DNA of 64,000 nt from Sulfuritalea sp. GTDB taxonomy: Bacteria; Pseudomonadota; Gammaproteobacteria; Burkholderiales; Rhodocyclaceae. The translations under genes were made by a program, and so were the position numbers. This document shows positions 1 to 64,000 of the stretch, piece after piece (position 1 is the stretch's first letter; each line of letters starts with the position of its first letter). The notes beneath the pieces are model-generated. The model saw only the letters and a program-made list of their open reading frames with translations, was not told the origin of the DNA and made no database searches. The stretch spans positions 1 through 64,000 of the forward strand of contig NZ_JAFLDR010000015.1 of assembly GCF_017302275.1 (NCBI RefSeq), in the 5' to 3' direction.

Positions 1-536
1 TTGACAAAATCGGTCTTGCTCCACTTTTCAAGCACTTCATCTTTGCTTTTGACCACGCCGTTTTGGACAAAGAATATCTTTCCCAATTCAGGGATATTGC
101 TTACATCAATATTGCAACCAACCCAACCCGCCCGTCTCGCGGTGGGACTCAGCGCTTTTCTCTTTTCAATAATCGCAGGGACAAAAAAGTACTTCGGGAT
201 GGTCAGGAAATTTCTAATCTCAAAAGTGGACTTGTCGTAAGTCAAAAAGAAAAAATTAGGATTGTTGTCAGACTTCAAGCGTTCAATCATCGTGGAATAT
301 GCGCCATCCACAATCTTCTTTCCCATTTCCCCATTCTTCGACTTCAATTCATATTCTTCCGAACAATGAGCGCAATAAAAATCAGCGACGGGCGCATTAT
401 TCTCAAAATGACTTAACCCACTCCCGCAATTCGGGCAAAACGCAGATTTGCCAACCCACCCCTCCGTCATCACACGAATTTTTTGGGTTGGACTGGAATA
501 ATCTGCGCCACCATAAACGCCCATAAACAATATCAT
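1..536 (-). CDS. DpnI-like methyl-directed restriction endonuclease (partial)
   Basis: The reverse strand reads open from an ATG at 536 to the left edge (178 codons seen, C-terminus missing). The protein resembles DpnI, the type IIM enzyme that cuts Gm6ATC. A zinc-finger set Cys34, Cys37, Cys55, Cys58 surrounds the segment APVADFYCAHC. A PD-(D/E)XK-type active site is visible as Asp52 followed by Glu63-Leu-Lys65. Stretches such as DNNPNFFFLTY and PTARRAGWVGCNID match my memory of DpnI closely. An in-frame ATG at 524 is an alternative start; neither has a good Shine-Dalgarno. The C-terminal winged-helix DNA-binding domain of DpnI would lie off the window. Such an enzyme needs no partner methylase but implies that the host lacks Dam-type GATC methylation. 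The DNA is AT-rich compared with the rest of the window, suggesting transfer. Confidence 0.88.
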   Translation of the reverse strand, partial: MILFMGVYGGADYSSPTQKIRVMTEGWVGKSAFCPNCGSGLSHFENNAPVADFYCAHCSEEYELKSKNGEMGKKIVDGAYSTMIERLKSDNNPNFFFLTYDKSTFEIRNFLTIPKYFFVPAIIEKRKALSPTARRAGWVGCNIDVSNIPELGKIFFVQNGVVKSKDEVLEKWSKTDFV

Positions 537-595
537 TTTAATATAATAAACATTTACTTAATGCTCAAATAAACTCTTAGTATCTTGAAAAAGAT

Positions 596-2284
596 TCACT
601 CAACCACCAAGAGATGTTTAGATAATAGATTATTCAATTTTTGAATTGATTTTTTACTGCTTAAGCCCCTGTAAGCAGCAAGAGTCAAAGCGTTTCTTTT
701 GAAATAATTCGAGAAATCCAATTGAGCATCTTTACGTTGGGCTTTCTTTTGAAGAACAACAAAATCCTTAACGGCGGAGCGATACCAACTCTTCAGAGAA
801 GAATGAGTTGAACCACCTCCAAACATATGCCGATTAAGCAATCTCAATACATTTTCTTGAGTTTCTCGATTTGCCTTAATAGCATCATAAGTAGCGCGAA
901 TAAGAACCAATTGCGACATCTGACCAAAAGCCCTGAGTGATTTTGGCAAACTTTTAATCATATTTTTTGTAAAAATGCCTGCCCAAACTATTAAGGCAAG
1001 ATCCTTATAAGCACTAGAAGAAAAATGGGTGTCAAAAGATGAAAAAATTCGATTGTAGTAAATAGGCTGAAACAGGTCAGAGACTTTGGTTCTTGCTAAG
1101 CCAAATCCGATATCGGAATAATAAAGCAATGAAAGCCATTGCGTTACGTCTTTGACGCCAATCGAGATATAGTCTGAAAGCAGTGATTTTTTTTCATTCG
1201 CCCATTCTTTTTCACGGCGTTCATAAAATATATGAAATCTATCTAGATAACGCGCAATGTTGAGTTGAAACGGGTCTTGCGAAGAAAGATTAATCAATTT
1301 CATCGGATTCTGAGTATTAGTGCGTCGAATAACTGCGCTAAGTAACTCAGGGTTAGTTGCCGTATCCATCACAAGAAGCCTCACAAGAATCTTGCAAGGC
1401 TGATGTTTTGACGCATGCTTAATAGAGTGCAAAGTTTGCGAGCCATTTATGATTGATGGATATTTTAGTTTTCGCTTGCGACCTTCCAAATAATCGATTT
1501 GCGAACAGATAATGTAAAGACCGTTGTTGTATAACCAAAATCTATCAGGGTCAGTTTCATAAGTCTTCTTAATACCTTTATTTATCTGAGACCCCAAGTC
1601 TGTTCTCACGTTTTGTGCGAATAACCGCTCGTTTTTATCATCTTCCATTAATTTGATAAATTCTGAAGCGTCAGCAAGTCCGACATGAGTTTTGAATCCG
1701 TCTCCAATAGGTATTTCCCATTCATGTTCAAAGGTTAAAATCATATTCTCAACAGGGGGAGTAAATCCCCGACTGTGCAAATCCCATAGTGCTGTTATAT
1801 GCTGAATATCATCAACCTCAACAGTGTCACCTAGTTCGAGAGTCAACCTCTTTGTAGTGATAAATATAAATCTAACAGATGATGGATCTCTCATTGCTTT
1901 TTGCCGTACAGAAGAATATACAGGGCGAAGTTCAGGTCTTACAGTTTTAATCCAAGTATTAAAATCGTCGCTTGACGACCTATCAAGGATCTTATTTGCA
2001 ACTTCTTCAAATGCGCCTAATTCATCACGGAGTATTGGTGCAAGTCGCGGCTTTATTTCATATTTTGACTGAATCACAAATCGAGTATTATCCACATCGA
2101 ATACAGCATCTATCCCACCATCTTTTTTACCATCAGTAATAGCAGCGCCGTCATTAACACCATACTTAGCCAATATATACCATTTTATGAATGCTCGCTC
2201 CGCAGGCATTGAACGATACTCTGCTCCAGATAAATACCTTTTTAACTCGTTAGCAAAATCAATATATTTCGTTTTTTTATTCAT
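596..2284 (-). CDS. AIPR-family abortive infection protein with Mrr-like nuclease motif
   Basis: This 562-aa protein resembles the AIPR (abortive infection phage resistance) family. Its hallmark segments are FWLYNNGLYIICSQIDY and PSIINGSQTLHS in the middle of the chain. The N-terminus has an Mrr-type nuclease signature: DGGID (Asp59) followed by Gln72-Ser-Lys74, the pattern of PD-(D/E)XK restriction nucleases. The start is supported by AAAGAGG upstream. It lies 59 bp upstream of the DpnI-like gene in the same direction and 23 bp after a small membrane-protein gene. The three look like one defence island, with base composition much more AT-rich than the chromosome to the right. Family members often sit next to restriction systems; a nuclease-based antiphage role is inferred. 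Confidence 0.8.
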   Translation of the reverse strand: MNKKTKYIDFANELKRYLSGAEYRSMPAERAFIKWYILAKYGVNDGAAITDGKKDGGIDAVFDVDNTRFVIQSKYEIKPRLAPILRDELGAFEEVANKILDRSSSDDFNTWIKTVRPELRPVYSSVRQKAMRDPSSVRFIFITTKRLTLELGDTVEVDDIQHITALWDLHSRGFTPPVENMILTFEHEWEIPIGDGFKTHVGLADASEFIKLMEDDKNERLFAQNVRTDLGSQINKGIKKTYETDPDRFWLYNNGLYIICSQIDYLEGRKRKLKYPSIINGSQTLHSIKHASKHQPCKILVRLLVMDTATNPELLSAVIRRTNTQNPMKLINLSSQDPFQLNIARYLDRFHIFYERREKEWANEKKSLLSDYISIGVKDVTQWLSLLYYSDIGFGLARTKVSDLFQPIYYNRIFSSFDTHFSSSAYKDLALIVWAGIFTKNMIKSLPKSLRAFGQMSQLVLIRATYDAIKANRETQENVLRLLNRHMFGGGSTHSSLKSWYRSAVKDFVVLQKKAQRKDAQLDFSNYFKRNALTLAAYRGLSSKKSIQKLNNLLSKHLLVVE

Positions 2285-2307
2285 GAAAACCTCTTTACCG
2301 TTGATTG

Positions 2308-2658
2308 CTATTCAAGATTGCGAATCGATATATTAAGAAAATTATAGTTACCCAAGTGCTCATGGATTTTTTTATCGTCGTACTTGTAGTACTCAGCGAG
2401 TCGCGACATGAAATTGAAAACCATAGTGCAGTACACCTCGTACCGTAATGCCCTTTCATCGTTTCGGTCGTAAGTACTCTTCCATGCATCGGTGAAGTCT
2501 TTACTTTCCAGATAGGGATACTGAACGGCAATCTTTAGGATGCCGTCCAATTGATCGTCAAGACCCTTTTTGGCGTTCGTACGCGCTAAGAGCAGAGTAA
2601 CGCCCACTGAGGTGATAGCAGAAATGATTGTTGCAATAGCCGCAGAGGTTATGTCCAT
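2308..2658 (-). CDS. Small membrane-anchored protein of unknown function
   Basis: The 116-aa product has one hydrophobic segment at about residues 4-24 followed by a soluble, mostly helical domain of about 90 residues rich in Tyr, Asp and Lys. I do not recognise a family. It is the first gene of the leftward AT-rich block and sits 23 bp before the AIPR gene, so it is probably co-transcribed with it. Membrane-anchored small proteins are common partners in antiphage loci, but a defence role here rests only on position and composition. Confidence 0.6.
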   Translation of the reverse strand: MDITSAAIATIISAITSVGVTLLLARTNAKKGLDDQLDGILKIAVQYPYLESKDFTDAWKSTYDRNDERALRYEVYCTMVFNFMSRLAEYYKYDDKKIHEHLGNYNFLNISIRNLE

Positions 2659-2796
2659 ATCGTTAGTCCAATGGATTGATGGAAGATAGTGATGCCCAAC
2701 GTTAAGTAGGCCTCACGCAGAACTTGCTACATCTGACTATTTGTTGCCAGATATGGACTGCGCGGTCGATTGGTGGATAGGTTGAACTTGCCATGG
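2659..2796. other. Composition junction between AT-rich island and GC-rich chromosome
   Basis: Base composition changes within about 100 bp near 2700, from the AT-rich defence block to the GC-rich sequence that fills the rest of the window. I see no integrase, tRNA or clear direct repeat that would define an attachment site. The other island boundary is outside the window. Confidence 0.5.
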
Positions 2797-3246
2797 CTAG
2801 GTATTCTCCGGAACGACGCGTCCTGCCGGCTTGAGCTTCCTGACGGCGGCGCGCGGCAGGCGCCACAGCTTGCGCCGGGTATCCCACTGGCCCCCGGCAT
2901 CCTTCACGCGGGCGCGCAGTTCCGCTTCCGCGTAGCCGATCCGCACCCATTGATCGCCACCGGGTAGCGGACGCTCATCGACGATGAGTTCCACGGTGGT
3001 CAGGCGGCGGCCGTTGGCGGCATCTTCCCGGTAGCGGACGCAGACCAGCGCGCCGCCGAAGCGCTCGGCATGGCGGCGCGCGCCGGGCGCGGACGGTGCC
3101 AGCTTCTTCAGGACGACGCTGCCGCCGGTATCCGGCCGGGGTATGCCCGCATCCGCGGCGGGTGCTGCCGGCCCACCCGGAAAGAGCGTCGAAAGTGCGC
3201 CCCGGCCGGGGATGAATGGTCGCGAACGATTCACGGTTTGCCTCAT
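2797..3246 (-). CDS. Conserved hypothetical protein
   Basis: About 149 aa with the ATG at 3246; in-frame ATGs at 3270 and 3294 are also possible. The conserved part is the second half: RRHAERFGGALVCVRYR, then TTVELIVDERPLP, ending in a module containing RVKDAGGQWDTRRKLWRLP. I recall similar short proteins of unknown function in accessory regions of beta- and gammaproteobacteria. The N-terminal 50 residues are low complexity and may be untranslated. There is no clear operon partner; the gene lies between the defence island and the decarboxylase gene. Confidence 0.5.
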   Translation of the reverse strand: MRQTVNRSRPFIPGRGALSTLFPGGPAAPAADAGIPRPDTGGSVVLKKLAPSAPGARRHAERFGGALVCVRYREDAANGRRLTTVELIVDERPLPGGDQWVRIGYAEAELRARVKDAGGQWDTRRKLWRLPRAAVRKLKPAGRVVPENT

Positions 3247-3426
3247 CGCTGCATCATACCTCGGCAGCATAGCCGTCTTTGCGCGCGGCAACAACCCGGC
3301 TGCGGCAGACCTGCGGCCGTCCAGCCAGTGGGCGATGGGTGTGGGGTGGGGCGGTGTCGCGACGGATCGCGAAGGGGCGCCGTCCGGCTGGCGCCGACTG
3401 TTCCCCTGCGGGCCGCAGGCTGGCGG

Positions 3427-5673
3427 CTACTGCGCCACGCAATCCACGTAATAGCGCACGCCGCCTTCGCCGCCGTTCTTGACCAGGCCGTGGATGTCGG
3501 TCTCGAAACCGGGGAACCTCTCGTTGAAGTCGCGCGCGAACTTCAGGTAGCGGACGATGGTGGCGTTGAAGCATTCGCCCGGAATCAGCAGCGGTATGCC
3601 GGGCGGGTAGGGCGTCAGCAGCACCGCCGTGACGCGGCCTTCGAGCTCGTCGAGCGGCACGCGGTCGATCTCGCGGTGGGCCATCCTGGCGAAGGCGTCG
3701 GCCGGGCGCATCGCCGGCACCATGTCGGAGAGGTACATTTCGGTGGTCAGGCGCGCCACGTCGTTCGCCTTGTAGACCTCGTGGATCTGGGTGCACAAGT
3801 CCTTGAGGCCGACCCGCTCGTAGCGCGGATGCTTGGCGACGAACTCGGGCAGCACCTTCCACAGCGGATGGTTGCGGTCGTAGTCGTCCTTGAATTGCTG
3901 CAGCGCGGTGACCAGCGTGTTCCAGCGGCCCTTGGTGATGCCGATGGTGAACATGATGAAGAAGGAATAGAGGCCGCACTTCTCGACGATCACGCCGTGC
4001 TCGGCGAGGTACTTGGTGACGATGGCCGCCGGTATGCCGTTGTCGTCCGAGAAATCGCCATCGACGTCAAGGCCCGGGGTGATGATGGTGGCCTTGATCG
4101 GGTCGAGCAGGTTGAAGCCCTTGGCCAGCTTGCCGAAGCCGTGCCACTTCTCCCCGGGCTTGAGCATCCAGGCTTCGCGCTCCTCGATGCCTTCCTCGGA
4201 GAGGTCCTTCGGGCCCCAAACCTGGAACCACCAGTCGGCGCCCCATTCCTTGTCCACCTTGCGCATGGCGCGGCGGAAATCCAGCGCCTCGGCGATCGAC
4301 TCCTCGACCAGCGCGGTGCCACCGGGTTCCTCCATCATCGCCGCGGCGACGTCGCAGGAGGCGATGATCGAGTACTGCGGCGAGGTCGAGGTGTGCATCA
4401 GGTAGGCCTCGTTGAACACGTCGCGGTCGAGCTTGTTGTTCTCGGCGTCCTGCACCAGGATTTGGGAAGCCTGGGAGAGGCCGGCCAGCAGCTTGTGCGT
4501 CGATTGCGTCGAGAACACCATCGACTCCTTGCAACGCGGGCGGTCGGCGCCGATGGCATGGTAGTCGCCGTAGAAATCGTGGAAGGCGGCGTGCGGCAGC
4601 CAGGCCTCGTCGAAATGCAGGGTGTCGATCTTGCCGTCGAGTTCCTCCTTGATGTCCTCGACGTTGTAGAGGATGCCGTCATAGGTGCTCTGGGTGATGG
4701 TCAGCACCCGCGGCTTGCCCTTGACCTGGCTGGCGAAGGGGTGGGCGGCGATCTTCTTCTGGATGTTCTTCCAGCGGAACTCTTCCTTCGGGATCGGGCC
4801 GATGATGCCGTAGTTGTTGCGCGTCGGCATCAGGAACACCGGGATCGCGCCGGTCATCATGATGGCGTGGAGGATGGACTTGTGGCAGTTGCGGTCAACG
4901 ATGACGATGTCGCCGGGCGCCACGGTGGAATGCCAGACGATCTTGTTCGAGGTCGAGGTGCCGTTGGTGACGAAGAACAAATGGTCTGCATTGAAGATGC
5001 GCGCAGCGTTGCGTTCGGAAGCCGCCACCGGGCCGGTATGGTCGAGCAACTGGCCGAGTTCCTCGACGGCGTTGCAGACGTCGGCGCGCAGCATGTTCTC
5101 GCCGAAGAACTGGTGGAACATCTGGCCCACCGGGCTCTTGAGGAAGGCGACGCCGCCCGAATGGCCGGGGCAATGCCACGAATAGGAACCGTCCGCCGCG
5201 TAGTGTGTCAGGGCGCGGAAGAAGGGCGGCGGCAGCGAGTCGAGGTAGGCCCGCGCCTCGCGCACGACGTGGCGGGCAATGAACTCCGGCGTGTCCTCGT
5301 ACATGTGGATGAAGCCGTGCAGCTCGCGCAGGATGTCGTTGGGGATGTGGCGGCTGGTGCGCGTCTCGCCGTGCAGGAAGATCGGGATGTCCGGATTCTT
5401 GTGGCGGATTTCCTCGACGAAGGCGCGCAGGTTGAGCACGGCGGGGTCGAGTTCGGGGCCGGGGGTGAATTCCTCGTCGTCGATGGAGAGGATGAAGGCC
5501 GAGGCGCGGCTTTGCTGCTGGGCAAACGAGGTCAGGTCACCGTAGCTGGTGACGCCGAGCACGTCGAGGCCTTCCTTCTCGATCGCGTCGGCCAGGGCGC
5601 GGATGCCGAGGCCCGAGGCGTTCTCGGAACGGAAGTCCTCGTCGATGATGATGATGGGAAAGTGGAAGCGCAT
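3427..5673 (-). CDS. Orn/Lys/Arg decarboxylase, fold type I PLP enzyme
   Basis: This 748-aa protein has the full inducible amino-acid decarboxylase architecture: an N-terminal flavodoxin-like wing domain (about residues 1-130), a PLP-binding aminotransferase-fold domain and a C-terminal domain. Diagnostic stretches are WHCPGHSGG and the cofactor lysine in STQSTHKLLAGLSQASQ; the substrate-pocket region contains HFDEAWLPHAAFH. The length suits AdiA/LdcC/SpeF-type enzymes that form decamers. Arginine or lysine is the likelier substrate, but the sequence alone does not decide. Products would be agmatine or cadaverine, for pH homeostasis or polyamine supply. No antiporter gene is adjacent, which argues against a classical acid-resistance module. 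Confidence 0.93.
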   Translation of the reverse strand: MRFHFPIIIIDEDFRSENASGLGIRALADAIEKEGLDVLGVTSYGDLTSFAQQQSRASAFILSIDDEEFTPGPELDPAVLNLRAFVEEIRHKNPDIPIFLHGETRTSRHIPNDILRELHGFIHMYEDTPEFIARHVVREARAYLDSLPPPFFRALTHYAADGSYSWHCPGHSGGVAFLKSPVGQMFHQFFGENMLRADVCNAVEELGQLLDHTGPVAASERNAARIFNADHLFFVTNGTSTSNKIVWHSTVAPGDIVIVDRNCHKSILHAIMMTGAIPVFLMPTRNNYGIIGPIPKEEFRWKNIQKKIAAHPFASQVKGKPRVLTITQSTYDGILYNVEDIKEELDGKIDTLHFDEAWLPHAAFHDFYGDYHAIGADRPRCKESMVFSTQSTHKLLAGLSQASQILVQDAENNKLDRDVFNEAYLMHTSTSPQYSIIASCDVAAAMMEEPGGTALVEESIAEALDFRRAMRKVDKEWGADWWFQVWGPKDLSEEGIEEREAWMLKPGEKWHGFGKLAKGFNLLDPIKATIITPGLDVDGDFSDDNGIPAAIVTKYLAEHGVIVEKCGLYSFFIMFTIGITKGRWNTLVTALQQFKDDYDRNHPLWKVLPEFVAKHPRYERVGLKDLCTQIHEVYKANDVARLTTEMYLSDMVPAMRPADAFARMAHREIDRVPLDELEGRVTAVLLTPYPPGIPLLIPGECFNATIVRYLKFARDFNERFPGFETDIHGLVKNGGEGGVRYYVDCVAQ

Positions 5674-5692
5674 CTTTTACCTACCCCCTGGC

Positions 5693-5777
5693 CCCCTTCC
5701 CGAGGAAGGGTGTAACGGTTATTCGCCCGCAAAGGCGCGGACTCCATGTATTGGCTGGCCCCGCCTTGGGGCGGCCC
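5693..5777. repeat. Three-hairpin interspersed repeat, family B, copy 1
   Basis: This stretch carries three short inverted repeats in a row: CCCCTTCCC/GGAAGGG, CCCGC/GGCGCGG, and GCCCC/GGGGC ending in CTTGGGGCGGCCC. The same order and spacing recur at 33463-33549 in the same orientation. It lies upstream of the decarboxylase start and beyond the dcd stop codon. Confidence 0.7.
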
Positions 5778-5815
5778 GGCGGCGGGGCCTCGCTCCGATT
5801 GCCGCCTGTGCTCAA

Positions 5816-6382
5816 TCAAATCTTGGGTAGTGTCACGCCGACCTGCCCCTGGTACTTGCCGCCCCTGTCCTTGTAGGAGGTCTCGCAGACCTCGTCGGAT
5901 TCGAAGAACAGCACCTGGGCGCAGCCCTCGCCGGCGTAGATCTTGGCCGGCAGCGGCGTGGTGTTGGAAAATTCAAGTGTCACGTAGCCTTCCCATTCCG
6001 GCTCGAAGGGCGTCACGTTGACGATGATGCCGCAACGGGCGTAGGTACTCTTGCCGAGGCAGATGGTCAGCACGTTGCGCGGGATGCGGAAGTACTCGAC
6101 GGTGCGCGCCAGGGCGAAGGAATTCGGCGGAATGATGCAGAAGTCGGCATTCACCTCGACGAAGGAGTTCGGGTCGAAGTTCTTCGGGTCGACGATGGTG
6201 CTGTTGATGTTGGTGAACAGCTTGAATTCGCGTGAGCAGCGGATGTCGTAGCCGTAGCTGGAGGTGCCGTAGGAGACGATCTTGTGGCCGTTGGCTTCGC
6301 GCACCTGGCCGGCCTCGAAGGGCTCGATCATCTTGTGCTGCTCCGCCATGCGGCGGATCCACTTGTCGGACTTGATGCTCAT
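5816..6382 (-). CDS. dcd: dCTP deaminase
   Basis: Converts dCTP to dUTP plus ammonia, feeding dUMP for thymidylate synthesis. The 188-aa length is standard. Family landmarks are [10 protein letters not shown] near residue 50, [13 protein letters not shown], the substrate-binding segment [10 protein letters not shown] and the catalytic region [18 protein letters not shown] containing the conserved glutamate. The C-terminal tail [15 protein letters not shown], which closes over the active site, is intact. The gene is read leftward, downstream of bioD and a large palindrome. Confidence 0.97.
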
Positions 6383-6418
6383 GGTTCATCCCGGGAAAGG
6401 ACTCAAGGGGCCGCAGTA

Positions 6419-6466
6419 TACGGCTTTAGCTCAACGGCCGGGCCCGGCCATTGAGCTAAAGCCGTA
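6419..6466. repeat. Near-perfect 48-bp palindrome (hairpin)
   Basis: Two 24-bp arms meet without a loop at GGGCCC. The outer arm TACGGCTTTAGCTCAA is mirrored exactly, and only one base pair of the inner GC part mismatches. It lies between the dcd start and the repeat behind bioD. It could stop transcription coming leftward out of bioD or be a cruciform-forming repeat. There is no clean T-run on either strand. Confidence 0.75.
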
Positions 6467-6494
6467 CCCTCTTTTCTGCCCCCCCACCCCCGTT

Positions 6495-6595
6495 CCACGG
6501 CTGGCTTTGCACAGCCAGCCGGCTGCGGCGGCGCAAAGCAGTACTTTGCGAATTCCCGCCTTCGCCCCCCGCCCCGGGGCGGGGGCCAGAATCGG
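6495..6595 (+). repeat. Three-hairpin interspersed repeat, family A, copy 1
   Basis: The element reads through three hairpins: GGCTGGCT/AGCCAGCC, then GCAAAG/CTTTGC, then CCCCCGCCCC/GGGGCGGGGG. The sequence between them (CCGGCTGCGGCGGC, then GAATTCCCGCCT) is nearly identical to the inverted copy at 9875-9967. In the second hairpin both arms differ from copy 2 in a compensated way, so the stem is preserved. Confidence 0.8.
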
Positions 6596-6632
6596 CTCGC
6601 TGCGCTCGATATAAGCTTCTGGTATGCCAAAC

Positions 6633-7313
6633 CTACATTCCGCCAAGCAACTTGCCCAGGTGGGCAATACCGGCCAGCGAACTGCCGCGCGCAATCGTCA
6701 CCAACGGAATGCCGGCTACATGGCGCGCCAGGCTTTCCACGGTGGCGGCTAGCGCAACGGGTGAATCCGGGGTTTCATTGACCGCAATCGCCGTGACGCC
6801 AGCGCCGACTTTTGCAAGGGCTTCCAGCGCTGTCAGGGTGTGGCTCAGGCTGCCCAGGTAGGAGCCGGTCACCAGCACGCAGGGCAGGCCGCTGGCGACG
6901 ATCCAGTCGCGTACCGTGTGGCGCTCGCCCAGGGGAACCATGACGCCGCCCACGCCTTCGATCAGGACCGGATCGGAGCCGGGGCCGGGGCCGGTGCTGC
7001 GCCGGGTGAAGGCGACCAGTTCGTCGAAGTCGATGCGCCTGCCTTCCAGTGCCGCCGCCATGTCCGGCGACAGCGGCGCGGCGAAGCGCCAGGGCGCGAT
7101 CGCATCGAGTTCGGTAGCGCTCACTTCGCGGCCCAGCGCCGCCAGCAAAGCGCCGGCATCGCCGGCCTGGGGGCAGGCCGGATCGAAGCCGGAGAGCACC
7201 GGCTTGAAGGCCGCAGGCGACAAACCCTGCGCCCGCCAGTGGCGCAGCAGGGCACTGGCCAGCCAGGTCTTGCCGATGTCGGTGCCGGTGCCGGTGATAA
7301 AATTCGCGCCCAT
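6633..7313 (-). CDS. bioD: Dethiobiotin synthetase
   Basis: ATP-dependent carboxylation of 7,8-diaminopelargonate to dethiobiotin, the penultimate step of biotin synthesis. The N-terminus FITGTGTDIGKTWLA is the BioD P-loop. The segment LIEGVGGVMVPLG is the second hallmark, and the product is 226 aa as expected. The ATG at 7313 has GGAGG seven bases upstream, which decides the start over an upstream-extended reading. Codons ~168-175 (KVGAGVTA) coincide exactly with a copy of the 24-bp interspersed motif. The gene diverges from bioA with a 47-bp gap, a compact shared promoter region. Confidence 0.95.
   Translation of the reverse strand: MGANFITGTGTDIGKTWLASALLRHWRAQGLSPAAFKPVLSGFDPACPQAGDAGALLAALGREVSATELDAIAPWRFAAPLSPDMAAALEGRRIDFDELVAFTRRSTGPGPGSDPVLIEGVGGVMVPLGERHTVRDWIVASGLPCVLVTGSYLGSLSHTLTALEALAKVGAGVTAIAVNETPDSPVALAATVESLARHVAGIPLVTIARGSSLAGIAHLGKLLGGM
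6789..6812 (+). repeat. 24-bp interspersed motif inside bioD
   Basis: A perfect copy of the motif: CGCCGT, GAC, GCCAGCGCCGACTTT. Read from the bioD coding strand it encodes KVGAGVTA, in the region that links two core beta-strands of the enzyme. Confidence 0.8.
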
Positions 7314-7360
7314 CGTTCCTCCGCCGGCGCATTCTAGCCGGCGCCGCCACCGCGCTCGAC

Positions 7361-8632
7361 ATGTCCGACTGGCTGACTCCGGGGCTGGCCCATTTGTGGC
7401 TGCCCTACACGCAGATGAAGACCGCGCCGGCGCCGCTGCCGGTGGTCGCCAGCGATGGCGTGCGGCTGCGACTGGCCGACGGCCGTGAACTGGTCGATGG
7501 CATTTCATCGTGGTGGACCGCCTGCCACGGCTACGGCCACCCGCATATCCGCGCGGCCGTCGCAGGCCAGCTTGCCACGCTGCCGCACGTGATGTTCGCC
7601 GGACTGGCGCATGAGCCCGCGGCGCGGTTGGCGACACGGCTGGCGGCCCTGCTGCCGGGAGACCTGGAGCGCGTCTTTTTCACCGAGTCCGGCTCGGTGG
7701 CGGTCGAGGTTGCGCTCAAGATGGCGCTCCAGTACTGGCGCAACAAGGGCCGCGCGGACAGGCAGCGCATCGTGTATTTCCGCCACGGCTACCACGGCGA
7801 CACCTTCGCCACCATGGCGCTGTGCGATCCCGAGGAGGGCATGCACACGCTGTTCGCCGGCAGCATGCCGGACCAGCTCATGGCCGAGTTGCCGACCGAC
7901 GACACGATGCGCCGCGCCCTCGACCTGCTGCTCGATACCCATGCCGAACGCATTGCCGCCGTGGTCGTCGAGCCGCTGGTGCAGGGCGCCGGCGGCATGC
8001 GGATGCACGATGCGGCGACCCTGGCCTTCATCGCCGAGGCCTGCCGCGGCCACGGGGTGCTGCTGATCGCCGACGAGATCATGACCGGTTTCGGCCGCAC
8101 GGGACGCATGTTCGCCTGCGAAGAGGCCGGGGTCGTGCCCGACATCGTCTGCCTGTCGAAGGCGCTGACCGGCGGCACGCTGCCGCTGGCGGCGACCGTG
8201 GCGCGCGGGCACGTGTTCGACGCCTTTCTGTCCGACGATCCCGGTGCCGCGCTGATGCACGGCCCGACCTACATGGCCAATGCGCTCGCCTGCGCCGCCG
8301 CGAATGCCTCGCTCGACCTCTTCGCCAGCGAGCCACGCCTGGCGCAGGTGGTCGCGATCGAGGCGCAACTGGCGACCGAGCTTTCGCCCTGCCGCGAAAT
8401 CGACGGCGTCGCCGACGTTCGCATCAAGGGCGCGATCGGCGCCGTGGAGCTTCGTGGAGGGATCGACCTCGACGGCATGCGCCGGCGCTTCGCCGAACTC
8501 GGCGTCTGGGTGCGGCCTTTCGGCAAGGTGGTGTACCTGATGCCGCCCTTCGTCATCGCAGCCGACGACCTGTCCGTGCTGACCAGCGCGCTGCGCCAGG
8601 TGCTGGCGGAACGCGCCACGACGCTGAAGTGA
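7361..8632 (+). CDS. bioA: Adenosylmethionine-8-amino-7-oxononanoate aminotransferase
   Basis: PLP enzyme that transfers the amino group of S-adenosylmethionine to KAPA to make 7,8-diaminopelargonate. At 423 aa it is full length. Landmarks: DGISSWWTACHGYGHP near residue 50, FFTESGSVAVEVALKMALQYW, and LIADEIMTGFGRTGRMFACE with the cofactor aspartate. The PLP lysine is in CLSKALTGGTLPLAAT. The last bases overlap the bioF start (GTGA), so the two are translationally coupled. Confidence 0.97.
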   Translation: MSDWLTPGLAHLWLPYTQMKTAPAPLPVVASDGVRLRLADGRELVDGISSWWTACHGYGHPHIRAAVAGQLATLPHVMFAGLAHEPAARLATRLAALLPGDLERVFFTESGSVAVEVALKMALQYWRNKGRADRQRIVYFRHGYHGDTFATMALCDPEEGMHTLFAGSMPDQLMAELPTDDTMRRALDLLLDTHAERIAAVVVEPLVQGAGGMRMHDAATLAFIAEACRGHGVLLIADEIMTGFGRTGRMFACEEAGVVPDIVCLSKALTGGTLPLAATVARGHVFDAFLSDDPGAALMHGPTYMANALACAAANASLDLFASEPRLAQVVAIEAQLATELSPCREIDGVADVRIKGAIGAVELRGGIDLDGMRRRFAELGVWVRPFGKVVYLMPPFVIAADDLSVLTSALRQVLAERATTLK

Positions 8633-9828
8633 AAGGCTCGCTCGACGCCTTGCTGCAGCAGGAGCTGGCCGCGCTCGACGCCGGTGCGCGGCGGCGCCGC
8701 CTGCGCGCCCTCGTCTGCGACGAGGGACGCCTGCGCGATGCGCAGGGCCGGGCGCTGATCGACGTCTCGTCCAACGACTACCTGGACCTCTCGCAGCATC
8801 CCCTGATCAAGCAGCGCGCCGCCGAGTGGGCGCTGCGCCACGGTGCCGGCGCGCCGGCCTCGCGCCTGGTGGCCGGCACGCGCGACATCACGCTGGCGGT
8901 GGAACAAAAGCTCGCGGCCTTCAAGGGCCGCGAGGCGGCGCTGCTGTTTTCCAGCGGCTTCCAGGCCAATGCCACGGTGATTCCGGCGTTGGCGCGGCTT
9001 GGCACAAGAGTTCCCAGAGGGACGCAGAGCGCTGGCGCCGGTGATACGGCAAATGCGACAACGATTTTCAGCGACGAACTCAACCACGCCAGCATCATCC
9101 ACGGCGCACGTGCCGCGCGCTGTCCCGTCAAGGTCTTCCGCCACAACGACATCGGCCACCTCGACGCCCTTCTGGGCCGGCATGACGGGCGCAAATTGAT
9201 CGTCACGGAATCGGTGTTCAGCATGGACGGCGACCGCGCCGACCTGCCCGCGCTGGCCGCCCTGGCCGAACGCCAAGGGGCGCTGCTCCATGTCGACGAG
9301 GCGCACGCCACGGGCATCCTCGGCCCGCAGGGGCGAGGGCTGGCTGCCGGGGTCGCCGGCGTCGATGTCGTGATGGGCACGCTGGGCAAGGCCTTCGGCG
9401 CCTTCGGTGCCTATGTCGCCGGATCGCGCGCGCTGATCGACTGGCTGGTCAATTGCTGCAGCGGCTTCATCTTCACCACGGCGCTGCCGCCGCCCGTGCT
9501 CGGCGCGGTCGATGCCGCGCTGGACCTGGTACCGGGGATGGATGCGGAACGCGCGCGCGTGGCCGCCCATGCGCAGCGCCTGCGCGAGGGGCTCGCCGCG
9601 CTCGGTATCTCGACGCTGGAGTCGACCACGCAGATAGTGCCGGCGGTGATCGGCGCCGAGGCCGACACCCTGGCCGCCGCCGCACGCCTCGATGCCGCAG
9701 GCTTCCTCGCCGTCGCGATCCGCCCGCCGACCGTTGCCCCCGGCAGCAGCCGCTTGCGGCTGGCGATCAACAGCACGCTCACCACCCCGGATATCGACCG
9801 CCTGCTGGCTGCTTTGTCAGACCTTTGA
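8629..9828 (+). CDS. bioF: 8-amino-7-oxononanoate synthase with internal insertion
   Basis: Condenses pimeloyl-ACP/CoA with L-alanine to give KAPA, the first step of the biotin ring pathway. The GTG start overlaps the bioA stop by four bases. PLP-synthase landmarks are SSNDYLDLSQHP, HGAGAPASRLVAGT, FSMDGDRADLPAL, HVDEAHATGILG and the cofactor lysine in GTLGKAFGAFGAY. Compared with my recollection of E. coli BioF, about 18-20 extra residues (~125-144) sit between VIPALAR and IFSDELNHAS. They coincide with a decayed copy of the interspersed motif and keep the frame open. The enzyme is 399 aa and otherwise intact. bioB and bioC are not in the window. Confidence 0.94.
   Translation: MKGSLDALLQQELAALDAGARRRRLRALVCDEGRLRDAQGRALIDVSSNDYLDLSQHPLIKQRAAEWALRHGAGAPASRLVAGTRDITLAVEQKLAAFKGREAALLFSSGFQANATVIPALARLGTRVPRGTQSAGAGDTANATTIFSDELNHASIIHGARAARCPVKVFRHNDIGHLDALLGRHDGRKLIVTESVFSMDGDRADLPALAALAERQGALLHVDEAHATGILGPQGRGLAAGVAGVDVVMGTLGKAFGAFGAYVAGSRALIDWLVNCCSGFIFTTALPPPVLGAVDAALDLVPGMDAERARVAAHAQRLREGLAALGISTLESTTQIVPAVIGAEADTLAAAARLDAAGFLAVAIRPPTVAPGSSRLRLAINSTLTTPDIDRLLAALSDL
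9004..9056 (-). repeat. Diverged interspersed motif inserted in bioF
   Basis: Reading leftward it begins GCCGTATCACCGGCGCCAGCG and continues with a TCCCTCTGGGA hairpin. That resembles the long form of the motif at 12102-12149. Read in the bioF frame it encodes SAGAGDTA, similar to the VGAGxTA peptide that other copies encode. Confidence 0.5.
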
Positions 9829-9874
9829 CGCGGAATACTCGGCACGAAACCCCGTCATAGACGCGCGCAGCGCG

Positions 9875-9967
9875 CCGATTGGTAACCCCCCGCGAGGGGC
9901 GAGGCGGGAATTCGCGACGCATGCGTCGCGCCGCCGCAGCCGGCTGGCTGTGCAAAGCCAGCCGTGG
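9875..9967 (-). repeat. Three-hairpin interspersed repeat, family A, copy 2
   Basis: Inverted relative to the copy at 6495-6595. The middle hairpin is CGACGC/GCGTCG here instead of GCAAAG/CTTTGC, while the flanking 30-40 bases are virtually identical. It sits between the convergent ends of bioF and apbC, where it could also act as a bidirectional terminator. Confidence 0.8.
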
Positions 9968-10050
9968 GCCGCGCAGCGGAAGGGGGGCGGGCGACCAATT
10001 GGCCTTTCGCGTGTTTCAGGCTCGGCGGCTAGCGCTCGGAGCCATGAGCG

Positions 10051-11142
10051 TTAAGTATTCATCACCTTGATGCTGGGGAACTTGCTGCTGTGGTCCTTGG
10101 CCTTTTCGGCGATCTTCACCGCGATGCGGCGCGCGATGGTCTTGTAGATCGCGGTGGCCGGGCCGTCGGGATCGGCCTCGACGGTCGGCTTGCCGCCGTC
10201 CATCTGTTCGCGGATCGACATCGCCAGCGGCAGGGCGCCGAGCATTTCCACCTCGTAGTCCTTCGCCATGCGGTCGCCGCCGCCGGAACCGAAGATGTGT
10301 TCGGCATGGCCGCACTTGGAGCAGATGTGGATGCTCATGTTTTCGATGATGCCTAGGATGGGTATGCCGACCTTCTCGAACATCTTGAGGCCCTTGCGCG
10401 CGTCGAGCAGCGCGATGTCCTGCGGCGTGGTGACGATCACCGCGCCGGTCACCGGCACCTGCTGCGCCAGGGTGAGCTGGATGTCACCGGTGCCCGGCGG
10501 CATGTCGATCACCAGGTAATCGACATCGCGCCAGCGCGTCTCGGTCAGAAGCTGTGTCAGGGCCTGCGTCACCATCGGGCCGCGCCAGACCATGGGCTGC
10601 TCGGGATCGATGAGGAATCCGATCGACATCGCCTGGATGCCGTGCGCATCCATCGGCTCCAGGCTCTTGCCGTCGGCCGACTCGGGCCGGCCGGCGGGAA
10701 TGCCGAGCATGGTCGGCAGCGAGGGTCCATAGATGTCGGCGTCGAGCAGGCCCACCGTGGCGCCTTCGGCGGCGAGGCCCAGCGCCAGGTTGACGGCGGT
10801 GGTGGACTTGCCGACGCCGCCCTTGCCGCTGGCCACGGCGATGATGTTCTTGACGCCGGGAATCAGCTTGACGCCCTTCTGCACGGCGTGGGTCACCACC
10901 TTCGAGAATACGTTGGCGCTGATGTTGCCGATGCCGGGCAGCGGCTTCAGCGCGGCGATCACCGCGCTGCGGATGCCCTCGATCTGGCTCTTCGCCGGGT
11001 AGCCGAGTTCGATGTCGAGCGAGACGTCGCTGCCGGTGACCTTGATGTTCTTGACGCTGCGGCTGGCGACCAGGTCCTTGCCGGTATTGGGATCGACGAC
11101 TACCTTGAGTGCGTCCTGGATGCTTTGTTCGTTGATGGACAT
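10051..11142 (-). CDS. apbC: Mrp/ApbC/NBP35-family iron-sulfur cluster carrier ATPase
   Basis: A P-loop protein of 363 aa that binds and transfers [4Fe-4S] clusters to apo-enzymes. The first ~90 residues form the MIP18/DUF59-like domain. The deviant Walker A is ASGKGGVGKSTTA, followed by LLDADIYGPSLPTMLG and LVIDMPPGTGD. The cluster-binding CxxC is in HICSKCGHAEH. It is divergent from the toxin-antitoxin pair and metG; an apbC next to metG is a common betaproteobacterial arrangement. Confidence 0.95.
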   Translation of the reverse strand: MSINEQSIQDALKVVVDPNTGKDLVASRSVKNIKVTGSDVSLDIELGYPAKSQIEGIRSAVIAALKPLPGIGNISANVFSKVVTHAVQKGVKLIPGVKNIIAVASGKGGVGKSTTAVNLALGLAAEGATVGLLDADIYGPSLPTMLGIPAGRPESADGKSLEPMDAHGIQAMSIGFLIDPEQPMVWRGPMVTQALTQLLTETRWRDVDYLVIDMPPGTGDIQLTLAQQVPVTGAVIVTTPQDIALLDARKGLKMFEKVGIPILGIIENMSIHICSKCGHAEHIFGSGGGDRMAKDYEVEMLGALPLAMSIREQMDGGKPTVEADPDGPATAIYKTIARRIAVKIAEKAKDHSSKFPSIKVMNT

Positions 11143-11445
11143 GAAAGGCCTTTGCGGGTGACGAATTGAGGGAAGGAAATCGGAGTTTCAGAGAAGGCTA
11201 ACGTCGGCTTTATCGACGTTATGCCGGAACTAAAATCTTCGGTCGCGGATTATGTCCCGTAACCTGATTACCATACTTGAGCGAATTAGTCGGGATTTTA
11301 TATCAGGTTTGGCTGATGTGCCAAATCGGGACTTGGCGGTCGCGCCGAAACTTGCGCCTTGTCGCTTGATTGGGTAAACGGCAAATCAGTTCCAGTCCGA
11401 CCCAAATGCTTGCCGTATTGCTGCTTTTCTGCAAAACTGCGAAGC
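11143..11445. other. Intergenic region between apbC and antitoxin gene
   Basis: About 300 bp without a convincing gene and less GC-rich than its surroundings. It should contain the apbC promoter (leftward) and that of the toxin-antitoxin pair (rightward). The only clear structure is the inverted repeat TAACGTCG/CGACGTTA at 11199-11221, with a 7-bp spacer; it could be an operator. Confidence 0.4.
11199..11221. promoter_or_regulatory. Inverted repeat, possible operator
   Basis: Perfect 8-bp arms TAACGTCG and CGACGTTA separated by GCTTTAT. It lies about 55-80 bp upstream of the apbC start and about 225 bp from the antitoxin start. No regulator can be assigned. Confidence 0.35.
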
Positions 11446-11679
11446 ATGAAAACCACACTTACCATTACCGAGCGTGGCGTGATCACGCTCCCGGCCAAAC
11501 TGCGCCAGGCCATGGGCCTCGCCGCCAATGACCAACTGATTGCGGAGACCACGCCCGATGGCCTCTTGTTGAAGCCCGCCGTTACGCTGCCCATCGAGAT
11601 GTACAGCGACGAGCGCCTGCGCGAATTCGACGCGGCCGAGGCCGAATTGGCCGCCGTGCTGAAAAAGAAATCGCGCTGA
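11446..11679 (+). CDS. AbrB/SpoVT-type antitoxin
   Basis: A 77-aa protein with the swapped-hairpin AbrB fold pattern: LTITERGVITLPAKLRQAMGL, then DQLIAETTPDGLLLKPA. The C-terminal half (EFDAAEAELAAVLKKKSR) is the acidic/helical tail that would wrap the toxin. It ends four bases before the GTG of a PIN toxin gene. The pair is a type II toxin-antitoxin module whose antitoxin normally also represses its own promoter. Confidence 0.85.
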   Translation: MKTTLTITERGVITLPAKLRQAMGLAANDQLIAETTPDGLLLKPAVTLPIEMYSDERLREFDAAEAELAAVLKKKSR

Positions 11680-11683
11680 CGCA

Positions 11684-12094
11684 GTGCGGATTTTCCTCGA
11701 CGCCAACATCCTGTTCTCCGCGGCTCGCGCCGATGGCGGGGTAAGGCAATTGCTGGCGCTCTGCGAAGGTGCCGGACACGAGTTGTGGGCCGACACCTAC
11801 GTCTTCGAGGAGGCACGGCGCAATCTGGCCGCAATGACTCCCGCCGGCCTCCCGGTACTGAATGCGATGGCCGCCCGAATCTGCAGCGGCAACCTGGTCC
11901 CCGGCAACAGCCTGCTGCCTGACACCATGGTCCTGCCCGAAAAGGACAGACCGGTCCTTGCCGCCGCCATCCACCATCGCGGCGACATCCTGGTCACGGG
12001 CGACCGAACCCATTTCGGCCCGCTCTATGGCGCGACGATTCGAGGCGTGACGGTTCTGTCGCCGGCGATGCTGGCGGAATCGGTACCGGACTGA
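11684..12094 (+). CDS. PIN-domain toxin (VapC-like ribonuclease)
   Basis: 136 aa starting at GTG directly behind the antitoxin. PIN-fold acidic residues are visible in RIFLDANILFSAAR (Asp6), in the central VFEEARRNLA and in DILVTGDRTHFG near the C-terminus. The protein is expected to be an Mg-dependent RNase neutralised by the upstream AbrB-type partner. The composite repeat begins eight bases behind the stop codon. Confidence 0.85.
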   Translation: MRIFLDANILFSAARADGGVRQLLALCEGAGHELWADTYVFEEARRNLAAMTPAGLPVLNAMAARICSGNLVPGNSLLPDTMVLPEKDRPVLAAAIHHRGDILVTGDRTHFGPLYGATIRGVTVLSPAMLAESVPD

Positions 12095-12101
12095 TGCCTG
12101 G

Positions 12102-12398
12102 CGCCGTATCGCCAGCGACCAAAGGAAGTCCCTGTGGGGCACCGACTTTTCATGTTCCGTCCCCGGATCAAGTCCGGGGCTGGCTATTCCCGCGATCCGC
12201 TTCGTCATTGCCGCGAAGGCGGGAATCCAGGAAGTAATGTTGAGTCGCCGGGACTCGCCCCGGCGCGGGGCAACAAGCCTGGATTCCGGCTTTGCCACCC
12301 CGCGAAGCGGAATCCAAGGCATGCGGAGCCGCCGGAATAGCCAGCCCCGGACTTGATCCGGGGACGAAGCCCCGAAAGTCGGCGCTGGCAACACGGTG
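12102..12398. repeat. Composite repeat bracketed by inverted copies of the 24-bp motif
   Basis: The left end is a long form of the motif (12102-12149): CGCCGTATCGCCAGCG, then AGGAAGTCCC-TGTGGGGC, then ACCGACTTT. The right end (12375-12398) is the short form in inverted orientation. Inside lie nested inverted repeats: CCCCGGATCAAGTCCGGGG followed by CTGGCTATTCC at the left, mirrored near 12340-12365, plus GCGGGAATCCAGG/CCTGGATTCCGGC. It fills most of the 460-bp gap between the toxin gene and metG. The order of parts resembles a miniature inverted-repeat element; no open frame is preserved inside. Confidence 0.7.
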
Positions 12399-12556
12399 GC
12401 AATTGGGGGCTGGGCCTGGATTCCGGCGTTCGCCGGAATGACCTAGGTTTCGAGGATACGGCGGCGCATCCCGCCTGCCTTCCGGCCCAAGTACAATGCG
12501 CGTCTTCAGTTGTGGCGGGCCTCGTACCCGTCGCCGGCACCCGGAAAGACCGCCCC

Positions 12557-14686
12557 ATGACCCGCAAGATTCTCGTTACCAGCGCCCTGCCCTATGCCAA
12601 TGGCGCTATCCACCTCGGCCATCTGGTCGAGTACATCCAGACCGACATCTGGACCCGTTTCCAGAAGCTGCGCGGCCACGAGTGCTGGTACGTCTGCGCC
12701 GACGACACCCACGGCACGCCGATCATGCTGCGCGCCGAGAAGGAGGGCATCTCGCCCGAGGCGCTGATCGCCCGCGTCCATGCCGAGCACTCGCGCGATT
12801 TCGCCGGCTTCCACGTCGCCTTCGACAACTACCACACCACCCATTCCGACGAGACGCGCCACTATTCCGAAGACATCTACGGCAAGCTCAAGGCCGCCGG
12901 CCTGATCGAGGTGCGCGCTATCGAGCAGTTCTACGATCCGGTCAAGGCCATGTTCCTGCCCGACCGCTTCATCAAGGGCGAGTGCCCCAAGTGCGGGGCC
13001 AGGGACCAGTACGGCGACGCCTGCGAATCCTGCGGCGCGGCCTATGCGCCGACCGAGCTGAAGAATCCCTATTCGGCGGTGTCCGGCGCCAAGCCGGAAC
13101 TGCGCTCCTCGGATCACTACTTCTTCAAGCTTTCCGATCCGCGCTGCCAGGAATTCCTGCGCCGCGCCACGCGCGCCGTTTGCGAGAACCAGCCCGAGGC
13201 GATCAACAAGCTGCAGGAATGGCTGGGCGAGCCGGGCGAGAACAGGCTGACCGACTGGGACATCTCGCGCGACGCGCCCTATTTCGGCTTCGAGATTCCC
13301 GATGCGCCGGGGAAGTTTTTCTATGTCTGGCTCGACGCGCCGATCGGCTACATGGGTTCGTTCAAGAACCTGTGCAAGAAAAAGGGCCTCGACTTCGACG
13401 CCTTCTGGGGCAAGGGCTCGACGGCCGAGCTCTACCACTTCATCGGCAAGGACATCCTCTACTTCCACGCCCTGTTCTGGCCGGCCGAACTGGAGCACGC
13501 CGGCTACCGGATACCGACCAGCGTCTTCGCCCATGGCTTCCTGACGGTCGATGGCGCCAAGATGTCGAAGTCGCGCGGCACCTTCATCACCGCCGAGAGC
13601 TACCTCACCCAGGGGCTGAATCCGGAATGGCTGCGCTACTACTTCGCCGCCAAGCTCAATGGCACGATGGAAGACATCGACCTCAACCTCGACGACTTCG
13701 TCAGCCGGGTGAATTCCGACCTCGTCGGCAAGTACATCAACATCGCCAGCCGCGCCGCCGGCTTCATCGCCAAGCGCTTTGCCGGCAAGCTCGACGCGCG
13801 CCACCTCAATGAGATTTTCCGCGCCGAGCTGCCCGGCCTGATCGAGGCCGGCGAGGAAATCGCCGCCCACTACGAGGCGCGCGACTATGCCCGGGCGCTG
13901 CGCCGCGTGATGGCGCTGGCCGACCAGATCAACCAGTACGTCGACCGCCACCAGCCCTGGCAACTGGCCAAGCAGGACGGGCAGGACGCGAAGCTGCACG
14001 AGGTCTGCTCGCTGCTGATCAATGCCTTCCGCATCCTGACCATCTACCTCAAGCCGGTGCTGCCCAAGCTCGCCCATCGCGCCGAGGAATTTCTCAATGT
14101 CGCGCCGCTGCATTGGGCCGACGCCGCCCACCTGCTGCCGCCGGCCCACTTGATCAATTCCTATGAGCACCTGATGCAGCGCATCGACCCGAAGCAGGTT
14201 GAGGCCCTCGTGGCGGCCAACCGCGAATCGCTGGCGCCCGCCGTGTCGTCAGCGCCGACTCCTGCGTCCGCCCAGCCGTCGCCGCAACGCAAGGCCCAGC
14301 ACCAGCAGGCCACCGAGGACAAGACCCAGGGTCAGGTCGAGCCGAAACCACAGCACATCTCGATCGACGATTTCGCCAAGGTCGACTTGCGCGTGGCGCG
14401 CATCGCCGAGGCCCGGCACGTCGAGGGCGCCGACAAGCTGATCCAGCTCACGCTCGATCTCGGCACCGAGACGCGCAATGTCTTCGCCGGCATCAAGTCG
14501 GCCTACGATCCGGCGCAACTGGTGGGCCGTCTGACGGTAATGGTGGCCAACCTGGCGCCGCGCAAGATGAAGTTCGGCATGTCGGAAGGCATGGTGCTGG
14601 CCGCGTCGGATGCCGACGGCAAGTCGCCCGGCATCTACCTGCTGTCGCCCGACAGCGGCGCGCAACCCGGGATGCGGGTGAAGTGA
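12557..14686 (+). CDS. metG: Methionyl-tRNA synthetase
   Basis: Charges tRNA-Met. The 709-aa protein is the long bacterial type. It has a class I catalytic core with the HIGH-like AIHLGHL near residue 20, a zinc knuckle [18 protein letters not shown], and KMSKSRG. The helical anticodon domain follows, and a C-terminal tRNA-binding EMAP/TRBD domain (about residues 600-709, starting [16 protein letters not shown]). A Pro/Ala/Gln-rich linker (~555-590) joins the last two and carries a motif copy. The ATG at 12557 begins the conserved [16 protein letters not shown]; the frame is open further upstream but encodes repeat sequence. Confidence 0.98.
14239..14262 (+). repeat. 24-bp interspersed motif in the metG linker
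   Basis: CGCCGT, GTC, then GTCAGCGCCGACTCC: three mismatches to the consensus. It encodes AVSSAPTP at the start of the disordered linker before the tRNA-binding domain. Confidence 0.6.
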
Positions 14687-14958
14687 CTGAGGTACGTCGC
14701 CTCGTCATCCGCGGCGTGGTGCAGGGCGTCGGTTTCCGCTATGCGATGGCGGCGCAGGCGCGCCTGCTCGGTGTCACCGGCTGGGTGCGCAACCGGCGTG
14801 ACGGCAGCGTCGAGGCGATGGTCGCCGGCGATGGGGCGCAGATCGGCGAAATGCTGGCCTGGAGCCGGATCGGTCCGGCCGGCGCAGCGGTCGATGAAGT
14901 CATGGTGGAAGGCGCCAGCGGCTGTTTTGCGGGTTTCGACTCGTTGCCGACCGCCTGA
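14683..14958 (+). CDS. acyP: Acylphosphatase
   Basis: 91 aa; hydrolyses carboxyl-phosphate bonds such as that of acetyl phosphate. The family signature [12 protein letters not shown] (with the phosphate-binding Arg) and [18 protein letters not shown] (with the catalytic Asn) are both intact. The GTG start overlaps the metG stop (GTGA), so the two are coupled. Confidence 0.95.
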
Positions 14959-14979
14959 TTCCGCGTCCCCGCCGGCGCC

Positions 14980-15027
14980 TGCCGTGTCGCCGGCAACCGC
15001 AGGAAGTCCCCGTGGGGCGCCGACTTT
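14980..15027 (+). repeat. Long form of the interspersed motif upstream of the CHASE2 gene
   Basis: GCCGT, GTC, GCCGGC, then an internal AGGAAGTCCC-CGTGGGGC hairpin, then GCCGACTTT. It matches the long form at 12102-12149, including the internal hairpin. It ends 21 bp before the CHASE2 gene start, so it sits in that gene's leader. Confidence 0.75.
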
Positions 15028-15048
15028 CCTCCATGCCATAATCAAAAC

Positions 15049-16824
15049 ATGTTCCGCGTCCCCCGCGATATCCTGATCGGCTTCCTGCTGGTATGCGCCG
15101 TCGGCTGGAGCCTGATGGAAACGCGCGCCCTGCGCTTCGCCGACCGCGCGCTCTACGACGCGCAGATCGGCTGGCTGCGCGCCCGCTCGCCGACGCCGCT
15201 GGCGCAGGATGTGGTCGTCATCGGCGTCGACGAGGCGGCCTACCTTGCCATTGCCGAACCCACGGCGCTCTGGCACACCCATCTGGGCATCCTGTTCGCC
15301 GGCCTCTCCGCCGCCGAACCGGCGGTGGTCGGCCTGGCGATCCCCCTGCCGGTGCGCTCCTACGATTTCCTGGTGAAGGACATCGATGCCATGCTGATCT
15401 CCGGCATCCACCGACTGAAGAGCACCGCGCCGCTCGTGGTCGGACAACCGCCCGGCATCGGCGGCCGCCTGCGGCCGATCTCTCCGGAACTGCTGGCGGC
15501 GATCGGCGAGAAGGACCTCGCCTCGCTGGCGATCTGCGAAGACATGGATGGCGTGGTCCGGCGCATCAACCAGCGCCGCTGCCAGTCGGCGGACCAGCGC
15601 GACCCGCTGGCGCTGGCGATGGCCAAGCGCCTGGGGCGCCAGGGCTCGCCCAGCGGCATGATCGACTACAGCGTAGGCGGCAGCATCGAGTACACGCCCT
15701 TGCTCACCGTGCTGGGCTGGATCCACCGCGGCGAAACCGAACCGCTGCGCGCGCTGGTCAAGGGCCGCGCCGTGGTGGTGGCCAGCCTGCTGCCGACCGA
15801 AACCCGCCATCGCCTGCCGGTCGCCCTTGCCGGCTGGGATCCGGGCAGCCGCACCGAACCGGGCGCGGTGGTGCATATCCAGGCCTTGCGCACGCTCCTG
15901 GCGCGCGGCCTGATCGAGCGCGCTCCCGAAAACCTGTCGCTGCTGCTGGCCGGCCTCGGTGCCCTGTTCTGGTTCGGTCGCGCCGGCTGGATCAAGGGCC
16001 TGGCCCTGATCACGGCGCTGGCGGCGCTGCTCGTCCTGTCCACCCACGCCCTGTGGCAGGGCGACTACCTGCGCGTGGCGAACATCGTCATGGTCGCGTT
16101 GCTGGCCTACGGCGCGCGCCTGGCCTGGGACTTCATCCGCCGTTTCCGCGAACGGCAGTTGCTGCGCAGCATGTTCGCCGGGCACGTCAGTCCGCAGGTC
16201 ATGCGCGCCCTGCTTGGCGGCGAACTCCAGGTCGAAGAGAATGGCCGGAGCCAGCAGGTCACGGTGCTTGCCGTCGGCATTCGCGGTTTCGCGGCACGTG
16301 CCTCGCGATCGACCCCGCAAGCAATGATCGCGCTGCTCAACCGCTTTCACGCGGCGGCCGGACTGGCCATCCAGACCAGCGGCGGCGCGGTGGACAAATA
16401 CGTCGGCGATGGCCTGACGGCGACCTTCGGCCTGCCGCAGCCGCTGGACGCGCCGCAGCGCAACGCGCTGGAGGCGGCGCGCGACCTGTTGCTGCGCATC
16501 GAGCGCCTGAACAAGGAATTGGTCGAGGAAGGCATCGATCCACTGTACATCGGCATCGGCATCCACAGCGGCGAGGTTCTCGCCGGCTACGTCGGCTCGG
16601 CCCAGCGGCGCGAGTTCTCAGTGATCGGCGAATCGGTCGGCATAGCCGGCCGGCTGCAGGCGATGACCAAGGACCTCGGCCATCCGGTGCTATGCACGCA
16701 AGCAGTGGCGGCGGCCGTCGGCCATGGCGGCGGCCTGGTCGACCTGGGTGCGGTGGGTACCGACGGATTGGATGTCTGGGGCTGGACACCGCCGGTGCTG
16801 ACACCCAGGGAGGGCGGGGCGTGA
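15049..16824 (+). CDS. CHASE2 sensor with degenerate class III adenylate cyclase domain
   Basis: 591 aa: an N-terminal membrane helix, a periplasmic CHASE2 domain (about 30-290; VVVIGVDEAAY and RAVVVASLLPT are typical), two to three membrane helices (~295-360) and a C-terminal class III cyclase homology domain (~400-580). Key catalytic positions are altered. The first metal aspartate is Gly410 (AVGIRGF), and the transition-state asparagine is Gly531 (IGESVGIAGR). Lys450, Asp454 and Arg535 remain. The domain may therefore bind nucleotide or act by dimerisation rather than make cAMP. The last codons overlap the mlaE-like start (GTGA), tying this sensor to the lipid-transport genes. Confidence 0.88.
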   Translation: MFRVPRDILIGFLLVCAVGWSLMETRALRFADRALYDAQIGWLRARSPTPLAQDVVVIGVDEAAYLAIAEPTALWHTHLGILFAGLSAAEPAVVGLAIPLPVRSYDFLVKDIDAMLISGIHRLKSTAPLVVGQPPGIGGRLRPISPELLAAIGEKDLASLAICEDMDGVVRRINQRRCQSADQRDPLALAMAKRLGRQGSPSGMIDYSVGGSIEYTPLLTVLGWIHRGETEPLRALVKGRAVVVASLLPTETRHRLPVALAGWDPGSRTEPGAVVHIQALRTLLARGLIERAPENLSLLLAGLGALFWFGRAGWIKGLALITALAALLVLSTHALWQGDYLRVANIVMVALLAYGARLAWDFIRRFRERQLLRSMFAGHVSPQVMRALLGGELQVEENGRSQQVTVLAVGIRGFAARASRSTPQAMIALLNRFHAAAGLAIQTSGGAVDKYVGDGLTATFGLPQPLDAPQRNALEAARDLLLRIERLNKELVEEGIDPLYIGIGIHSGEVLAGYVGSAQRREFSVIGESVGIAGRLQAMTKDLGHPVLCTQAVAAAVGHGGGLVDLGAVGTDGLDVWGWTPPVLTPREGGA

Positions 16825-17573
16825 GCACGGCAGTCGAGCACGGACGTCTGGCGTCCTATCTCCAGCTGCTATGGTTCGCCGGCAGCCGCCACCGCGAACT
16901 GGGCCGGCCTCTGCTGCGCATCCAGTTGCAGCGCCAGATCCATGCCGCTGGAATTGCCGCGCTGCCGATCATCGTGATACTGGCGCTGATCACCGGCGCG
17001 GCGGTAAGCACCCAGCTGGCCACCCTGATCGGCGTGGACAACGACCTGACGCAGCGCCTGATCTTCCTCGGCCTGTTCTTCGAGCTGGCGCCGCTGCTTT
17101 CGGCCCTGGTCGTCGTCGCGCGCAGCAGCGCCAGCATTTCGTCCGAGCTGGCGGTGATGAACCTGCACGACGAGTTCACCGCGCTGCGCCGGCTGGGTGT
17201 GCCGCCGGCGGATTTCCTGTTGCTGCCGCGCATCTTCGGCCTGGCCATCGCACTGCCCGCGGTCACCGCATGCTTCCAGGCCTGCGCAGTCGCCAGCGGC
17301 TGGCTGGCATCGTCCCTGATCGACGGCCGGCCGCCGCTCGAAACGGCCGCCCATTTTCTCGACTTCGCCAGCCCCTGGCTGGTGCTGCTGAGCCTGGCCA
17401 AGGGCGCCCTGACCGGCGCCGTCATCGGCATCATCGCCTGCCACCAGGGCAGCAGCGGCGACGCCTCGGCGCAGGCGATCTCCGACGCCGCGATCAAGTC
17501 CGTCGGCGCTTGCCTGGTGGCTGTCTTCGTCATCGACGTGGCGACGGCGGCATTGGTATGGGCGCTGAATTGA
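16821..17573 (+). CDS. MlaE-family ABC permease
   Basis: 250 aa with five to six hydrophobic segments and the MlaE core pattern ELAPLLSALVVVARSSASISSELAVM followed by LRRLGVPPADFLLLPRIFGL. MlaE permeases pair with an ATPase (MlaF) and a periplasmic MCE protein (MlaD) to move phospholipids across the inner membrane. The GTG start overlaps the CHASE2 stop, and the end overlaps the next gene by 16 bp. Confidence 0.9.
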   Translation: MSTAVEHGRLASYLQLLWFAGSRHRELGRPLLRIQLQRQIHAAGIAALPIIVILALITGAAVSTQLATLIGVDNDLTQRLIFLGLFFELAPLLSALVVVARSSASISSELAVMNLHDEFTALRRLGVPPADFLLLPRIFGLAIALPAVTACFQACAVASGWLASSLIDGRPPLETAAHFLDFASPWLVLLSLAKGALTGAVIGIIACHQGSSGDASAQAISDAAIKSVGACLVAVFVIDVATAALVWALN

Positions 17574-18184
17574 ACTCCACCCTGGTCGCCGCGATCGACG
17601 CCCGGCGCCTGGTGCTGAGCGCCGGCGATGCGTTCCGCCTGGAGCTGGCGCTGGACGAAGGCGGTCGCCATCGCCTCGTGGTCGAGGACATCGCCAGCGC
17701 GCGCCGCGCGGTGGCGAGCCTCGAATCCTGCCCCGGCGTTGGCGTGCTGACCGCCACGGGCAGCCTGCCCGGTGCCATGACGGTGGCCGAAAGCCTGGCC
17801 CTCGCGCTGCGCTACGGGCAGGAGGAGACCGAGCCCGGGGACGACGAGCATGAAATGGAAGCCGCCTTGCGGCTTTGCGGCCTGACGCCGCAGCGCATCG
17901 CGACGCTGGGGAGCGAACAACCGATGAAACTGGCGCGCGCCGAGCGCTGGACGATCGGCCTCGCCCGCTGGTTGCTGCGCCCCCCGGAACTGCTGGTCAT
18001 CGACCGCCTGTTCGCGGGCCTGACGCGGCGCGAGGCGGAGGAGCTCACCGCCACCGAGGCCATCTACCATCGCCGACATCCATTTCGCACCGCACTCTTC
18101 GTCGACCTCGACAGCCACGAATTGCCCGAGCTGCCCGAGTGCCGCAGCGTGACCCATCTCGCGGAGGCCCCATGTCCCTGCTGA
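17558..18184 (+). CDS. Degenerate MlaF-like ABC ATPase lacking Walker A
   Basis: 208 aa in the position where the MlaF ATPase is normally encoded. Remnants of the ABC fold are visible: MTVAESLALALRYG (~74-87), AALRLCGLTPQRI, a signature-like LGSEQPMKLARAERWTIGLARWLL (~118-140) and a Walker-B-like ELLVIDRLFAGL (~144-155). There is no Walker A: the expected P-loop region reads GGRHRLVVEDIASARRA. The catalytic glutamate after Walker B is Arg150, and the LSGG signature is lost. It should not hydrolyse ATP alone. The frame is intact and overlaps both neighbours, so it is maintained rather than a pseudogene. Identification rests on position plus these remnants. Confidence 0.7.
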   Translation: MGAELNSTLVAAIDARRLVLSAGDAFRLELALDEGGRHRLVVEDIASARRAVASLESCPGVGVLTATGSLPGAMTVAESLALALRYGQEETEPGDDEHEMEAALRLCGLTPQRIATLGSEQPMKLARAERWTIGLARWLLRPPELLVIDRLFAGLTRREAEELTATEAIYHRRHPFRTALFVDLDSHELPELPECRSVTHLAEAPCPC

Positions 18185-19110
18185 CCCAACACGACGCCGA
18201 CGCCCGCTCCGTGCGGCGCGCGACGCGGCGCTTCCTGCTGGTCGCCATCCTCGTTACGCTGGCGCTGATGGCGGCGATCTTCGTCCGCCAGGGACTGCTG
18301 CGGCAGACGGTCAGCTACAGCTTCGTCGCCGACACCGCGCAGGACATCGCCAAGGGCCAGGCGGTGCGCATCGCCGGCTTCCGTGTCGGCTCGGTCACCG
18401 ATGTCGATCTGCGCGATGACGGATCGGTGGCGGTCAAGCTCGACGTCGACGCGGACCATGCGCGCTTCGTCACCCATGACGCACGCATCGAACTGCGCAA
18501 GGAAGGCCTGGTCGGCTCGCCGACGATGGAAATCGTGCCGGGAGCGGACAAGACCCGGCTCGCGGCGGCGCAGGCGAGGCTCGCCTTTTCGCGCGCCGAC
18601 GGGCTCGGCGCGCTGGCCAACCAAGTGCGCGACGAGTTCATCCCCATCCTCAAGGACATCAAGGCCATCACCGGCGCCCTGGCCGATCCCGAGAAGGGAC
18701 TGCCCGGCACCCTGGCTCGGATCCGCGCCAGTTCCGAAGCGCTCAACGTGCTGCTGGCCAACGGCAACCGCCAGGTCGAGGGCATCGGCGGCACCGCGAT
18801 CCGGGTCCTGGGCAAGGCCGAGGAGGATCTGACCCACCTCGGGCAAACGCTGGAAGCCGCGAACAAGCGCCTGCCCGGAATGCTCGACCGCACCCGGCAG
18901 GTGCTGGACCATGTCGAGAAGATCAGCGCCGAAGCCGAAGCCAGCGTACCGCCCGCGCTGCGCGACGGCAGCGCGGTCGCCGCCGACGTGCGCGAGATCG
19001 TCGGCGGCGCCAAGCAGACCTGGCCGATCAGCAGCATGGTCGATGCGCCGGCACCGGCGCGGCTGAAGCCCGACAGCGACCCGCGCGGGGAGGCCGGCCG
19101 TGCGCGCTGA
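18172..19110 (+). CDS. MlaD-family MCE-domain protein
   Basis: 312 aa: one N-terminal membrane helix (~20-40) and an MCE domain (~45-125) with GQAVRIAGFRVGSVTDVDL and IELRKEGLVGSPTMEI. A long helical tail (~150-290) probably forms the periplasmic needle or tube. It should be the lipid-binding periplasmic component of the neighbouring permease. The start has GCGGAGG upstream and lies inside the 3' end of the ATPase-like gene; the 3' end overlaps the lipoprotein gene by 11 bp. Confidence 0.88.
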   Translation: MSLLTQHDADARSVRRATRRFLLVAILVTLALMAAIFVRQGLLRQTVSYSFVADTAQDIAKGQAVRIAGFRVGSVTDVDLRDDGSVAVKLDVDADHARFVTHDARIELRKEGLVGSPTMEIVPGADKTRLAAAQARLAFSRADGLGALANQVRDEFIPILKDIKAITGALADPEKGLPGTLARIRASSEALNVLLANGNRQVEGIGGTAIRVLGKAEEDLTHLGQTLEAANKRLPGMLDRTRQVLDHVEKISAEAEASVPPALRDGSAVAADVREIVGGAKQTWPISSMVDAPAPARLKPDSDPRGEAGRAR

Positions 19111-19933
19111 ACTGGCCCTCATCCTGGCGCTGCTGCTCGGCGCCTGCGGCTCGACGCCGAAGCCGGTAGACCCGCCGCGCCTGCGCGCCGCGCTGGAAGC
19201 CGAAAGCGATGGCGCCAGACGCTACGAGCGCGGCGACTACGCGGTGGCGGCACGCCGCTTCGCCGAGGCAGCGAAACTCCATGCCGCCATCGACGATGCA
19301 ACGGGCGTGGCACGCAACCGCCTGCACCTGGCCCGCAGCGAACTCGTCCTGGGCCGCGACGAAGCCGCGCTGCAGCTGCTGGACGCCACGGACTCGGGCG
19401 GCGATGCCGGTTTCGCTCTCGATGCCTGGATGCTCAAGGCGCAGGCGCAACTCGGCCTGGGCCGTGCGGATGACGCGCGGATAAGCCTCGACGAGGCAGT
19501 TGCGCTCTGCGCCGGCGCCTGCCCGCACGCAGCCGGCCTGCATCTGCTGCGGGCCCGCCATGCCCTCGCGGAAAAGCGCGCTGCCGACTCCCTGGCGCAT
19601 GCCGGAGCCGCGCTGAAGCTGCTCCAAGGCAAGGACAACGCCGCCGAAACCGGCAATGCATGGCGTCTGATTGCCGCGGCGCGCCACGCCGGCGGCAACG
19701 CGACCGACGCCCTGGTCGCCGCGCGCGCCGCGCTTGACATCGACCGTCGCCTGGCGCTGCCGGAAAAAATCGCGCGCGACTGGCTGCTGATCGGCGACAT
19801 CCTGCGCGCCAAGGCTCCGGCAGAGGCGGCGACAGCCTATCGCAAAGCCCTCGCCGTGGCGCAGGCCGCCGGCCTCGATGCAATCACCATGATCGCAGCA
19901 CAGGCATCGCAGGATATCGGCATGCAGAAATAA
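19100..19933 (+). CDS. TPR-like lipoprotein
   Basis: 277 aa with a signal peptide and lipobox LLLGAC (Cys16), so it should be anchored to a membrane on the periplasmic side. The mature part is helical with TPR-type repeats (ARRYERGDYAVAARRFAEAAKLH and RADDARISLDEAVALC). It occupies the place of the auxiliary lipoprotein found in many MlaE-MlaF-MlaD operons, but does not look like the usual DUF330/PqiC type. GTG start, overlapping the mlaD-like gene. Confidence 0.8.
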   Translation: MRAELALILALLLGACGSTPKPVDPPRLRAALEAESDGARRYERGDYAVAARRFAEAAKLHAAIDDATGVARNRLHLARSELVLGRDEAALQLLDATDSGGDAGFALDAWMLKAQAQLGLGRADDARISLDEAVALCAGACPHAAGLHLLRARHALAEKRAADSLAHAGAALKLLQGKDNAAETGNAWRLIAAARHAGGNATDALVAARAALDIDRRLALPEKIARDWLLIGDILRAKAPAEAATAYRKALAVAQAAGLDAITMIAAQASQDIGMQK

Positions 19934-20007
19934 TTGGATCGACCTACCCCATTCGGCATAATTGCGGTATGCTTGAGACCTCATTCATCCACCCCGAGGA
20001 GTCCGTC

Positions 20008-20226
20008 ATGGCCCGCAAGAAGAAACTCGACTTTTCCGACATCGCCACCGCCCGCAAGAAGCTCAACCTGAACCAGAAGGATTTCTGGACGCGCTACGGC
20101 GTGACCCAGTCGGGCGGTTCGCGCTACGAGTCCGGGCGCAACATCCCCAAGCCCCTCGCCATCCTGCTCTGGCTGCACCAGTCGGGCAAGGTCACCGACA
20201 AGGACCTGGCCGACGCCCAGAAGTAA
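20008..20226 (+). CDS. Small helix-turn-helix protein
   Basis: 72 aa beginning MARKKKLDFSDIATARKKL. The segment NQKDFWTRYGVTQSGGSRYESGRNIPKPLA is a Cro/XRE-like helix-turn-helix. The ATG at 20008 follows GAGGA at good spacing and is preferred to an upstream in-frame ATG at 19969. No target is evident; the protein is probably a DNA-binding regulator. Confidence 0.75.
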   Translation: MARKKKLDFSDIATARKKLNLNQKDFWTRYGVTQSGGSRYESGRNIPKPLAILLWLHQSGKVTDKDLADAQK

Positions 20227-20283
20227 GGCTCGACGCGATACGCCGGCCATCGGGCCCGCGTACGAGCATCGGACGGGACGACC

Positions 20284-20706
20284 ATGATCGAGACGGCACG
20301 TGGCACGGTCCACGAGTGGCAGCGCGACCACATGGGCCACATCAACGTGCGCGCCTACATGGAATTCCTCGAGGAAGCCTGCTGGCAGTTCTATGCCATG
20401 CTCGGCATGACGCCGTCGTTGCTGCGCAGCGGCGCCCTGCACCTGGCGGCGGTGCAGCAGAACATCAGCTACCGCAAGGAGCTCTACCCCGGCGACACCG
20501 TGGCGGTGCGCACCGGGGTGCTGGAAATGCGCGACAAGGTGCTGCGCTTCCGCCACGAGCTTTACAACACCGAGACAGGTGACGTCTGTTCGGTCTGCGA
20601 ATTCACCGTGGTCTGCCTCGATCCGGAAAGCCGCAAGTCGCAGCGCTTTCCGGATGCGGTCGCGGCAAGGGCGCGGGAGCTGATCCTGCCGTCCGCTCCG
20701 GGCTAG
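20284..20706 (+). CDS. Hotdog-fold acyl-CoA thioesterase (4HBT)
   Basis: 140 aa of the YbgC/FadM-like single hotdog fold. RDHMGHINVRAYMEFLEEACW contains the conserved Asp-x-x-x-His segment that places the catalytic aspartate and opens the central helix. ISYRKELYPGDTVAVRTGV follows in the sheet. It would release free acids from acyl-CoAs. A related gene (50298-50738) lies in the leucine operon. The next thioesterase gene starts 4 bp downstream. Confidence 0.88.
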   Translation: MIETARGTVHEWQRDHMGHINVRAYMEFLEEACWQFYAMLGMTPSLLRSGALHLAAVQQNISYRKELYPGDTVAVRTGVLEMRDKVLRFRHELYNTETGDVCSVCEFTVVCLDPESRKSQRFPDAVAARARELILPSAPG

Positions 20707-20710
20707 ACTA

Positions 20711-21196
20711 ATGATCAAGAAAACCACCGCGGCCGAACCCGCGAAGGAGTTCGAGCCGGAATTCGTCGCCGGGCTGAAGAAGATCTTCGAGGACATGATC
20801 GCCTTCAACCAGGTGCTCGGCCTCAAGATCACTTCGATCACGCCGGATCGCGTCTCCGGCGCCATCGCCATGCGCCCCGATCTGGTCGGCAGCCCCAACC
20901 GCCTCCATGGCGGCGTCATCAGTGCCAGCCTCGACGCAATGGGCGGCCTGGCGGTCATGGCGGCGATCGGCGCCCGGCACATGGACGAAGCTCCGGCGCA
21001 ACGCCTGCACCGCTTCGGCAAGCTGGGCACGATCGACCTGCGCATCGACTACCTGCGCCCGGGCATCGGGGAGAACTTCGAACTGCATGCCGAGGTGCTG
21101 CGCCTGGGTTCGCGCGTCGCAACCACGCGCATGGAGTTTCGCGGCGGCGACGGCAAGCTGCTGTCGACCGGCGCGGGCGCCTACATCGTTTCCTGA
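20711..21196 (+). CDS. PaaI/YigI-like thioesterase
   Basis: 161 aa, hotdog fold of the PaaI group: LVGSPNRLHGGVISASLDAMGG carries the HGG motif of the catalytic helix, and TIDLRIDYLRPG the substrate-side strand. Substrate is unknown. It is coupled to the preceding thioesterase by a 4-bp gap and convergent with the caspase-like gene. Confidence 0.88.
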   Translation: MIKKTTAAEPAKEFEPEFVAGLKKIFEDMIAFNQVLGLKITSITPDRVSGAIAMRPDLVGSPNRLHGGVISASLDAMGGLAVMAAIGARHMDEAPAQRLHRFGKLGTIDLRIDYLRPGIGENFELHAEVLRLGSRVATTRMEFRGGDGKLLSTGAGAYIVS

Positions 21197-21239
21197 AAAC
21201 GCCCGCGCCGCGTCACCGACGCATGATTGAAAACAGACC

Positions 21240-23852
21240 CTAGCGCAGGCTGGACGAAACCAGTTCGAGGGTATCGTCATCTATGCGCGGGCGAAAGGAA
21301 CTCCGCGACTTGTGCTCGATCTTGACCACTCTGCGGACTTCCGGCGCAAACCAGATCGTATGCCTGATCTCGTCGACCACCTGCTGCTGGTGCATCGTCA
21401 TCGGCCTGATGCCTTCGCGCAAACCTACGATCTCTACGCGCAGCGCATCGAAGCGGCCGGCCGGAACCACCACCGAGTCCTGCCCGACGAGCGTCATCCG
21501 GATGCGGAAATCCTGCCCGCCCAAAGTCAGCTTCGGCGGCTCCCTTGCTACGCCGGGGGTAAGGCTATCCGCAGGAATGGCCTGCAGGTAGGGCAATAGC
21601 TCGATCACTCGCACGTCGCGGCCGAGCGCACGTTCGGCCGCATCCACCTTGCCCTCGTAGGTACGCTCGTCGGACCCGCGCCCTCCGCTCATCGACATCC
21701 GGTCAGTCACCCGTCCGCCGTCGGATTCCTCGACCCTGACGACGACGGTTTGCGGGCTGTCCTTCTTCCAGGCGTCGACGTAGCGATAGGTCCACGAGTC
21801 GCCGGCCTTCGGCAGCGCCGCGATACGTTCCAGCGAGGATTTCGCCGGGACCGTGCCGACCGCCTGAATCGGGGCCGGTGGTACCGTACCGGCGACGGCG
21901 TAGGCGACCAGCTCGATGAGATCTTCATCCACTCGCGTGCCCGAGAAATTCTTCGACCGATACTGCGCCTTCACGATCCGCTTCACCGCCGGGGCGAACC
22001 AGAGCATGTGGCTGATCGACGCCACCACCGTGGACCGCAGGCTCCATTGCACCTGGGTCCCGACGTTTTCCCCGGTCACTTCGATCCGCACGGCGTCGAA
22101 GGTTCCAGCCGGCACCGAGACCTTCTCCGACCCGACCAGCCTCGCCTTGACGCGGAAGCTGTGCGACCCGATGGTGGTATCGGGGAAGCTCTTGTCCTGC
22201 CCTGGTTTCAGCCCGTCCTTCAGCAGGCTCTGCGCATAGGGCAACAGCTCGACGATGCGCGCGCCGCTGGCGACCGGCCTTTCCGCCGCCTCCATCCGGC
22301 CCTCGAAGCTGCGCTCGTCGCCGCCGCGCCCGCCTCCGACGCTCATGCGATCGGTGACGCGTCCGTTGTCGGCTTCGGTAACCTTGACCACCACGGTCAG
22401 GGGATGATCCTTCTTCCAGGCATCGACATAGCGATACGTCCAGGTGTCGCCCGCTCGCGGGTAGGTGGAGGCGTTCGCGTCGGACGTCGCCGATTCCGGC
22501 CGTGATGGTGCCGCCAACGCCAGTTGTGGCGAAGTGGCCGGGGCGGTTGCGACCGGTGCGACAACAGGTGGGGCGGCGGCTGGAACAACCGGAACTACCG
22601 GCCGCGCCGGCGCGGCGGCGGGCTCAAGGCTGCGCACCCGATTGCGTGCCAGGCCGGCGAACCGTCCCTGCGGATAGCTGGCCAGGTACTCCTTCAGGTC
22701 ATCGACATTGCTGCTGTTCTTGATGCTGTCCCAGAAAGCCAGTTCGACGGCCGTCTGGTCCGTGCCGCCGGCCGCCGGCCTGGCCGAACCGCGCGTGTCG
22801 TCGCCCTGCCGCTTTCCTTCGCGCTCCAGCATCGCGATGCGATTCTGCGCGAGTTCGACGAAGGAACCATTCGGAAAGCGCTTGACGTAGGCCTTGAAGT
22901 CATCGGTGCTGGTGCTAGTCTTGATGCTGTCCCAGTAGGACATCTCTACCGCCAGCGCCGCGGTCTCGGAGGTACGTTGCCCCGCGGCACGCTTCATGGC
23001 CTCCTGCACGCTGCGCTCGATGGCTTCCTGCTGCTGCGCAACGCTGTCGGCCCGCGGCGCGGCGGCCACGAAGTAGAACTCGCCGTCCAGCGAACCGTAG
23101 CGCCAGGGCTCTTGCTGGCCGTTGGTGGCCTGTTTCACCCCCTGCTGTACCTTGCGCAGGATCTGCTCGATCTCGACTCCCGCCGGCGCTTCGAGCGCCT
23201 CCAGCAGGGCCTTGGTATATGGGCTGTGCTTGCCGGCGCCGTCCGCGGCGGTGTTGCCGTGCTTGGTCGCAAAGGATATCAGTGTGCCCGTGGCCTCGAC
23301 CGGCGCCGCCATGCCGCGCGAACTTCCGCGCGCGAAACTGCGCGCCAGCGGATTGTCGCGACAGGCATCGAAAAACACCAGCTTGACCTTGGCGTTCCCC
23401 ATGTCGTCGATGATGTCGTCCATCCGGATCATTTCGCGCTTTAGGTCGCGCTCGTTCTGCGGCTTGGCATCGACGGGCACGATGTAATTGCCGCCGTTCA
23501 CCTGGATCCCGTGCCCGGCGTAGAAAAGCGCGGCGACCGCAGCCCGTTCCGCCCTGGCACTGAAGCGCTTGAATATGCCGTCGAGATCGGCCTTCGTGGC
23601 ATCGATCTTGAGCTCGACGTCGAAGCCGAGCATTTTCAGCGCGGCGGCCATCGCGGTCGCGTCGTTCTTCGGGTTGGCCAGCGCGCCCGAGGGATAGCTG
23701 CTGTTGCCGATGACAACGGCGACGCGGTCCGTCCGGGGATCGCCGACCAGGGTCGCCAGTGCCCTTGACGGCTCGGCGGCGCCAGCGCCAACGCAGAACA
23801 GTCCCTGGACCACAACCAGGATGATGCACCATAGGCGATACGGCCGGATCAT
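21240..23852 (-). CDS. Secreted caspase-like (C14) protein with duplicated C-terminal module
   Basis: 870 aa. A signal peptide (cleavage near residue 25) precedes a C14 caspase-like domain (~40-270) with both catalytic residues: His114 in LFYAGHGIQ and Cys164 in VFFDACRDNP. Next come two short repeats beginning YWDSIK/FWDSIK (~305-340 and ~370-405) and a Pro/Ala linker. Two copies of a ~190-residue module follow, each beginning AGDTWTYRYVDAWKKD or AGDSWTYRYVDAWKKD. The protein should cleave peptides in the periplasm. Domain duplication suggests binding of a repetitive partner. It stands alone, convergent with the thioesterase genes. I do not know the role of the C-terminal module. Confidence 0.9.
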   Translation of the reverse strand: MIRPYRLWCIILVVVQGLFCVGAGAAEPSRALATLVGDPRTDRVAVVIGNSSYPSGALANPKNDATAMAAALKMLGFDVELKIDATKADLDGIFKRFSARAERAAVAALFYAGHGIQVNGGNYIVPVDAKPQNERDLKREMIRMDDIIDDMGNAKVKLVFFDACRDNPLARSFARGSSRGMAAPVEATGTLISFATKHGNTAADGAGKHSPYTKALLEALEAPAGVEIEQILRKVQQGVKQATNGQQEPWRYGSLDGEFYFVAAAPRADSVAQQQEAIERSVQEAMKRAAGQRTSETAALAVEMSYWDSIKTSTSTDDFKAYVKRFPNGSFVELAQNRIAMLEREGKRQGDDTRGSARPAAGGTDQTAVELAFWDSIKNSSNVDDLKEYLASYPQGRFAGLARNRVRSLEPAAAPARPVVPVVPAAAPPVVAPVATAPATSPQLALAAPSRPESATSDANASTYPRAGDTWTYRYVDAWKKDHPLTVVVKVTEADNGRVTDRMSVGGGRGGDERSFEGRMEAAERPVASGARIVELLPYAQSLLKDGLKPGQDKSFPDTTIGSHSFRVKARLVGSEKVSVPAGTFDAVRIEVTGENVGTQVQWSLRSTVVASISHMLWFAPAVKRIVKAQYRSKNFSGTRVDEDLIELVAYAVAGTVPPAPIQAVGTVPAKSSLERIAALPKAGDSWTYRYVDAWKKDSPQTVVVRVEESDGGRVTDRMSMSGGRGSDERTYEGKVDAAERALGRDVRVIELLPYLQAIPADSLTPGVAREPPKLTLGGQDFRIRMTLVGQDSVVVPAGRFDALRVEIVGLREGIRPMTMHQQQVVDEIRHTIWFAPEVRRVVKIEHKSRSSFRPRIDDDTLELVSSSLR

Positions 23853-23922
23853 GGCTTTCCTTCTGCCCGAGGATGGAGCGACACGAAAAGTATACCCATA
23901 ATAGAAATGGGTGTTACGCGAT

Positions 23923-24396
23923 TCAGGCGTCGAACAGCGCTTTCATTTCCACCAGGTAAGCCGCCGCGCCGGCCGAATTTTCCGCCGGCGCCCACGACGG
24001 CTTTTCCCCGGCGGCGGGCGGCAGGTAGGGACCGGCCTTGGCTTCGAGGAACACCGTGTCGTCCGCCAGCGCGACGGCCGTGTGCCAGGCACCATGGGGA
24101 ATATCCACCCCGATCGCCGTTCCGCCAACGCCGACTTTTGCGGCCTGCAGCACCTTGCCGTCGTCATCGAAGGTGATAACGCCCAGCGAGCCGCGCAGCA
24201 CGACGAAGGTCTCGTCCTTGTTCGGATCGAGGTGGCGGTGCGGCGGGATGTAGGAATCCTGCTGCATGGCGTTGAGCAGGCGGTGGCCGGGATGGACATC
24301 CGTCGGGTGGAAATTGCGGTTCTTGCGCCGGCGCGGGCTGGCCGCGGCTTCGGCGCAGAGCGCGTCGAGCATCGCGTCGTCGATCAGGGTGATCAC
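23923..24396 (-). CDS. WbuC-family cupin protein
   Basis: 157 aa starting at a GTG that overlaps the dnaE stop by four bases. The fold is a cupin: HRHLDPNKDETFVVLRGSLGVI supplies the metal-binding His/Glu set and IPHGAWHTAVAL the second histidine cluster. The opening RRRKNRNFHPTDVHPGHRLLNAM matches WbuC-like proteins found near lipopolysaccharide genes, though none are adjacent. Residues 87-94 (KVGVGGTA) are encoded by a motif copy. Confidence 0.85.
   Translation of the reverse strand: MITLIDDAMLDALCAEAAASPRRRKNRNFHPTDVHPGHRLLNAMQQDSYIPPHRHLDPNKDETFVVLRGSLGVITFDDDGKVLQAAKVGVGGTAIGVDIPHGAWHTAVALADDTVFLEAKAGPYLPPAAGEKPSWAPAENSAGAAAYLVEMKALFDA
24115..24138 (+). repeat. 24-bp interspersed motif inside the cupin gene
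   Basis: CGCCGT, TCC, GCCAACGCCGACTTT: one mismatch in the fixed positions. It encodes KVGVGGTA between two cupin strands. Confidence 0.75.
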
Positions 24397-27300
24397 TGGT
24401 AGATGACCTTTACATTCTCGGCCTTGAGCCAATCGGCAAGCCCCGCCAGCAGGGCGTCGTCGAGCCGGACGCGCCAGCCGTCGGGCAGCGGCAGCTCGGC
24501 CGTGGCGTCGCCGTTGCTGTAGGCAAGCCGCACCGGACAGGGCCCATTGCGGAAGGGCGCCAGCATGGCCTGCAGGCGCTTGGCGTCGGAACCGCCATTC
24601 ATCGTCAGGCGCAGGCCACGCGCATAGCGGCCACGGGCCTCGGCCAGGGTATGCAGCTTGTCGGCGGTGATGCGCAGGCCGCCGCTGAAATCGTCCTTCT
24701 GTACCTTGCCCTCGACCAGCAGGAGTTCGTCGTCCCTGATCTTGGCCCGCTCGGCCTCCCACAGCTCGTTGAACACCGTGACTTCGAGCTGGGTGGTGCC
24801 GTCGTCGAGCTGGACCACGGCCATCTTGCCGCGGCGGGTCATCTGGGTGCGGGTGGACATCACCACGCCGGCCAGCAGCACCGGCTCGCGCTGCGGTTCG
24901 AGCTGTCCCAAGCGGCGCTTGACGAACGCGGAAAGCTCCTCGGCATAGGCGTGGTAAGGATGGCCGGAGAAAAAGAAACCTAGCGCCGGCTTTTCGTTCA
25001 TCAACTGTTCGCGCTCACTCCAGCGCGGCACGTCAGCATAGTGCACGGTGTCTTCCTGCGCGCCGCCGCCGGTGTCGAACAGGCCGCCCTGCATGGCATT
25101 GCGCTCGGCCTGTTCGGCCGCTTCGAGGGCGACGCCGGCCGAGGCCAGCAGCTTGGCGCGATGGTCGTCGACCGCATCGAAGGCGCCGGCCCGGATCAGC
25201 GCCTCGATCACGCGGCGATTGGCCACGCGTTTGTCGATGCGGCGGCAGAAATCGAACAGGTCCTTGAACGGTCCCCCGCTTTCGCGCGCCCTGAGGATTA
25301 CCGAGAGCGCCGCCTCGCCGGTGCCCTTGATCGCGCCGAGGCCGTAGCGGATGGTCTTGCCGTCGACGGGGCGGAAACGGATACCGCTCTCATTGACATC
25401 CGGCGGCAGGAACACCAGCCCGTTGTCGATGGCGTCCTGGTGGAAGAACTGCACCTTGTCGGTGTTGGCCATTTCCGAGGACAGCGTCGCCGCCGCGAAG
25501 GCCGCCGGATGGTGCCGCTTGAGCCAGCCGGTCTGGTAGGCGACGAGCGAATAGGCGGCGGCGTGCGATTTGTTGAAGCCGTAGCCGGCGAACTTCTCCA
25601 TGGTGTCGAAGATTTCGTTGGCCGTTTCGGCGCCAATCGAGTTTTCCGCCGCACCCTTGACGAAGATCTCGCGCTGCTTGGCCATTTCCTCGGGCTTCTT
25701 CTTGCCCATGGCGCGCCGCAGCAGGTCGGCGCCGCCCAGCGAATAGCGGGCTGCCACCTGCGCCGTCTGCATCACCTGCTCCTGGTACACCATGATGCCG
25801 TAGGTATTGGCCAGCACCGGCTCCAGGCTGGGATGCGGGTAGACCACTCGCTCGCGACCGTGCTTGCGGGCGATGAAGGTCGGGATGAAGTCCATCGGTC
25901 CAGGGCGATACAAGGCGTTGAGCGCGATCAGGTCTTCCAGGCGGTCGGGGCGCGCCTGCACCAGGGTGTCCTTCATGCCGCCCGACTCGAACTGGAACAC
26001 CGCCGTGGTATTGGCGCTCTTGAACACCGCGTCGTAGGTCTCGCGGTCGTCGAGCGGCAGCGTGGCGAGGTCGATGTCGACGCCCTCCACCTCCCTGGCC
26101 AGCTTCACCGCCTCGTCGAGGATGGTCAGGGTGCGCAGGCCGAGAAAGTCGAACTTGACAAGGCCCGCCTTCTCGACGTCGTCCTTGTCGAACTGCGACA
26201 CCACGGACTCGGCACCAGCCGCCGCATACAACGGACAGAAGTCGGTCAGCTTGCCCGGCGCGATCAGCACGCCGCCGGCATGCATGCCGACGTTGCGCGT
26301 GAGGCCTTCGAGCTTCAGCGCCAGCGCCCAGAGTTCGGCGACCTCCTCCTCGTGGTCGATGCGTTGCCGGATCGCCGGCTCCTTCTCCAGCGCGTCCTTG
26401 AGCGTGATACCCAGTTCGTTGGGGATCAGCTTGGCGAACTGGTCGACGAAATTGAAGCCGAGGTCGAGCACGCGGCCAACGTCGCGGATTACCGCCTTGG
26501 CCGCCATGGTGCCGAAAGTGGCGATCTGCGACACGGCATGGGCGCCGTATTTCTTCTTGACGTAGTCGATGACGCGGTCGCGGCCTTCCTGGCAGAAGTC
26601 GATGTCGAAGTCGGGCATCGACACGCGCTCCGGGTTGAGGAAGCGCTCGAACAGCAGGTCGTAGCGCAGCGGATCGAGGTCGGTGATGCCCAGGCTGTAG
26701 GCCACCAGCGAACCGGCGCCTGAGCCGCGGCCGGGGCCGACCGGCACGCCATTGTGCTTGGCCCAGTTGATGAAGTCGGCGACGATCAGGAAGTAGCCGG
26801 GGAAGCCCATGCTGATGATGGTCGCGATCTCGAAGTCGAGCCGCTCGACGTAGGTCGGCCGCTGCCGTTCGCGTTCCCCGGCATCGGGGTAGAGCAGTTC
26901 CAGCCGGCGCGCCAGGCCGGCATGCGATTCGCTGCCGAGGTAAGCCTCCAGCGGTTCCCCGCCCGGCGTCGGGAAATCCGGCAGGCGGCTCTTGCCAAGT
27001 TCCACCGTGAGGCTGCAGCGCCGGGCGATTTCGACCGAGTTCTGCAGGGCCTCCGGCAGGTCGGCGAACAGTTCGGTCATTTCGGCCCGCGTCTTGAAAT
27101 ACTGCTCCGGGCTGAAGCGCTGCGGCCGCCGTTTGTCGCCCAGCACGTAACCCTCGGCGATGCACACGCGCGCCTCGTGTGCCTTGTGGTCGTCGCGCTG
27201 AAGGAACTGCACGGGATGCGTCGCCACCAGCGGCAGGCCGAGTCGCGCCGCCAGGTCGGCGCTCGCGGCGACCAGCACCTCGTCAGCCGCCGCGCCGTCG

Positions 27301-27860
27301 CGACCGGCCGGACGCTGCACTTCGACGTAATAGCTGCCGGGAAACAGTTGCGCCCAGGCCTGGGCGCGCACATCGGCCTGGTCGAGCTTGCCGGCCGCCA
27401 GCATCTGCCCGATATCGCCCAGCGGCCCGCCCGACAGCGCGATCAGGCCGCTGTTGTCGCCGGCGTTTGACACGTTTGCGAGCATGCCGCGGGTAATCCC
27501 GGCGCGACCATGGCGGCGCGGCGCGAGATAGGCGGCGGACAGCAGTTCGCAGAGGCGCAGGTAGCCGGCGCGATTCTTCGCCAGCAGCAGCAGGCGCGCC
27601 GGAACATCGTTGCGGTCGCCGCCGTCCTCTTCCCCGATCCAGACATCGCAACCGATGATGGGCTTGATGCCCTTGGCGCGCGCGGCCGTGTAGAACTTGA
27701 CCATGCCGAACAGGTTGGCGAGGTCGGTGATCGCCAGCGCCGGCTGGCCGTCGGCCGCCGCCTGCGCGATCACGTCATCGATGCGCGTGACGCCGTCGGT
27801 GATCGAATATTCGCTGTGGAGCCGGAGGTGGACGAATCCGGGAGAATGCGGGGCGGACAT
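24393..27860 (-). CDS. dnaE: DNA polymerase III alpha subunit
   Basis: Replicative polymerase, 1155 aa. An N-terminal PHP domain begins FVHLRLHSEYSITDGV. The catalytic palm has PDFDIDFCQEGRDRVIDYV with the paired aspartates, and the fingers contain YQEQVMQTAQ and GYGFNKSHAAAYSLVAYQT. The OB-fold (~985-1060) and C-terminal tau-binding region follow. Length and domain order match beta/gammaproteobacterial DnaE1. It is the first gene of a leftward pair with the cupin gene. Confidence 0.98.
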   Translation of the reverse strand: MSAPHSPGFVHLRLHSEYSITDGVTRIDDVIAQAAADGQPALAITDLANLFGMVKFYTAARAKGIKPIIGCDVWIGEEDGGDRNDVPARLLLLAKNRAGYLRLCELLSAAYLAPRRHGRAGITRGMLANVSNAGDNSGLIALSGGPLGDIGQMLAAGKLDQADVRAQAWAQLFPGSYYVEVQRPAGRDGAAADEVLVAASADLAARLGLPLVATHPVQFLQRDDHKAHEARVCIAEGYVLGDKRRPQRFSPEQYFKTRAEMTELFADLPEALQNSVEIARRCSLTVELGKSRLPDFPTPGGEPLEAYLGSESHAGLARRLELLYPDAGERERQRPTYVERLDFEIATIISMGFPGYFLIVADFINWAKHNGVPVGPGRGSGAGSLVAYSLGITDLDPLRYDLLFERFLNPERVSMPDFDIDFCQEGRDRVIDYVKKKYGAHAVSQIATFGTMAAKAVIRDVGRVLDLGFNFVDQFAKLIPNELGITLKDALEKEPAIRQRIDHEEEVAELWALALKLEGLTRNVGMHAGGVLIAPGKLTDFCPLYAAAGAESVVSQFDKDDVEKAGLVKFDFLGLRTLTILDEAVKLAREVEGVDIDLATLPLDDRETYDAVFKSANTTAVFQFESGGMKDTLVQARPDRLEDLIALNALYRPGPMDFIPTFIARKHGRERVVYPHPSLEPVLANTYGIMVYQEQVMQTAQVAARYSLGGADLLRRAMGKKKPEEMAKQREIFVKGAAENSIGAETANEIFDTMEKFAGYGFNKSHAAAYSLVAYQTGWLKRHHPAAFAAATLSSEMANTDKVQFFHQDAIDNGLVFLPPDVNESGIRFRPVDGKTIRYGLGAIKGTGEAALSVILRARESGGPFKDLFDFCRRIDKRVANRRVIEALIRAGAFDAVDDHRAKLLASAGVALEAAEQAERNAMQGGLFDTGGGAQEDTVHYADVPRWSEREQLMNEKPALGFFFSGHPYHAYAEELSAFVKRRLGQLEPQREPVLLAGVVMSTRTQMTRRGKMAVVQLDDGTTQLEVTVFNELWEAERAKIRDDELLLVEGKVQKDDFSGGLRITADKLHTLAEARGRYARGLRLTMNGGSDAKRLQAMLAPFRNGPCPVRLAYSNGDATAELPLPDGWRVRLDDALLAGLADWLKAENVKVIYQ

Positions 27861-27926
27861 GGCCGAACAATTTTACTCCCGCCACCTGTTCCCGGCTCCC
27901 TTGCCGAAGCACCGGGCGGCGGCGGA

Positions 27927-28556
27927 TCACACCGGGCGCCGCACCCAGTCGAGCAGCGGTCGCCACTGCTCGACATCCTGTGCGGAGCGGCTGGGCGGCA
28001 GGTCAAAAATGCTCATGCCGTGGGCGGCGGCCTGCACATACACCTGCGTGTCGCGCAGGTGGGCCACCACCGGCAGGCCGGTGCCTTCCAGAAAGCGTTC
28101 GAGCTCGGCCGCGGCGCGGGTGCGCGCGTCGACCCGCATGGCGACTATGGCGATGTAGGCCTCGTGCCTGCGGATTTCCCTTTCCTCGAACAGGCGGTCG
28201 AGGAAGCTGCGCGTCGCCAGGATGTCGAAGATCGAGGGCTGCAGCGGCACGATCACGCGCCGCACCAGCTTCAGCACGCTGCCCAGCTTCTTGCCGTGCA
28301 GGCCGGCCGGGGTGTCGAGCACGACGTGGGTGGTTTCCTTCGGCGGCCGCGCCGGCTGGTCCGACTCGATCGCCCAGGTCGCGATGTGCGGCAGCGACGG
28401 CGCGCGCAGCCGGAGCCATTCGCGCGATGACTGCTGGCGATCGATGTCGCCCAGCATCACGCGCCTGCCCTCGCGAGCGAAATAGCCGGCGAGGTTGGTC
28501 GCCAGCGTGGATTTGCCGACCCCACCCTTGGGGTTGGCGATCAGGAAAGATTCCAT
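27927..28556 (-). CDS. Orphan ParA/MinD-type ATPase
   Basis: 209 aa with the deviant Walker A IANPKGGVGKSTLATNLA, which carries the signature lysine. Short switch segments LGDIDRQQSSREW and VVLDTPAGLHG follow. ParA-like ATPases position cargo on the nucleoid or membrane. There is no parB or cargo gene beside it. It follows the quinone reductase gene by four bases and lies upstream of dnaE, all leftward. Confidence 0.85.
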   Translation of the reverse strand: MESFLIANPKGGVGKSTLATNLAGYFAREGRRVMLGDIDRQQSSREWLRLRAPSLPHIATWAIESDQPARPPKETTHVVLDTPAGLHGKKLGSVLKLVRRVIVPLQPSIFDILATRSFLDRLFEEREIRRHEAYIAIVAMRVDARTRAAAELERFLEGTGLPVVAHLRDTQVYVQAAAHGMSIFDLPPSRSAQDVEQWRPLLDWVRRPV

Positions 28557-28560
28557 GGTT

Positions 28561-29535
28561 CTAGGGAAGGAGTACGGTCGAACCCGTGGTCTTGCGCGCC
28601 ACGAGGTCGATCTGCGCCTGGGCGGCGTCCTTCAGCGCGTAGGTCTGGTTGACTTCGATTTTCACCTTGCCGCTGGTGACGACGTCGAACAACTCGCCGG
28701 AAATCGCCAGCAGGTCGCTGCGCTGCGCGATGTAGGTGAACAGGGTCGGCCGGGTGATGAACAGAGAGCCCATCTTGGCCAGCAGGCCGAGGTCGAAGGG
28801 CGGCACCGGGCCGGAGGCGGCGCCGAACAGCGCCATCATGCCCATCGGCCGCAGGCATTCCAGTGAGCCCATGAAGGTGTCCTTGCCAATCGAGTCGTAC
28901 ACCACGCGCACGCCCTTGCCCCCGGTGATCTCCTTGACCCGCTCGGCGAAGTTCTCGCGCGTGTAGATGATGGTGTGGTCGCAACCGTGGGCCTTCGCCA
29001 GCGCGGCCTTCTCGTCGGAGCTGACGGTACCGATCACCGTGGCGCCGAGCGCGCGCGCCCATTGGCAGACGATGAGGCCGACGCCGCCGGCGGCGGCATG
29101 GATGAGTATGGTGTCGCCGGCTTCGACCTTGCAGGTGCGGCGCAGCAGGTATTGCGCGGTCATGCCTTGCAGCATCATCGCCGCGCCGGTCTTGAAGTCA
29201 ATCACGTCGGGCAGTTTGACTAGGCGGTCGGCCGGAATGTTGCGCACTTCCGCATAGGCGCCGACCGGGCCGCCGGCATAGGCGACGCGGTCACCGACCC
29301 TGAGATCGCTCACGCCGCTGCCCACTGCCTCGACCACTCCGGCCGCTTCGAGGCCGATGCCGGACGGCATGGGTAGCGGGTAGGCGCCGGTGCGATGGTA
29401 GATGTCGATGTAGTTGAGGCCGACGGCGTGGTGGCGCACCCGCGCTTCGTTGGGCGCCGTGTCGCCAACGCCGACTTCTTCCCAGCGCAGGACTTCGGGA
29501 CCGCCGGGGGCATGGAATCGGATGGCGTGGCTCAT
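28561..29535 (-). CDS. NADPH:quinone reductase, zinc-independent MDR family
   Basis: 324 aa; reduces quinones with NADPH. It has the QOR fold: GLNYIDIYHRTGAYP near residue 50 and the nucleotide-binding LIHAAAGGVGLIVCQWARALGA (~145-165). No zinc-ligand cysteines are at the structural-zinc site. The start follows AAGGAGA. Residues 20-27 (EVGVGDTA) are encoded by a motif copy. Confidence 0.93.
   Translation of the reverse strand: MSHAIRFHAPGGPEVLRWEEVGVGDTAPNEARVRHHAVGLNYIDIYHRTGAYPLPMPSGIGLEAAGVVEAVGSGVSDLRVGDRVAYAGGPVGAYAEVRNIPADRLVKLPDVIDFKTGAAMMLQGMTAQYLLRRTCKVEAGDTILIHAAAGGVGLIVCQWARALGATVIGTVSSDEKAALAKAHGCDHTIIYTRENFAERVKEITGGKGVRVVYDSIGKDTFMGSLECLRPMGMMALFGAASGPVPPFDLGLLAKMGSLFITRPTLFTYIAQRSDLLAISGELFDVVTSGKVKIEVNQTYALKDAAQAQIDLVARKTTGSTVLLP
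29455..29478 (+). repeat. 24-bp interspersed motif inside the quinone reductase gene
   Basis: CGCCGT, GTC, GCCAACGCCGACTTC: two mismatches in the fixed positions. It lies near the N-terminus and encodes EVGVGDTA in the coding strand. Confidence 0.7.
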
Positions 29536-29780
29536 GGTGTCTCCTTCGATGGGTGGAACGTGAAGGGACGCAAGCTACCCTGAGCGGACGGAAAATTCAA
29601 CTGCCGTGCGGCCCCGACGCCGCAATGCCATACCGCGTTGCGCCATTGCCGGTGGCGGGGCAGCAGATTGACCGCAGCGGTCAGGCTCGGGAATAATGGC
29701 ACCGATATGCCTGCATGCGAGAGCGCGCCACGCTGCAACCCGCCGGCCGCCGCGGCAAGACCCCGGACCGATGCCAACCC

Positions 29781-30941
29781 ATGATTCGCGATACCGCCAC
29801 CGACGGCCCCGCCGGTTTTGAAATCGGACCGGATTTCGAGGGATTTGCGCAGCGCAACGACGTCTACCGTCGCTCCTTCTGGGATCGCTCGGTGCGCAAC
29901 GAAAAGACCGAACGCTTTTACGCCACCTATCGCGAACCGCTCTCGCAATGGCGCAAGGCCGACGGATTCACCCAGCGCGACTACGCGCTGCGCAACGCCG
30001 CCTGGCATGTCAGCGACTTGTTCACCGAGGCGCGGCGCGACGACGACAGGCGCGAGGGCTTTTCGGATCCGTATACCCAGCAACTGCCACCCGCCTCGGC
30101 GCGTGTCGCCTTTGCCACGCCGCAGGCGGCAGCGAAGGAGGTAAAGCGGGTGGCGCGGGCGTTCGGCGCCGGCGACGTGGGAATCGCGGCGCGTGACGAG
30201 CGCTGGATGTATACGGCCAAGATGAGCGACATGAGCGGCATCGAGCGTCCGGTGGATATTCCGCCGCAGCTCGACAACGTGATCGTCATCGTCATGCCGA
30301 TGGATCGCGAGCTGCTCTCGACGGTGCCCTCCGCGCTGTCGGGCGCGGCCACCGGCTGGGGCTATTCGCACGACACGATGACGCTGCTGGCGGTGACGCA
30401 GTACTTGCGCAATCTGGGCTACGAGGCGATTGCCAGCGCCAACGATTCGGCGCTGGCCGTGCCGCTGGCGATCAAGGCCGGGCTGGGCGAATACGGTCGG
30501 CTCGGCCTGCTGATCACGCCGGAATTCGGGCCGCGCGTGCGCCTGGGCAAGATCTTCACCGACCTGCCGCTGACACGCGATGCGCCGCGCGGCTTTGGCG
30601 TGCGCGAGTTCTGCGAAATCTGCCGGGCCTGTTCCGACGGCTGCCCGGTCAAGGCCGTGCCCAAGGGGCCGCCCGGCCCGCCACCCCCCGGGCCGTCCTA
30701 CCTGCGCGGCGTGATCAAATGGACGGTCGATGCGGAGAAGTGTTTCGGCTACTGGGCGCAGCAGAATACCGACTGCGCCATCTGCATCCGCGTCTGCCCC
30801 TACAACCGCGATTTCACGCGCTGGCCGGCGCGCCTGTGGCGACGGCTGGCGGGCAGCCGCTGGCGGCGCCTGGCGCTATGGCTGGATGCGCGGCTCGGGC
30901 ATGGCCGCCGCCTCTTGCCGTCGCGATGGTGGGCTGGCTGA
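29781..30941 (+). CDS. Soluble reductive-dehalogenase-like iron-sulfur/corrinoid protein
   Basis: 386 aa from the ATG at 29781; an in-frame ATG at 29715 would add 22 residues. Two [4Fe-4S] motifs end the protein: Cys278, 281, 284, 288 (FCEICRACSDGCP) and Cys321, 332, 335, 339 (DCAICIRVCPYN). The core matches respiratory RdhA enzymes: TGWGYSHDTM, NDSALAVPLAIKAGLGEYGR, FGPRVRLGKIFTDLPL. Tyr195, Asn221 and Arg254 have the same spacing as the PceA active-site Tyr246, Asn272 and Arg305 (from memory). There is no twin-arginine signal and no RdhB anchor gene, so the protein should be cytoplasmic. Substrate unknown; epoxyqueuosine reductase (QueG) is a more distant relative, but the match to RdhA is better. 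Confidence 0.82.
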   Translation: MIRDTATDGPAGFEIGPDFEGFAQRNDVYRRSFWDRSVRNEKTERFYATYREPLSQWRKADGFTQRDYALRNAAWHVSDLFTEARRDDDRREGFSDPYTQQLPPASARVAFATPQAAAKEVKRVARAFGAGDVGIAARDERWMYTAKMSDMSGIERPVDIPPQLDNVIVIVMPMDRELLSTVPSALSGAATGWGYSHDTMTLLAVTQYLRNLGYEAIASANDSALAVPLAIKAGLGEYGRLGLLITPEFGPRVRLGKIFTDLPLTRDAPRGFGVREFCEICRACSDGCPVKAVPKGPPGPPPPGPSYLRGVIKWTVDAEKCFGYWAQQNTDCAICIRVCPYNRDFTRWPARLWRRLAGSRWRRLALWLDARLGHGRRLLPSRWWAG

Positions 30942-31019
30942 CCTGGACGCCAAGAGTTATGCCCCCGGCAGAGCCGGTGGCGGTATCCCCTGCGGACGGC
31001 GCTGACGGGACGGCGGGAT

Positions 31020-33317
31020 TCAGCCGTTGCGGGCTTGCAGCAGGTGGTTGGCGTCGACTACCGCCAGCGCGGTGAGGTTCACCAGCCGGCGTACCGTGGC
31101 CGTGGCCGTCAGGATATGCACCGGCTTCGCCGCGCCGAGCAGCACCGGGCCCACCGTGATGCCGTCGCCCGAGGTGGCCTTGATCAGGTTGAAGGCGATG
31201 TTGGCGGCATCGACATTCGGCATGATCAGCAGGTTGGCCTCGCCCTTGAGGCGGCAGTCGGGGTAGAGTTTTTCGCGGATCTCCTGCGACAGCGCGGCAT
31301 CGCCGTGCATTTCGCCGTCGACCTCCAGCCAGGGTGCGCGCTGCTCGATGATGGTGCGGGCCGCCGCCATCTTCATTGCCGAGTCGGAGCGCACGCTGCC
31401 GAAATTGGAGTGCGAAAGCAGGGCCACCTTGGGTTCGAGGCCGAAGCGCTTGACCTCCTTGGCCGCCAACAGCGCGATTTCCGCCACCTGCTCGGGCGTC
31501 GGGTTCTCGTTGATATAGGTGTCGCAGACGAACAGTGTGTGCTTGGGCAGCAGCAGCATGTTCATCGCCGCGTAGCAGTGCGCATCGGGCGCCAGGCCGA
31601 TCACGTCGCTGACATGTTTCAGGTGCTGGGCATGGCGACCGACCACGCCGCAGAGCATGGCGTCCACATAGCCGCGCTTGAGCAGCATGGTGCCGATCAG
31701 CGTCGGGTCGGAACGCACCGCCTGCTTGGCCACGCCCGGCGTCACGCCCTGGCGGCCCATGATCTGGTGGTAGGAATGCCAGAGTTCCTTGTAGCGCGGA
31801 TCGGAATTCGGATTCACCACCTCGAAGTCGCGCCCGGCCTCGATGCGCAGGCCGGCTTTCTCGATGCGCATGCCGATCACCTCGGGACGGCCGATCAGCA
31901 CCGGCTGGGCGAGGCCCTCGTCGAGCACCGCCTGCACGGCGCGCAGCACGCGCTCGTCCTCGCCTTCGCAATACACGACGCGGCGCGGCGCGGCCTTGGC
32001 GGCGGCGAACACCGGCTTCATGACGAAGCCGGAGTGGTAAACGAAGCTGTTGAGCTTGTCGCGGTAGGCGTCGAAATCCTTGATCGGCCGGGTCGCGACG
32101 CCCGATTCCGCCGCGGCTTTCGCCACGGCCGGGGCGATCTTGACGATCAGGCGCGGATCGAAAGGACGCGGGATCAGGTAGTCGCGGCCGAAGGCCAGGC
32201 TTTCGCCGCCGTAGGCCAGTGCCACCACGTCGGAAGCCTCGGCCTGGGCCAGTTCGGCGATGGCGCGCACGGCGGCCAGCTTCATCTGCTCGGTGATGGT
32301 GGTGGCGCCGGCGTCCAGCGCGCCGCGGAAAATGAAGGGGAAGCAGAGCACGTTGTTGACCTGGTTCGGATAGTCCGAACGGCCGGTGGCGATGATCGCG
32401 TCATCGCGCACGGATTTGACTTCCTCGGGCGTGATCTCCGGCGTCGGGTTGGCCAGCGCCAGGATCAGCGGGTTCTTGGCCATCTTCGCCACCATCGCCG
32501 GCTTGACCACGCCGCCGGCGGAGAGGCCGAGGAAAACGTCGGCGTCCTCGATGATTTCGGACAGGGTCCGCGCGTCGGTCTTCTTCGCGTAGCGGTCCTT
32601 GATCGGGTCCATCAGCTTCTCGCGCCCGACATAGACCACGCCCTCGATGTCGGTGACCCAAATGTTCTCCACCCTGACGCCGAGGTTCACCAGCAGGTCG
32701 AGGCAGGCCAGCGCGGCCGCGCCGGCGCCGGAGGTGACCAGCTTGACCTCCTCGACCTTCTTGCCGACCAGCGTGAGGCCGTTGAGGATGGCCGCCCCGA
32801 CCACGATGGCCGTGCCGTGCTGGTCGTCGTGGAAGACCGGAATCTTCATCCGCTCGCGCAGCTTGGCCTCGACGTAGAAGCATTCGGGCGCCTTGATGTC
32901 TTCGAGGTTGATGCCGCCGAAGGTGGGCTCCATGGCGGCGATCATGTCCACCAGCCTGTCCGGGTCGTTCTCGGCCAGCTCGATGTCGAAGACGTCGATG
33001 CCGGCGAACTTCTTGAACAGCACGCCCTTGCCTTCCATCACCGGCTTGCCGGCCAGCGGCCCGATGTTGCCGAGACCCAGCACCGCGGTGCCGTTGGTGA
33101 CCACGCCGACCAGGTTGGCGCGCGAGGTCAGGCGGCTGGCCATCGCCGGGTCGGCGACGATGGCGTTGCAGGCCGCGGCGACGCCCGGCGAATAGGCCAG
33201 GGCCAGGTCACGCTGGTTGGTGAGGCCCTTGGTCGGCACCACCGCGATTTTTCCCGGCGTCGGCCACTCGTGGTATTCGAGGGCGGCGGCGGAGAGGTTT
33301 TCCTGTTCGGTAGACAC
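31020..33317 (-). CDS. maeB: NADP-dependent malic enzyme with phosphotransacetylase-like domain
   Basis: Oxidative decarboxylation of malate to pyruvate, giving NADPH. 765 aa: malic enzyme N-domain with [19 protein letters not shown]-binding domain with [21 protein letters not shown] (~190), and a C-terminal phosphate acetyl/butyryltransferase-like domain (~430-765) that usually acts as a regulatory acetyl-CoA sensor. AGGAGG directly abuts the upstream ATG at 33323 but is six bases from a GTG two codons later, so the GTG at 33317 is the likelier start. The enzyme fits NADPH supply for polyhydroxyalkanoate synthesis, inferred from phaC elsewhere in the window. Confidence 0.95.
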
Positions 33318-33462
33318 GGTCATCCTCCTGAGTTTTTCTTGGTAAGCCGCGCATCATAGGCCGCGCAGGCTGACAGTACCATTACGGAAATCCACGACAT
33401 GGTTGCCGCCGGTAGAATCCGCCGCATTCCACTGAAAGGGGCATCACTCGGCCCATCCCCCA

Positions 33463-33549
33463 TCCCCTTCCCCTCGGGAAGGGGTGACTACGGTTCTGCC
33501 GCGAAAAGCGCGGCATCCGGTTTCTCAATTGCTGCCCCTTGGGGCGGCC
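33463..33549. repeat. Three-hairpin interspersed repeat, family B, copy 2
   Basis: Same layout as 5693-5777: CCCCTTCCC/GGGAAGGGG, CCGCG/CGCGG, then GCCCC/GGGGC ending in CTTGGGGCGGCCC. It ends 13 bp before the ParA-like start codon, immediately 5' of its ribosome-binding site, so the hairpins lie in the mRNA leader. Confidence 0.75.
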
Positions 33550-33562
33550 CTACGGAGGCAGC

Positions 33563-34369
33563 ATGAAGCGCGTTGTTTTCAATCAAAAAGGCGGTGTCGG
33601 CAAGAGCACCATCACCTGCAACCTGGCGGCCATCGCGGCCGCGCGCGGCGCCCGTACCCTGGTCATCGACCTCGACCCGCAGGCCAATTCCACCCAGTAC
33701 CTGCTGGGCGACGCGGCGCAAAATCTCGAACTGACGGCCAATGAATTCTTCGAGCAGATGCTGAGCTTCAAGCTGCGCCCGTTGCCGACCGAGGACTTCA
33801 TCGCCGCGACGCCCTTCGAGAACCTCTCCATCCTGCCCTCCGGCCCGGCGCTGGAAGAACTGCAGGCCAAGCTCGAATCGCGCTACAAGATCTACAAGCT
33901 GCGCGAGGCGCTCGACGCCCTCGAAGGCTATGACGAGATCTGGATCGACACGCCGCCGGCGCTGCACTTCTACACCCGCTCGGCGCTGATCGCCGCCGAC
34001 GCCTGCCTGATCCCCTTCGACTGCGACGAGTTCGCCCGCCGCGCGCTCTACACGCTGATGGACAACGTGGGCGAAATCCGCGCCGACCACAACGCCGGGC
34101 TGGAAGTCGAGGGCATCGTCATCAACCAGTTCCAGGCGCGGGCCAGCCTGCCGCAGCAGATCATCGCCGAACTGCGCGAGGAAGGCCTGCCGGTGCTGGG
34201 CTCCTTCCTCTCCTCGTCGGTGAAGATCAAGGAATCGCACCAGCAGGCCAGGCCGATGATCCACCTCGACCGCAGCCACAAGCTGGCGCTCGAATTCGGC
34301 GCGCTGTTCGACGAACTGGAAGCGGCGAGGAAGGCCCGCGCCAAGGCGGCGGCGAAGAAGCGGGCCTGA
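33563..34369 (+). CDS. ParA-family ATPase (second orphan)
   Basis: 268 aa from an ATG preceded by GGAGG. Deviant Walker A VFNQKGGVGKSTITCNLA, switch I LVIDLDPQANSTQYLLG and IWIDTPPALHFYT are typical ParA/Soj. The C-terminus ends in a basic tail (ARKARAKAAAKKRA) that could bind DNA. No parB partner is adjacent. It differs in length and sequence from the orphan ParA at 27927-28556. Confidence 0.88.
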   Translation: MKRVVFNQKGGVGKSTITCNLAAIAAARGARTLVIDLDPQANSTQYLLGDAAQNLELTANEFFEQMLSFKLRPLPTEDFIAATPFENLSILPSGPALEELQAKLESRYKIYKLREALDALEGYDEIWIDTPPALHFYTRSALIAADACLIPFDCDEFARRALYTLMDNVGEIRADHNAGLEVEGIVINQFQARASLPQQIIAELREEGLPVLGSFLSSSVKIKESHQQARPMIHLDRSHKLALEFGALFDELEAARKARAKAAAKKRA

Positions 34370-34398
34370 TCTTCCGCGCAACGGCAGCGCGACGCTGC

Positions 34399-34426
34399 TT
34401 GCGCGCCGCCGATTTGGGCCTACAAT
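34399..34426 (+). promoter_or_regulatory. Probable promoter of the second toxin-antitoxin pair
   Basis: TTGCGC and TACAAT separated by 16 bp, upstream of the antitoxin gene. The -10 box touches the start of a palindromic operator, fitting autorepression. Confidence 0.45.
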
Positions 34427-34450
34427 GGATATACGTAATCGTATATCCAT
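34425..34450. promoter_or_regulatory. Palindromic operator of the toxin-antitoxin operon
   Basis: Perfect 11-bp arms ATGGATATACG and CGTATATCCAT around TAAT. It is AT-rich in a GC-rich genome and lies 12 bp before the antitoxin start, overlapping the -10 box. It is the expected binding site of the MazE/AbrB-type antitoxin. Confidence 0.75.
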
Positions 34451-34462
34451 AGGGGCACCGCC

Positions 34463-34708
34463 ATGAACCTCAATATCGCACGCTGGGGCAACAGCCTTGC
34501 CCTGAGAATTCCCGCCGACTATGCCCGGCGCGCCGGCCTCAAGGAAGGCGACAGCATGGAAGTGGGCCTTACCATCGACGGCGGCATCGCCATTCGCCCC
34601 GCGCGCTGGAACCGGAAGGCCTTTGCGCAGGAACTGGCGAGGATGCGCGATGCCACCCCGATGGGGACCCCGGTGATCGACGAATTGCGGCGTGGCGGGC
34701 GATACTGA
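34463..34708 (+). CDS. MazE/AbrB-type antitoxin
   Basis: 81 aa: LNIARWGNSLALRIPADYARRAGLKEGD is the AbrB/MazE DNA-binding hairpin, and the C-terminal half (RKAFAQELARMRDATP) the toxin-binding helix. It follows a palindromic operator and its last base overlaps the toxin start. Confidence 0.88.
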   Translation: MNLNIARWGNSLALRIPADYARRAGLKEGDSMEVGLTIDGGIAIRPARWNRKAFAQELARMRDATPMGTPVIDELRRGGRY

Positions 34709-35130
34709 TGGTGTATGTCGACACCAGCGTGCTGGTCGCGTTGTACACGCACGAAGCGAAAACCTCCGATGTTTCGCGCTGGTACGCCGCCTGTGCCGAT
34801 GAACTGGTTTCCGCCGCCTGGTGCGTATCGGAATTCGCCAGCGCGCTGGCCATCAAACAACGGACCGGCCAGATCGCCGAAGCCGATGCGCAAACAGCCT
34901 GGCGGCAGTTCGAACGAATGTGCGCCGGCGACCTGTACCTGCTGCCGGTCGAACCCGCCACCTTCCATCGCGCGGCGATCCTGTCGCTTGATGTTGCGTC
35001 GGGCCTGCGCGCCGGGGATGCGCTGCACCTTGCCGCCGCACTGGAAGCCAAGGCGAGGAGTGTAGCGACGCTCGACGAGGTCATGGCGAAGAACGCGAAG
35101 AGACTGCGCCTCAAGCTGCCCGCAATTTGA
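34708..35130 (+). CDS. VapC-type PIN toxin
   Basis: 140 aa with PIN motifs MVYVDTSVLVALY (Asp5), the conserved acidic SEFASALAIK, and the C-terminal GLRAGDALHLAAALEA with the Asp of the metal site. Probably a site-specific RNase blocked by the preceding antitoxin; start overlaps the antitoxin stop. Confidence 0.9.
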   Translation: MVYVDTSVLVALYTHEAKTSDVSRWYAACADELVSAAWCVSEFASALAIKQRTGQIAEADAQTAWRQFERMCAGDLYLLPVEPATFHRAAILSLDVASGLRAGDALHLAAALEAKARSVATLDEVMAKNAKRLRLKLPAI

Positions 35131-35160
35131 CTGTGCATCCGTAGCCACCAACCCGGACAA

Positions 35161-35278
35161 CGCCGTCGCGCCAGCGCCGACTTCTCAAGTTCCGTCATTC
35201 CCGCGAACGCGGGAAGCGTCGCGCGTGGGAGTGCGTGCCGAGATCAATTCAAGCTGACCCAAAATCGGTGATACGGCG
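35161..35278. repeat. Short composite repeat with inverted motif ends
   Basis: The left end (35161-35184) is CGCCGT, CGC, GCCAGCGCCGACTTC, followed by TCAAGTTCCGTC and the hairpin TTCCCGCG/CGCGGGAA. The right end (35261-35278) is a decayed inverted copy reading AAAATCGG-TGATACGGCG. The arrangement mirrors the larger composite at 12102-12398, whose left motif is followed by the similar TCATGTTCCGTC. It lies between the toxin gene and the restriction endonuclease stop. Confidence 0.6.
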
Positions 35279-35284
35279 CGCGAG

Positions 35285-35911
35285 TCAGGACAATTCGTCC
35301 CCGGCGTCACTTGGAACCGGCTTGCCCTGCCGGAGTATGACGTCCGAGCGGCTATACACCGCCGAGCCTTTTAGCTTTTTCGATGGATTCTTCACACCGA
35401 AAGTATGGGTGCGTCCTCCCTTGCCCTCACCGGCGCTGCTGCCCTCGTACTTCCAGTCATCCGCAACGAGGAACACTACATCGACCCGCCAGACGATCAC
35501 CGGTTTGCCCGGTTCAAGCGACTCTGTCGAATCGACTAGGTAGCGCCAGACGATGTACCAACCTGGGTGGTTGTAGTGCGACTGAACGGCCCACGGACGC
35601 TTGCTTCCCTTGCTCTCCAGAGAAAGTTCGGGCGGCGGGTTCGGCCCGGAGTTGCGGCGCTTGAGGTCGGGAAATCGCTGTTGCGCGATGTCGATGTTGC
35701 GATGCTTCTCATAGCCGCTCAGTTGATCAAGCGCGCGGGTACCGAGAATTCCGACGATCGCGCTGAAGACGTTGGCCTGTTCGTGATAAATGTCTACGAA
35801 CTCGGCCAGTTCCTTCTCCATGTAGTCGACGGCGCGATGGATCGAGGCAATATCGAGCCCTGACGGCAGTGGGACTCCCTTCGCGAAGTCACCCTTACGC
35901 GCCATCATCAT
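35285..35911 (-). CDS. Putative type II restriction endonuclease (PD-(D/E)XK)
   Basis: 208 aa, family not recognised by overall sequence. Pro81-Asp82 followed after 16 residues by Glu99-Ser-Lys101 (ELSLESKGSK) gives a canonical PD-(D/E)XK nuclease pattern. Its start overlaps the 3' end of a DNA methyltransferase gene by 17 bp, the standard layout of a type II restriction-modification pair. Three consecutive ATGs (35911, 35908, 35905) are possible starts. Cut site unknown. Confidence 0.7.
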   Translation of the reverse strand: MMMARKGDFAKGVPLPSGLDIASIHRAVDYMEKELAEFVDIYHEQANVFSAIVGILGTRALDQLSGYEKHRNIDIAQQRFPDLKRRNSGPNPPPELSLESKGSKRPWAVQSHYNHPGWYIVWRYLVDSTESLEPGKPVIVWRVDVVFLVADDWKYEGSSAGEGKGGRTHTFGVKNPSKKLKGSAVYSRSDVILRQGKPVPSDAGDELS

Positions 35912-36902
35912 CGGAGTCCCCTATCGAAATCTTGGCAAGGGCAGGAATTGCACCCGTCGCCATTGCGAAGTAGCTTGGATGCCTTTCGGTACCAACCGCG
36001 TGGTGGCCGACCGCGCTGGCCGCAGCAAGCGTGGAACCGCTACCGGAGAATGGATCGTAGATGATCCCGGTTCCGACCGGGAGGACCGCTCGAACCAGTT
36101 GGCGCATCAGCTTTTGCGGCTTGATGGAGGGATGCGGCGCTAGCGCGCGTTCACTCTTGGGGGCCGGCGCGCATTCGATCAGATCCCGAAAAGGTTCTTC
36201 GCCAGAAATCCGGCGAAATCCGCCCGCGCCCCAACGCCGCAAGTTCTCGGCAACGGTGACTTCGGCGATCGGCTTTCTGAACAAACCCCACGGTTCCCAG
36301 CACGATTTGGGCATTACCGTGACGTCTGGAAACTCCTTCTCCGCGTTCTTCGGCCGGTCACCACCACGCAAGGTCTTGACCACGCGAATGATCTCGCCGC
36401 GTTTTTCGAATCCGGCGGTTTCGATCGCATGAAATGTGGTCGTCGACACCAACGGGTTCGAGGCAATGACGATGTGGCCGCCAGGAACCAGGATGCGCAA
36501 AGCGTGGAACGCAAAAGCCTGAAAAAAAGTGGTCAGGTGCTCGCGGTCCTTTGCGGTCAGAACAGTAAACCTCGGGACCGGAATTCGGTTGGCGCCATCG
36601 AAAGAGGGTGGAATGCGCCAGACACCGCCGATACCGTCCCGTAGTTTGTCGTGATCCTTGTCTTCATATTCCAGTAGGCCGTAGGGAGGATCAGTGACGA
36701 TGGCATGTATCGAGTTCTCGGGTGCCTCGGCCATCCAGCGCAATGCGTCCGCAAGGACCACCGCTGTTCGCGGCGATGGATGCGTAACCGGGTATTCGCC
36801 GACGGCGCAAACAGATTTCCAGCGAGCACCCTCGATACCCGGAACATCGAACAGGGCTCCTTGATGCTGCATTGCGTGGCGTCGGTTCATCTTGGTCTTC
36901 AT
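35895..36902 (-). CDS. Type II DNA methyltransferase (N6A/N4C, beta class)
   Basis: 335 aa from the ATG with GGAG upstream; an earlier ATG at 36920 adds six residues. Catalytic motif IV is DPPY (71-74 in IVTDPPYGLLEYE), and the SAM-binding motif I is YDPFSGSGSTLAAA near residue 290. The order DPPY then FxGxG places it in the beta class. It should methylate adenine N6 or cytosine N4 in the same site cut by the overlapping endonuclease gene. Confidence 0.92.
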   Translation of the reverse strand: MKTKMNRRHAMQHQGALFDVPGIEGARWKSVCAVGEYPVTHPSPRTAVVLADALRWMAEAPENSIHAIVTDPPYGLLEYEDKDHDKLRDGIGGVWRIPPSFDGANRIPVPRFTVLTAKDREHLTTFFQAFAFHALRILVPGGHIVIASNPLVSTTTFHAIETAGFEKRGEIIRVVKTLRGGDRPKNAEKEFPDVTVMPKSCWEPWGLFRKPIAEVTVAENLRRWGAGGFRRISGEEPFRDLIECAPAPKSERALAPHPSIKPQKLMRQLVRAVLPVGTGIIYDPFSGSGSTLAAASAVGHHAVGTERHPSYFAMATGAIPALAKISIGDSDDDGA

Positions 36903-37015
36903 CGCATTGACTCCGATCATTGTACTGGCGCCCGCGCTCAGGTGGCGTTTACGTCGCTGCCTTCAAGACGAAGGCGATTCGGCAGGGACTCCCACGTGCT
37001 CGGGGAATTCGGAAA

Positions 37016-37039
37016 AAAGTCGGCGCTGGCGCTACGGCG
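37016..37039 (-). repeat. 24-bp interspersed motif supplying a stop codon
   Basis: Inverted copy: AAAGTCGGCGCTGGC, GCT, ACGGCG. The CGCCGTAGC of its opposite strand provides the TAG stop of the metallo-beta-lactamase-fold gene at 37032, so insertion has set the end of that protein. Confidence 0.75.
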
Positions 37040-37961
37040 CCATGGTCGGCAATATCCAGCCGTCCTTGAGTTCGACGGAGCGCGAACGCAGCAATTCTCC
37101 GAGCAGCCATGAGGCGAAATCGTCGTCGGAGAAACCCAGCATGCGCTGGTTGACGTTGTGGAAGAAGGGCACGCTGGCGAGGTAGGCGGCGAGTTCGTCC
37201 TCGCGCAGGCGTTGCAGGTCGAGCAGGTTGAAGGTGAAACAGGCGCGCACGGCATTGCGGCCGACGCGGGTGGAGTCGGCCTCGAAGGATTCGAGCCGGC
37301 GCAAGGCGCGCGCCATGGCGCCGTCGAAGTCGTCGAAGGGCGCGCCGTGGCCGGGGATGACGATGTCCACATCCAGCCGGCCGATCATTTCCAGCGTGCT
37401 GCGCGTCGCCGGCAGGGCGTCCTTCCTGCCCATCACCTCGCCGAAGATGATGCCGAAGCCATCCTGCCAGAGGGCGTCGCCGGAAATCAGGAGGCGCTTT
37501 TCGGCACAGTAGTAGATCAGTGCCTCCATGTCGTGGCCGGGGGCCGCCAGTGCCTGCCAGGCGAGGCCGCCGATTTCGAATTCGCTGTCGGCCTCGATCA
37601 CCGCGTCATGGGCGAAGCGGTCGCCGCGCTGGCGGGCGGCGTCGAGCATCAGCGCGTCGGTGTCCCATTCGGCGACCATGCGCTCGATGCCGGCGGGGAT
37701 CGCGATCTTGCAGCCGAAGGCTGCCTGCAGCGAGGCGTTGCCGCCGATGTGGTCGGAGTGCGAGTGGGTATTCACCAGCAGGTCGAGCCGGGTCGCCGGG
37801 CGCCGTGCCGCCAGCGCCGACGTTACGAGTTCGACGGTCTGCGGCGCGTGACCGACATAGCCGGCATCGACCAGCGTGGCCGATTCACCGGCGTAGAGCA
37901 GGATGTTGTTCGACGACAGCCAGCCGCGCTCGATGACCTGGATCGAGTCAGGCAGCTTCAT
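37032..37961 (-). CDS. Metallo-beta-lactamase-fold hydrolase
   Basis: 309 aa; dinuclear-metal hydrolase fold. Metal ligands are in NTHSHSDHIGG (~64-74), APGHDMEAL and the C-terminal VIPGHGAPFDD. It is likely a thioesterase or lactonase-type enzyme of acyl-CoA catabolism, as it ends the leucine operon; substrate not shown. The gene overlaps the DUF1289 gene by 14 bp. It carries two motif copies: one at codons ~46-54 and one that provides the stop. Confidence 0.88.
   Translation of the reverse strand: MKLPDSIQVIERGWLSSNNILLYAGESATLVDAGYVGHAPQTVELVTSALAARRPATRLDLLVNTHSHSDHIGGNASLQAAFGCKIAIPAGIERMVAEWDTDALMLDAARQRGDRFAHDAVIEADSEFEIGGLAWQALAAPGHDMEALIYYCAEKRLLISGDALWQDGFGIIFGEVMGRKDALPATRSTLEMIGRLDVDIVIPGHGAPFDDFDGAMARALRRLESFEADSTRVGRNAVRACFTFNLLDLQRLREDELAAYLASVPFFHNVNQRMLGFSDDDFASWLLGELLRSRSVELKDGWILPTMAP
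37801..37824 (+). repeat. 24-bp interspersed motif inside the hydrolase gene
   Basis: CGCCGT, GCC, GCCAGCGCCGACGTT: one mismatch. It encodes TSALAARR in a frame different from the VGAGxTA copies. The position lies in a helix between the first strands. Confidence 0.6.
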
Positions 37962-38169
37962 CGGTTGCGGTTCCGCCGGTGCTTCTTCTGCGCTGCGCCA
38001 CGGCGGCCAGGATCAGGCGCTTGCCGTCGTCATCGACATTGGCCCAGCACGCGATTTCGTCGAGTGTGCGAAAGCAGCCGATGCACAGGCCGTCTTCCAT
38101 CTTGCAAATGTTGATGCAGGGCGACTCGACCGCGGCCTTGGCCACGCTGCCGGCGACGCGCCGGCTCAC
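37948..38169 (-). CDS. DUF1289 small cysteine-rich protein
   Basis: 73 aa with the DUF1289 pattern [20 protein letters not shown] (four cysteines), suggesting a bound metal or iron-sulfur cluster. GTG start overlaps the HMG-CoA lyase stop (GTGA). Function unknown. Confidence 0.88.
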
Positions 38170-39092
38170 TCGGCCGCGGCCACCGCCTGGGCGCGCCGGG
38201 CGAGGATGGCGCGCGCCACGCGGGAGGCTGTTTCGCGCTTCAACTGCTTGGATATCCAGGCGCCGGTGTCAACCAGTGCGTCGAGGTCGATGCCGGTGTC
38301 GATGCCCAGCCCCTGCAGCAGCCAGACCACGTCCTCGGTGGCGACGTTGCCCGAGGCGCCGGCGGCGTAGGGGCAGCCGCCGAGGCCGGCGATCGAGCTG
38401 TCGAAAATGCCGATGCCCATCTGCAGCGAGGCGTAGATGTTGGCCGTCGCCATGCCAAAGGTATCGTGAAAATGGCCGGCGATCTTCTTCAGCGGAATGC
38501 GCCGCGCCACGGCCTCGATCATGTCCTTGGTGCGCTCCGGCGTTCCGGCGCCGATGGTGTCGCCGAGGCTGACTTCATAGCAGCCCATCTCGATCAGCGC
38601 CTTGGCCACGTCGGCTACAGCGAGCGGCATGATCTCGCCCTCGTAGGGGCAGCCCAGCACGCAGGAGACGTAGCCGCGCACCTTGACCTCGGCGGCCTTG
38701 GCGGCCTCGACGATGGGGCGGAAGCGGTCGAGCGATTCGGCGATCGAGCAGTTGATGTTCTTCTGCGAGAAGGATTCGGAGGCGGCGCCGAATACCGCGA
38801 CTTCCCTGGCGCCGGCCGCCAGCGCGGCTTCGAAGCCCTTCATGTTCGGCGTCAGCACCGGGTAGGCGACGTCCGGCAGCTTCTCGATCGTGGCGAACAC
38901 CTCCGCGTTGTCAGCCATCTGCGGCACCCACTTGGGCGAGACGAAGGAAGTGGCCTCGATGCTGCGCAGGCCCGCGGCACCGAGGCGGCGGATCAGTTCG
39001 ACCTTGATCGCGGTGGAGACGGGCTTCTTCTCGTTCTGCAGGCCATCACGCGGGCCGACTTCGACGATGCGTACTTTGCTGGGGAGGGTCAT
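38166..39092 (-). CDS. mvaB: Hydroxymethylglutaryl-CoA lyase
   Basis: Splits HMG-CoA into acetyl-CoA and acetoacetate, the last step of leucine breakdown. 308 aa TIM-barrel with [12 protein letters not shown] at the N-terminus, the metal histidines in GHFHDTFG, and the catalytic cysteine loop [19 protein letters not shown]. It follows the biotin carboxylase gene by 13 bp in the same leftward operon. Confidence 0.96.
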
Positions 39093-39105
39093 GTGTGCTT
39101 GAAGA

Positions 39106-41109
<2,004 letters not shown>

Positions 41110-41113
41110 GGTG

Positions 41114-41905
41114 TCAGCCCTGGGCGATCCAGTTGGGTTTGCGTTTCTCCAGAAACGCGCTCATGCCTTCACGGCCTTCCTCGCTGGCGCGCAGTCGCGT
41201 GATGCGCTGCGCGGTGTCCTCGACGACCTCGTCGGACAGCGGCTTCCAGGCCACGGCGGCAATCAGCTGCTTGCATTCGGCGATCGCGCGCGGCCCGTTC
41301 TTCAGCAGGGCGTCGATGATCTCGCCCAGCGCCTCGTCGAGCGATTCCTCGTCGGCGACCATCTCGTGCAGCAGGCCGATGCGATAGGCTTCGGCGGCGG
41401 AAAAGCGTTCCGCGGTGAGCATGTAGCGGCGCGCGTAACGCTCGCCGATGGCGGCGATAACGTGCGGACTGATCACGGCGGGGATGATGCCGAGCTTGAC
41501 CTCGGTCAGCGAGAACTGCACGTCGAAGGTGGCGATGGCGATGTCGCAACAGGCCACCAGGCCGACGCCGCCGCCGTAGGCCGGGCCCTGGATGCGGGCG
41601 ATGGTCGGCTTCGGGCATTGCGCCAGGCGCCGCAGCATGTCGGCCAGCGCGCGCGAATCGCGCAGGTTCTCCTCGCTCGAATAGCCGGCGGCGCGCCTCA
41701 TCCAGTTGAGGTCGGCACCGGCGCAGAAGCTCTTGCCGGTGCTGGAGATCACCAGCACGCGCACCACCGGATCGGCCGCCATGCGGTCGATGGCGTCGGA
41801 AAGCTCCGCGATCAGGCTGTCATCGAAGGCGTTGTGCCGTTCGGGTCGATTGAGGGTGATGATGCCGACGCCGAGGTCGATTTCGGTAACGATATTGGTG
41901 TACAT
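41114..41905 (-). CDS. liuC: Methylglutaconyl-CoA hydratase
   Basis: 263-aa crotonase-fold enzyme. The oxyanion-hole segments are SFCAGADLNWM and GPAYGGGVGLVACCDIAI. It hydrates 3-methylglutaconyl-CoA to HMG-CoA between the carboxylase and lyase steps, and it lies between the two carboxylase genes. The ATG at 41905 begins the conserved domain after AAAGGG; the frame is open further upstream but that part is antisense to the mccB end. Confidence 0.92.
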   Translation of the reverse strand: MYTNIVTEIDLGVGIITLNRPERHNAFDDSLIAELSDAIDRMAADPVVRVLVISSTGKSFCAGADLNWMRRAAGYSSEENLRDSRALADMLRRLAQCPKPTIARIQGPAYGGGVGLVACCDIAIATFDVQFSLTEVKLGIIPAVISPHVIAAIGERYARRYMLTAERFSAAEAYRIGLLHEMVADEESLDEALGEIIDALLKNGPRAIAECKQLIAAVAWKPLSDEVVEDTAQRITRLRASEEGREGMSAFLEKRKPNWIAQG

Positions 41906-41927
41906 GGGAAACCCTTTCGGCACTGGC

Positions 41928-43535
<1,608 letters not shown>

Positions 43536-43619
43536 TCGGAATCCTCCGTCTTCAAGCACCGCGATGCGTTGTCGCACCGCCGTTGCGAGGGGCTTGCGGG
43601 CCCCTCCCTGTATTCGAAA

Positions 43620-43928
43620 CTATCGTGCTTCCGGCGCAATCGCCCTGATCGACTCGGCGAAGCGCGCATGCGCCTGCGCATCCACCGGCCGGTGTTTGAC
43701 CACCGTGCTCGCCGGGTCCTTGCCCAGGAAATTGTCGCTCTTCCAGTTGTTCGCCGGCCTCACCGGCCGTGGCACGAAGCCGCCACCGCAGTTGGGGCAG
43801 ACATTGCCGAGGATCGTGTCCACGCATTCGGCGCAGAAGGTGCATTCGTAGGAGCAGATGCGCGCGTCCTGCGCTGCCGGCGGCAGCGGCTTGTTGCAGT
43901 GTTCGCAGTTCGGCCTGAGTTCGAGCAT
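43620..43928 (-). CDS. DUF1272 zinc-ribbon protein
   Basis: 102 aa: PNCEHCNKPLPP, CSYECTFCAECVDTILGNVCPNCGGGF give four CxxC-type pairs, typical of DUF1272. ATG after GAGGA. Role unknown; inside the leucine operon between the isomerase-like gene and mccB. Confidence 0.88.
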   Translation of the reverse strand: MLELRPNCEHCNKPLPPAAQDARICSYECTFCAECVDTILGNVCPNCGGGFVPRPVRPANNWKSDNFLGKDPASTVVKHRPVDAQAHARFAESIRAIAPEAR

Positions 43929-43951
43929 GACGATATCCTCCCGGCGCGGCG

Positions 43952-44554
43952 TCAGAAACCGCCGGTCTCCAGCCACTTGTCGATCTGCGGCAGGCGGTCG
44001 GCACCCCAGAAGGGCTCGCTGTCCACCATGAAATAGGGCGCACCGAACATGCCCTGGGCAATCGCGGCGTCGGTTTCCTGCTTGACGCGATCCTTGATCT
44101 CCGGCGTGGCGATCGCGGCGGCGAAGGCATCGCGGTCGATGCCGAGCTGGCCGGCGATGTCTAGCACCACCGGGGTTTCGCCGATGTCGCGGCTGTCGAC
44201 CCAGTAGGCGCGGAACACCGCATGGGCGAATTCGCGCGCCTTGCCGCAGTCCTGACCGTGCAGCCAGTAGTAGCCGCGCGCCGCGGCCAGCGTGGCGATA
44301 GGGAACTTCGGCGGGAACTTGTAGGGAATGCCGAGAAAGCGCGCCGAGCGGTCGAAATCGCGCTTGCTGTAGTCGCCCTTGAGCGGAATCGTGACCAGCA
44401 GCGGCATGCCCGAGGCCTTGAAGGCCGCGCCCAGCATCATCGGCCGCCATTTCACTTTGCGTCCGTGCTTCGCGGCGAGGTCGTCGATGCGTTCGCTGGC
44501 GAGGTAAGAATAGGGCGAGGAAAAATCGAAGTAGAACGTAATCGGTTCGCTCAT
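43952..44554 (-). CDS. DsbA-family 2-hydroxychromene-2-carboxylate isomerase-like protein
   Basis: 200 aa, kappa-class GST/HCCA isomerase fold: ITFYFDFSSPYSYLAS at the N-terminus and GMFGAPYFMVDSEPFWGADRL at the C-terminus. No CxxC is present. Such proteins use glutathione in aromatic degradation. ATGA overlap with the preceding GST gene, so the two are coupled. Confidence 0.88.
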   Translation of the reverse strand: MSEPITFYFDFSSPYSYLASERIDDLAAKHGRKVKWRPMMLGAAFKASGMPLLVTIPLKGDYSKRDFDRSARFLGIPYKFPPKFPIATLAAARGYYWLHGQDCGKAREFAHAVFRAYWVDSRDIGETPVVLDIAGQLGIDRDAFAAAIATPEIKDRVKQETDAAIAQGMFGAPYFMVDSEPFWGADRLPQIDKWLETGGF

Positions 44555-45201
44555 GACTGCTCCTTGCGCCCCCAGCCTTCCATCGGATGGCCGGGCATCA
44601 GTTGGTAGGGATGCCGCCAGCCCGGCAGCGCCGCGATGCGCGCCGCCCAGTCGCGCAGGTTCGGGTAGTCGTTCCAATCCACGCCGATTTCCTCGGGCCA
44701 GAACACATATCCGGCCAATGAAAAGTCGGCGATGGTGGTACGGCGGCCGACAACCCATTCGCGCCCGGCGAGGTGCGCGTCGAGTACTTTCCATGCAGTT
44801 TCGGCGCGGGCGCGGAACATGGCGATGATCCCGGGGTCGGTGGCCGGTCCGAAATTGCGCAGGTAGCGCAGCGTCGCCGCGTAGCTGGTGAACTTGTGGT
44901 TGTCGAACAGGGTCCAGCGCAGGATCTCGCGCCTTTCTTCGTTGTCCTGCGGGCCGAACCTGCCAAGTGTTTCGGCAAGGTAGTCGAGGATCACGCCCGA
45001 CTGCGACAGGATGCGGCCGCGGTGTTCCAGCAGCGGCACTTCGCCCATCACGTTCAGCGCGCGGTACTCGGGCGTCTTGGTCGCGCCATGGAAGAAGTCC
45101 ACGAAACGCGGCTCCCAGTCGGCGCTCGACACGGCCAGCATCAGCGCCGCCTTGTAGGCGTTGCCGGACTGGGCGAAGCAATGCAGGGTGTATTCGGCCA
45201 T
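44551..45201 (-). CDS. Glutathione S-transferase
   Basis: 216 aa with a thioredoxin-like N-domain (HCFAQSGNAYKAAL, GEVPLLEHRGRILSQSGVILDYLA) and the helical C-domain. It shares a stop/start overlap with the kappa-like isomerase gene. The acceptor is unknown. Confidence 0.9.
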   Translation of the reverse strand: MAEYTLHCFAQSGNAYKAALMLAVSSADWEPRFVDFFHGATKTPEYRALNVMGEVPLLEHRGRILSQSGVILDYLAETLGRFGPQDNEERREILRWTLFDNHKFTSYAATLRYLRNFGPATDPGIIAMFRARAETAWKVLDAHLAGREWVVGRRTTIADFSLAGYVFWPEEIGVDWNDYPNLRDWAARIAALPGWRHPYQLMPGHPMEGWGRKEQS

Positions 45202-45231
45202 GGATTTTCCTTTGGTGTGCTCAGCGCAATC

Positions 45232-45594
45232 TCAGTGAACCGCCAGACCGCAGCCGAATTCATTTGCCACCTGTTGCAGGGCCTTGTCCAGCGTCCACAA
45301 CTTCAGGCGATCGATCAGCGCTGCAGCGAGCAGATGGCTGTCGACGTAACCGAGGCCGCGGCCGGCCAGATGGCGCTCGGCGATCAGATGCATCACTTCG
45401 TCGTGGCTGGCGCAGCGGCAGCGACGCATCTGGCTGAACATCGCGAGTTTGACCTGGCTGAGGCCACCCAGTGCCATTTCCCCGATCACGTAGTCGTGCA
45501 TCACGACGTCGCCCAGATTCAGGGGATCGAGGATGGGTGCATTCTTGTGGCGCAGATAGTCCACCCATACCGACGTATCGGCAAGGACTCTCAC
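45232..45594 (-). CDS. vapC: VapC-type PIN toxin
   Basis: 120 aa: MRVLADTSVWVDYLR (Asp6), VIGEMALGGL with the second acidic residue, and GLGYVDSHLLAAALI with the third. Ribonuclease toxin of a VapBC pair. Start overlaps the antitoxin stop by four bases. The pair lies between the two halves of the leucine/acyl-CoA operon, in the same direction. Confidence 0.92.
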   Translation of the reverse strand: MRVLADTSVWVDYLRHKNAPILDPLNLGDVVMHDYVIGEMALGGLSQVKLAMFSQMRRCRCASHDEVMHLIAERHLAGRGLGYVDSHLLAAALIDRLKLWTLDKALQQVANEFGCGLAVH

Positions 45595-45845
45595 GGGTTC
45601 GCCTTCGAGCGCTTTTTGGCCCGATAGGGTGTCGCCTCCGGCTCCGATACGAAATGAGGCGGTCGGCGACGTGGCGATGCAACGACATCGGGCTCGGTAC
45701 CGGCGAGCAACGCCAGCCGCTGGGAGGCGAGACGATGCCGCATTTCCAGCAAGGCTTCGCGCAGCAGCCGGGAGCGGTCGCGAATGCCGCTCAACTGTTC
45801 GACGTCAGCCAGCAGATCGTCATCCAAGGTGACTGTGGTTCTCAT
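45591..45845 (-). CDS. vapB: VapB-type ribbon-helix-helix antitoxin
   Basis: 84 aa: MRTTVTLDDDLLADVEQLSGIRD is a ribbon-helix-helix strand and helix, and the tail is positively charged (PYRAKKRSKANP). Partner of the overlapping VapC gene. Confidence 0.88.
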   Translation of the reverse strand: MRTTVTLDDDLLADVEQLSGIRDRSRLLREALLEMRHRLASQRLALLAGTEPDVVASPRRRPPHFVSEPEATPYRAKKRSKANP

Positions 45846-45898
45846 CGGATTCTCCAGGGCGTTACGGATGCATCAAATATAGCACCAAATGATGTCGA

Positions 45899-47038
45899 TC
45901 ATGATGCACCATCCAGCGACCTTCCGATCACCAGCCGCTGGATGTCCGACGCGCCTTCGTAGATCTGGCAGACGCGCACGTCACGGTAGATGCGCTCGAC
46001 CGGAAAATCGCTGACGTAGCCGTAGCCGCCATGGATCTGGATCGCGTCCGAGCAGACCTTTTCGGCCATCTCGGAGGCGAACAGCTTGGCCATCGAGGCT
46101 TCCTTGAGGCAGGGCCGGCCAGCGTCGCGCAAGCTCGCGGCGTGGTGCACCATCTGCCGCGCGACTTCGATCTGCGTCGCCATGTCGGCCAGCCGGAAAT
46201 TCACGGCCTGGTGCTCGAAGATCGGCTTACCGAAGCTCTCGCGTTCATGCGAATAGTGCAACGCGGCTTCGAAGGCGGCGCGCGCCATGCCCACGGCCTG
46301 CGCCGAGATGCCGATGCGGCCGCCCTCAAGATTCGACAGGGCGATTCGGTAGCCCTGCCCTTCCGCGCCGAGCAGGTTCGCGGCGGGAATGCGGCAGTCC
46401 TCGAACAGGATCTGTGCCGTGTCGGACGCGTGCTGGCCAAGCTTTTCCTCGACGCGGGCGACAACGTAGCCGGGCGTGTCGGCGGGCACGATGAAGGCCG
46501 AGATGCCCTTCTTGCCGGCGCCCGGATCGGTCACGGCGAAGACCACGGCGACCTGCGCGTTCTTGCCGGTGGTGATGAACTGCTTGACGCCGTTCAGCAC
46601 CCAGTGGTCGCCGTCGCGTACTGCTTTGGTCCGGATCGCCGCGGCGTCGGAGCCGACGTGCGGCTCGGTCAGGCAGAAGCAGCCCAGCCATTCGCCGGTC
46701 GCCAGCTTCTTCAGGTATTGCTCTTTCTGCGCATCCGTGCCGAAGGCATTGATCGGGCCACAGACCACCGAGTTCTGCACGCTGATGATGGTCGATGTCG
46801 CGCCGTCGCCGGCGGCGATTTCCTCCAGCGCCAGCGCCAGCGAAACATAGTCGAGTCCCGCGCCGCCCCATTCTTCCGGAACCACCATGCCGCAGACGCC
46901 GAGATCGCCCAGCGCGCGCAGTTCCTCGCGCGGGAAGTGGGAAGACCTATCCCACTCGGCGGCCTTCGGCGCCAGTTGCTCGCGCGCGAAATCGCGCAGC
47001 ATGTCGCGGATCTGTTCCTGTTCTTCCGTGAGAACCAT
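45899..47038 (-). CDS. Acyl-CoA dehydrogenase
   Basis: 379 aa FAD enzyme. [16 protein letters not shown] and [13 protein letters not shown] bind FAD and substrate. The catalytic glutamate is in [17 protein letters not shown], the position used by short/medium-chain enzymes rather than isovaleryl-CoA dehydrogenase. It starts right after the crotonase stop (TGA-ATG). Probably a short or branched-chain acyl-CoA substrate. Confidence 0.93.
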
Positions 47039-47896
47039 TCAAAACCCCTTGTAGGTCTTCGAGCCGGGAATCGGCTCACCGGAATCGCGCAGGCGCACGG
47101 CTTCCTTGTAGCCCTTTTCTTCCGCGTAATGCTTGAACCACTGGCCTTCGGGCGAATGACGGGTGATGCCGTCGAACAGCGTGGCGATCATCTGGGTATT
47201 GGCGAGGCCCATGTTGTCGTAGGCCTGGTTGATCATCAGCTTCTGCATCATCAACTGGTTTTTCGGCACGCCCGCCATCCGATTGGCCAGCTTCATCACG
47301 GCGGCTTCGAGTTCCGCCTCGGGCACGGCGTCGATCACTAGGCCCCAGTCTTTCGCGGTCTTGCCGTCGATGGTGTCGCCGGTCAGCAGCATGCGCTTGG
47401 CCTTTTCGGCGCCGAGGCGATAGACCCACATCGCCGTGGTCGGGCAGCCCCAGACGCGCGCCGGCATGTAGCCGATCTGCGCATCCTCGGCCATCACCAC
47501 GAGGTCGCAGCACAGCGCGATGTCGCTGCCACCGGCGACGGCGAAACCCTGCACCTTGCAGATGGTGGGCTTGTGACTGCGCCAGAGGCTGAAGAAATCG
47601 TCGGTGAACCCTTTCATGGCGCGGTAATCGACCATCGGGTCCCAGGGCATGGACTGGGTACAGGGCGTGTCGACATCGGCCTCGGCAAAATCCTTGAGGT
47701 CGTAGCCGGAACAAAAGGCGCGCCCGGCGCCCTGCAGGATGATGACGTGGATGTCGTCATCCGCATTCGCCCGCTCCACCGCCAGCCGGATCTCGCGCGG
47801 CATCGCCGGCACGATGGCATTGAGCCGCTCGGGGCGGTTCAGCGTGATGCGCGCGATGCGCCCCTCTGTCGTATAGGTGAGGGTCTGCAGGCTCAT
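47039..47896 (-). CDS. Crotonase-family enoyl-CoA hydratase
   Basis: 285 aa. [33 protein letters not shown] and [19 protein letters not shown] are the crotonase oxyanion-hole segments. The ~25-residue stretch [18 protein letters not shown] after the first segment is longer than in classical hydratases, so the substrate may differ. Placed between thiolase and acyl-CoA dehydrogenase genes. Confidence 0.9.
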
Positions 47897-47903
47897 GCCG
47901 GAC

Positions 47904-49085
47904 TCAGGCGAGTTCGATGCCTACTGCGGTCGCCTCGCCGCCGCCGATGCACAGGCTGGCGACGCCGCGCTTCTTGCCGCGCTTCCTCAGGGCGCCGATC
48001 AGCGTGACCATGACACGCGCGCCGGAGGCGCCGATCGGGTGGCCAAGGGCGCAGGCGCCGCCATGCACGTTGACCTTGTCATGCGGCAGCTTGAGGTCGT
48101 GCATCGCCGCCATGGTAACCACGGCGAAGGCCTCGTTGATTTCCCAGAGGTCAACGCTGCCAACGCTCCAGTTGTTCCTCGCCAGCAGCTTCTTCATGGC
48201 GCCGACCGGCGCGGTGGTGAACAGGCCCGGCTCTAGCGCGAAGGTGCTGTGGCCAATCATCGTCGCCACCGGCTTGAGGCCGAGCTTCGCGGCGGTCGAG
48301 GCACGCATCATGACCAGCGCCGCGGCGCCGTCGGAGATCGACGACGAGTTGGCGGCGGTGACCGTGCCGTCCTTGCGGAACGCCGGCTTCAGGCCGGGGA
48401 TCTTGTCGAGCTGCGCCTTGAAGGGTTGCTCGTCCTTGTCGATGATCGTGTCGCCTTTCCTGCCGGGCACGGTGACCGACGCGATTTCCCAGGTGAAGCT
48501 GCCATCGGTGTTGGCCTGCTTGGCGCGCGTGGTGGAGGCGATGGCGTAGGCGTCCTGCGCCTCGCGGGTGAATTTGTAGGTGCCGGCGCAATCCTCGGCG
48601 AAGGTACCCATCAGGCGACCCTTGTCGTAGGCGTCTTCGAGCCCGTCGAGGAACATGTGGTCCTTGACCTCGCCGTGGCCGAGACGGAAGCCGCCGCGCG
48701 CCTTGGGCAACAGATAGGGCGCGTTGGTCATCGACTCCATGCCACCGGCAACCATCACGTCCACGCTGCCGGCCAGCAGCATGTCGTGCGCGTACATCGC
48801 CGCGCGCATGCCGGAACCGCACATCTTGTTCACCGTGGTGCAGCCGGCCGCCAGCGGCAGCCCGGCACCCAGACTGGCCTGGCGCGCCGGAGCCTGGCCC
48901 TGGCCGGCGGGCAACACGCAGCCCATGATGACCTCGTCGACCTGCTCGGGCTTGAGGCCGGCGCGCTCGACGGCGGCCTTGATGGCGACGCTGCCCAGCT
49001 GGGCGCAGGTCAGGGACGCGAAGTCGCCCTGAAAGCCGCCCATGGGAGTGCGGGTGGCGGAGACGATGACGATGGGGTCGGACAT
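47904..49085 (-). CDS. Acetyl-CoA C-acyltransferase (thiolase)
   Basis: 393 aa. Nucleophilic cysteine in [15 protein letters not shown], the [15 protein letters not shown] histidine and the C-terminal [13 protein letters not shown] cysteine are all present. It cleaves or forms acetoacetyl-CoA. It could feed acetoacetate from leucine into acetyl-CoA or supply PHA synthesis. Preceded by GAAGGA. Confidence 0.95.
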
Positions 49086-49095
49086 GGCGGTTCCT

Positions 49096-50265
49096 TCAAT
49101 TCAAGGTTGAAAGCGCAACGGTATAGCGGCCGGGAAGCTGGTCGGCGGCGTTGACGGTGATGTCGAGATCGCGCATCAGGCCATCCTTGAGGCCGTAGAT
49201 CCAGCCGTGGATGGTCAGGGGCTGGCCGCGCTGCCAGGCATCCTGTACGACATAGGTCTGGCAGACGTTGGCGACCTGTTCCAGCACATTGAGTTCGCAC
49301 AGCCTGTCGTGCCTTGCCTCCGGCGGCAGCCTGTCGATTTCGGCCAGATGCTTGGCGCGCACGTCGCGCACGTGGCGCAGCCAGATGTCGACCAGGCCGA
49401 CGCGCGCACCGTCGAGTGCAGCCTTGACGCCGCCGCAACCGTAGTGGCCGACCACCATGATGTGCTTGACCTTGAGCACGTCGACGGCGAACTGGATCAC
49501 CGACAGGCAGTTGAGGTCGGTATGCACCACGACGTTGGCGACATTGCGATGGACGAAAACCTCGCCCGGCAGCAGGCCGACGATTTCGTTGGCCGGTACC
49601 CGCGAATCCGAGCAGCCGATCCACAGCAGTTCGGGCGTCTGCAGGTGGGAGAGCTTCTCGAAATAGCCCGGATCGACCTCGCGCATCTTGTTCGACCAGG
49701 CGCGATTGAAGTCGAACAGGTGGTGCAGGCTGCGATTATTGATCTCGTCCTCGGACCAGTTTTCGAGATCAAGGGCGAGGAACTGCGTACCCTCGACCGG
49801 CGTCTGGTAATAGGCCGGGGCCTCGTCGAAGCCCAGTTCGCGGTACAGCTTGACGGCGATGCGCATCGCCGGCAGCGTGTCGAGCATGATCCTGCGGTAG
49901 CCGATCTGGCGGGCCGCGCGGATCCCAGCCAGGGCCAGGTCGCGACCGACGCCGAGGCCACGAAAGGCGGGGTCGACATAGAGGCGCTTGAGTTCGCAGA
50001 CGCCTTCCGAATACGGCCGGATGCCGACGCAACCGGCCCCCCTGCCGTCGACCGTGGCGTAGAACAGGCGGCCTTCCGGCGCCGAGTAGCGTCCGGGCAG
50101 GCTGGCCATTTCCTCGTCGAAATTCTGGAAACAGAGATCGACGCCGAGCCAGGCCGCGTAGTTGCGGAAGAACTGGCGCACCTGTTCCAGTTCCGCGGGG
50201 TGCTCGGCGCCGATCACGCGGATCGCCGTCCTGCCAGCGCCGACTTTCGTCCTTGCTTCAGCCAT
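49096..50265 (-). CDS. GNAT acetyltransferase-beta carbonic anhydrase fusion
   Basis: 389 aa with two domains. Residues ~15-165 are a GNAT N-acetyltransferase (ELKRLYVDPAFRGLGVGRDLALAGI is the acetyl-CoA pyrophosphate loop). Residues ~180-389 are a beta carbonic anhydrase: the zinc ligands Cys and Asp-Arg are in WIGCSDSRVPANEI, and His and Cys in VVGHYGCGGVKAAL. The CA part would supply bicarbonate for the biotin carboxylase of the same operon, an attractive functional reason for its location. The N-terminal residues 7-14 (KVGAGRTA) are a motif copy. Confidence 0.92.
   Translation of the reverse strand: MAEARTKVGAGRTAIRVIGAEHPAELEQVRQFFRNYAAWLGVDLCFQNFDEEMASLPGRYSAPEGRLFYATVDGRGAGCVGIRPYSEGVCELKRLYVDPAFRGLGVGRDLALAGIRAARQIGYRRIMLDTLPAMRIAVKLYRELGFDEAPAYYQTPVEGTQFLALDLENWSEDEINNRSLHHLFDFNRAWSNKMREVDPGYFEKLSHLQTPELLWIGCSDSRVPANEIVGLLPGEVFVHRNVANVVVHTDLNCLSVIQFAVDVLKVKHIMVVGHYGCGGVKAALDGARVGLVDIWLRHVRDVRAKHLAEIDRLPPEARHDRLCELNVLEQVANVCQTYVVQDAWQRGQPLTIHGWIYGLKDGLMRDLDITVNAADQLPGRYTVALSTLN
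50224..50247 (+). repeat. 24-bp interspersed motif at the N-terminus of the GNAT-CA gene
   Basis: CGCCGT, CCT, GCCAGCGCCGACTTT: perfect fixed positions. It encodes KVGAGRTA just after the start codon, before the conserved domain begins. Confidence 0.8.
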
Positions 50266-50297
50266 GAACCGGTTCCCTCAGGGTCAAGCCATGCAAA

Positions 50298-50738
50298 TCA
50301 GGACGACCACGGCAGAACGTAGTCCGCCATGAGTTCCCGGGCCAGATCGCGCACGCCTTCCGGCAAGGGGCAGGCCTTGCGGATCTGGGTATCCATGTGG
50401 ACGCCTGTCAGCAGGGTGACCGCAGAGACCTCATCGGTGTCGGCGTTGCGCATTTCGTGGAAAAAGATGACCTTCTTTTCGCCGACGGAAACGATGCCGG
50501 TGCGAATCGCCACCGTGTTGCCGGCGTGCAGTTCGCGCTGGTAGCTGATCCGCTGGTCGACCGCCGCCATGCCGCGATGGTGTTTGCGCAGGAAGGCCGC
50601 ATTCATGCCGATGTGCGACATCAGGTTCCACGTCGCCTCGTCGAACTTGCCGACGTAGAACATCACGTTCATGTGGTTCATGTGGTCGCAGTGCCACGGA
50701 TAGACCGTGCCGCGATAGGTGTCGAGGAGTGTCGTCAT
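50298..50738 (-). CDS. Hotdog-fold thioesterase (4HBT)
   Basis: 146 aa, related in sequence to the product of 20284-20706: WHCDHMNHMNVMFYVGKFDEATW and ISYQRELHAGNTVAIRTGI correspond. It probably hydrolyses an acyl-CoA of the pathway. Six bases downstream of its stop-side neighbour in the leftward operon. Confidence 0.88.
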   Translation of the reverse strand: MTTLLDTYRGTVYPWHCDHMNHMNVMFYVGKFDEATWNLMSHIGMNAAFLRKHHRGMAAVDQRISYQRELHAGNTVAIRTGIVSVGEKKVIFFHEMRNADTDEVSAVTLLTGVHMDTQIRKACPLPEGVRDLARELMADYVLPWSS

Positions 50739-50744
50739 GGCGGT

Positions 50745-51263
50745 CTAGAGCGGGAACACCAGGCAGGTGGTGGAGGCGTGCGCGTAGAGGCGGCCCTGCA
50801 CATCGACGATGCGCCCCTCGGCGGTCGCCACCTGCTTGCCGACGTGGATCACCCTGCCTTCGGCACGCACCGGGCCGACGCGATCGGTCAGGGCGCGCAC
50901 GTAATTCACCTTGAGTTCCAGCGTGGTGTAGCCCTGTCCGGCTTCAAGGGTGGTGTGTACCGCGCAGCCGACGCAGGAGTCGAGGAGCGTGGCGTGGAAG
51001 CCGCCATGCACCGAGCCGATCGGGTTGTAGTGGCGATGCTCGGGCGTGCCCTGGAACACCACGTGGCCCTTGTCGGCGCTGATCAGCATGAAGCCCAGGG
51101 TGTCGGCGATCGGTGGATAGGGCAACTCACCGGCGATCATCTTGCGGAAGATTTCCAGCCCGGAGTACTCGCGCAGGGTTTCCAGCGCCAGCGTGCCGAT
51201 GCTGCCGGCACTGGCGCGCACGGCGGCTTCCTGTTCGTGCCAGATCTGTAGGTTGCCGCTCAT
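50745..51263 (-). CDS. PaaI-family thioesterase
   Basis: 172 aa hotdog protein: NPIGSVHGGFHATLLDSCVGCAV holds the HGG motif and catalytic helix, TTLELKVNYVRALTDRVG the following strands. Its ATG lies five bases behind the isovaleryl-CoA dehydrogenase stop. A GTG nine bases earlier is inside that gene and unlikely. Confidence 0.88.
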   Translation of the reverse strand: MSGNLQIWHEQEAAVRASAGSIGTLALETLREYSGLEIFRKMIAGELPYPPIADTLGFMLISADKGHVVFQGTPEHRHYNPIGSVHGGFHATLLDSCVGCAVHTTLEAGQGYTTLELKVNYVRALTDRVGPVRAEGRVIHVGKQVATAEGRIVDVQGRLYAHASTTCLVFPL

Positions 51264-51268
51264 GGCGC

Positions 51269-52438
51269 TCACATGGTCTCGTTGTAGAGTTCGCGCCCGA
51301 TCAGCATGCGGCGGATCTCGCTGGTTCCGGCGCCGATTTCGTACAGCTTGGCGTCGCGCCAGAGGCGGCCCGCGGGATATTCGTTGGTGTAACCGACGCC
51401 GCCCAGGGCCTGTATCGTCTCTCCGGCCATCCAGGTGGCCTTTTCCGCCGAGTAGAGAATGGCGCCGGCGGCGTCCTTGCGCAGGGTTCTTGCATGGTCG
51501 CCGCGATCGCAGGCCTTGCCCAGCGCATAGACATAGGCACGCGTGGCCTGCCAGGTCGAGTACATGTCGGCCAGCTTGCCCTGCATCAACTGGAACTCGC
51601 CGATGCTCTGGCCGAACTGCTTGCGCTCGTGGATGAAGGGCAGCACCACGTCCATGCAGGCGGCCATGATGCCCAGCGGTCCGCCGGAAAGCACGGCGCG
51701 CTCGTAATCGAGGCCCGACATCAGCACGCGCGTGCCGTTGCCTTCGCCGCCCAGGACGTTTTCCACCGGCACTTCGCAGTCGTCGAAGAACAGCGGATAG
51801 GTGTTGGAACCGCGCATGCCGAGCTTGTCGAGGTGCTGGCCCTTGGAGAAGCCCTTGCAGCCCTTCTCGACGATGAAGGCAGTCATGCCCTTGGCGCCGC
51901 CCTCGGGATTGGTCTTGGCGTACACCACCAGCGTGTCGGCATCGCCGCCGTTGGTGATCCACATCTTCGATCCGTTGAGGACGTAGCGGTCGCCTTTCAG
52001 GTCGGCGCGCAGCTTCATCGACACCACGTCGGAACCGGCGCCCGGCTCGGACATCGCCAACGCCCCAACATGCTCGCCGGAAATCAGCCTGGGCAGGTAT
52101 TTCCGCTTCTGCGCCTCGCTTCCGTTGCGGCGGATCTGGTTCACGCAGAGGTTGGAATGGGCGCCGTAGGACAGGCCGACCGAGGCCGAGGCGCGCGAGA
52201 TTTCCTCCATCGCGACAATGTGCGCGAGGTAGCCCATCTTGGTGCCGCCGTATTCCTCGTCGGCCGTCATGCCGAGCAAACCCATGTCGCCGAACTTCTT
52301 CCACAGGTCAGCGGGGAAGAGGTTGTCGCGATCGATCTCGGCGGCGCGCGGCAGGATTTCCTTCTGCGCGAAGGCCCAGATGGCGTCGCGCAGCATGTCG
52401 ATGTCTTCACCTAGGTCGAAATTGAGTCCGAGCATCAT
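51269..52438 (-). CDS. liuA: Isovaleryl-CoA dehydrogenase
   Basis: Oxidises isovaleryl-CoA to 3-methylcrotonyl-CoA, the entry step of the leucine branch. 389 aa with [14 protein letters not shown] and [14 protein letters not shown]. Two features separate it from other acyl-CoA dehydrogenases: Glu246 in [11 protein letters not shown] as the catalytic base, and [10 protein letters not shown] (Gly-Ala) at the usual C-terminal glutamate site. The first ATG overlaps the stop of the upstream thioesterase gene (ATGA). Confidence 0.96.
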
Positions 52439-52908
52439 TTTTCCTTTTTGGCATGCATGGTCATGAGGGTCTGCTGCATCGTGGCGCAGTGGGTGGCGTG
52501 GCCGTTCCTGATCGCGTAGACCTCGCCGCGCGATATCACGAGATTGCGCCCGGTTTTCAGCACCTGCCCCTCGGCGACGAGGTAGTCGCCGTCGGCGGGA
52601 GCCAGCAGGTTGAGCTTGAATTCCACGGTCAGCACGTCGGACCCGGCCGGCATGAGCGTCAGGCCGGAGTAGCCGCCGGCGCTGTCGACGATGGTGGCGG
52701 TGATGCCGGCGTGGAAGTAGCCGTTCTGCTGGGTGAGGTCGGCGCGGAAAGGCAGGCGGATCTCGCAATGCCCGGGGGCCAGGGCGCCCATTTCGGCTCC
52801 GATCAGTGTCATTACCGTCTGCCGGGCAAAGCTGCCGCGCACGGTGGCTTCCCAGTCGGGATTGCGCGGCTCGAAGCTTTTCTGGGCGGGACGTGCGGTG
52901 TGGGGCAT
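52435..52908 (-). CDS. PaaI-family thioesterase, first gene of the leucine operon
   Basis: 157 aa: [23 protein letters not shown] is the hotdog helix region (HAG instead of HGG) and [20 protein letters not shown] the strands. The ATG at 52908 follows GGAGG, so the longer reading through the operator is not used. It is the first gene behind the LiuR-type palindrome. Confidence 0.9.
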
Positions 52909-52940
52909 GTTTCCTCCGGCCGGGGAAGCGGATGTCGAAT

Positions 52941-52978
52941 GGTAGTTGACGTTGACGTTGACGTCAACGTCAACTACC
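52941..52978. promoter_or_regulatory. LiuR-type operator palindrome
   Basis: Two 17-bp arms, GGTAGTTGACGTTGACG and its exact complement, flank TTGA. The site contains three TTGACG and two CGTCAA units. It lies 33 bp before the first structural gene and overlaps the liuR stop codon. TTGACG with TACCAT 17 bp away gives a possible leftward promoter inside it. MerR-family LiuR proteins are known to bind TTGACG/CGTCAA-type palindromes at branched-chain catabolism operons. Confidence 0.85.
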
Positions 52979-53386
52979 ACGGACTTTCTTGCGCGGTGCC
53001 TTGGCGGCTGCCCGATCGGCCTCGAGCATGTCGCGGCACTGCCTTTCGAAACGGGTGATTTCCTTGAGCACGGCCTCGATGTCGTCGCGCTGCTGCTCCA
53101 GCGCGGCGCGACGCTGTTCCAGAGCGCCGAGGAAGGACAAGAGCTGCGTGGACTCGTCCTCTGCCGTGTCGTACATGTCGATCAGGTCCTTGATCTCGGC
53201 CAGGCTGAGGCCCAGGCGCTTGCCACGCAGGGCAAGCTTGAGGCGTGTCTGATCGCGCTTGCTATAGATGCGATTGCCACCTTCGCGTGCCGGCGAAACC
53301 AGGCCGTGGGATTCCCAATAGCGGATGGCGCGCGTCGTGACGCCAAAATCGCGGGCCAGCTCGGTGATGGTTTGAGTATCGTTCAT
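52970..53386 (-). CDS. liuR: MerR-family regulator of leucine/isovalerate catabolism
   Basis: 138 aa. N-terminal winged helix ITELARDFGVTTRAIRYWESHGLVSPAR is a MerR domain, followed by a coiled-coil (~75-120, LEQRRAALEQQRDDIEAV). Sequence and position upstream of the isovaleryl-CoA dehydrogenase unit identify LiuR. The stop codon lies inside the operator palindrome. There is no metal-binding cysteine cluster, consistent with a metabolite-sensing member. Confidence 0.92.
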   Translation of the reverse strand: MNDTQTITELARDFGVTTRAIRYWESHGLVSPAREGGNRIYSKRDQTRLKLALRGKRLGLSLAEIKDLIDMYDTAEDESTQLLSFLGALEQRRAALEQQRDDIEAVLKEITRFERQCRDMLEADRAAAKAPRKKVRGS

Positions 53387-53509
53387 GGTGAACCGACCGG
53401 CACGCGGTTTATGCTGCACCGCACATAAAATCCCGAAAATTGGATATGATGACAGACCTACTGCCGACAAGTTAAGCAGAATTCCGATCACGATGCAAAG
53501 AACCGCGGC
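53387..53509. other. Divergent intergenic region liuR / hydrolase-phaC
   Basis: 123 bp that must hold promoters for liuR and for the rightward hydrolase-phaC-PIN operon. I see AT-rich stretches around 53435-53450 but no second LiuR-like palindrome. Confidence 0.4.
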
Positions 53510-54529
53510 TTGAACGCCCCCATCGCCTATCCCCACGAAACCTCGCCGGCTCCGGGCGTGGCGGTTACGCTCGTACCCGGCGTGGAATGGCTGTGCATGC
53601 CGCTGCCTTTCGCGCTGAACCATATCAACCTTTGGCTGCTGGCCGACGGTGACGGCTACGCGGCGGTCGATACCGGTTTTGCCCAGGATCCGATCAAGGA
53701 CGCATGGAAGTCGGCGCTGACGGAACGGCTTTTGACACGCGTCATCGTCACCCACTGCCATCCCGACCACCTGGGCCTGGCGGCCTGGCTGGAGCAGGAA
53801 ACCGGCGCCGGGCTGTGGATCGCCCAGGGCGAATACCTCGCGGCGCACATGATGGTGGAGCAGGTGGCCGGCTACCGCATCAGTGCCATGGTCGAATTCT
53901 TTCGCCGGCACGGGCTCGATGCGGCACGCATGGACGGCCTGGTCCAGCGCGGCAACGGCTACAAGCGCGGCGTGCCGGAGATACCCGCCACCTACCGGCG
54001 CCTGTTCCCCGACCAGCGCCTGCGCATCGGCGAGCACGAATGGCGCACCATCGTCGGCCATGGCCACGCGCCGGAACATATGAGCCTGTATTGCGCCGAA
54101 CTCGGCGTGCTGATTTCCGGCGACATGCTGTTGCCGCGCATTTCGACCAATATTTCGGTGATGGCCAGCACGCCGCTGGCGGACCCGCTGGGACTGTTCC
54201 TCGCCTCGATCGACGAATACCTCGCCCTGCCCGTCGACACGCTGGTGCTGCCTTCGCACGGTCGCCCCTTCCGCGGCCTCCACGCCCGCGTCGAGCAACT
54301 GCATGCGCACCACGCGCAACGCTGCGCCTTGCTGCTGGACGCCTGCCGCGGCACGCCCAAGTCGGCGGCCGACCTGATTCCGGTACTGTTCGACCGCGAA
54401 ATCCCGGACCCGCACCAGACCATGTTTGCCATGGGCGAATCCATCGCCCACCTGAACTACCTGGAACACGCAGGAAAATTGCAGCGCATCGAAGAAACCG
54501 GTTTGATCCGTTTCGTCAGCCAACCCTAG
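53510..54529 (+). CDS. Metallo-beta-lactamase-fold hydrolase
   Basis: 339 aa from a TTG start; the ATG at 53493 hits a stop after six codons, so it cannot be used. Metal ligands: VTHCHPDHLGLAAW, VGHGHAPEHM and LVLPSHGRPF. It precedes phaC by 8 bp and may act on acyl-CoA or hydroxyacyl esters. Codons ~66-74 overlap a weak inverted copy of the interspersed motif (53707-53730). Confidence 0.88.
   Translation: MNAPIAYPHETSPAPGVAVTLVPGVEWLCMPLPFALNHINLWLLADGDGYAAVDTGFAQDPIKDAWKSALTERLLTRVIVTHCHPDHLGLAAWLEQETGAGLWIAQGEYLAAHMMVEQVAGYRISAMVEFFRRHGLDAARMDGLVQRGNGYKRGVPEIPATYRRLFPDQRLRIGEHEWRTIVGHGHAPEHMSLYCAELGVLISGDMLLPRISTNISVMASTPLADPLGLFLASIDEYLALPVDTLVLPSHGRPFRGLHARVEQLHAHHAQRCALLLDACRGTPKSAADLIPVLFDREIPDPHQTMFAMGESIAHLNYLEHAGKLQRIEETGLIRFVSQP
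53707..53730 (-). repeat. Weak copy of the 24-bp motif
   Basis: GAAGTCGGCGCTGAC, GGA, ACGGCT: three mismatches to the inverted consensus. It encodes KSALTERL. Chance similarity is possible. Confidence 0.4.
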
Positions 54530-54537
54530 GAGCCCCC

Positions 54538-56346
54538 ATGTCCGCCAAAGAAGCCCATGCCTTGCCCGATCCCAAGGAAATCGCCAAGACGTATGCCGAG
54601 GTAGCCGAGCGCGCCTCGCACCTGATCACCGACCACATGAAGCGGCAGATGAAAAAGGGCATTTCCGCGCCTTCCGACGACCTCGGCATTGCCCAGGCCT
54701 TCATGGACATGATGGCCAAGATGCTGGCCAATCCCTACAAGCTGGCACAGTCCCAGATGAACCTCGTGTGGGACTACTTCTCGCTGTGGCAGCACTCGAC
54801 CATGCGCATGATGGGCATGCAGGGCGCACCCGTGGCGGAACCGAAGAGGGGCGACAAGCGCTTCGCCGACGCCGAATGGGAAGAGCATTTCCTGTTCGAT
54901 TTCGTCAAGCAGTCCTACCTGATCACCGCCCGCCACATCCATGACTCGGTGGGCAATGTCGAGGGCCTCGACGACATTTCGAAAAAGAAGGTCAACTTCT
55001 TCACCCGCCAGTTCATCGATGCGCTGGCGCCGTCCAATTTCGCCATGACCAACCCCGAAGTGCTGCGCGAGACGGTCAAGAGCCACGGCCAGAACCTGCT
55101 CAAGGGCTTCAACAACCTGTTGCGTGACATCGAGGAAGGCGACGGCCAGCTGCGCGTCAAGATGACCGACCCCTCGGCCTTCGAGATGGGCAAGAACGTC
55201 GCCTCGACGCCGGGCAAGGTGATCTTCCAGAACGAGATGATCCAGTTGATCCAGTTCAGCCCGACCACCAGGGAGCAGTACAAGCGGCCGCTCTTGATCA
55301 TCCCGCCCTGGATCAACAAGTACTACATCCTCGACCTGCGCGAAAGCAATTCCTGGATCAAGTGGTGCACCGACCAGGGCCACACCGTGTTCGTCATTTC
55401 CTGGGTGAACCCCGATGCCAAGCTGGCCAAGAAGGGCTTCGACGACTACATGACCGAAGGCGCGCTGACCGCCATCGACGTGGTCTGCCAGCAGACCGGC
55501 GAAAAGGAAGTCAACCTGATCGGCTACTGCCTCGGCGGCACGCTGCTCGGCTCGACCATGGGCTACATGGCGGCAAAGAAGGACAAGCGCATCGTCTCCG
55601 CCACCTTCTTCGTCGCCCTGCTCGACTTCTCCATTCCCGGCGAACTCGGCGTCTTCATCGACGAAGGCCAGATCGCCAGCCTGGAAAAGAAGATGGAGGA
55701 ACGCGGCTACCTCGAAGGCTCGGAGATGGGCACCACCTTCAACATGCTGCGCTCCAACGACCTGATCTGGACCTTCGTGGTCAACAACTACCTGATGGGC
55801 AAGGAACCCTTCCCCTTCGACCTCCTCTACTGGAATTCCGACTCGACACGCATGCCGTACAAGATGCACAGCTACTACCTGCGCAACATGTACCTGAACA
55901 ACAAGCTGCGCGAACCGGGCGGCATCACCCTGCTGGAAACGCCGATCGACATCTCCAAGGTCAAGACCCCGTGCTATTTCATCTCCACCATCGAGGATCA
56001 CATCGCCCCCTGGCGCAGCGTGTATCTCGGCTCCACGGTGCTCGGCGGCCCGGTGCGCTTCGTCCTCGGCGGCTCCGGCCACATCGCCGGCATCGTCAAT
56101 CCGCCGTCGGCCAACAAGTACGGCTTCTGGACCAACGACGAGCGCCCCGAGACGCCGGACGAGTGGTTTGCCGGCGCGAAGCAGCACGAGGGTTCCTGGT
56201 GGACCGACTGGCAGAAGTGGATTACCCGGCTCAACGACGAGAAAGTGCCGGCGCGCGACCCCGCCAAGGGCAAGTTCAAGGCGCTGGAAGATGCGCCCGG
56301 CTCCTTCGTCAAGTTCCGCCTCGACGCACCGAAGAAGAAGAAGTGA
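54538..56346 (+). CDS. phaC: Class I polyhydroxyalkanoate synthase
   Basis: Polymerises (R)-3-hydroxyacyl-CoA, mainly hydroxybutyryl-CoA, into storage granules. 602 aa. The lipase-box-like NLIGYCLGGTLLGS supplies the catalytic cysteine. LLIIPPWINKYYILDL and FISTIEDHIAPWRSVYLG (catalytic Asp) are typical, and LGGSGHIAGIVNPP contains the catalytic His. No phaE or phaA/phaB gene is adjacent. The ATG has AGGAG upstream, just behind the hydrolase gene. Confidence 0.97.
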   Translation: MSAKEAHALPDPKEIAKTYAEVAERASHLITDHMKRQMKKGISAPSDDLGIAQAFMDMMAKMLANPYKLAQSQMNLVWDYFSLWQHSTMRMMGMQGAPVAEPKRGDKRFADAEWEEHFLFDFVKQSYLITARHIHDSVGNVEGLDDISKKKVNFFTRQFIDALAPSNFAMTNPEVLRETVKSHGQNLLKGFNNLLRDIEEGDGQLRVKMTDPSAFEMGKNVASTPGKVIFQNEMIQLIQFSPTTREQYKRPLLIIPPWINKYYILDLRESNSWIKWCTDQGHTVFVISWVNPDAKLAKKGFDDYMTEGALTAIDVVCQQTGEKEVNLIGYCLGGTLLGSTMGYMAAKKDKRIVSATFFVALLDFSIPGELGVFIDEGQIASLEKKMEERGYLEGSEMGTTFNMLRSNDLIWTFVVNNYLMGKEPFPFDLLYWNSDSTRMPYKMHSYYLRNMYLNNKLREPGGITLLETPIDISKVKTPCYFISTIEDHIAPWRSVYLGSTVLGGPVRFVLGGSGHIAGIVNPPSANKYGFWTNDERPETPDEWFAGAKQHEGSWWTDWQKWITRLNDEKVPARDPAKGKFKALEDAPGSFVKFRLDAPKKKK

Positions 56347-56873
56347 GCACGAAGCCGCAGGGCGTCCCGTCGCGGGACGGCCCTCCGGATCACACCACGG
56401 GCTTGGGATCGATCGACCCCAAGCCCGTATGCTTTCAGGGGCCGCAGCGCAAGGTGGTACTCGATACCAACGTGCTGGTGTCGCTCTACGTGTTCGCCGA
56501 CAGCCGCTTTGCTCCGCTACGGGCAAGGATCGAATGCGGCGAATGGCAGGCATACAGCGACGCGCCCTGCCTCGACGAATTTCGCCGGGTATTGGGTTAT
56601 CCGCTCTTCGCACTGACCGAAGAGCGGCAGGAAGCGGCCCGCGCTGCCTATGAGTCGAAGGTCATACCGCTTGACGGGGCGCGCCCGGGGCCGCTCGTCA
56701 GCCTGCCGCGCTGCAGGGACCGCGACGACCAGAAATTCCTCGAACTGGCCCGTGATGCCGGCGCCGACTATCTGGTCACGGCAGACAAGGATTTGCTGCG
56801 CCTGGCCCGTCGCGACCGCTTGCGCGGGATTTTTCGCATCCTCACGCCGGAAGCGGCGCTGACGGCCGCCTGA
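56343..56873 (+). CDS. PIN-domain protein coupled to phaC
   Basis: 176 aa with PIN acidic residues in KVVLDTNVLVSLYVF, SDAPCLDEFRRVLGYP, DRDDQKFLELARDAGADYLVT and ADKDLLRLARRDRLRGIFRI. The pattern matches the 'putative toxin-antitoxin system toxin component, PIN family' group. The GTG start overlaps the phaC stop (GTGA). No antitoxin gene precedes it, which is unusual for a toxin; it may be a nuclease tied to phaC expression. Confidence 0.82.
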   Translation: MSTKPQGVPSRDGPPDHTTGLGSIDPKPVCFQGPQRKVVLDTNVLVSLYVFADSRFAPLRARIECGEWQAYSDAPCLDEFRRVLGYPLFALTEERQEAARAAYESKVIPLDGARPGPLVSLPRCRDRDDQKFLELARDAGADYLVTADKDLLRLARRDRLRGIFRILTPEAALTAA

Positions 56874-57041
56874 GACCGACCATGTCACCGGCGGGCCGCA
56901 GGCGCGCCGATCAAGGAGGGTCGAATCCGGATGGAAATCACTCCAGCAGCTGGCTCGATTGTGGACGGTCGTCTACGGAGTACGCCCGCCAGCACAGCTT
57001 TTCGCATAACATCGCCACAAGACAGACATGACTTCGTCAAT

Positions 57042-58250
57042 ATGTCGTTACTTTCTGATTTCAAGCAGTATTGCCCCGTTCCGGCCTGTCTGTTGCTGTC
57101 GTTTGCAATTGGCATACTGATGCCCGGCGAGGCCTGCGCACAGACCACGGAGCGCAAGCTTGCCGCGCCGGCTGCCAAGCAGAAATCCAAGGTATCCAGA
57201 CCGCGCAAGACGACGGCACAGGCGTCGAAGAGCAAATCCAAAGCCAGGGCAGCGGCATCGAAATCGCGCGCAGCCAAGGCGCTGAAGCACTCCAAGCCCA
57301 AAGTGGCGCTTCTGCCGCAACTCGATCCGGTAGCCGAAATGGAACTCATCGGTGAAGAAGCACTCGGCTTGAGTAACCTACTCGGTAGCCGTCCCGATGA
57401 CGGACAGTCGCAGCAGAAGCTTGCCGAGCTTGCACTGCGCGCGGCGCGCGGCGCCGAACGCGCCCTTTCCCGCGGTGACGACAATCTTTTCGGCGCCTAC
57501 CGGGAATTGATCCGAACGCGAATGACAGGCACCCGACCGGGACTGGAGGCCATGGCGGCACGCGGTATCGGGGCTGCCGAGTTCGCCTTGGGAACCTTCG
57601 AACTGCACGGCCTCTTCGACGAGCGCAGCATCGAGCGCGCCTGCCCGCGCTTTGCCGCGGCGCTCGAAAAGGGATTCGGCGGCGCGAAGTTCCGCCATGC
57701 CCAATGCATTGAGGCCGGCGACCCGGCGCGCGCGCTGACGCTGTTCCGCGACGCGGCAAACGCCGGGCATGCCGCCGCCATCGAGCGCCTTGGCCGAATC
57801 TGCCTCGATGCGGAGCCGCCCGATGCCACCTGCGCCTTCGAACAGCTCGAACGGGCTGCGCGCGAAGGCAGGGCCAGCGCGCGATCCCTGCTCGGCTGGA
57901 TGCATGCCGAAGGCATCGGCGGCAAGGTCGACCTGGAGCGCGCCGGGCAGTACTACCGGGATGCCGCCGGGCGAGGCGAACCGTCGGCGCGCAACAACCT
58001 CGGCGAATTCCACGAGCGCGGGCGCGGTGTCGCCCAGGATGAAAAAGCCGCCTTCGAACACTACCTGGCAGCCGCGCGGGCGGGGTTCCCGCCGGCGCAG
58101 TTCAACGTCGGCCGGCTTTATGTCGCCGGCCGCGGCACCGCCGAGAACCCGGACGAAGCGCGGCGCTGGCTGAATCTTGCGGCCAAGGCCGGCATCGCCC
58201 CGGCGCAGGGCATCCTCGACATGCTGGACCGGCAAGGCGGCAAGCCGTAA
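57042..58250 (+). CDS. Secreted Sel1-repeat protein
   Basis: 402 aa from the ATG at 57042, which begins a plausible signal peptide (hydrophobic core LLLSFAIGILMPG, cleavage after ACAQ). An in-frame ATG at 56931 would precede it by 37 codons. A very basic Lys/Ala/Ser-rich region (~45-90) follows. About six Sel1-type helical repeats make up the rest (e.g. AGQYYRDAAGRGEPSARNN, AAFEHYLAAARAGFPPAQFN). Probably a periplasmic scaffold. The basic region is unusual for a periplasmic protein and may contact peptidoglycan or nucleic acid. Confidence 0.82.
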   Translation: MSLLSDFKQYCPVPACLLLSFAIGILMPGEACAQTTERKLAAPAAKQKSKVSRPRKTTAQASKSKSKARAAASKSRAAKALKHSKPKVALLPQLDPVAEMELIGEEALGLSNLLGSRPDDGQSQQKLAELALRAARGAERALSRGDDNLFGAYRELIRTRMTGTRPGLEAMAARGIGAAEFALGTFELHGLFDERSIERACPRFAAALEKGFGGAKFRHAQCIEAGDPARALTLFRDAANAGHAAAIERLGRICLDAEPPDATCAFEQLERAAREGRASARSLLGWMHAEGIGGKVDLERAGQYYRDAAGRGEPSARNNLGEFHERGRGVAQDEKAAFEHYLAAARAGFPPAQFNVGRLYVAGRGTAENPDEARRWLNLAAKAGIAPAQGILDMLDRQGGKP

Positions 58251-58317
58251 CCCAGAGGACGGATCGGCGCCACGCCCTGCCAACGGGGAAAACCACGCCG
58301 CTTGCTATGATCGGCGG

Positions 58318-59253
58318 ATGAAACCCGCGACAATTCCCGCACGGCGCGGCACGCTGATGAGTGGCCTGGTGGCGCTTCTGCTGGCGAGTTGCGCGACCAT
58401 CGTCCCTGGCACGCTGCGCGATACCGACCATCCGCTGGCCGGCAGGCTATGGGACACCTCCGTGCAAGGCTTCATCGACGACGCCGAACTGCTGCGTCGC
58501 GCCGCTGGCGCCGACGCCGTGCTGTTGGGCGAGATCCACGACAACCCGGAACACCATCGTTTGCAGGCCAGGCTGCTGCAGGCCCGCATCGATGCCGGCG
58601 CCCGCCCGGCGCTGCTGATGGAGCAGTTCGACATCGACCAGCAATCCGCGCTGGAGGAAGCGCGTCGCAGCAGCCGCGACCTGGCACCGCTGATGCACGG
58701 CTGGGAGTGGCCGCAGTACCAGCCGCTGGTGGCGCTGGCCGCTACCGCGGGACTGACCCTGCAGGCGGCCAACCTGCCGTGGGCGTCCGCCCGACCGGTG
58801 GTACGCGAGGGCTTTGCATCCATGGCCGCCGGCGAACTGCGACGACTCGCGCTCGAAACCACCTGGAACGATGATAGGCAAAGCTACATGACCGAAGTGA
58901 TCGGGGCCTCGCATTGCGGCATGGTCACCCCGCAACTGCGCGACGGACTGGTGCGCGCACAGCGCTTGCGCGATGCGACGCTGGCCGATGCGGCACTGGA
59001 CAGAATCGACCAGGGCGTGGTCTTCATCCTCGGTCGCGGCCATGCGCGACGGGATGTCGGTGTGCCGCTCTACCTGGCGGCGCGCCGCCCCGGCACGCGC
59101 GTGCTCTCGATCGGCTTCGTGGAAGTCGGCGCTGGCAAGACGGCGCCGGCACAGTACGAGACCGAGCGCGTCGGCAACATCGCGCCCTACGACATCATCT
59201 GGTTCACTCCGCGCGCGGAACGCGCCGATCCCTGCCTGGCGTTTCGCAAGTAA
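58318..59253 (+). CDS. ChaN-family lipoprotein
   Basis: 311 aa with a lipobox LLLASC (Cys24) after the signal peptide. The ChaN/haem-binding uptake fold is indicated by AVLLGEIHDNPEHHRLQARLL and ALLMEQFDIDQQSAL. ChaN-like proteins bind haem. Codons ~269-276 (EVGAGKTA) are an inverted motif copy near the C-terminus. It stands alone, convergent with amtB. Confidence 0.88.
   Translation: MKPATIPARRGTLMSGLVALLLASCATIVPGTLRDTDHPLAGRLWDTSVQGFIDDAELLRRAAGADAVLLGEIHDNPEHHRLQARLLQARIDAGARPALLMEQFDIDQQSALEEARRSSRDLAPLMHGWEWPQYQPLVALAATAGLTLQAANLPWASARPVVREGFASMAAGELRRLALETTWNDDRQSYMTEVIGASHCGMVTPQLRDGLVRAQRLRDATLADAALDRIDQGVVFILGRGHARRDVGVPLYLAARRPGTRVLSIGFVEVGAGKTAPAQYETERVGNIAPYDIIWFTPRAERADPCLAFRK
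59122..59145 (-). repeat. 24-bp interspersed motif inside the ChaN-like gene
   Basis: GAAGTCGGCGCTGGC, AAG, ACGGCG: one mismatch to the inverted consensus. It encodes EVGAGKTA close to the C-terminus. Confidence 0.7.
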
Positions 59254-59255
59254 AA

Positions 59256-59277
59256 CGGGCGCCGCGAAGGGCGCCCG
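59256..59277. terminator. Terminator hairpin between convergent ChaN-like gene and amtB
   Basis: CGGGCGCC/GGCGCCCG stem with a 6-base loop. On the leftward strand GTTTTAC follows directly, as in an intrinsic terminator for amtB. On the rightward strand it starts three bases behind the ChaN-like stop. A second hairpin, CCCCTTCC-TTGC-GGAAGGGG, lies at 59311-59330. Confidence 0.6.
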
Positions 59278-59352
59278 ATGAAAACCGCAGCAGGGAGAGC
59301 GCTGCGGGCACCCCTTCCTTGCGGAAGGGGCCAGGGAGAAGCTCAGCTCATT

Positions 59353-60846
59353 TCAGTTGTGGTAGGCCGATTCGCCGTGCGAGGTGATGTCCAGGCCCTC
59401 GCGCTCTTCGTCTTCCGGCACGCGCAGGCCGACGACGATATCCACGATCTTGTAGCAGATGAAAGCCACGGTGCCCGACCAGATCAGGGTCACGCCGACG
59501 CCGGTGGCCTGGATGATGACCTGGCCCATGATGTCGTAGTTGTCCGCGACCTTGTTCGCCACGTAGTCGTAGATGCCGCTGCCGCCCAGGCTGGGCGCCG
59601 CGAACACGCCGGTCAGCAGCGCGCCGAGGATGCCGCCGACGCCATGCACGCCGAACACGTCGAGCGAGTCATCGGCGCCGAGCAGCTTCTTCAGGCCATT
59701 GACACCCCACAGGCAGACCACGCCGGCGGCGAGGCCGATCATCAGGGCGCCGACCACGCCGACGAAACCGGCCGCCGGAGTGATCGCCACCAGGCCGGCA
59801 ACAGCACCGGAGGCCGCACCGAGCATCGAGGGCTTGCCCTTGACCAGCCACTCCGTCACCATCCAGGAGGTCGCCGCCATGGCGGTCGCCAGCCAGGTGT
59901 TGACGAAGGCCAGGGCCGCCGTGCCGTTGGCTTCCAGCGCCGAACCGGCGTTGAAGCCGAACCAACCGAACCACAGCAGCGAGGCGCCGATCATGGTCAT
60001 GGTCAGCGAGTGCGGGGCCATCGAGTCCTTGCGGTAGCCGACGCGCTTGCCGACCAGGTAGGCGCCGACCAGGCCGGCGACCGCGGCATTGATATGCACC
60101 ACGGTACCGCCGGCGAAGTCGAGCGCGCCCTCCTGGAACAGGTAGCCGGCGGTAGCGGTGGCCTGCTTCGCGGCTTCCGCCGTGGTGTAGGCATCCGGAC
60201 CGGTCCAGTACCAGACCATGTGCGTCATCGGCAGGTAGCTGAAGCTGAACCACAGCACCATGAACAGCAGCACCGCGGAGAACTTGATGCGCTCGGCGAA
60301 GGCGCCGACGATCAGGCCGCAGGTGATGGCCGCGAAGGCGCCCTGGAAGGCGACGAAGATGAACTCGGAGACAACCACGCCCTTGCTGAAGGTGGCGGCC
60401 ACCGAATCCGGCGTGATGCCCTTGAGGAACAGCTTGTCGAGGCTGCCGAAGAAGCGGTTGCCCTCGGTGAAGGCCACGCTGTAGCCATACACGGCCCACA
60501 GCACGCTGATCACCGAGAAGATGATGAACACCTGCATCAAGACCGAGAGCATGTTCTTGCTGCGCACCAGGCCGCCATAGAACAGCGCGAGGCCGGGAAT
60601 GCTCATCAGGATGACGAAGGCCGTGGCCACCATCAGCCAGGCATTGTCGCCGCGGTTGGGCACGGGTGCTGCCGCAGCGGCAGGAGCTGCAGCGGGAGCG
60701 GCGGCCGGACCAGCGGCCTCCATGCCGGCCATGCCGCTCGTTCCGGACATTCCCGACATCCCGGCCGGCTTTTCGTCGGCAGCCAATGCGCCACCGGCAA
60801 AGCCGACGGCGAGCACCGTCAGCAGGGTTGCAAATAGCTTTCTCAT
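59353..60846 (-). CDS. amtB: Ammonium transporter
   Basis: 497 aa: a cleavable signal peptide, a Met/Gly/Ala/Pro-rich periplasmic stretch (~25-65), then eleven transmembrane helices of the AmtB fold. NAWLMVATAFVILMSIPGLALFYGGLVR opens the core; AGGTVVHINAAVAG contains the pore histidine, FGVHGVGGILGALLTG the second. Expected to import ammonium and to be blocked by GlnK at low demand. Third gene behind the sigma-54 promoter. Confidence 0.97.
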   Translation of the reverse strand: MRKLFATLLTVLAVGFAGGALAADEKPAGMSGMSGTSGMAGMEAAGPAAAPAAAPAAAAAPVPNRGDNAWLMVATAFVILMSIPGLALFYGGLVRSKNMLSVLMQVFIIFSVISVLWAVYGYSVAFTEGNRFFGSLDKLFLKGITPDSVAATFSKGVVVSEFIFVAFQGAFAAITCGLIVGAFAERIKFSAVLLFMVLWFSFSYLPMTHMVWYWTGPDAYTTAEAAKQATATAGYLFQEGALDFAGGTVVHINAAVAGLVGAYLVGKRVGYRKDSMAPHSLTMTMIGASLLWFGWFGFNAGSALEANGTAALAFVNTWLATAMAATSWMVTEWLVKGKPSMLGAASGAVAGLVAITPAAGFVGVVGALMIGLAAGVVCLWGVNGLKKLLGADDSLDVFGVHGVGGILGALLTGVFAAPSLGGSGIYDYVANKVADNYDIMGQVIIQATGVGVTLIWSGTVAFICYKIVDIVVGLRVPEDEEREGLDITSHGESAYHN

Positions 60847-60858
60847 TTCGACTCTCCC

Positions 60859-61281
<423 letters not shown>

Positions 61282-61290
61282 TCAAACCTG

Positions 61291-62148
61291 TCAGAACGTC
61301 TTGTTGAAAGTCAGGACCGCCGTGCTCTTGCCGGCGCTGTAATTGACGGCTCCGGCCACACCACCACCCCAGCAGTAAGGATTCTGGGCTGCGGCACCGG
61401 CGGCGGCGGCGCCGCAGTCGTCCTTGGCATTGGTCGTCGACGCGGCGAGACCCACCACACCGAAGCCGAGGTCCTTGGTGACGCCAACCTTGTAATCAGT
61501 GTAGGAAGCGTCGCCATAGCCCTTGACCTTCTGGTGGCCGACATGACCCGAGATGCCCCAGCCGCTGCCCAGATCGTAGGCGGCGTTGAGTTCGAGGTAG
61601 CCGCTACCCGACGTCTTCTGGTTGGCGGTGGCGGACGGGGTCTTGGCCCAGCCGAACAGCGCGCCAAGCGAATGCGAATACTTGACGGTAAGCCACTTCC
61701 AGCTCAATGCGCCGTAGATTTCCTGGGTGTCCTGCTTCAGGATGCCGCCGGGCGTCTTGTTCTTGCCCGGATAGTTGTAGGTCAGGACGCCGACGTCGAA
61801 GCCGAGGTCGCCCGTAACCGTGCCCTTGTAGCCGCCATAGACATCGATTTCGAGGCCGGCGCTGGTGGTCTGCGTCGCGCCCGGAACGTTCAAGCCATCC
61901 TGAATCCAACTGACATTGGATGCCCAGGTGCCGGCATAGAGGCCGCTCGAATGGGCATAGTCGAAACCGCCCTGCAAGGCCGGCTTGCCGGACGTCTGCG
62001 AAATGCCGCGATACAGGTAATCGGTGGCGAAACCTACGTTGCCGGTGAAGGTGTGCGGGCTGGACGGCGCGACGGCGGCCTGGGCCAGGACGACGGTGGG
62101 AACGGAAAACAGGCCGGCGATGGCGACGGCGATCAGGGATTTGCGCAT
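61291..62148 (-). CDS. TorF-family outer-membrane protein, first gene of the nitrogen operon
   Basis: 285 aa. Signal peptide MRKSLIAVAIAGLFSVPTVVLAQ; the mature protein is a beta-barrel with alternating amphipathic strands, VGFATDYLYRGISQT near the N-terminus as in TorF porins, and a C-terminal phenylalanine (FNKTF). The ATG at 62148 follows GGAG; an upstream ATG at 62160 lies in that sequence. Co-transcribed with glnK-amtB; probably carries ammonium or small N compounds through the outer membrane. Confidence 0.9.
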   Translation of the reverse strand: MRKSLIAVAIAGLFSVPTVVLAQAAVAPSSPHTFTGNVGFATDYLYRGISQTSGKPALQGGFDYAHSSGLYAGTWASNVSWIQDGLNVPGATQTTSAGLEIDVYGGYKGTVTGDLGFDVGVLTYNYPGKNKTPGGILKQDTQEIYGALSWKWLTVKYSHSLGALFGWAKTPSATANQKTSGSGYLELNAAYDLGSGWGISGHVGHQKVKGYGDASYTDYKVGVTKDLGFGVVGLAASTTNAKDDCGAAAAGAAAQNPYCWGGGVAGAVNYSAGKSTAVLTFNKTF

Positions 62149-62189
62149 GGTGGGCTCCAATAAAGAATTGAAAATTACAGGCCCATCAA

Positions 62190-62205
62190 TGCAGAGACCG
62201 TGCCA
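62190..62205 (-). promoter_or_regulatory. Sigma-54 promoter of torF-glnK-amtB
   Basis: Leftward TGGCACG, four bases, CTGCA: the -24/-12 elements of RpoN promoters, with one mismatch (CTGCA for TTGCA). It lies about 42 bp upstream of the torF start, and NtrC-like sites are found upstream. Confidence 0.8.
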
Positions 62206-62249
62206 ATTAAATTAGCGTTTAATATTCAATAAGGTACAAACATTTCTGC

Positions 62250-62273
62250 GGTGCGATGTCGACAACTCGCACC
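62250..62273. promoter_or_regulatory. NtrC-like enhancer site 1
   Basis: Inverted repeat GGTGCGA/TCGCACC with a 10-bp centre, about 80 bp upstream of the predicted transcription start. The GC-rich half-sites resemble GCACC/GGTGC NtrC half-sites. Confidence 0.5.
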
Positions 62274-62298
62274 AAGCCGGGTTGCGAACGCCGACCAA

Positions 62299-62316
62299 TT
62301 GCACCATTGCGGTGCG
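62299..62316. promoter_or_regulatory. NtrC-like enhancer site 2
   Basis: TTGCACCATTGCGGTGCG matches the NtrC pattern TGCACC-N4-GGTGCA closely. About 128 bp upstream of the predicted start, which with site 1 gives a typical pair of enhancers for sigma-54 activation. Confidence 0.65.
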
Positions 62317-62492
62317 TGATGGCCGTCGCGGACGGTCGCGCCTGACGCTGTGCTAGACTTTTGCCGTGATCGCTTCGCGTCTGCCCGATCGATCCGGAGC
62401 GGGTTTTTCGCGCAGCCAATGACACCGTTTCCGACTCGACGCCAGCATCCGCCACCCCTAAACCCGTATTGCCCGTCATTGCGAATCCGCCC

Positions 62493-62744
62493 ATGCTGAA
62501 TCCAAAACTGCTCGACGAAATGTCCACCCGCGTCTCCTCGCTGCTGGCCGCGACCCCTGCCGGCGAGGTGGAAAAAAACCTGCGCGCGGCCTTGGCCGGA
62601 CTGTTCGCCAAGCTCGATCTGGTGACCCGCGAGGAATTCGACGTGCAGCGCGAAGTGCTGGCGCGCACCCGGGCCAAGCTCGATGCGCTGGAAGCCCGGG
62701 TCGCCGAACTGGAAGCACGCCGACAGCCCGCTGTCCCAAGCTAG
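62493..62744 (+). CDS. ubiK: UbiK-like ubiquinone biosynthesis accessory factor (BMFP)
   Basis: 83 aa: LNPKLLDEMSTRVSSLLAAT, then a coiled-coil tail (REEFDVQREVLARTRAKLDALEARVAELEA). Proteins of this type (formerly BMFP/YqiC) assist UbiJ and the Ubi complex in aerobic ubiquinone synthesis. A TTG at 62469 is an alternative start; the ATG at 62493 begins the conserved part. Gene order ubiK-comM is common in betaproteobacteria. Confidence 0.9.
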   Translation: MLNPKLLDEMSTRVSSLLAATPAGEVEKNLRAALAGLFAKLDLVTREEFDVQREVLARTRAKLDALEARVAELEARRQPAVPS

Positions 62745-62751
62745 GATTTCG

Positions 62752-64000
62752 ATGTCGCTCGCAGTCCTCCGCTCGCGAGCGTTGGCGGGCCTCGCGGCCC
62801 CGGAAGTCACGGTCGAAGTCCATCTCGCCGCTGGGCTACCGTCATTTACCCTGGTCGGACTGCCCGATACCGAAGTCAAGGAGGCGCGTGACCGTGTGCG
62901 CGCCGCGATCCAGAACTGCGGCTTCGAGTTTCCGCAACGCCGCATCACCGTGAACCTCGCCCCGGCCGATTTGCCCAAGGAATCCGGCCGCTTCGACCTG
63001 CCGATCGCACTGGGCATCCTGGTCGCCTCGGGGCAGGTCAAGGCGGCGAACCTGGACGAACACGAATTCGCCGGCGAACTGGCGCTGTCGGGCGACCTGC
63101 GCGCGGTGCGCGGCACGCTGGCCATGTGCGCTGCGATCCATTGCCAGGCCGGCAGCGGCGGCGCGCGCGCCTTCGTCCTGCCGCTGGAAAGTGCGCCGGA
63201 AGCGGCCCTGATCGAGGGCATGAACATCCTGCCGGCGCGCACCCTGCTGCAGGTCTGCGCCCACCTCGTCGGCCGTGAGATCCTGGCTCCGTTCGCCGTA
63301 TCGCCAGCGCCGACTCTTGCATGGTATCCGGATCTCGCCGAGGTCAAGGGCCAGGCGCAGGCCAAGCGCGCGCTGGAAGTCGCCGCTGCCGGCGGCCACA
63401 GCCTGCTCATGAGCGGGCCGCCCGGCGCCGGCAAGTCGATGCTGGCACAACGCCTGCCCGGCCTGATGCCGCCGATGACCGACGCCGAAGCGCTGGAGTC
63501 CGCCGCAGTGCATTCGCTGGCTGGAAGCTTCACGCTCGCGCAGTGGAAGCAGCGTCCGTTTCGCGCGCCGCACCATTCCGCATCGAGTGCCGCCTTGGTC
63601 GGGGGCGGTGGTACGCCGCGACCGGGCGAGATCTCGCTGGCACATCACGGCACGCTGTTCCTCGACGAATTGCCGGAGTTCCAGCGCGGCGTGCTCGAAG
63701 CCCTGCGCGAACCGCTGGAAAGCGGACTGATCCACATCGCCCGCGCCGCGCGCCGCGCTGAATTCCCCGCGCGCTTCCAACTCGTCGCGGCGATGAACCC
63801 CTGCCCCTGTGGCTGGCTCGGACATGCCTCCGGCAAATGCCGCTGCACCCCGGACCAGGTTGCACGCTATCGCGGCAAGCTGTCGGGACCCTTGCTCGAT
63901 CGCATCGACCTGATGCTCGACGTGCCTGCAGTGGCCGAAGCCGACCTCGCCGCGCGCGGCGACGGTGAATCCTCGGCCATCGTGCGCGCTCGCGTGGGTG
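62752..64000 (+). CDS. comM: YifB/ComM-family Mg-chelatase-like ATPase (partial)
   Basis: 416 codons are visible and the frame is open to the right edge. The N-terminal Lon-like domain begins LAVLRSRALAGLAAPEVTVE; the AAA+ core has Walker A MSGPPGAGKSMLA, Walker B GTLFLDELPEF and the arginine-rich CPCGWLGHASGKCRCT zinc-like segment. ComM is a branch-migration helicase for natural transformation recombination. Codons ~181-189 (AVSPAPTLA) in the linker between the two domains are a motif copy. Confidence 0.93.
   Translation, partial: MSLAVLRSRALAGLAAPEVTVEVHLAAGLPSFTLVGLPDTEVKEARDRVRAAIQNCGFEFPQRRITVNLAPADLPKESGRFDLPIALGILVASGQVKAANLDEHEFAGELALSGDLRAVRGTLAMCAAIHCQAGSGGARAFVLPLESAPEAALIEGMNILPARTLLQVCAHLVGREILAPFAVSPAPTLAWYPDLAEVKGQAQAKRALEVAAAGGHSLLMSGPPGAGKSMLAQRLPGLMPPMTDAEALESAAVHSLAGSFTLAQWKQRPFRAPHHSASSAALVGGGGTPRPGEISLAHHGTLFLDELPEFQRGVLEALREPLESGLIHIARAARRAEFPARFQLVAAMNPCPCGWLGHASGKCRCTPDQVARYRGKLSGPLLDRIDLMLDVPAVAEADLAARGDGESSAIVRARVG
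63294..63317 (+). repeat. 24-bp interspersed motif in the comM linker
   Basis: CGCCGT, ATC, GCCAGCGCCGACTCT: one mismatch. It falls exactly in the linker between the Lon-like and AAA+ domains and encodes AVSPAPTL. Confidence 0.7.

Follow-up and report, generated by a model that had tools for sequence, protein, structure and literature searches.

A dispersed, two-part 25-bp motif of Sulfuritalea and its relatives as a proposed DNA uptake sequence

A short word recurs within and between the genes of a 64,000-nucleotide stretch of Sulfuritalea sp. DNA (positions 1 to 64,000 of contig NZ_JAFLDR010000015.1; hereafter, the window), raising the question of what this word is and how it is maintained. 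At 3 mismatches or fewer, CGCCGTNNNGCCAGCGCCGACTTT(T) is found 15 times in the window, whereas 100 dinucleotide shuffles give an expectation of 0.01. No known RNA family was detected in the window at gathering score. A sequence-only reading of this DNA had listed near-consensus copies at 6789, 14239, 24115, 29455, 35161, 37801, 50224 and 63294 on the plus strand and at 12375, 37016 and 59122 on the minus strand; all were recovered, with 0 to 3 mismatches. The "longer or weaker" forms that it added were borne out at 53707 (3 mismatches), 12102 and 14980 (split) and 9004 (expanded); at 35261 only part of the motif is present. Copies at 3378, 16399 and 44722, as well as a split copy at about 30953-31015, were absent from its list. 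The copies are as follows.

3378 to 3401, plus strand: degenerate copy with 3 mismatches, intergenic.
6789 to 6812, plus strand: perfect copy in an AAA_26 gene (presumably bioD-like, judging from its neighbourhood), antisense frame 0, encoding KVGAGVTA; retained at the same position in genome G002.
8995 to 9051 (ends approximate), minus strand: bioF copy with an expansion of about 33 nt (11 residues) compared with G002, whose orthologue has the motif unsplit.
12102 to 12149, plus strand: copy split by a 24-nt insert of type B, GGAAGTCCCTGTGGGG.
12375 to 12398, minus strand: copy with 1 mismatch, intergenic; it overlaps an arm of an inverted repeat.
14239 to 14262, plus strand: copy with 3 mismatches in the metG linker (SAPTPA).
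14980 to 15027, plus strand: copy interrupted by a type B insert of 24 nt.
16399 to 16422, minus strand: copy with 3 mismatches in a guanylate-cyclase gene; it may be a chance match.
24115 to 24138, plus strand: copy with 1 mismatch in a DUF6016 gene, encoding KVGVGGTA.
29455 to 29478, plus strand: copy with 2 mismatches in a zinc-type dehydrogenase gene, encoding EVGVGDTA.
30953 to 31015 (approximate), minus strand: copy interrupted by a hairpin-like insert of 39 nt (type A), directly 3' of the stop codon of a malic enzyme/PTA gene.
35161 to 35184, plus strand: copy with 1 mismatch, intergenic.
35261: remnant of the left half of the motif only.
37016 to 37039, minus strand: perfect copy across the 3' end of a metallo-beta-lactamase-fold gene, whose stop codon lies inside the motif.
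37801 to 37824, plus strand: copy with 1 mismatch, also within that gene and in antisense frame 2; it was aligned to the copies of loci L022 and L065.
44722 to 44745, minus strand: copy with 2 mismatches in a GST-family gene, encoding RRTTIADF.
50224 to 50247, plus strand: perfect copy at the 5' end of a GNAT-carbonic anhydrase fusion, encoding residues 7-14 provided that translation begins at the ATG at 50265.
53707 to 53730, minus strand: copy with 3 mismatches in a metallo-beta-lactamase-fold gene (gene on the plus strand).
59122 to 59145, minus strand: copy with 1 mismatch near the C-terminus of a ChaN-like gene, encoding EVGAGKTA.
63294 to 63317, plus strand: copy with 1 mismatch in a linker of the YifB/ComM-family gene, encoding AVSPAPT.

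The repeated unit spans 25 bp, CGCCGT-N-Y-C-GCCAGCGCCGACTTT-t, is non-palindromic and is sharply bounded, with a weak preference immediately 5' and no signal further out. Its core words rank first or among the first when words are counted without any preset pattern, for the window as well as for 100 kb of G002. The earlier proposal of a genome-wide interspersed motif that enters genes at termini and linkers proved right: 618 copies are present genome-wide at 2 mismatches or fewer, far above the single match of the reversed pattern used as a control. The motif has apparently not been described before. Copies are graded in quality, 800 kb of G002 containing 23, 52, 40 and 22 with 0, 1, 2 and 3 mismatches, respectively. 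Inverted pairs forming hairpins are rare (two in the window and 40 G002 stretches, 864 kb in all).

One way to account for such a word is a constraint on the protein or on codon choice, for instance a VGAGxTA peptide repeat. The VGAGxTA and VGVGxTA peptides noticed in the initial reading are real at 6789, 24115, 29455 and 59122, and at 50224 if translation starts at the ATG mentioned above. Antisense frame 0 is indeed favoured, with 75 of 194 pooled coding copies; however, the other 119 lie in other frames, all six being used unequally (from 75 copies down to 1). Moreover, the 115 copies found over 800 kb of G002 divide into 74 coding, 38 intergenic and 3 edge copies, with densities of 441 per Mb in intergenic and 105 per Mb in coding DNA, a ratio of about 4; these coding and frame counts rest on a home-made gene caller that mis-called at least the gene at 53707. 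A peptide- or codon-level origin thus seems next to impossible.

Rickettsia palindromic elements are interspersed words tolerated in coding sequence at linkers and termini, and the sequence-only reading had drawn the parallel. The motif is likewise interspersed and tolerated at such places within genes, and could conceivably be a tiny mobile or selfish element of this type. Some observations would fit: the metG linker carrying the copy at 14239 exceeds the length of most orthologues lacking the motif there, with extra residues where the motif sits, and 8 of 33 close orthologue alignments without the motif (55-95% identity over 100 residues or more, with a single alignment kept for each query and locus) show a shorter subject at the site. 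Yet 17 of these alignments are ungapped and in 8 the subject is longer; since only 8 of the 33 are shorter, most copies did not originate as an inserted block, metG being an exception. In the motif-poor genome G017, the DUF6016 orthologue is 12 residues longer at the site of the copy at 24115, and the dehydrogenase reads EVAVADVA, ungapped, at that of 29455. In the cases seen, the encoded residues are missing from relatives outside the motif-bearing genera, an outcome in favour of the earlier reading, which had named shared residues as a refutation. Four of ten alignments, made with ill-chosen stretches, were uninformative (12375 against L161, 24115 against L188, and 37016 and 37801 against L065). 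Unlike the Rickettsia elements, the motif is non-palindromic, far shorter and mostly not block-derived; its graded copies, and the dialect shifts within one architecture described below, also speak against mobility. The comparisons with motif-lacking orthologues led us to reject insertion as the origin of the motif itself, which we regard as very improbable, and to retain it for inserts inside the motif.

The motif itself is repeatedly interrupted, at a few positions, by short inserts that are mostly in frame. It is to these that the likeness to Rickettsia elements applies, and their recurrence is the remaining feature that a mobile-element origin would explain. Under a relaxed length rule, G002 yields 9 split copies, the window 2 and the other loci 14; because the reversed controls gave 3, 0 and 3, only the recurrent insert types are credible.

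Conservation was assessed with copies of 2 mismatches or fewer from the window and loci L001-L185, each extended by 200 nt in both directions; the orthologous pairs kept had less than 95% identity and covered 60 nt of either flank. In the 55 ungapped pairs, identity is 0.909 within the motif versus 0.762 in the flanks, the motif being the better conserved in 48. Gaps fall within the motif in 44 of 99 pairs, 34 of which have no motif there or nearby.

The motif was found in all 31 genomes sampled from the genus, at 27-628 copies each, and also in other genera of Sulfuritalea's family. Further genera carry "dialects" in which outer half-sites like CGCCGT and GACTTT are kept at unchanged spacing while the middle differs; word counting and weight-matrix refinement defined four such forms, all with a CGCCGT-like half-site and GACTTT in one architecture. 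The distribution centres on one family: the pair of half-sites is at background, with one exception, in 386 genomes of other families of the order. Exact copies also occur in records titled Burkholderiaceae, Casimicrobiaceae, Thiobacillus, Propionivibrio and Gammaproteobacteria (names as given in the titles). Word counts on 20-100 kb each revealed no comparable dispersed word in G032, G034, G035, G036, G017 and G076. In a MetG tree of 29 rows (30 genomes were searched, but G275 gave no full match), the motif-poor G017, G293, G205, G136 and G229 each group with motif-bearing genomes; the tree gives no resolution as to whether the motif-bearing genera form a single clade.

Copies are spaced more evenly than by chance (fraction of neighbours within 2 kb, 0.18 versus 0.34) and show no regional clustering over 40 G002 stretches (variance/mean 0.90). 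Chi and KOPS are short oriented motifs over-represented throughout the chromosome. The present motif shares this chromosome-wide over-representation but is a far longer word and lacks replication strand polarity in the G002 sample: the 40 stretches carry 64 plus and 51 minus copies, with no switch at the turning points of GC skew and similar figures in the two halves (33 plus/27 minus and 31 plus/24 minus). A replication-polar motif of the Chi or KOPS type was therefore ruled out for this sample. A 20-kb stretch with conjugative-type genes (TraU, TraN, McrBC and HipA) has zero copies; L131, also 20 kb long and free of the motif, shows no obvious foreign character. Mean copies per 20 kb are 1.2 below and 3.2 above 60% GC. 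Viral-labelled contigs hold 55 extra copies per Mb versus 110 in named host loci, about half, in a comparison that is confounded and was dropped as a test of motif depletion.

Hundreds of sharply bounded copies that are mostly not block-derived and often retained at orthologous places, intergenic enrichment, unequal use of all six frames, even spacing, islands of identity, lack of polarity and genus-level dialects match the behaviour of DNA uptake sequences. On these grounds, we consider it likely that the motif is such a sequence, a self-recognition tag read by the uptake machinery in natural transformation. The motif-free conjugative-type stretch and the grouping of motif-poor with motif-bearing genomes in the MetG tree also speak for this reading; the exact copies in records under other names, those in viral-labelled contigs, the gapped orthologous pairs and the motif-free L131 speak against it. 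To our knowledge, DNA uptake sequences have been described only in Neisseriaceae (DUS) and Pasteurellaceae (USS); we propose that the motif represents a third system, one that evolved independently and resembles neither of them in sequence.

PMC3630211 and PMC12616744 describe DUS as present in hundreds to thousands of dispersed copies, spread at family level, with dialects that keep a conserved part and inverted pairs acting as terminators. The Sulfuritalea motif is similarly dispersed, family-level and dialectal, keeping a conserved part; its hairpin-forming inverted pairs, rare here, may be comparable. Unlike DUS, which is continuous, up to about 13 nt long and has a CTG core, it extends over 24-25 bp, of which the two outer half-sites are conserved whereas the middle varies; it also has fewer copies and an unrelated sequence, and its receptor is putative. 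With the USS, as presented in PMC2346458 and PMC12616744 (discontinuous, hundreds or more copies, intragenic bias in orientation and position), it shares discontinuity, copies in the hundreds and an intragenic bias, but it is GC-rich, unlike the USS with its 9-bp core and AT-rich flanks. AAAGT is the sole stretch common to its reverse complement and the start of the extended Hin-USS, and may be due to chance.

Of 31 genus genomes, 30 have ComEC and 30 a pilin of the ComP_DUS family; DprA was matched in 27 of the 28 genomes tested, with 26 matches above the cut-off (G000 and G002 are among those with DprA). Presence of ComEC or of a ComP_DUS pilin failed as a discriminator, because motif-less relatives have them as commonly. 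No ComP_DUS match was obtained in the motif-rich genomes G098 and G327, and no DprA match in G125, which is motif-rich and a single contig. Motif-poor genomes mostly retain competence genes, G017 having ComEC, DprA and pilin. This last observation would suit an alternative in which the motif is the binding site of an intracellular sequence-specific protein, either a nucleoid- or chromosome-organising factor or one acting on a recombination signal, with hundreds of sites and a specificity co-varying between genera. Any widely distributed binding site could likewise show conservation of its sites, a preference for intergenic DNA, even spacing and dialects. However, the lack of polarity argues against orienting sites like Chi or KOPS, regional clustering is absent, and we know of no intracellular factor with some 600 long, non-palindromic, mostly intragenic sites. 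We consider this alternative unlikely, albeit less so than a mobile element.

If the motif is an uptake sequence, both half-sites would be bound by a putative DNA receptor at the cell surface, most probably a minor pilin of type IV, which would favour motif-carrying fragments. Fragments with better copies would be taken up and recombined more often, so that chance near-matches would be drawn towards the consensus, biased uptake acting as a molecular drive. Drift in receptor specificity would be followed by the genome-wide word, yielding dialects, and loss of specificity would let copies decay, leaving motif-poor relatives. More tentatively, this third system of the Sulfuritalea-containing family might combine a word longer and more sharply conserved than DUS with two half-sites whose evolvable middle generates genus dialects, and might host tiny, mostly in-frame hairpin-like parasites at a few fixed positions within that word, which may ride on transformation.

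No report on the transformability of these bacteria was found in the literature searched; the uptake-sequence proposal, if true, predicts that these environmental organisms are naturally transformable. It would also add a third, unrelated case, in environmental bacteria, and so demonstrate the repeated evolution of self-specific uptake. With its several dialects and motif-poor members, the family would then lend itself to identifying a receptor through co-variation and to tests of how such words spread.

The existence of a dispersed motif is certain. Allowing up to 3 mismatches, CGCCGTNNNGCCAGCGCCGACTTT is matched 15 times within the window; shuffled sequence averages 0.01 matches. Each of the 11 near-consensus copies in the sequence-only reading was recovered. 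Its five "longer or weaker" copies fared differently: one is a 3-mismatch copy, in three the motif is split or expanded by additional nucleotides, and the fifth is a half remnant. Across the genome of the window (4.41 Mb, 88 contigs) the count is 308 + 310 when up to 2 mismatches are allowed; the pattern read backwards gave 1 match in the same genome. Alignment of 139 exact copies with their flanks sets the word length at 25 bp and its composition as C-G-C-C-G-T, any base, a pyrimidine, mostly C, GCCAGCGCCGACTTT, mostly T. Positions 16-22 rank among the least variable in a set of 110 inexact copies. The flanks of the copies carry no signal outside the motif except a weak preference immediately to its left.

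Exact copies occur in at least 115 stretches of named contigs, mostly from Sulfuritalea, Rugosibacter and Rhodocyclaceae/Rhodocyclales assemblies (NCBI taxonomy places the two genera under Sterolibacteriaceae, Betaproteobacteria). The window itself is probably Sulfuritalea-like. A minority of the listed records are titled Burkholderiaceae, Casimicrobiaceae, Thiobacillus, Propionivibrio or Sulfurisoma, and one assembly titled Gammaproteobacteria has several exact matches among those listed. All 31 sampled genomes of the window's genus carry the motif (27-628 copies each), compared with 0-2 copies in each of 6 genomes from other genera of the family and none in 24 genomes of other families, bar one with 4. 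In a family-wide sample, 125 of 297 genomes had at least one match; genera g1, g32, g43, g62, g70 and g88 hold hundreds of copies, with single near-empty or empty genomes within g1 and g43 (G017, 27 copies; G293, 0).

A tree of one gene, metG, from 29 genomes placed five motif-poor genomes with motif-bearing ones: G017 (support 88/86), G293 (98/96), G205 (100/100), G136 (100/99) and G229 (97/94). G272 is distant from these and groups with G036. Such nesting in a one-gene tree fits loss or decay of the motif in single lineages. Because the tree contains an open fork among three motif-bearing groups (3, 4 and 17 rows), the motif-less G032, and a member of another family, G051, it does not demonstrate a single clade of motif bearers; some genus labels are non-monophyletic.

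Shifted words were also seen in the 297-genome sample. Counting over-represented dispersed 11-mers in fetched stretches, with no pattern supplied, returned ...CCAGCGTCGACTTTT in G098 (genus g69), ...GACTGACTTT in G275 (g34) and ...CACGGCTGACTTTC in G166 (g90). The seeds were then refined by weight matrix, at thresholds that let in about 2 shuffled sites each and with some listed sites visibly weak, giving 168 sites in 800 kb for G002 (tCGCCGTnYCGCCAGCGCCGACTYt), 34 in 100 kb for G098, 37 in 113 kb for G275 (CGCCGTnYtGcnGggRCTGACTTTc) and 32 in 79 kb for G166 (CGgCGTnncGCcgcggCTGACttTc). Common to the four refined forms are the left half-site (CGCCGT-like), GACTTT and the distance between the two; they differ in the middle. 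The clearest such dialect besides the window's own is that of G098, with GTCGACTTTT in place of GCCGACTTT (100-kb sample, L356-L360).

When the half-site pair was searched alone (CGSCGT-N12-GACTTT), at least one match was found in 217 of the 297 family genomes, most at the background level of 0-7 that reversed controls gave per genome. The search added g34, where 9 of 11 genomes have 206-460 pairs and the remaining two 46 and 6, and g90, where 4 of 6 have 117-328 and the remaining two 3 and 4; it also added g47 (83 and 1) and g69 (40). Some genomes with many copies of the full word (up to 2 mismatches) yield few exact pairs, for instance 6 against 208 copies in G072 and 28 against 301 in G001. 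The last bases of their word therefore differ, which adds another kind of variation. In an order-wide sample of 399 genomes, the 386 outside the family had 0-7 pairs with one exception at 15, reversed controls reaching up to 18. This exception, G395 (family f38), includes ...GGGACTGACTTT forms resembling the g34 dialect; its raised count could reflect transfer, contamination or a further dialect.

How copies originate was approached through orthologues. Counterparts could be aligned for 83 of 345 query copies (99 pairs altogether). In the 55 gap-free pairs, identity was 0.909 in the motif versus 0.762 in the flanks, the motif being higher in 48. The other 44 have gaps inside the motif; the counterpart has a local motif in 8, a nearby one in 2 and none in 34, of which 8 come from outgroup genera and several from dialect genomes. 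At the protein level (79 alignments at 55% identity or more), the counterpart's motif was present in 40, partial in 6 and absent in 33, the last being ungapped in 17, longer in 8 and shorter in 8. The dehydrogenase gene at 28561-29535 offers a clean case: the window has EEVGVGDTAPNE, where motif-poor G017 has EEVAVADVAPNE and G032 has EAVEVGAPGPGE. In the metG linker, motif-bearing sequences are longer than most that lack the motif there. Copies thus arise mostly by substitution at tolerant places, with length change in loose linkers. Insertion of a transposed block was rejected as their origin, since it would behave differently.

Short inserts that resemble one another interrupt some copies, each at one of a few places in the motif. 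Numbers are small, and the relaxed search also yields a few false splits in a reversed control.

Insert types within the motif
Type A: after GCGCCG; TCCC..GGGGATACCGC..CATA; 24, 27 or 39 nt
Type B: around GGAAGTCCC..GTGGGG; 24 nt
Type C: after CGCCGT; GCGAAGCGGAATCCCAGG...; 36 nt

Split or expanded copies in the window
8995-9051
12102-12149
14980-15027
30953-31015

Further inserts lie in loci L132, L154, L158, L135, L141, L083, L106 and L399. These recurrent inserts are hairpin-like and mostly in-frame (24-39 nt, lengths mostly multiples of three; a type A copy in L130 has 22 nt). In several cases the motif is unsplit in one genome and split in its orthologue in another. Other repeats were also encountered. 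A longer dispersed repeat of about 110-190 bp (76-94% identical) has two copies in inverted orientation flanking the bio genes (window 6495-6608 and 9862-10053). It has more copies in G002, and the loci that carry it include L139, L145, L165 and L046. A large inverted repeat at 12139-12385, with 56-nt arms that are 86% complementary and CCCCGGACTTGATCCGGGG-type hairpins, overlaps the motif copy at 12375 with one arm. A second over-represented word, around AAATCTGCG / CGCAGATTT, occurs in G002 stretches L128, L130 and L137-L139.

Placement was examined in G002, a single contig sampled as 40 evenly spaced 20-kb stretches. The 115 copies found (64 plus, 51 minus) show no strand switch at GC-skew turning points. 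A home-made gene caller assigns 74 of them to coding sequence, 38 to intergenic sequence and 3 to edges, a density of 441 per Mb in intergenic versus 105 per Mb in coding sequence. Gaps between neighbours are under 2 kb in a fraction of 0.18 (77 gaps) versus 0.34 under random placement, and two head-to-head pairs, 29-30 bp apart, fold as near-perfect hairpins. One stretch (L146, G002 1900001-1920000), of low GC and with TraU, TraN, McrBC and HipA genes typical of a conjugative-type island, has zero copies. Reading frames are used very unequally by the 194 coding copies of three pooled sets.

Frames used by coding copies
Antisense frame 0: VGAGxTA, 75 of 194
Sense frame 2: AVxPAPT, 50 of 194
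Sense frame 0: RRxASADF, 31 of 194
Antisense frame 2: SALAxRR, 29 of 194
Two arginine-rich frames: 8 and 1 of 194

Separately, the gene at window 49096-50265 is a fusion of a GNAT acetyltransferase and a carbonic anhydrase domain.

The motif's combined behaviour matches that of uptake sequences, as portrayed in PMC12616744 (2025), PMC3630211 and PMC2346458. By this comparison its assignment to the class is well supported; its function in DNA uptake is putative. ComEC is present in 30 of 31 genus genomes and in 25 of 26 motif-rich and motif-poor genomes, DprA is matched in 27 of 28 (26 above cut-off), and ComP_DUS-family pilins occur in 30 of 31 genus genomes and 32 of 34 in a further set. Competence genes are equally common in motif-less relatives, and thus permit the uptake explanation but do not prove it. 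The ComP_DUS-family pilin is a reasonable first receptor candidate; in G000 it adjoins other minor-pilin-like genes (judged by eye), and two motif-rich genomes lack a match. Such a receptor would bind the motif, and uptake would be biased toward DNA that carries it. Among the matches listed, titles and abstract openings in the open-licence literature report no such motif for Rhodocyclales, Sterolibacteriaceae or Sulfuritalea. The proposal that these bacteria may possess an uptake sequence is specific, unexpected and open to direct test.
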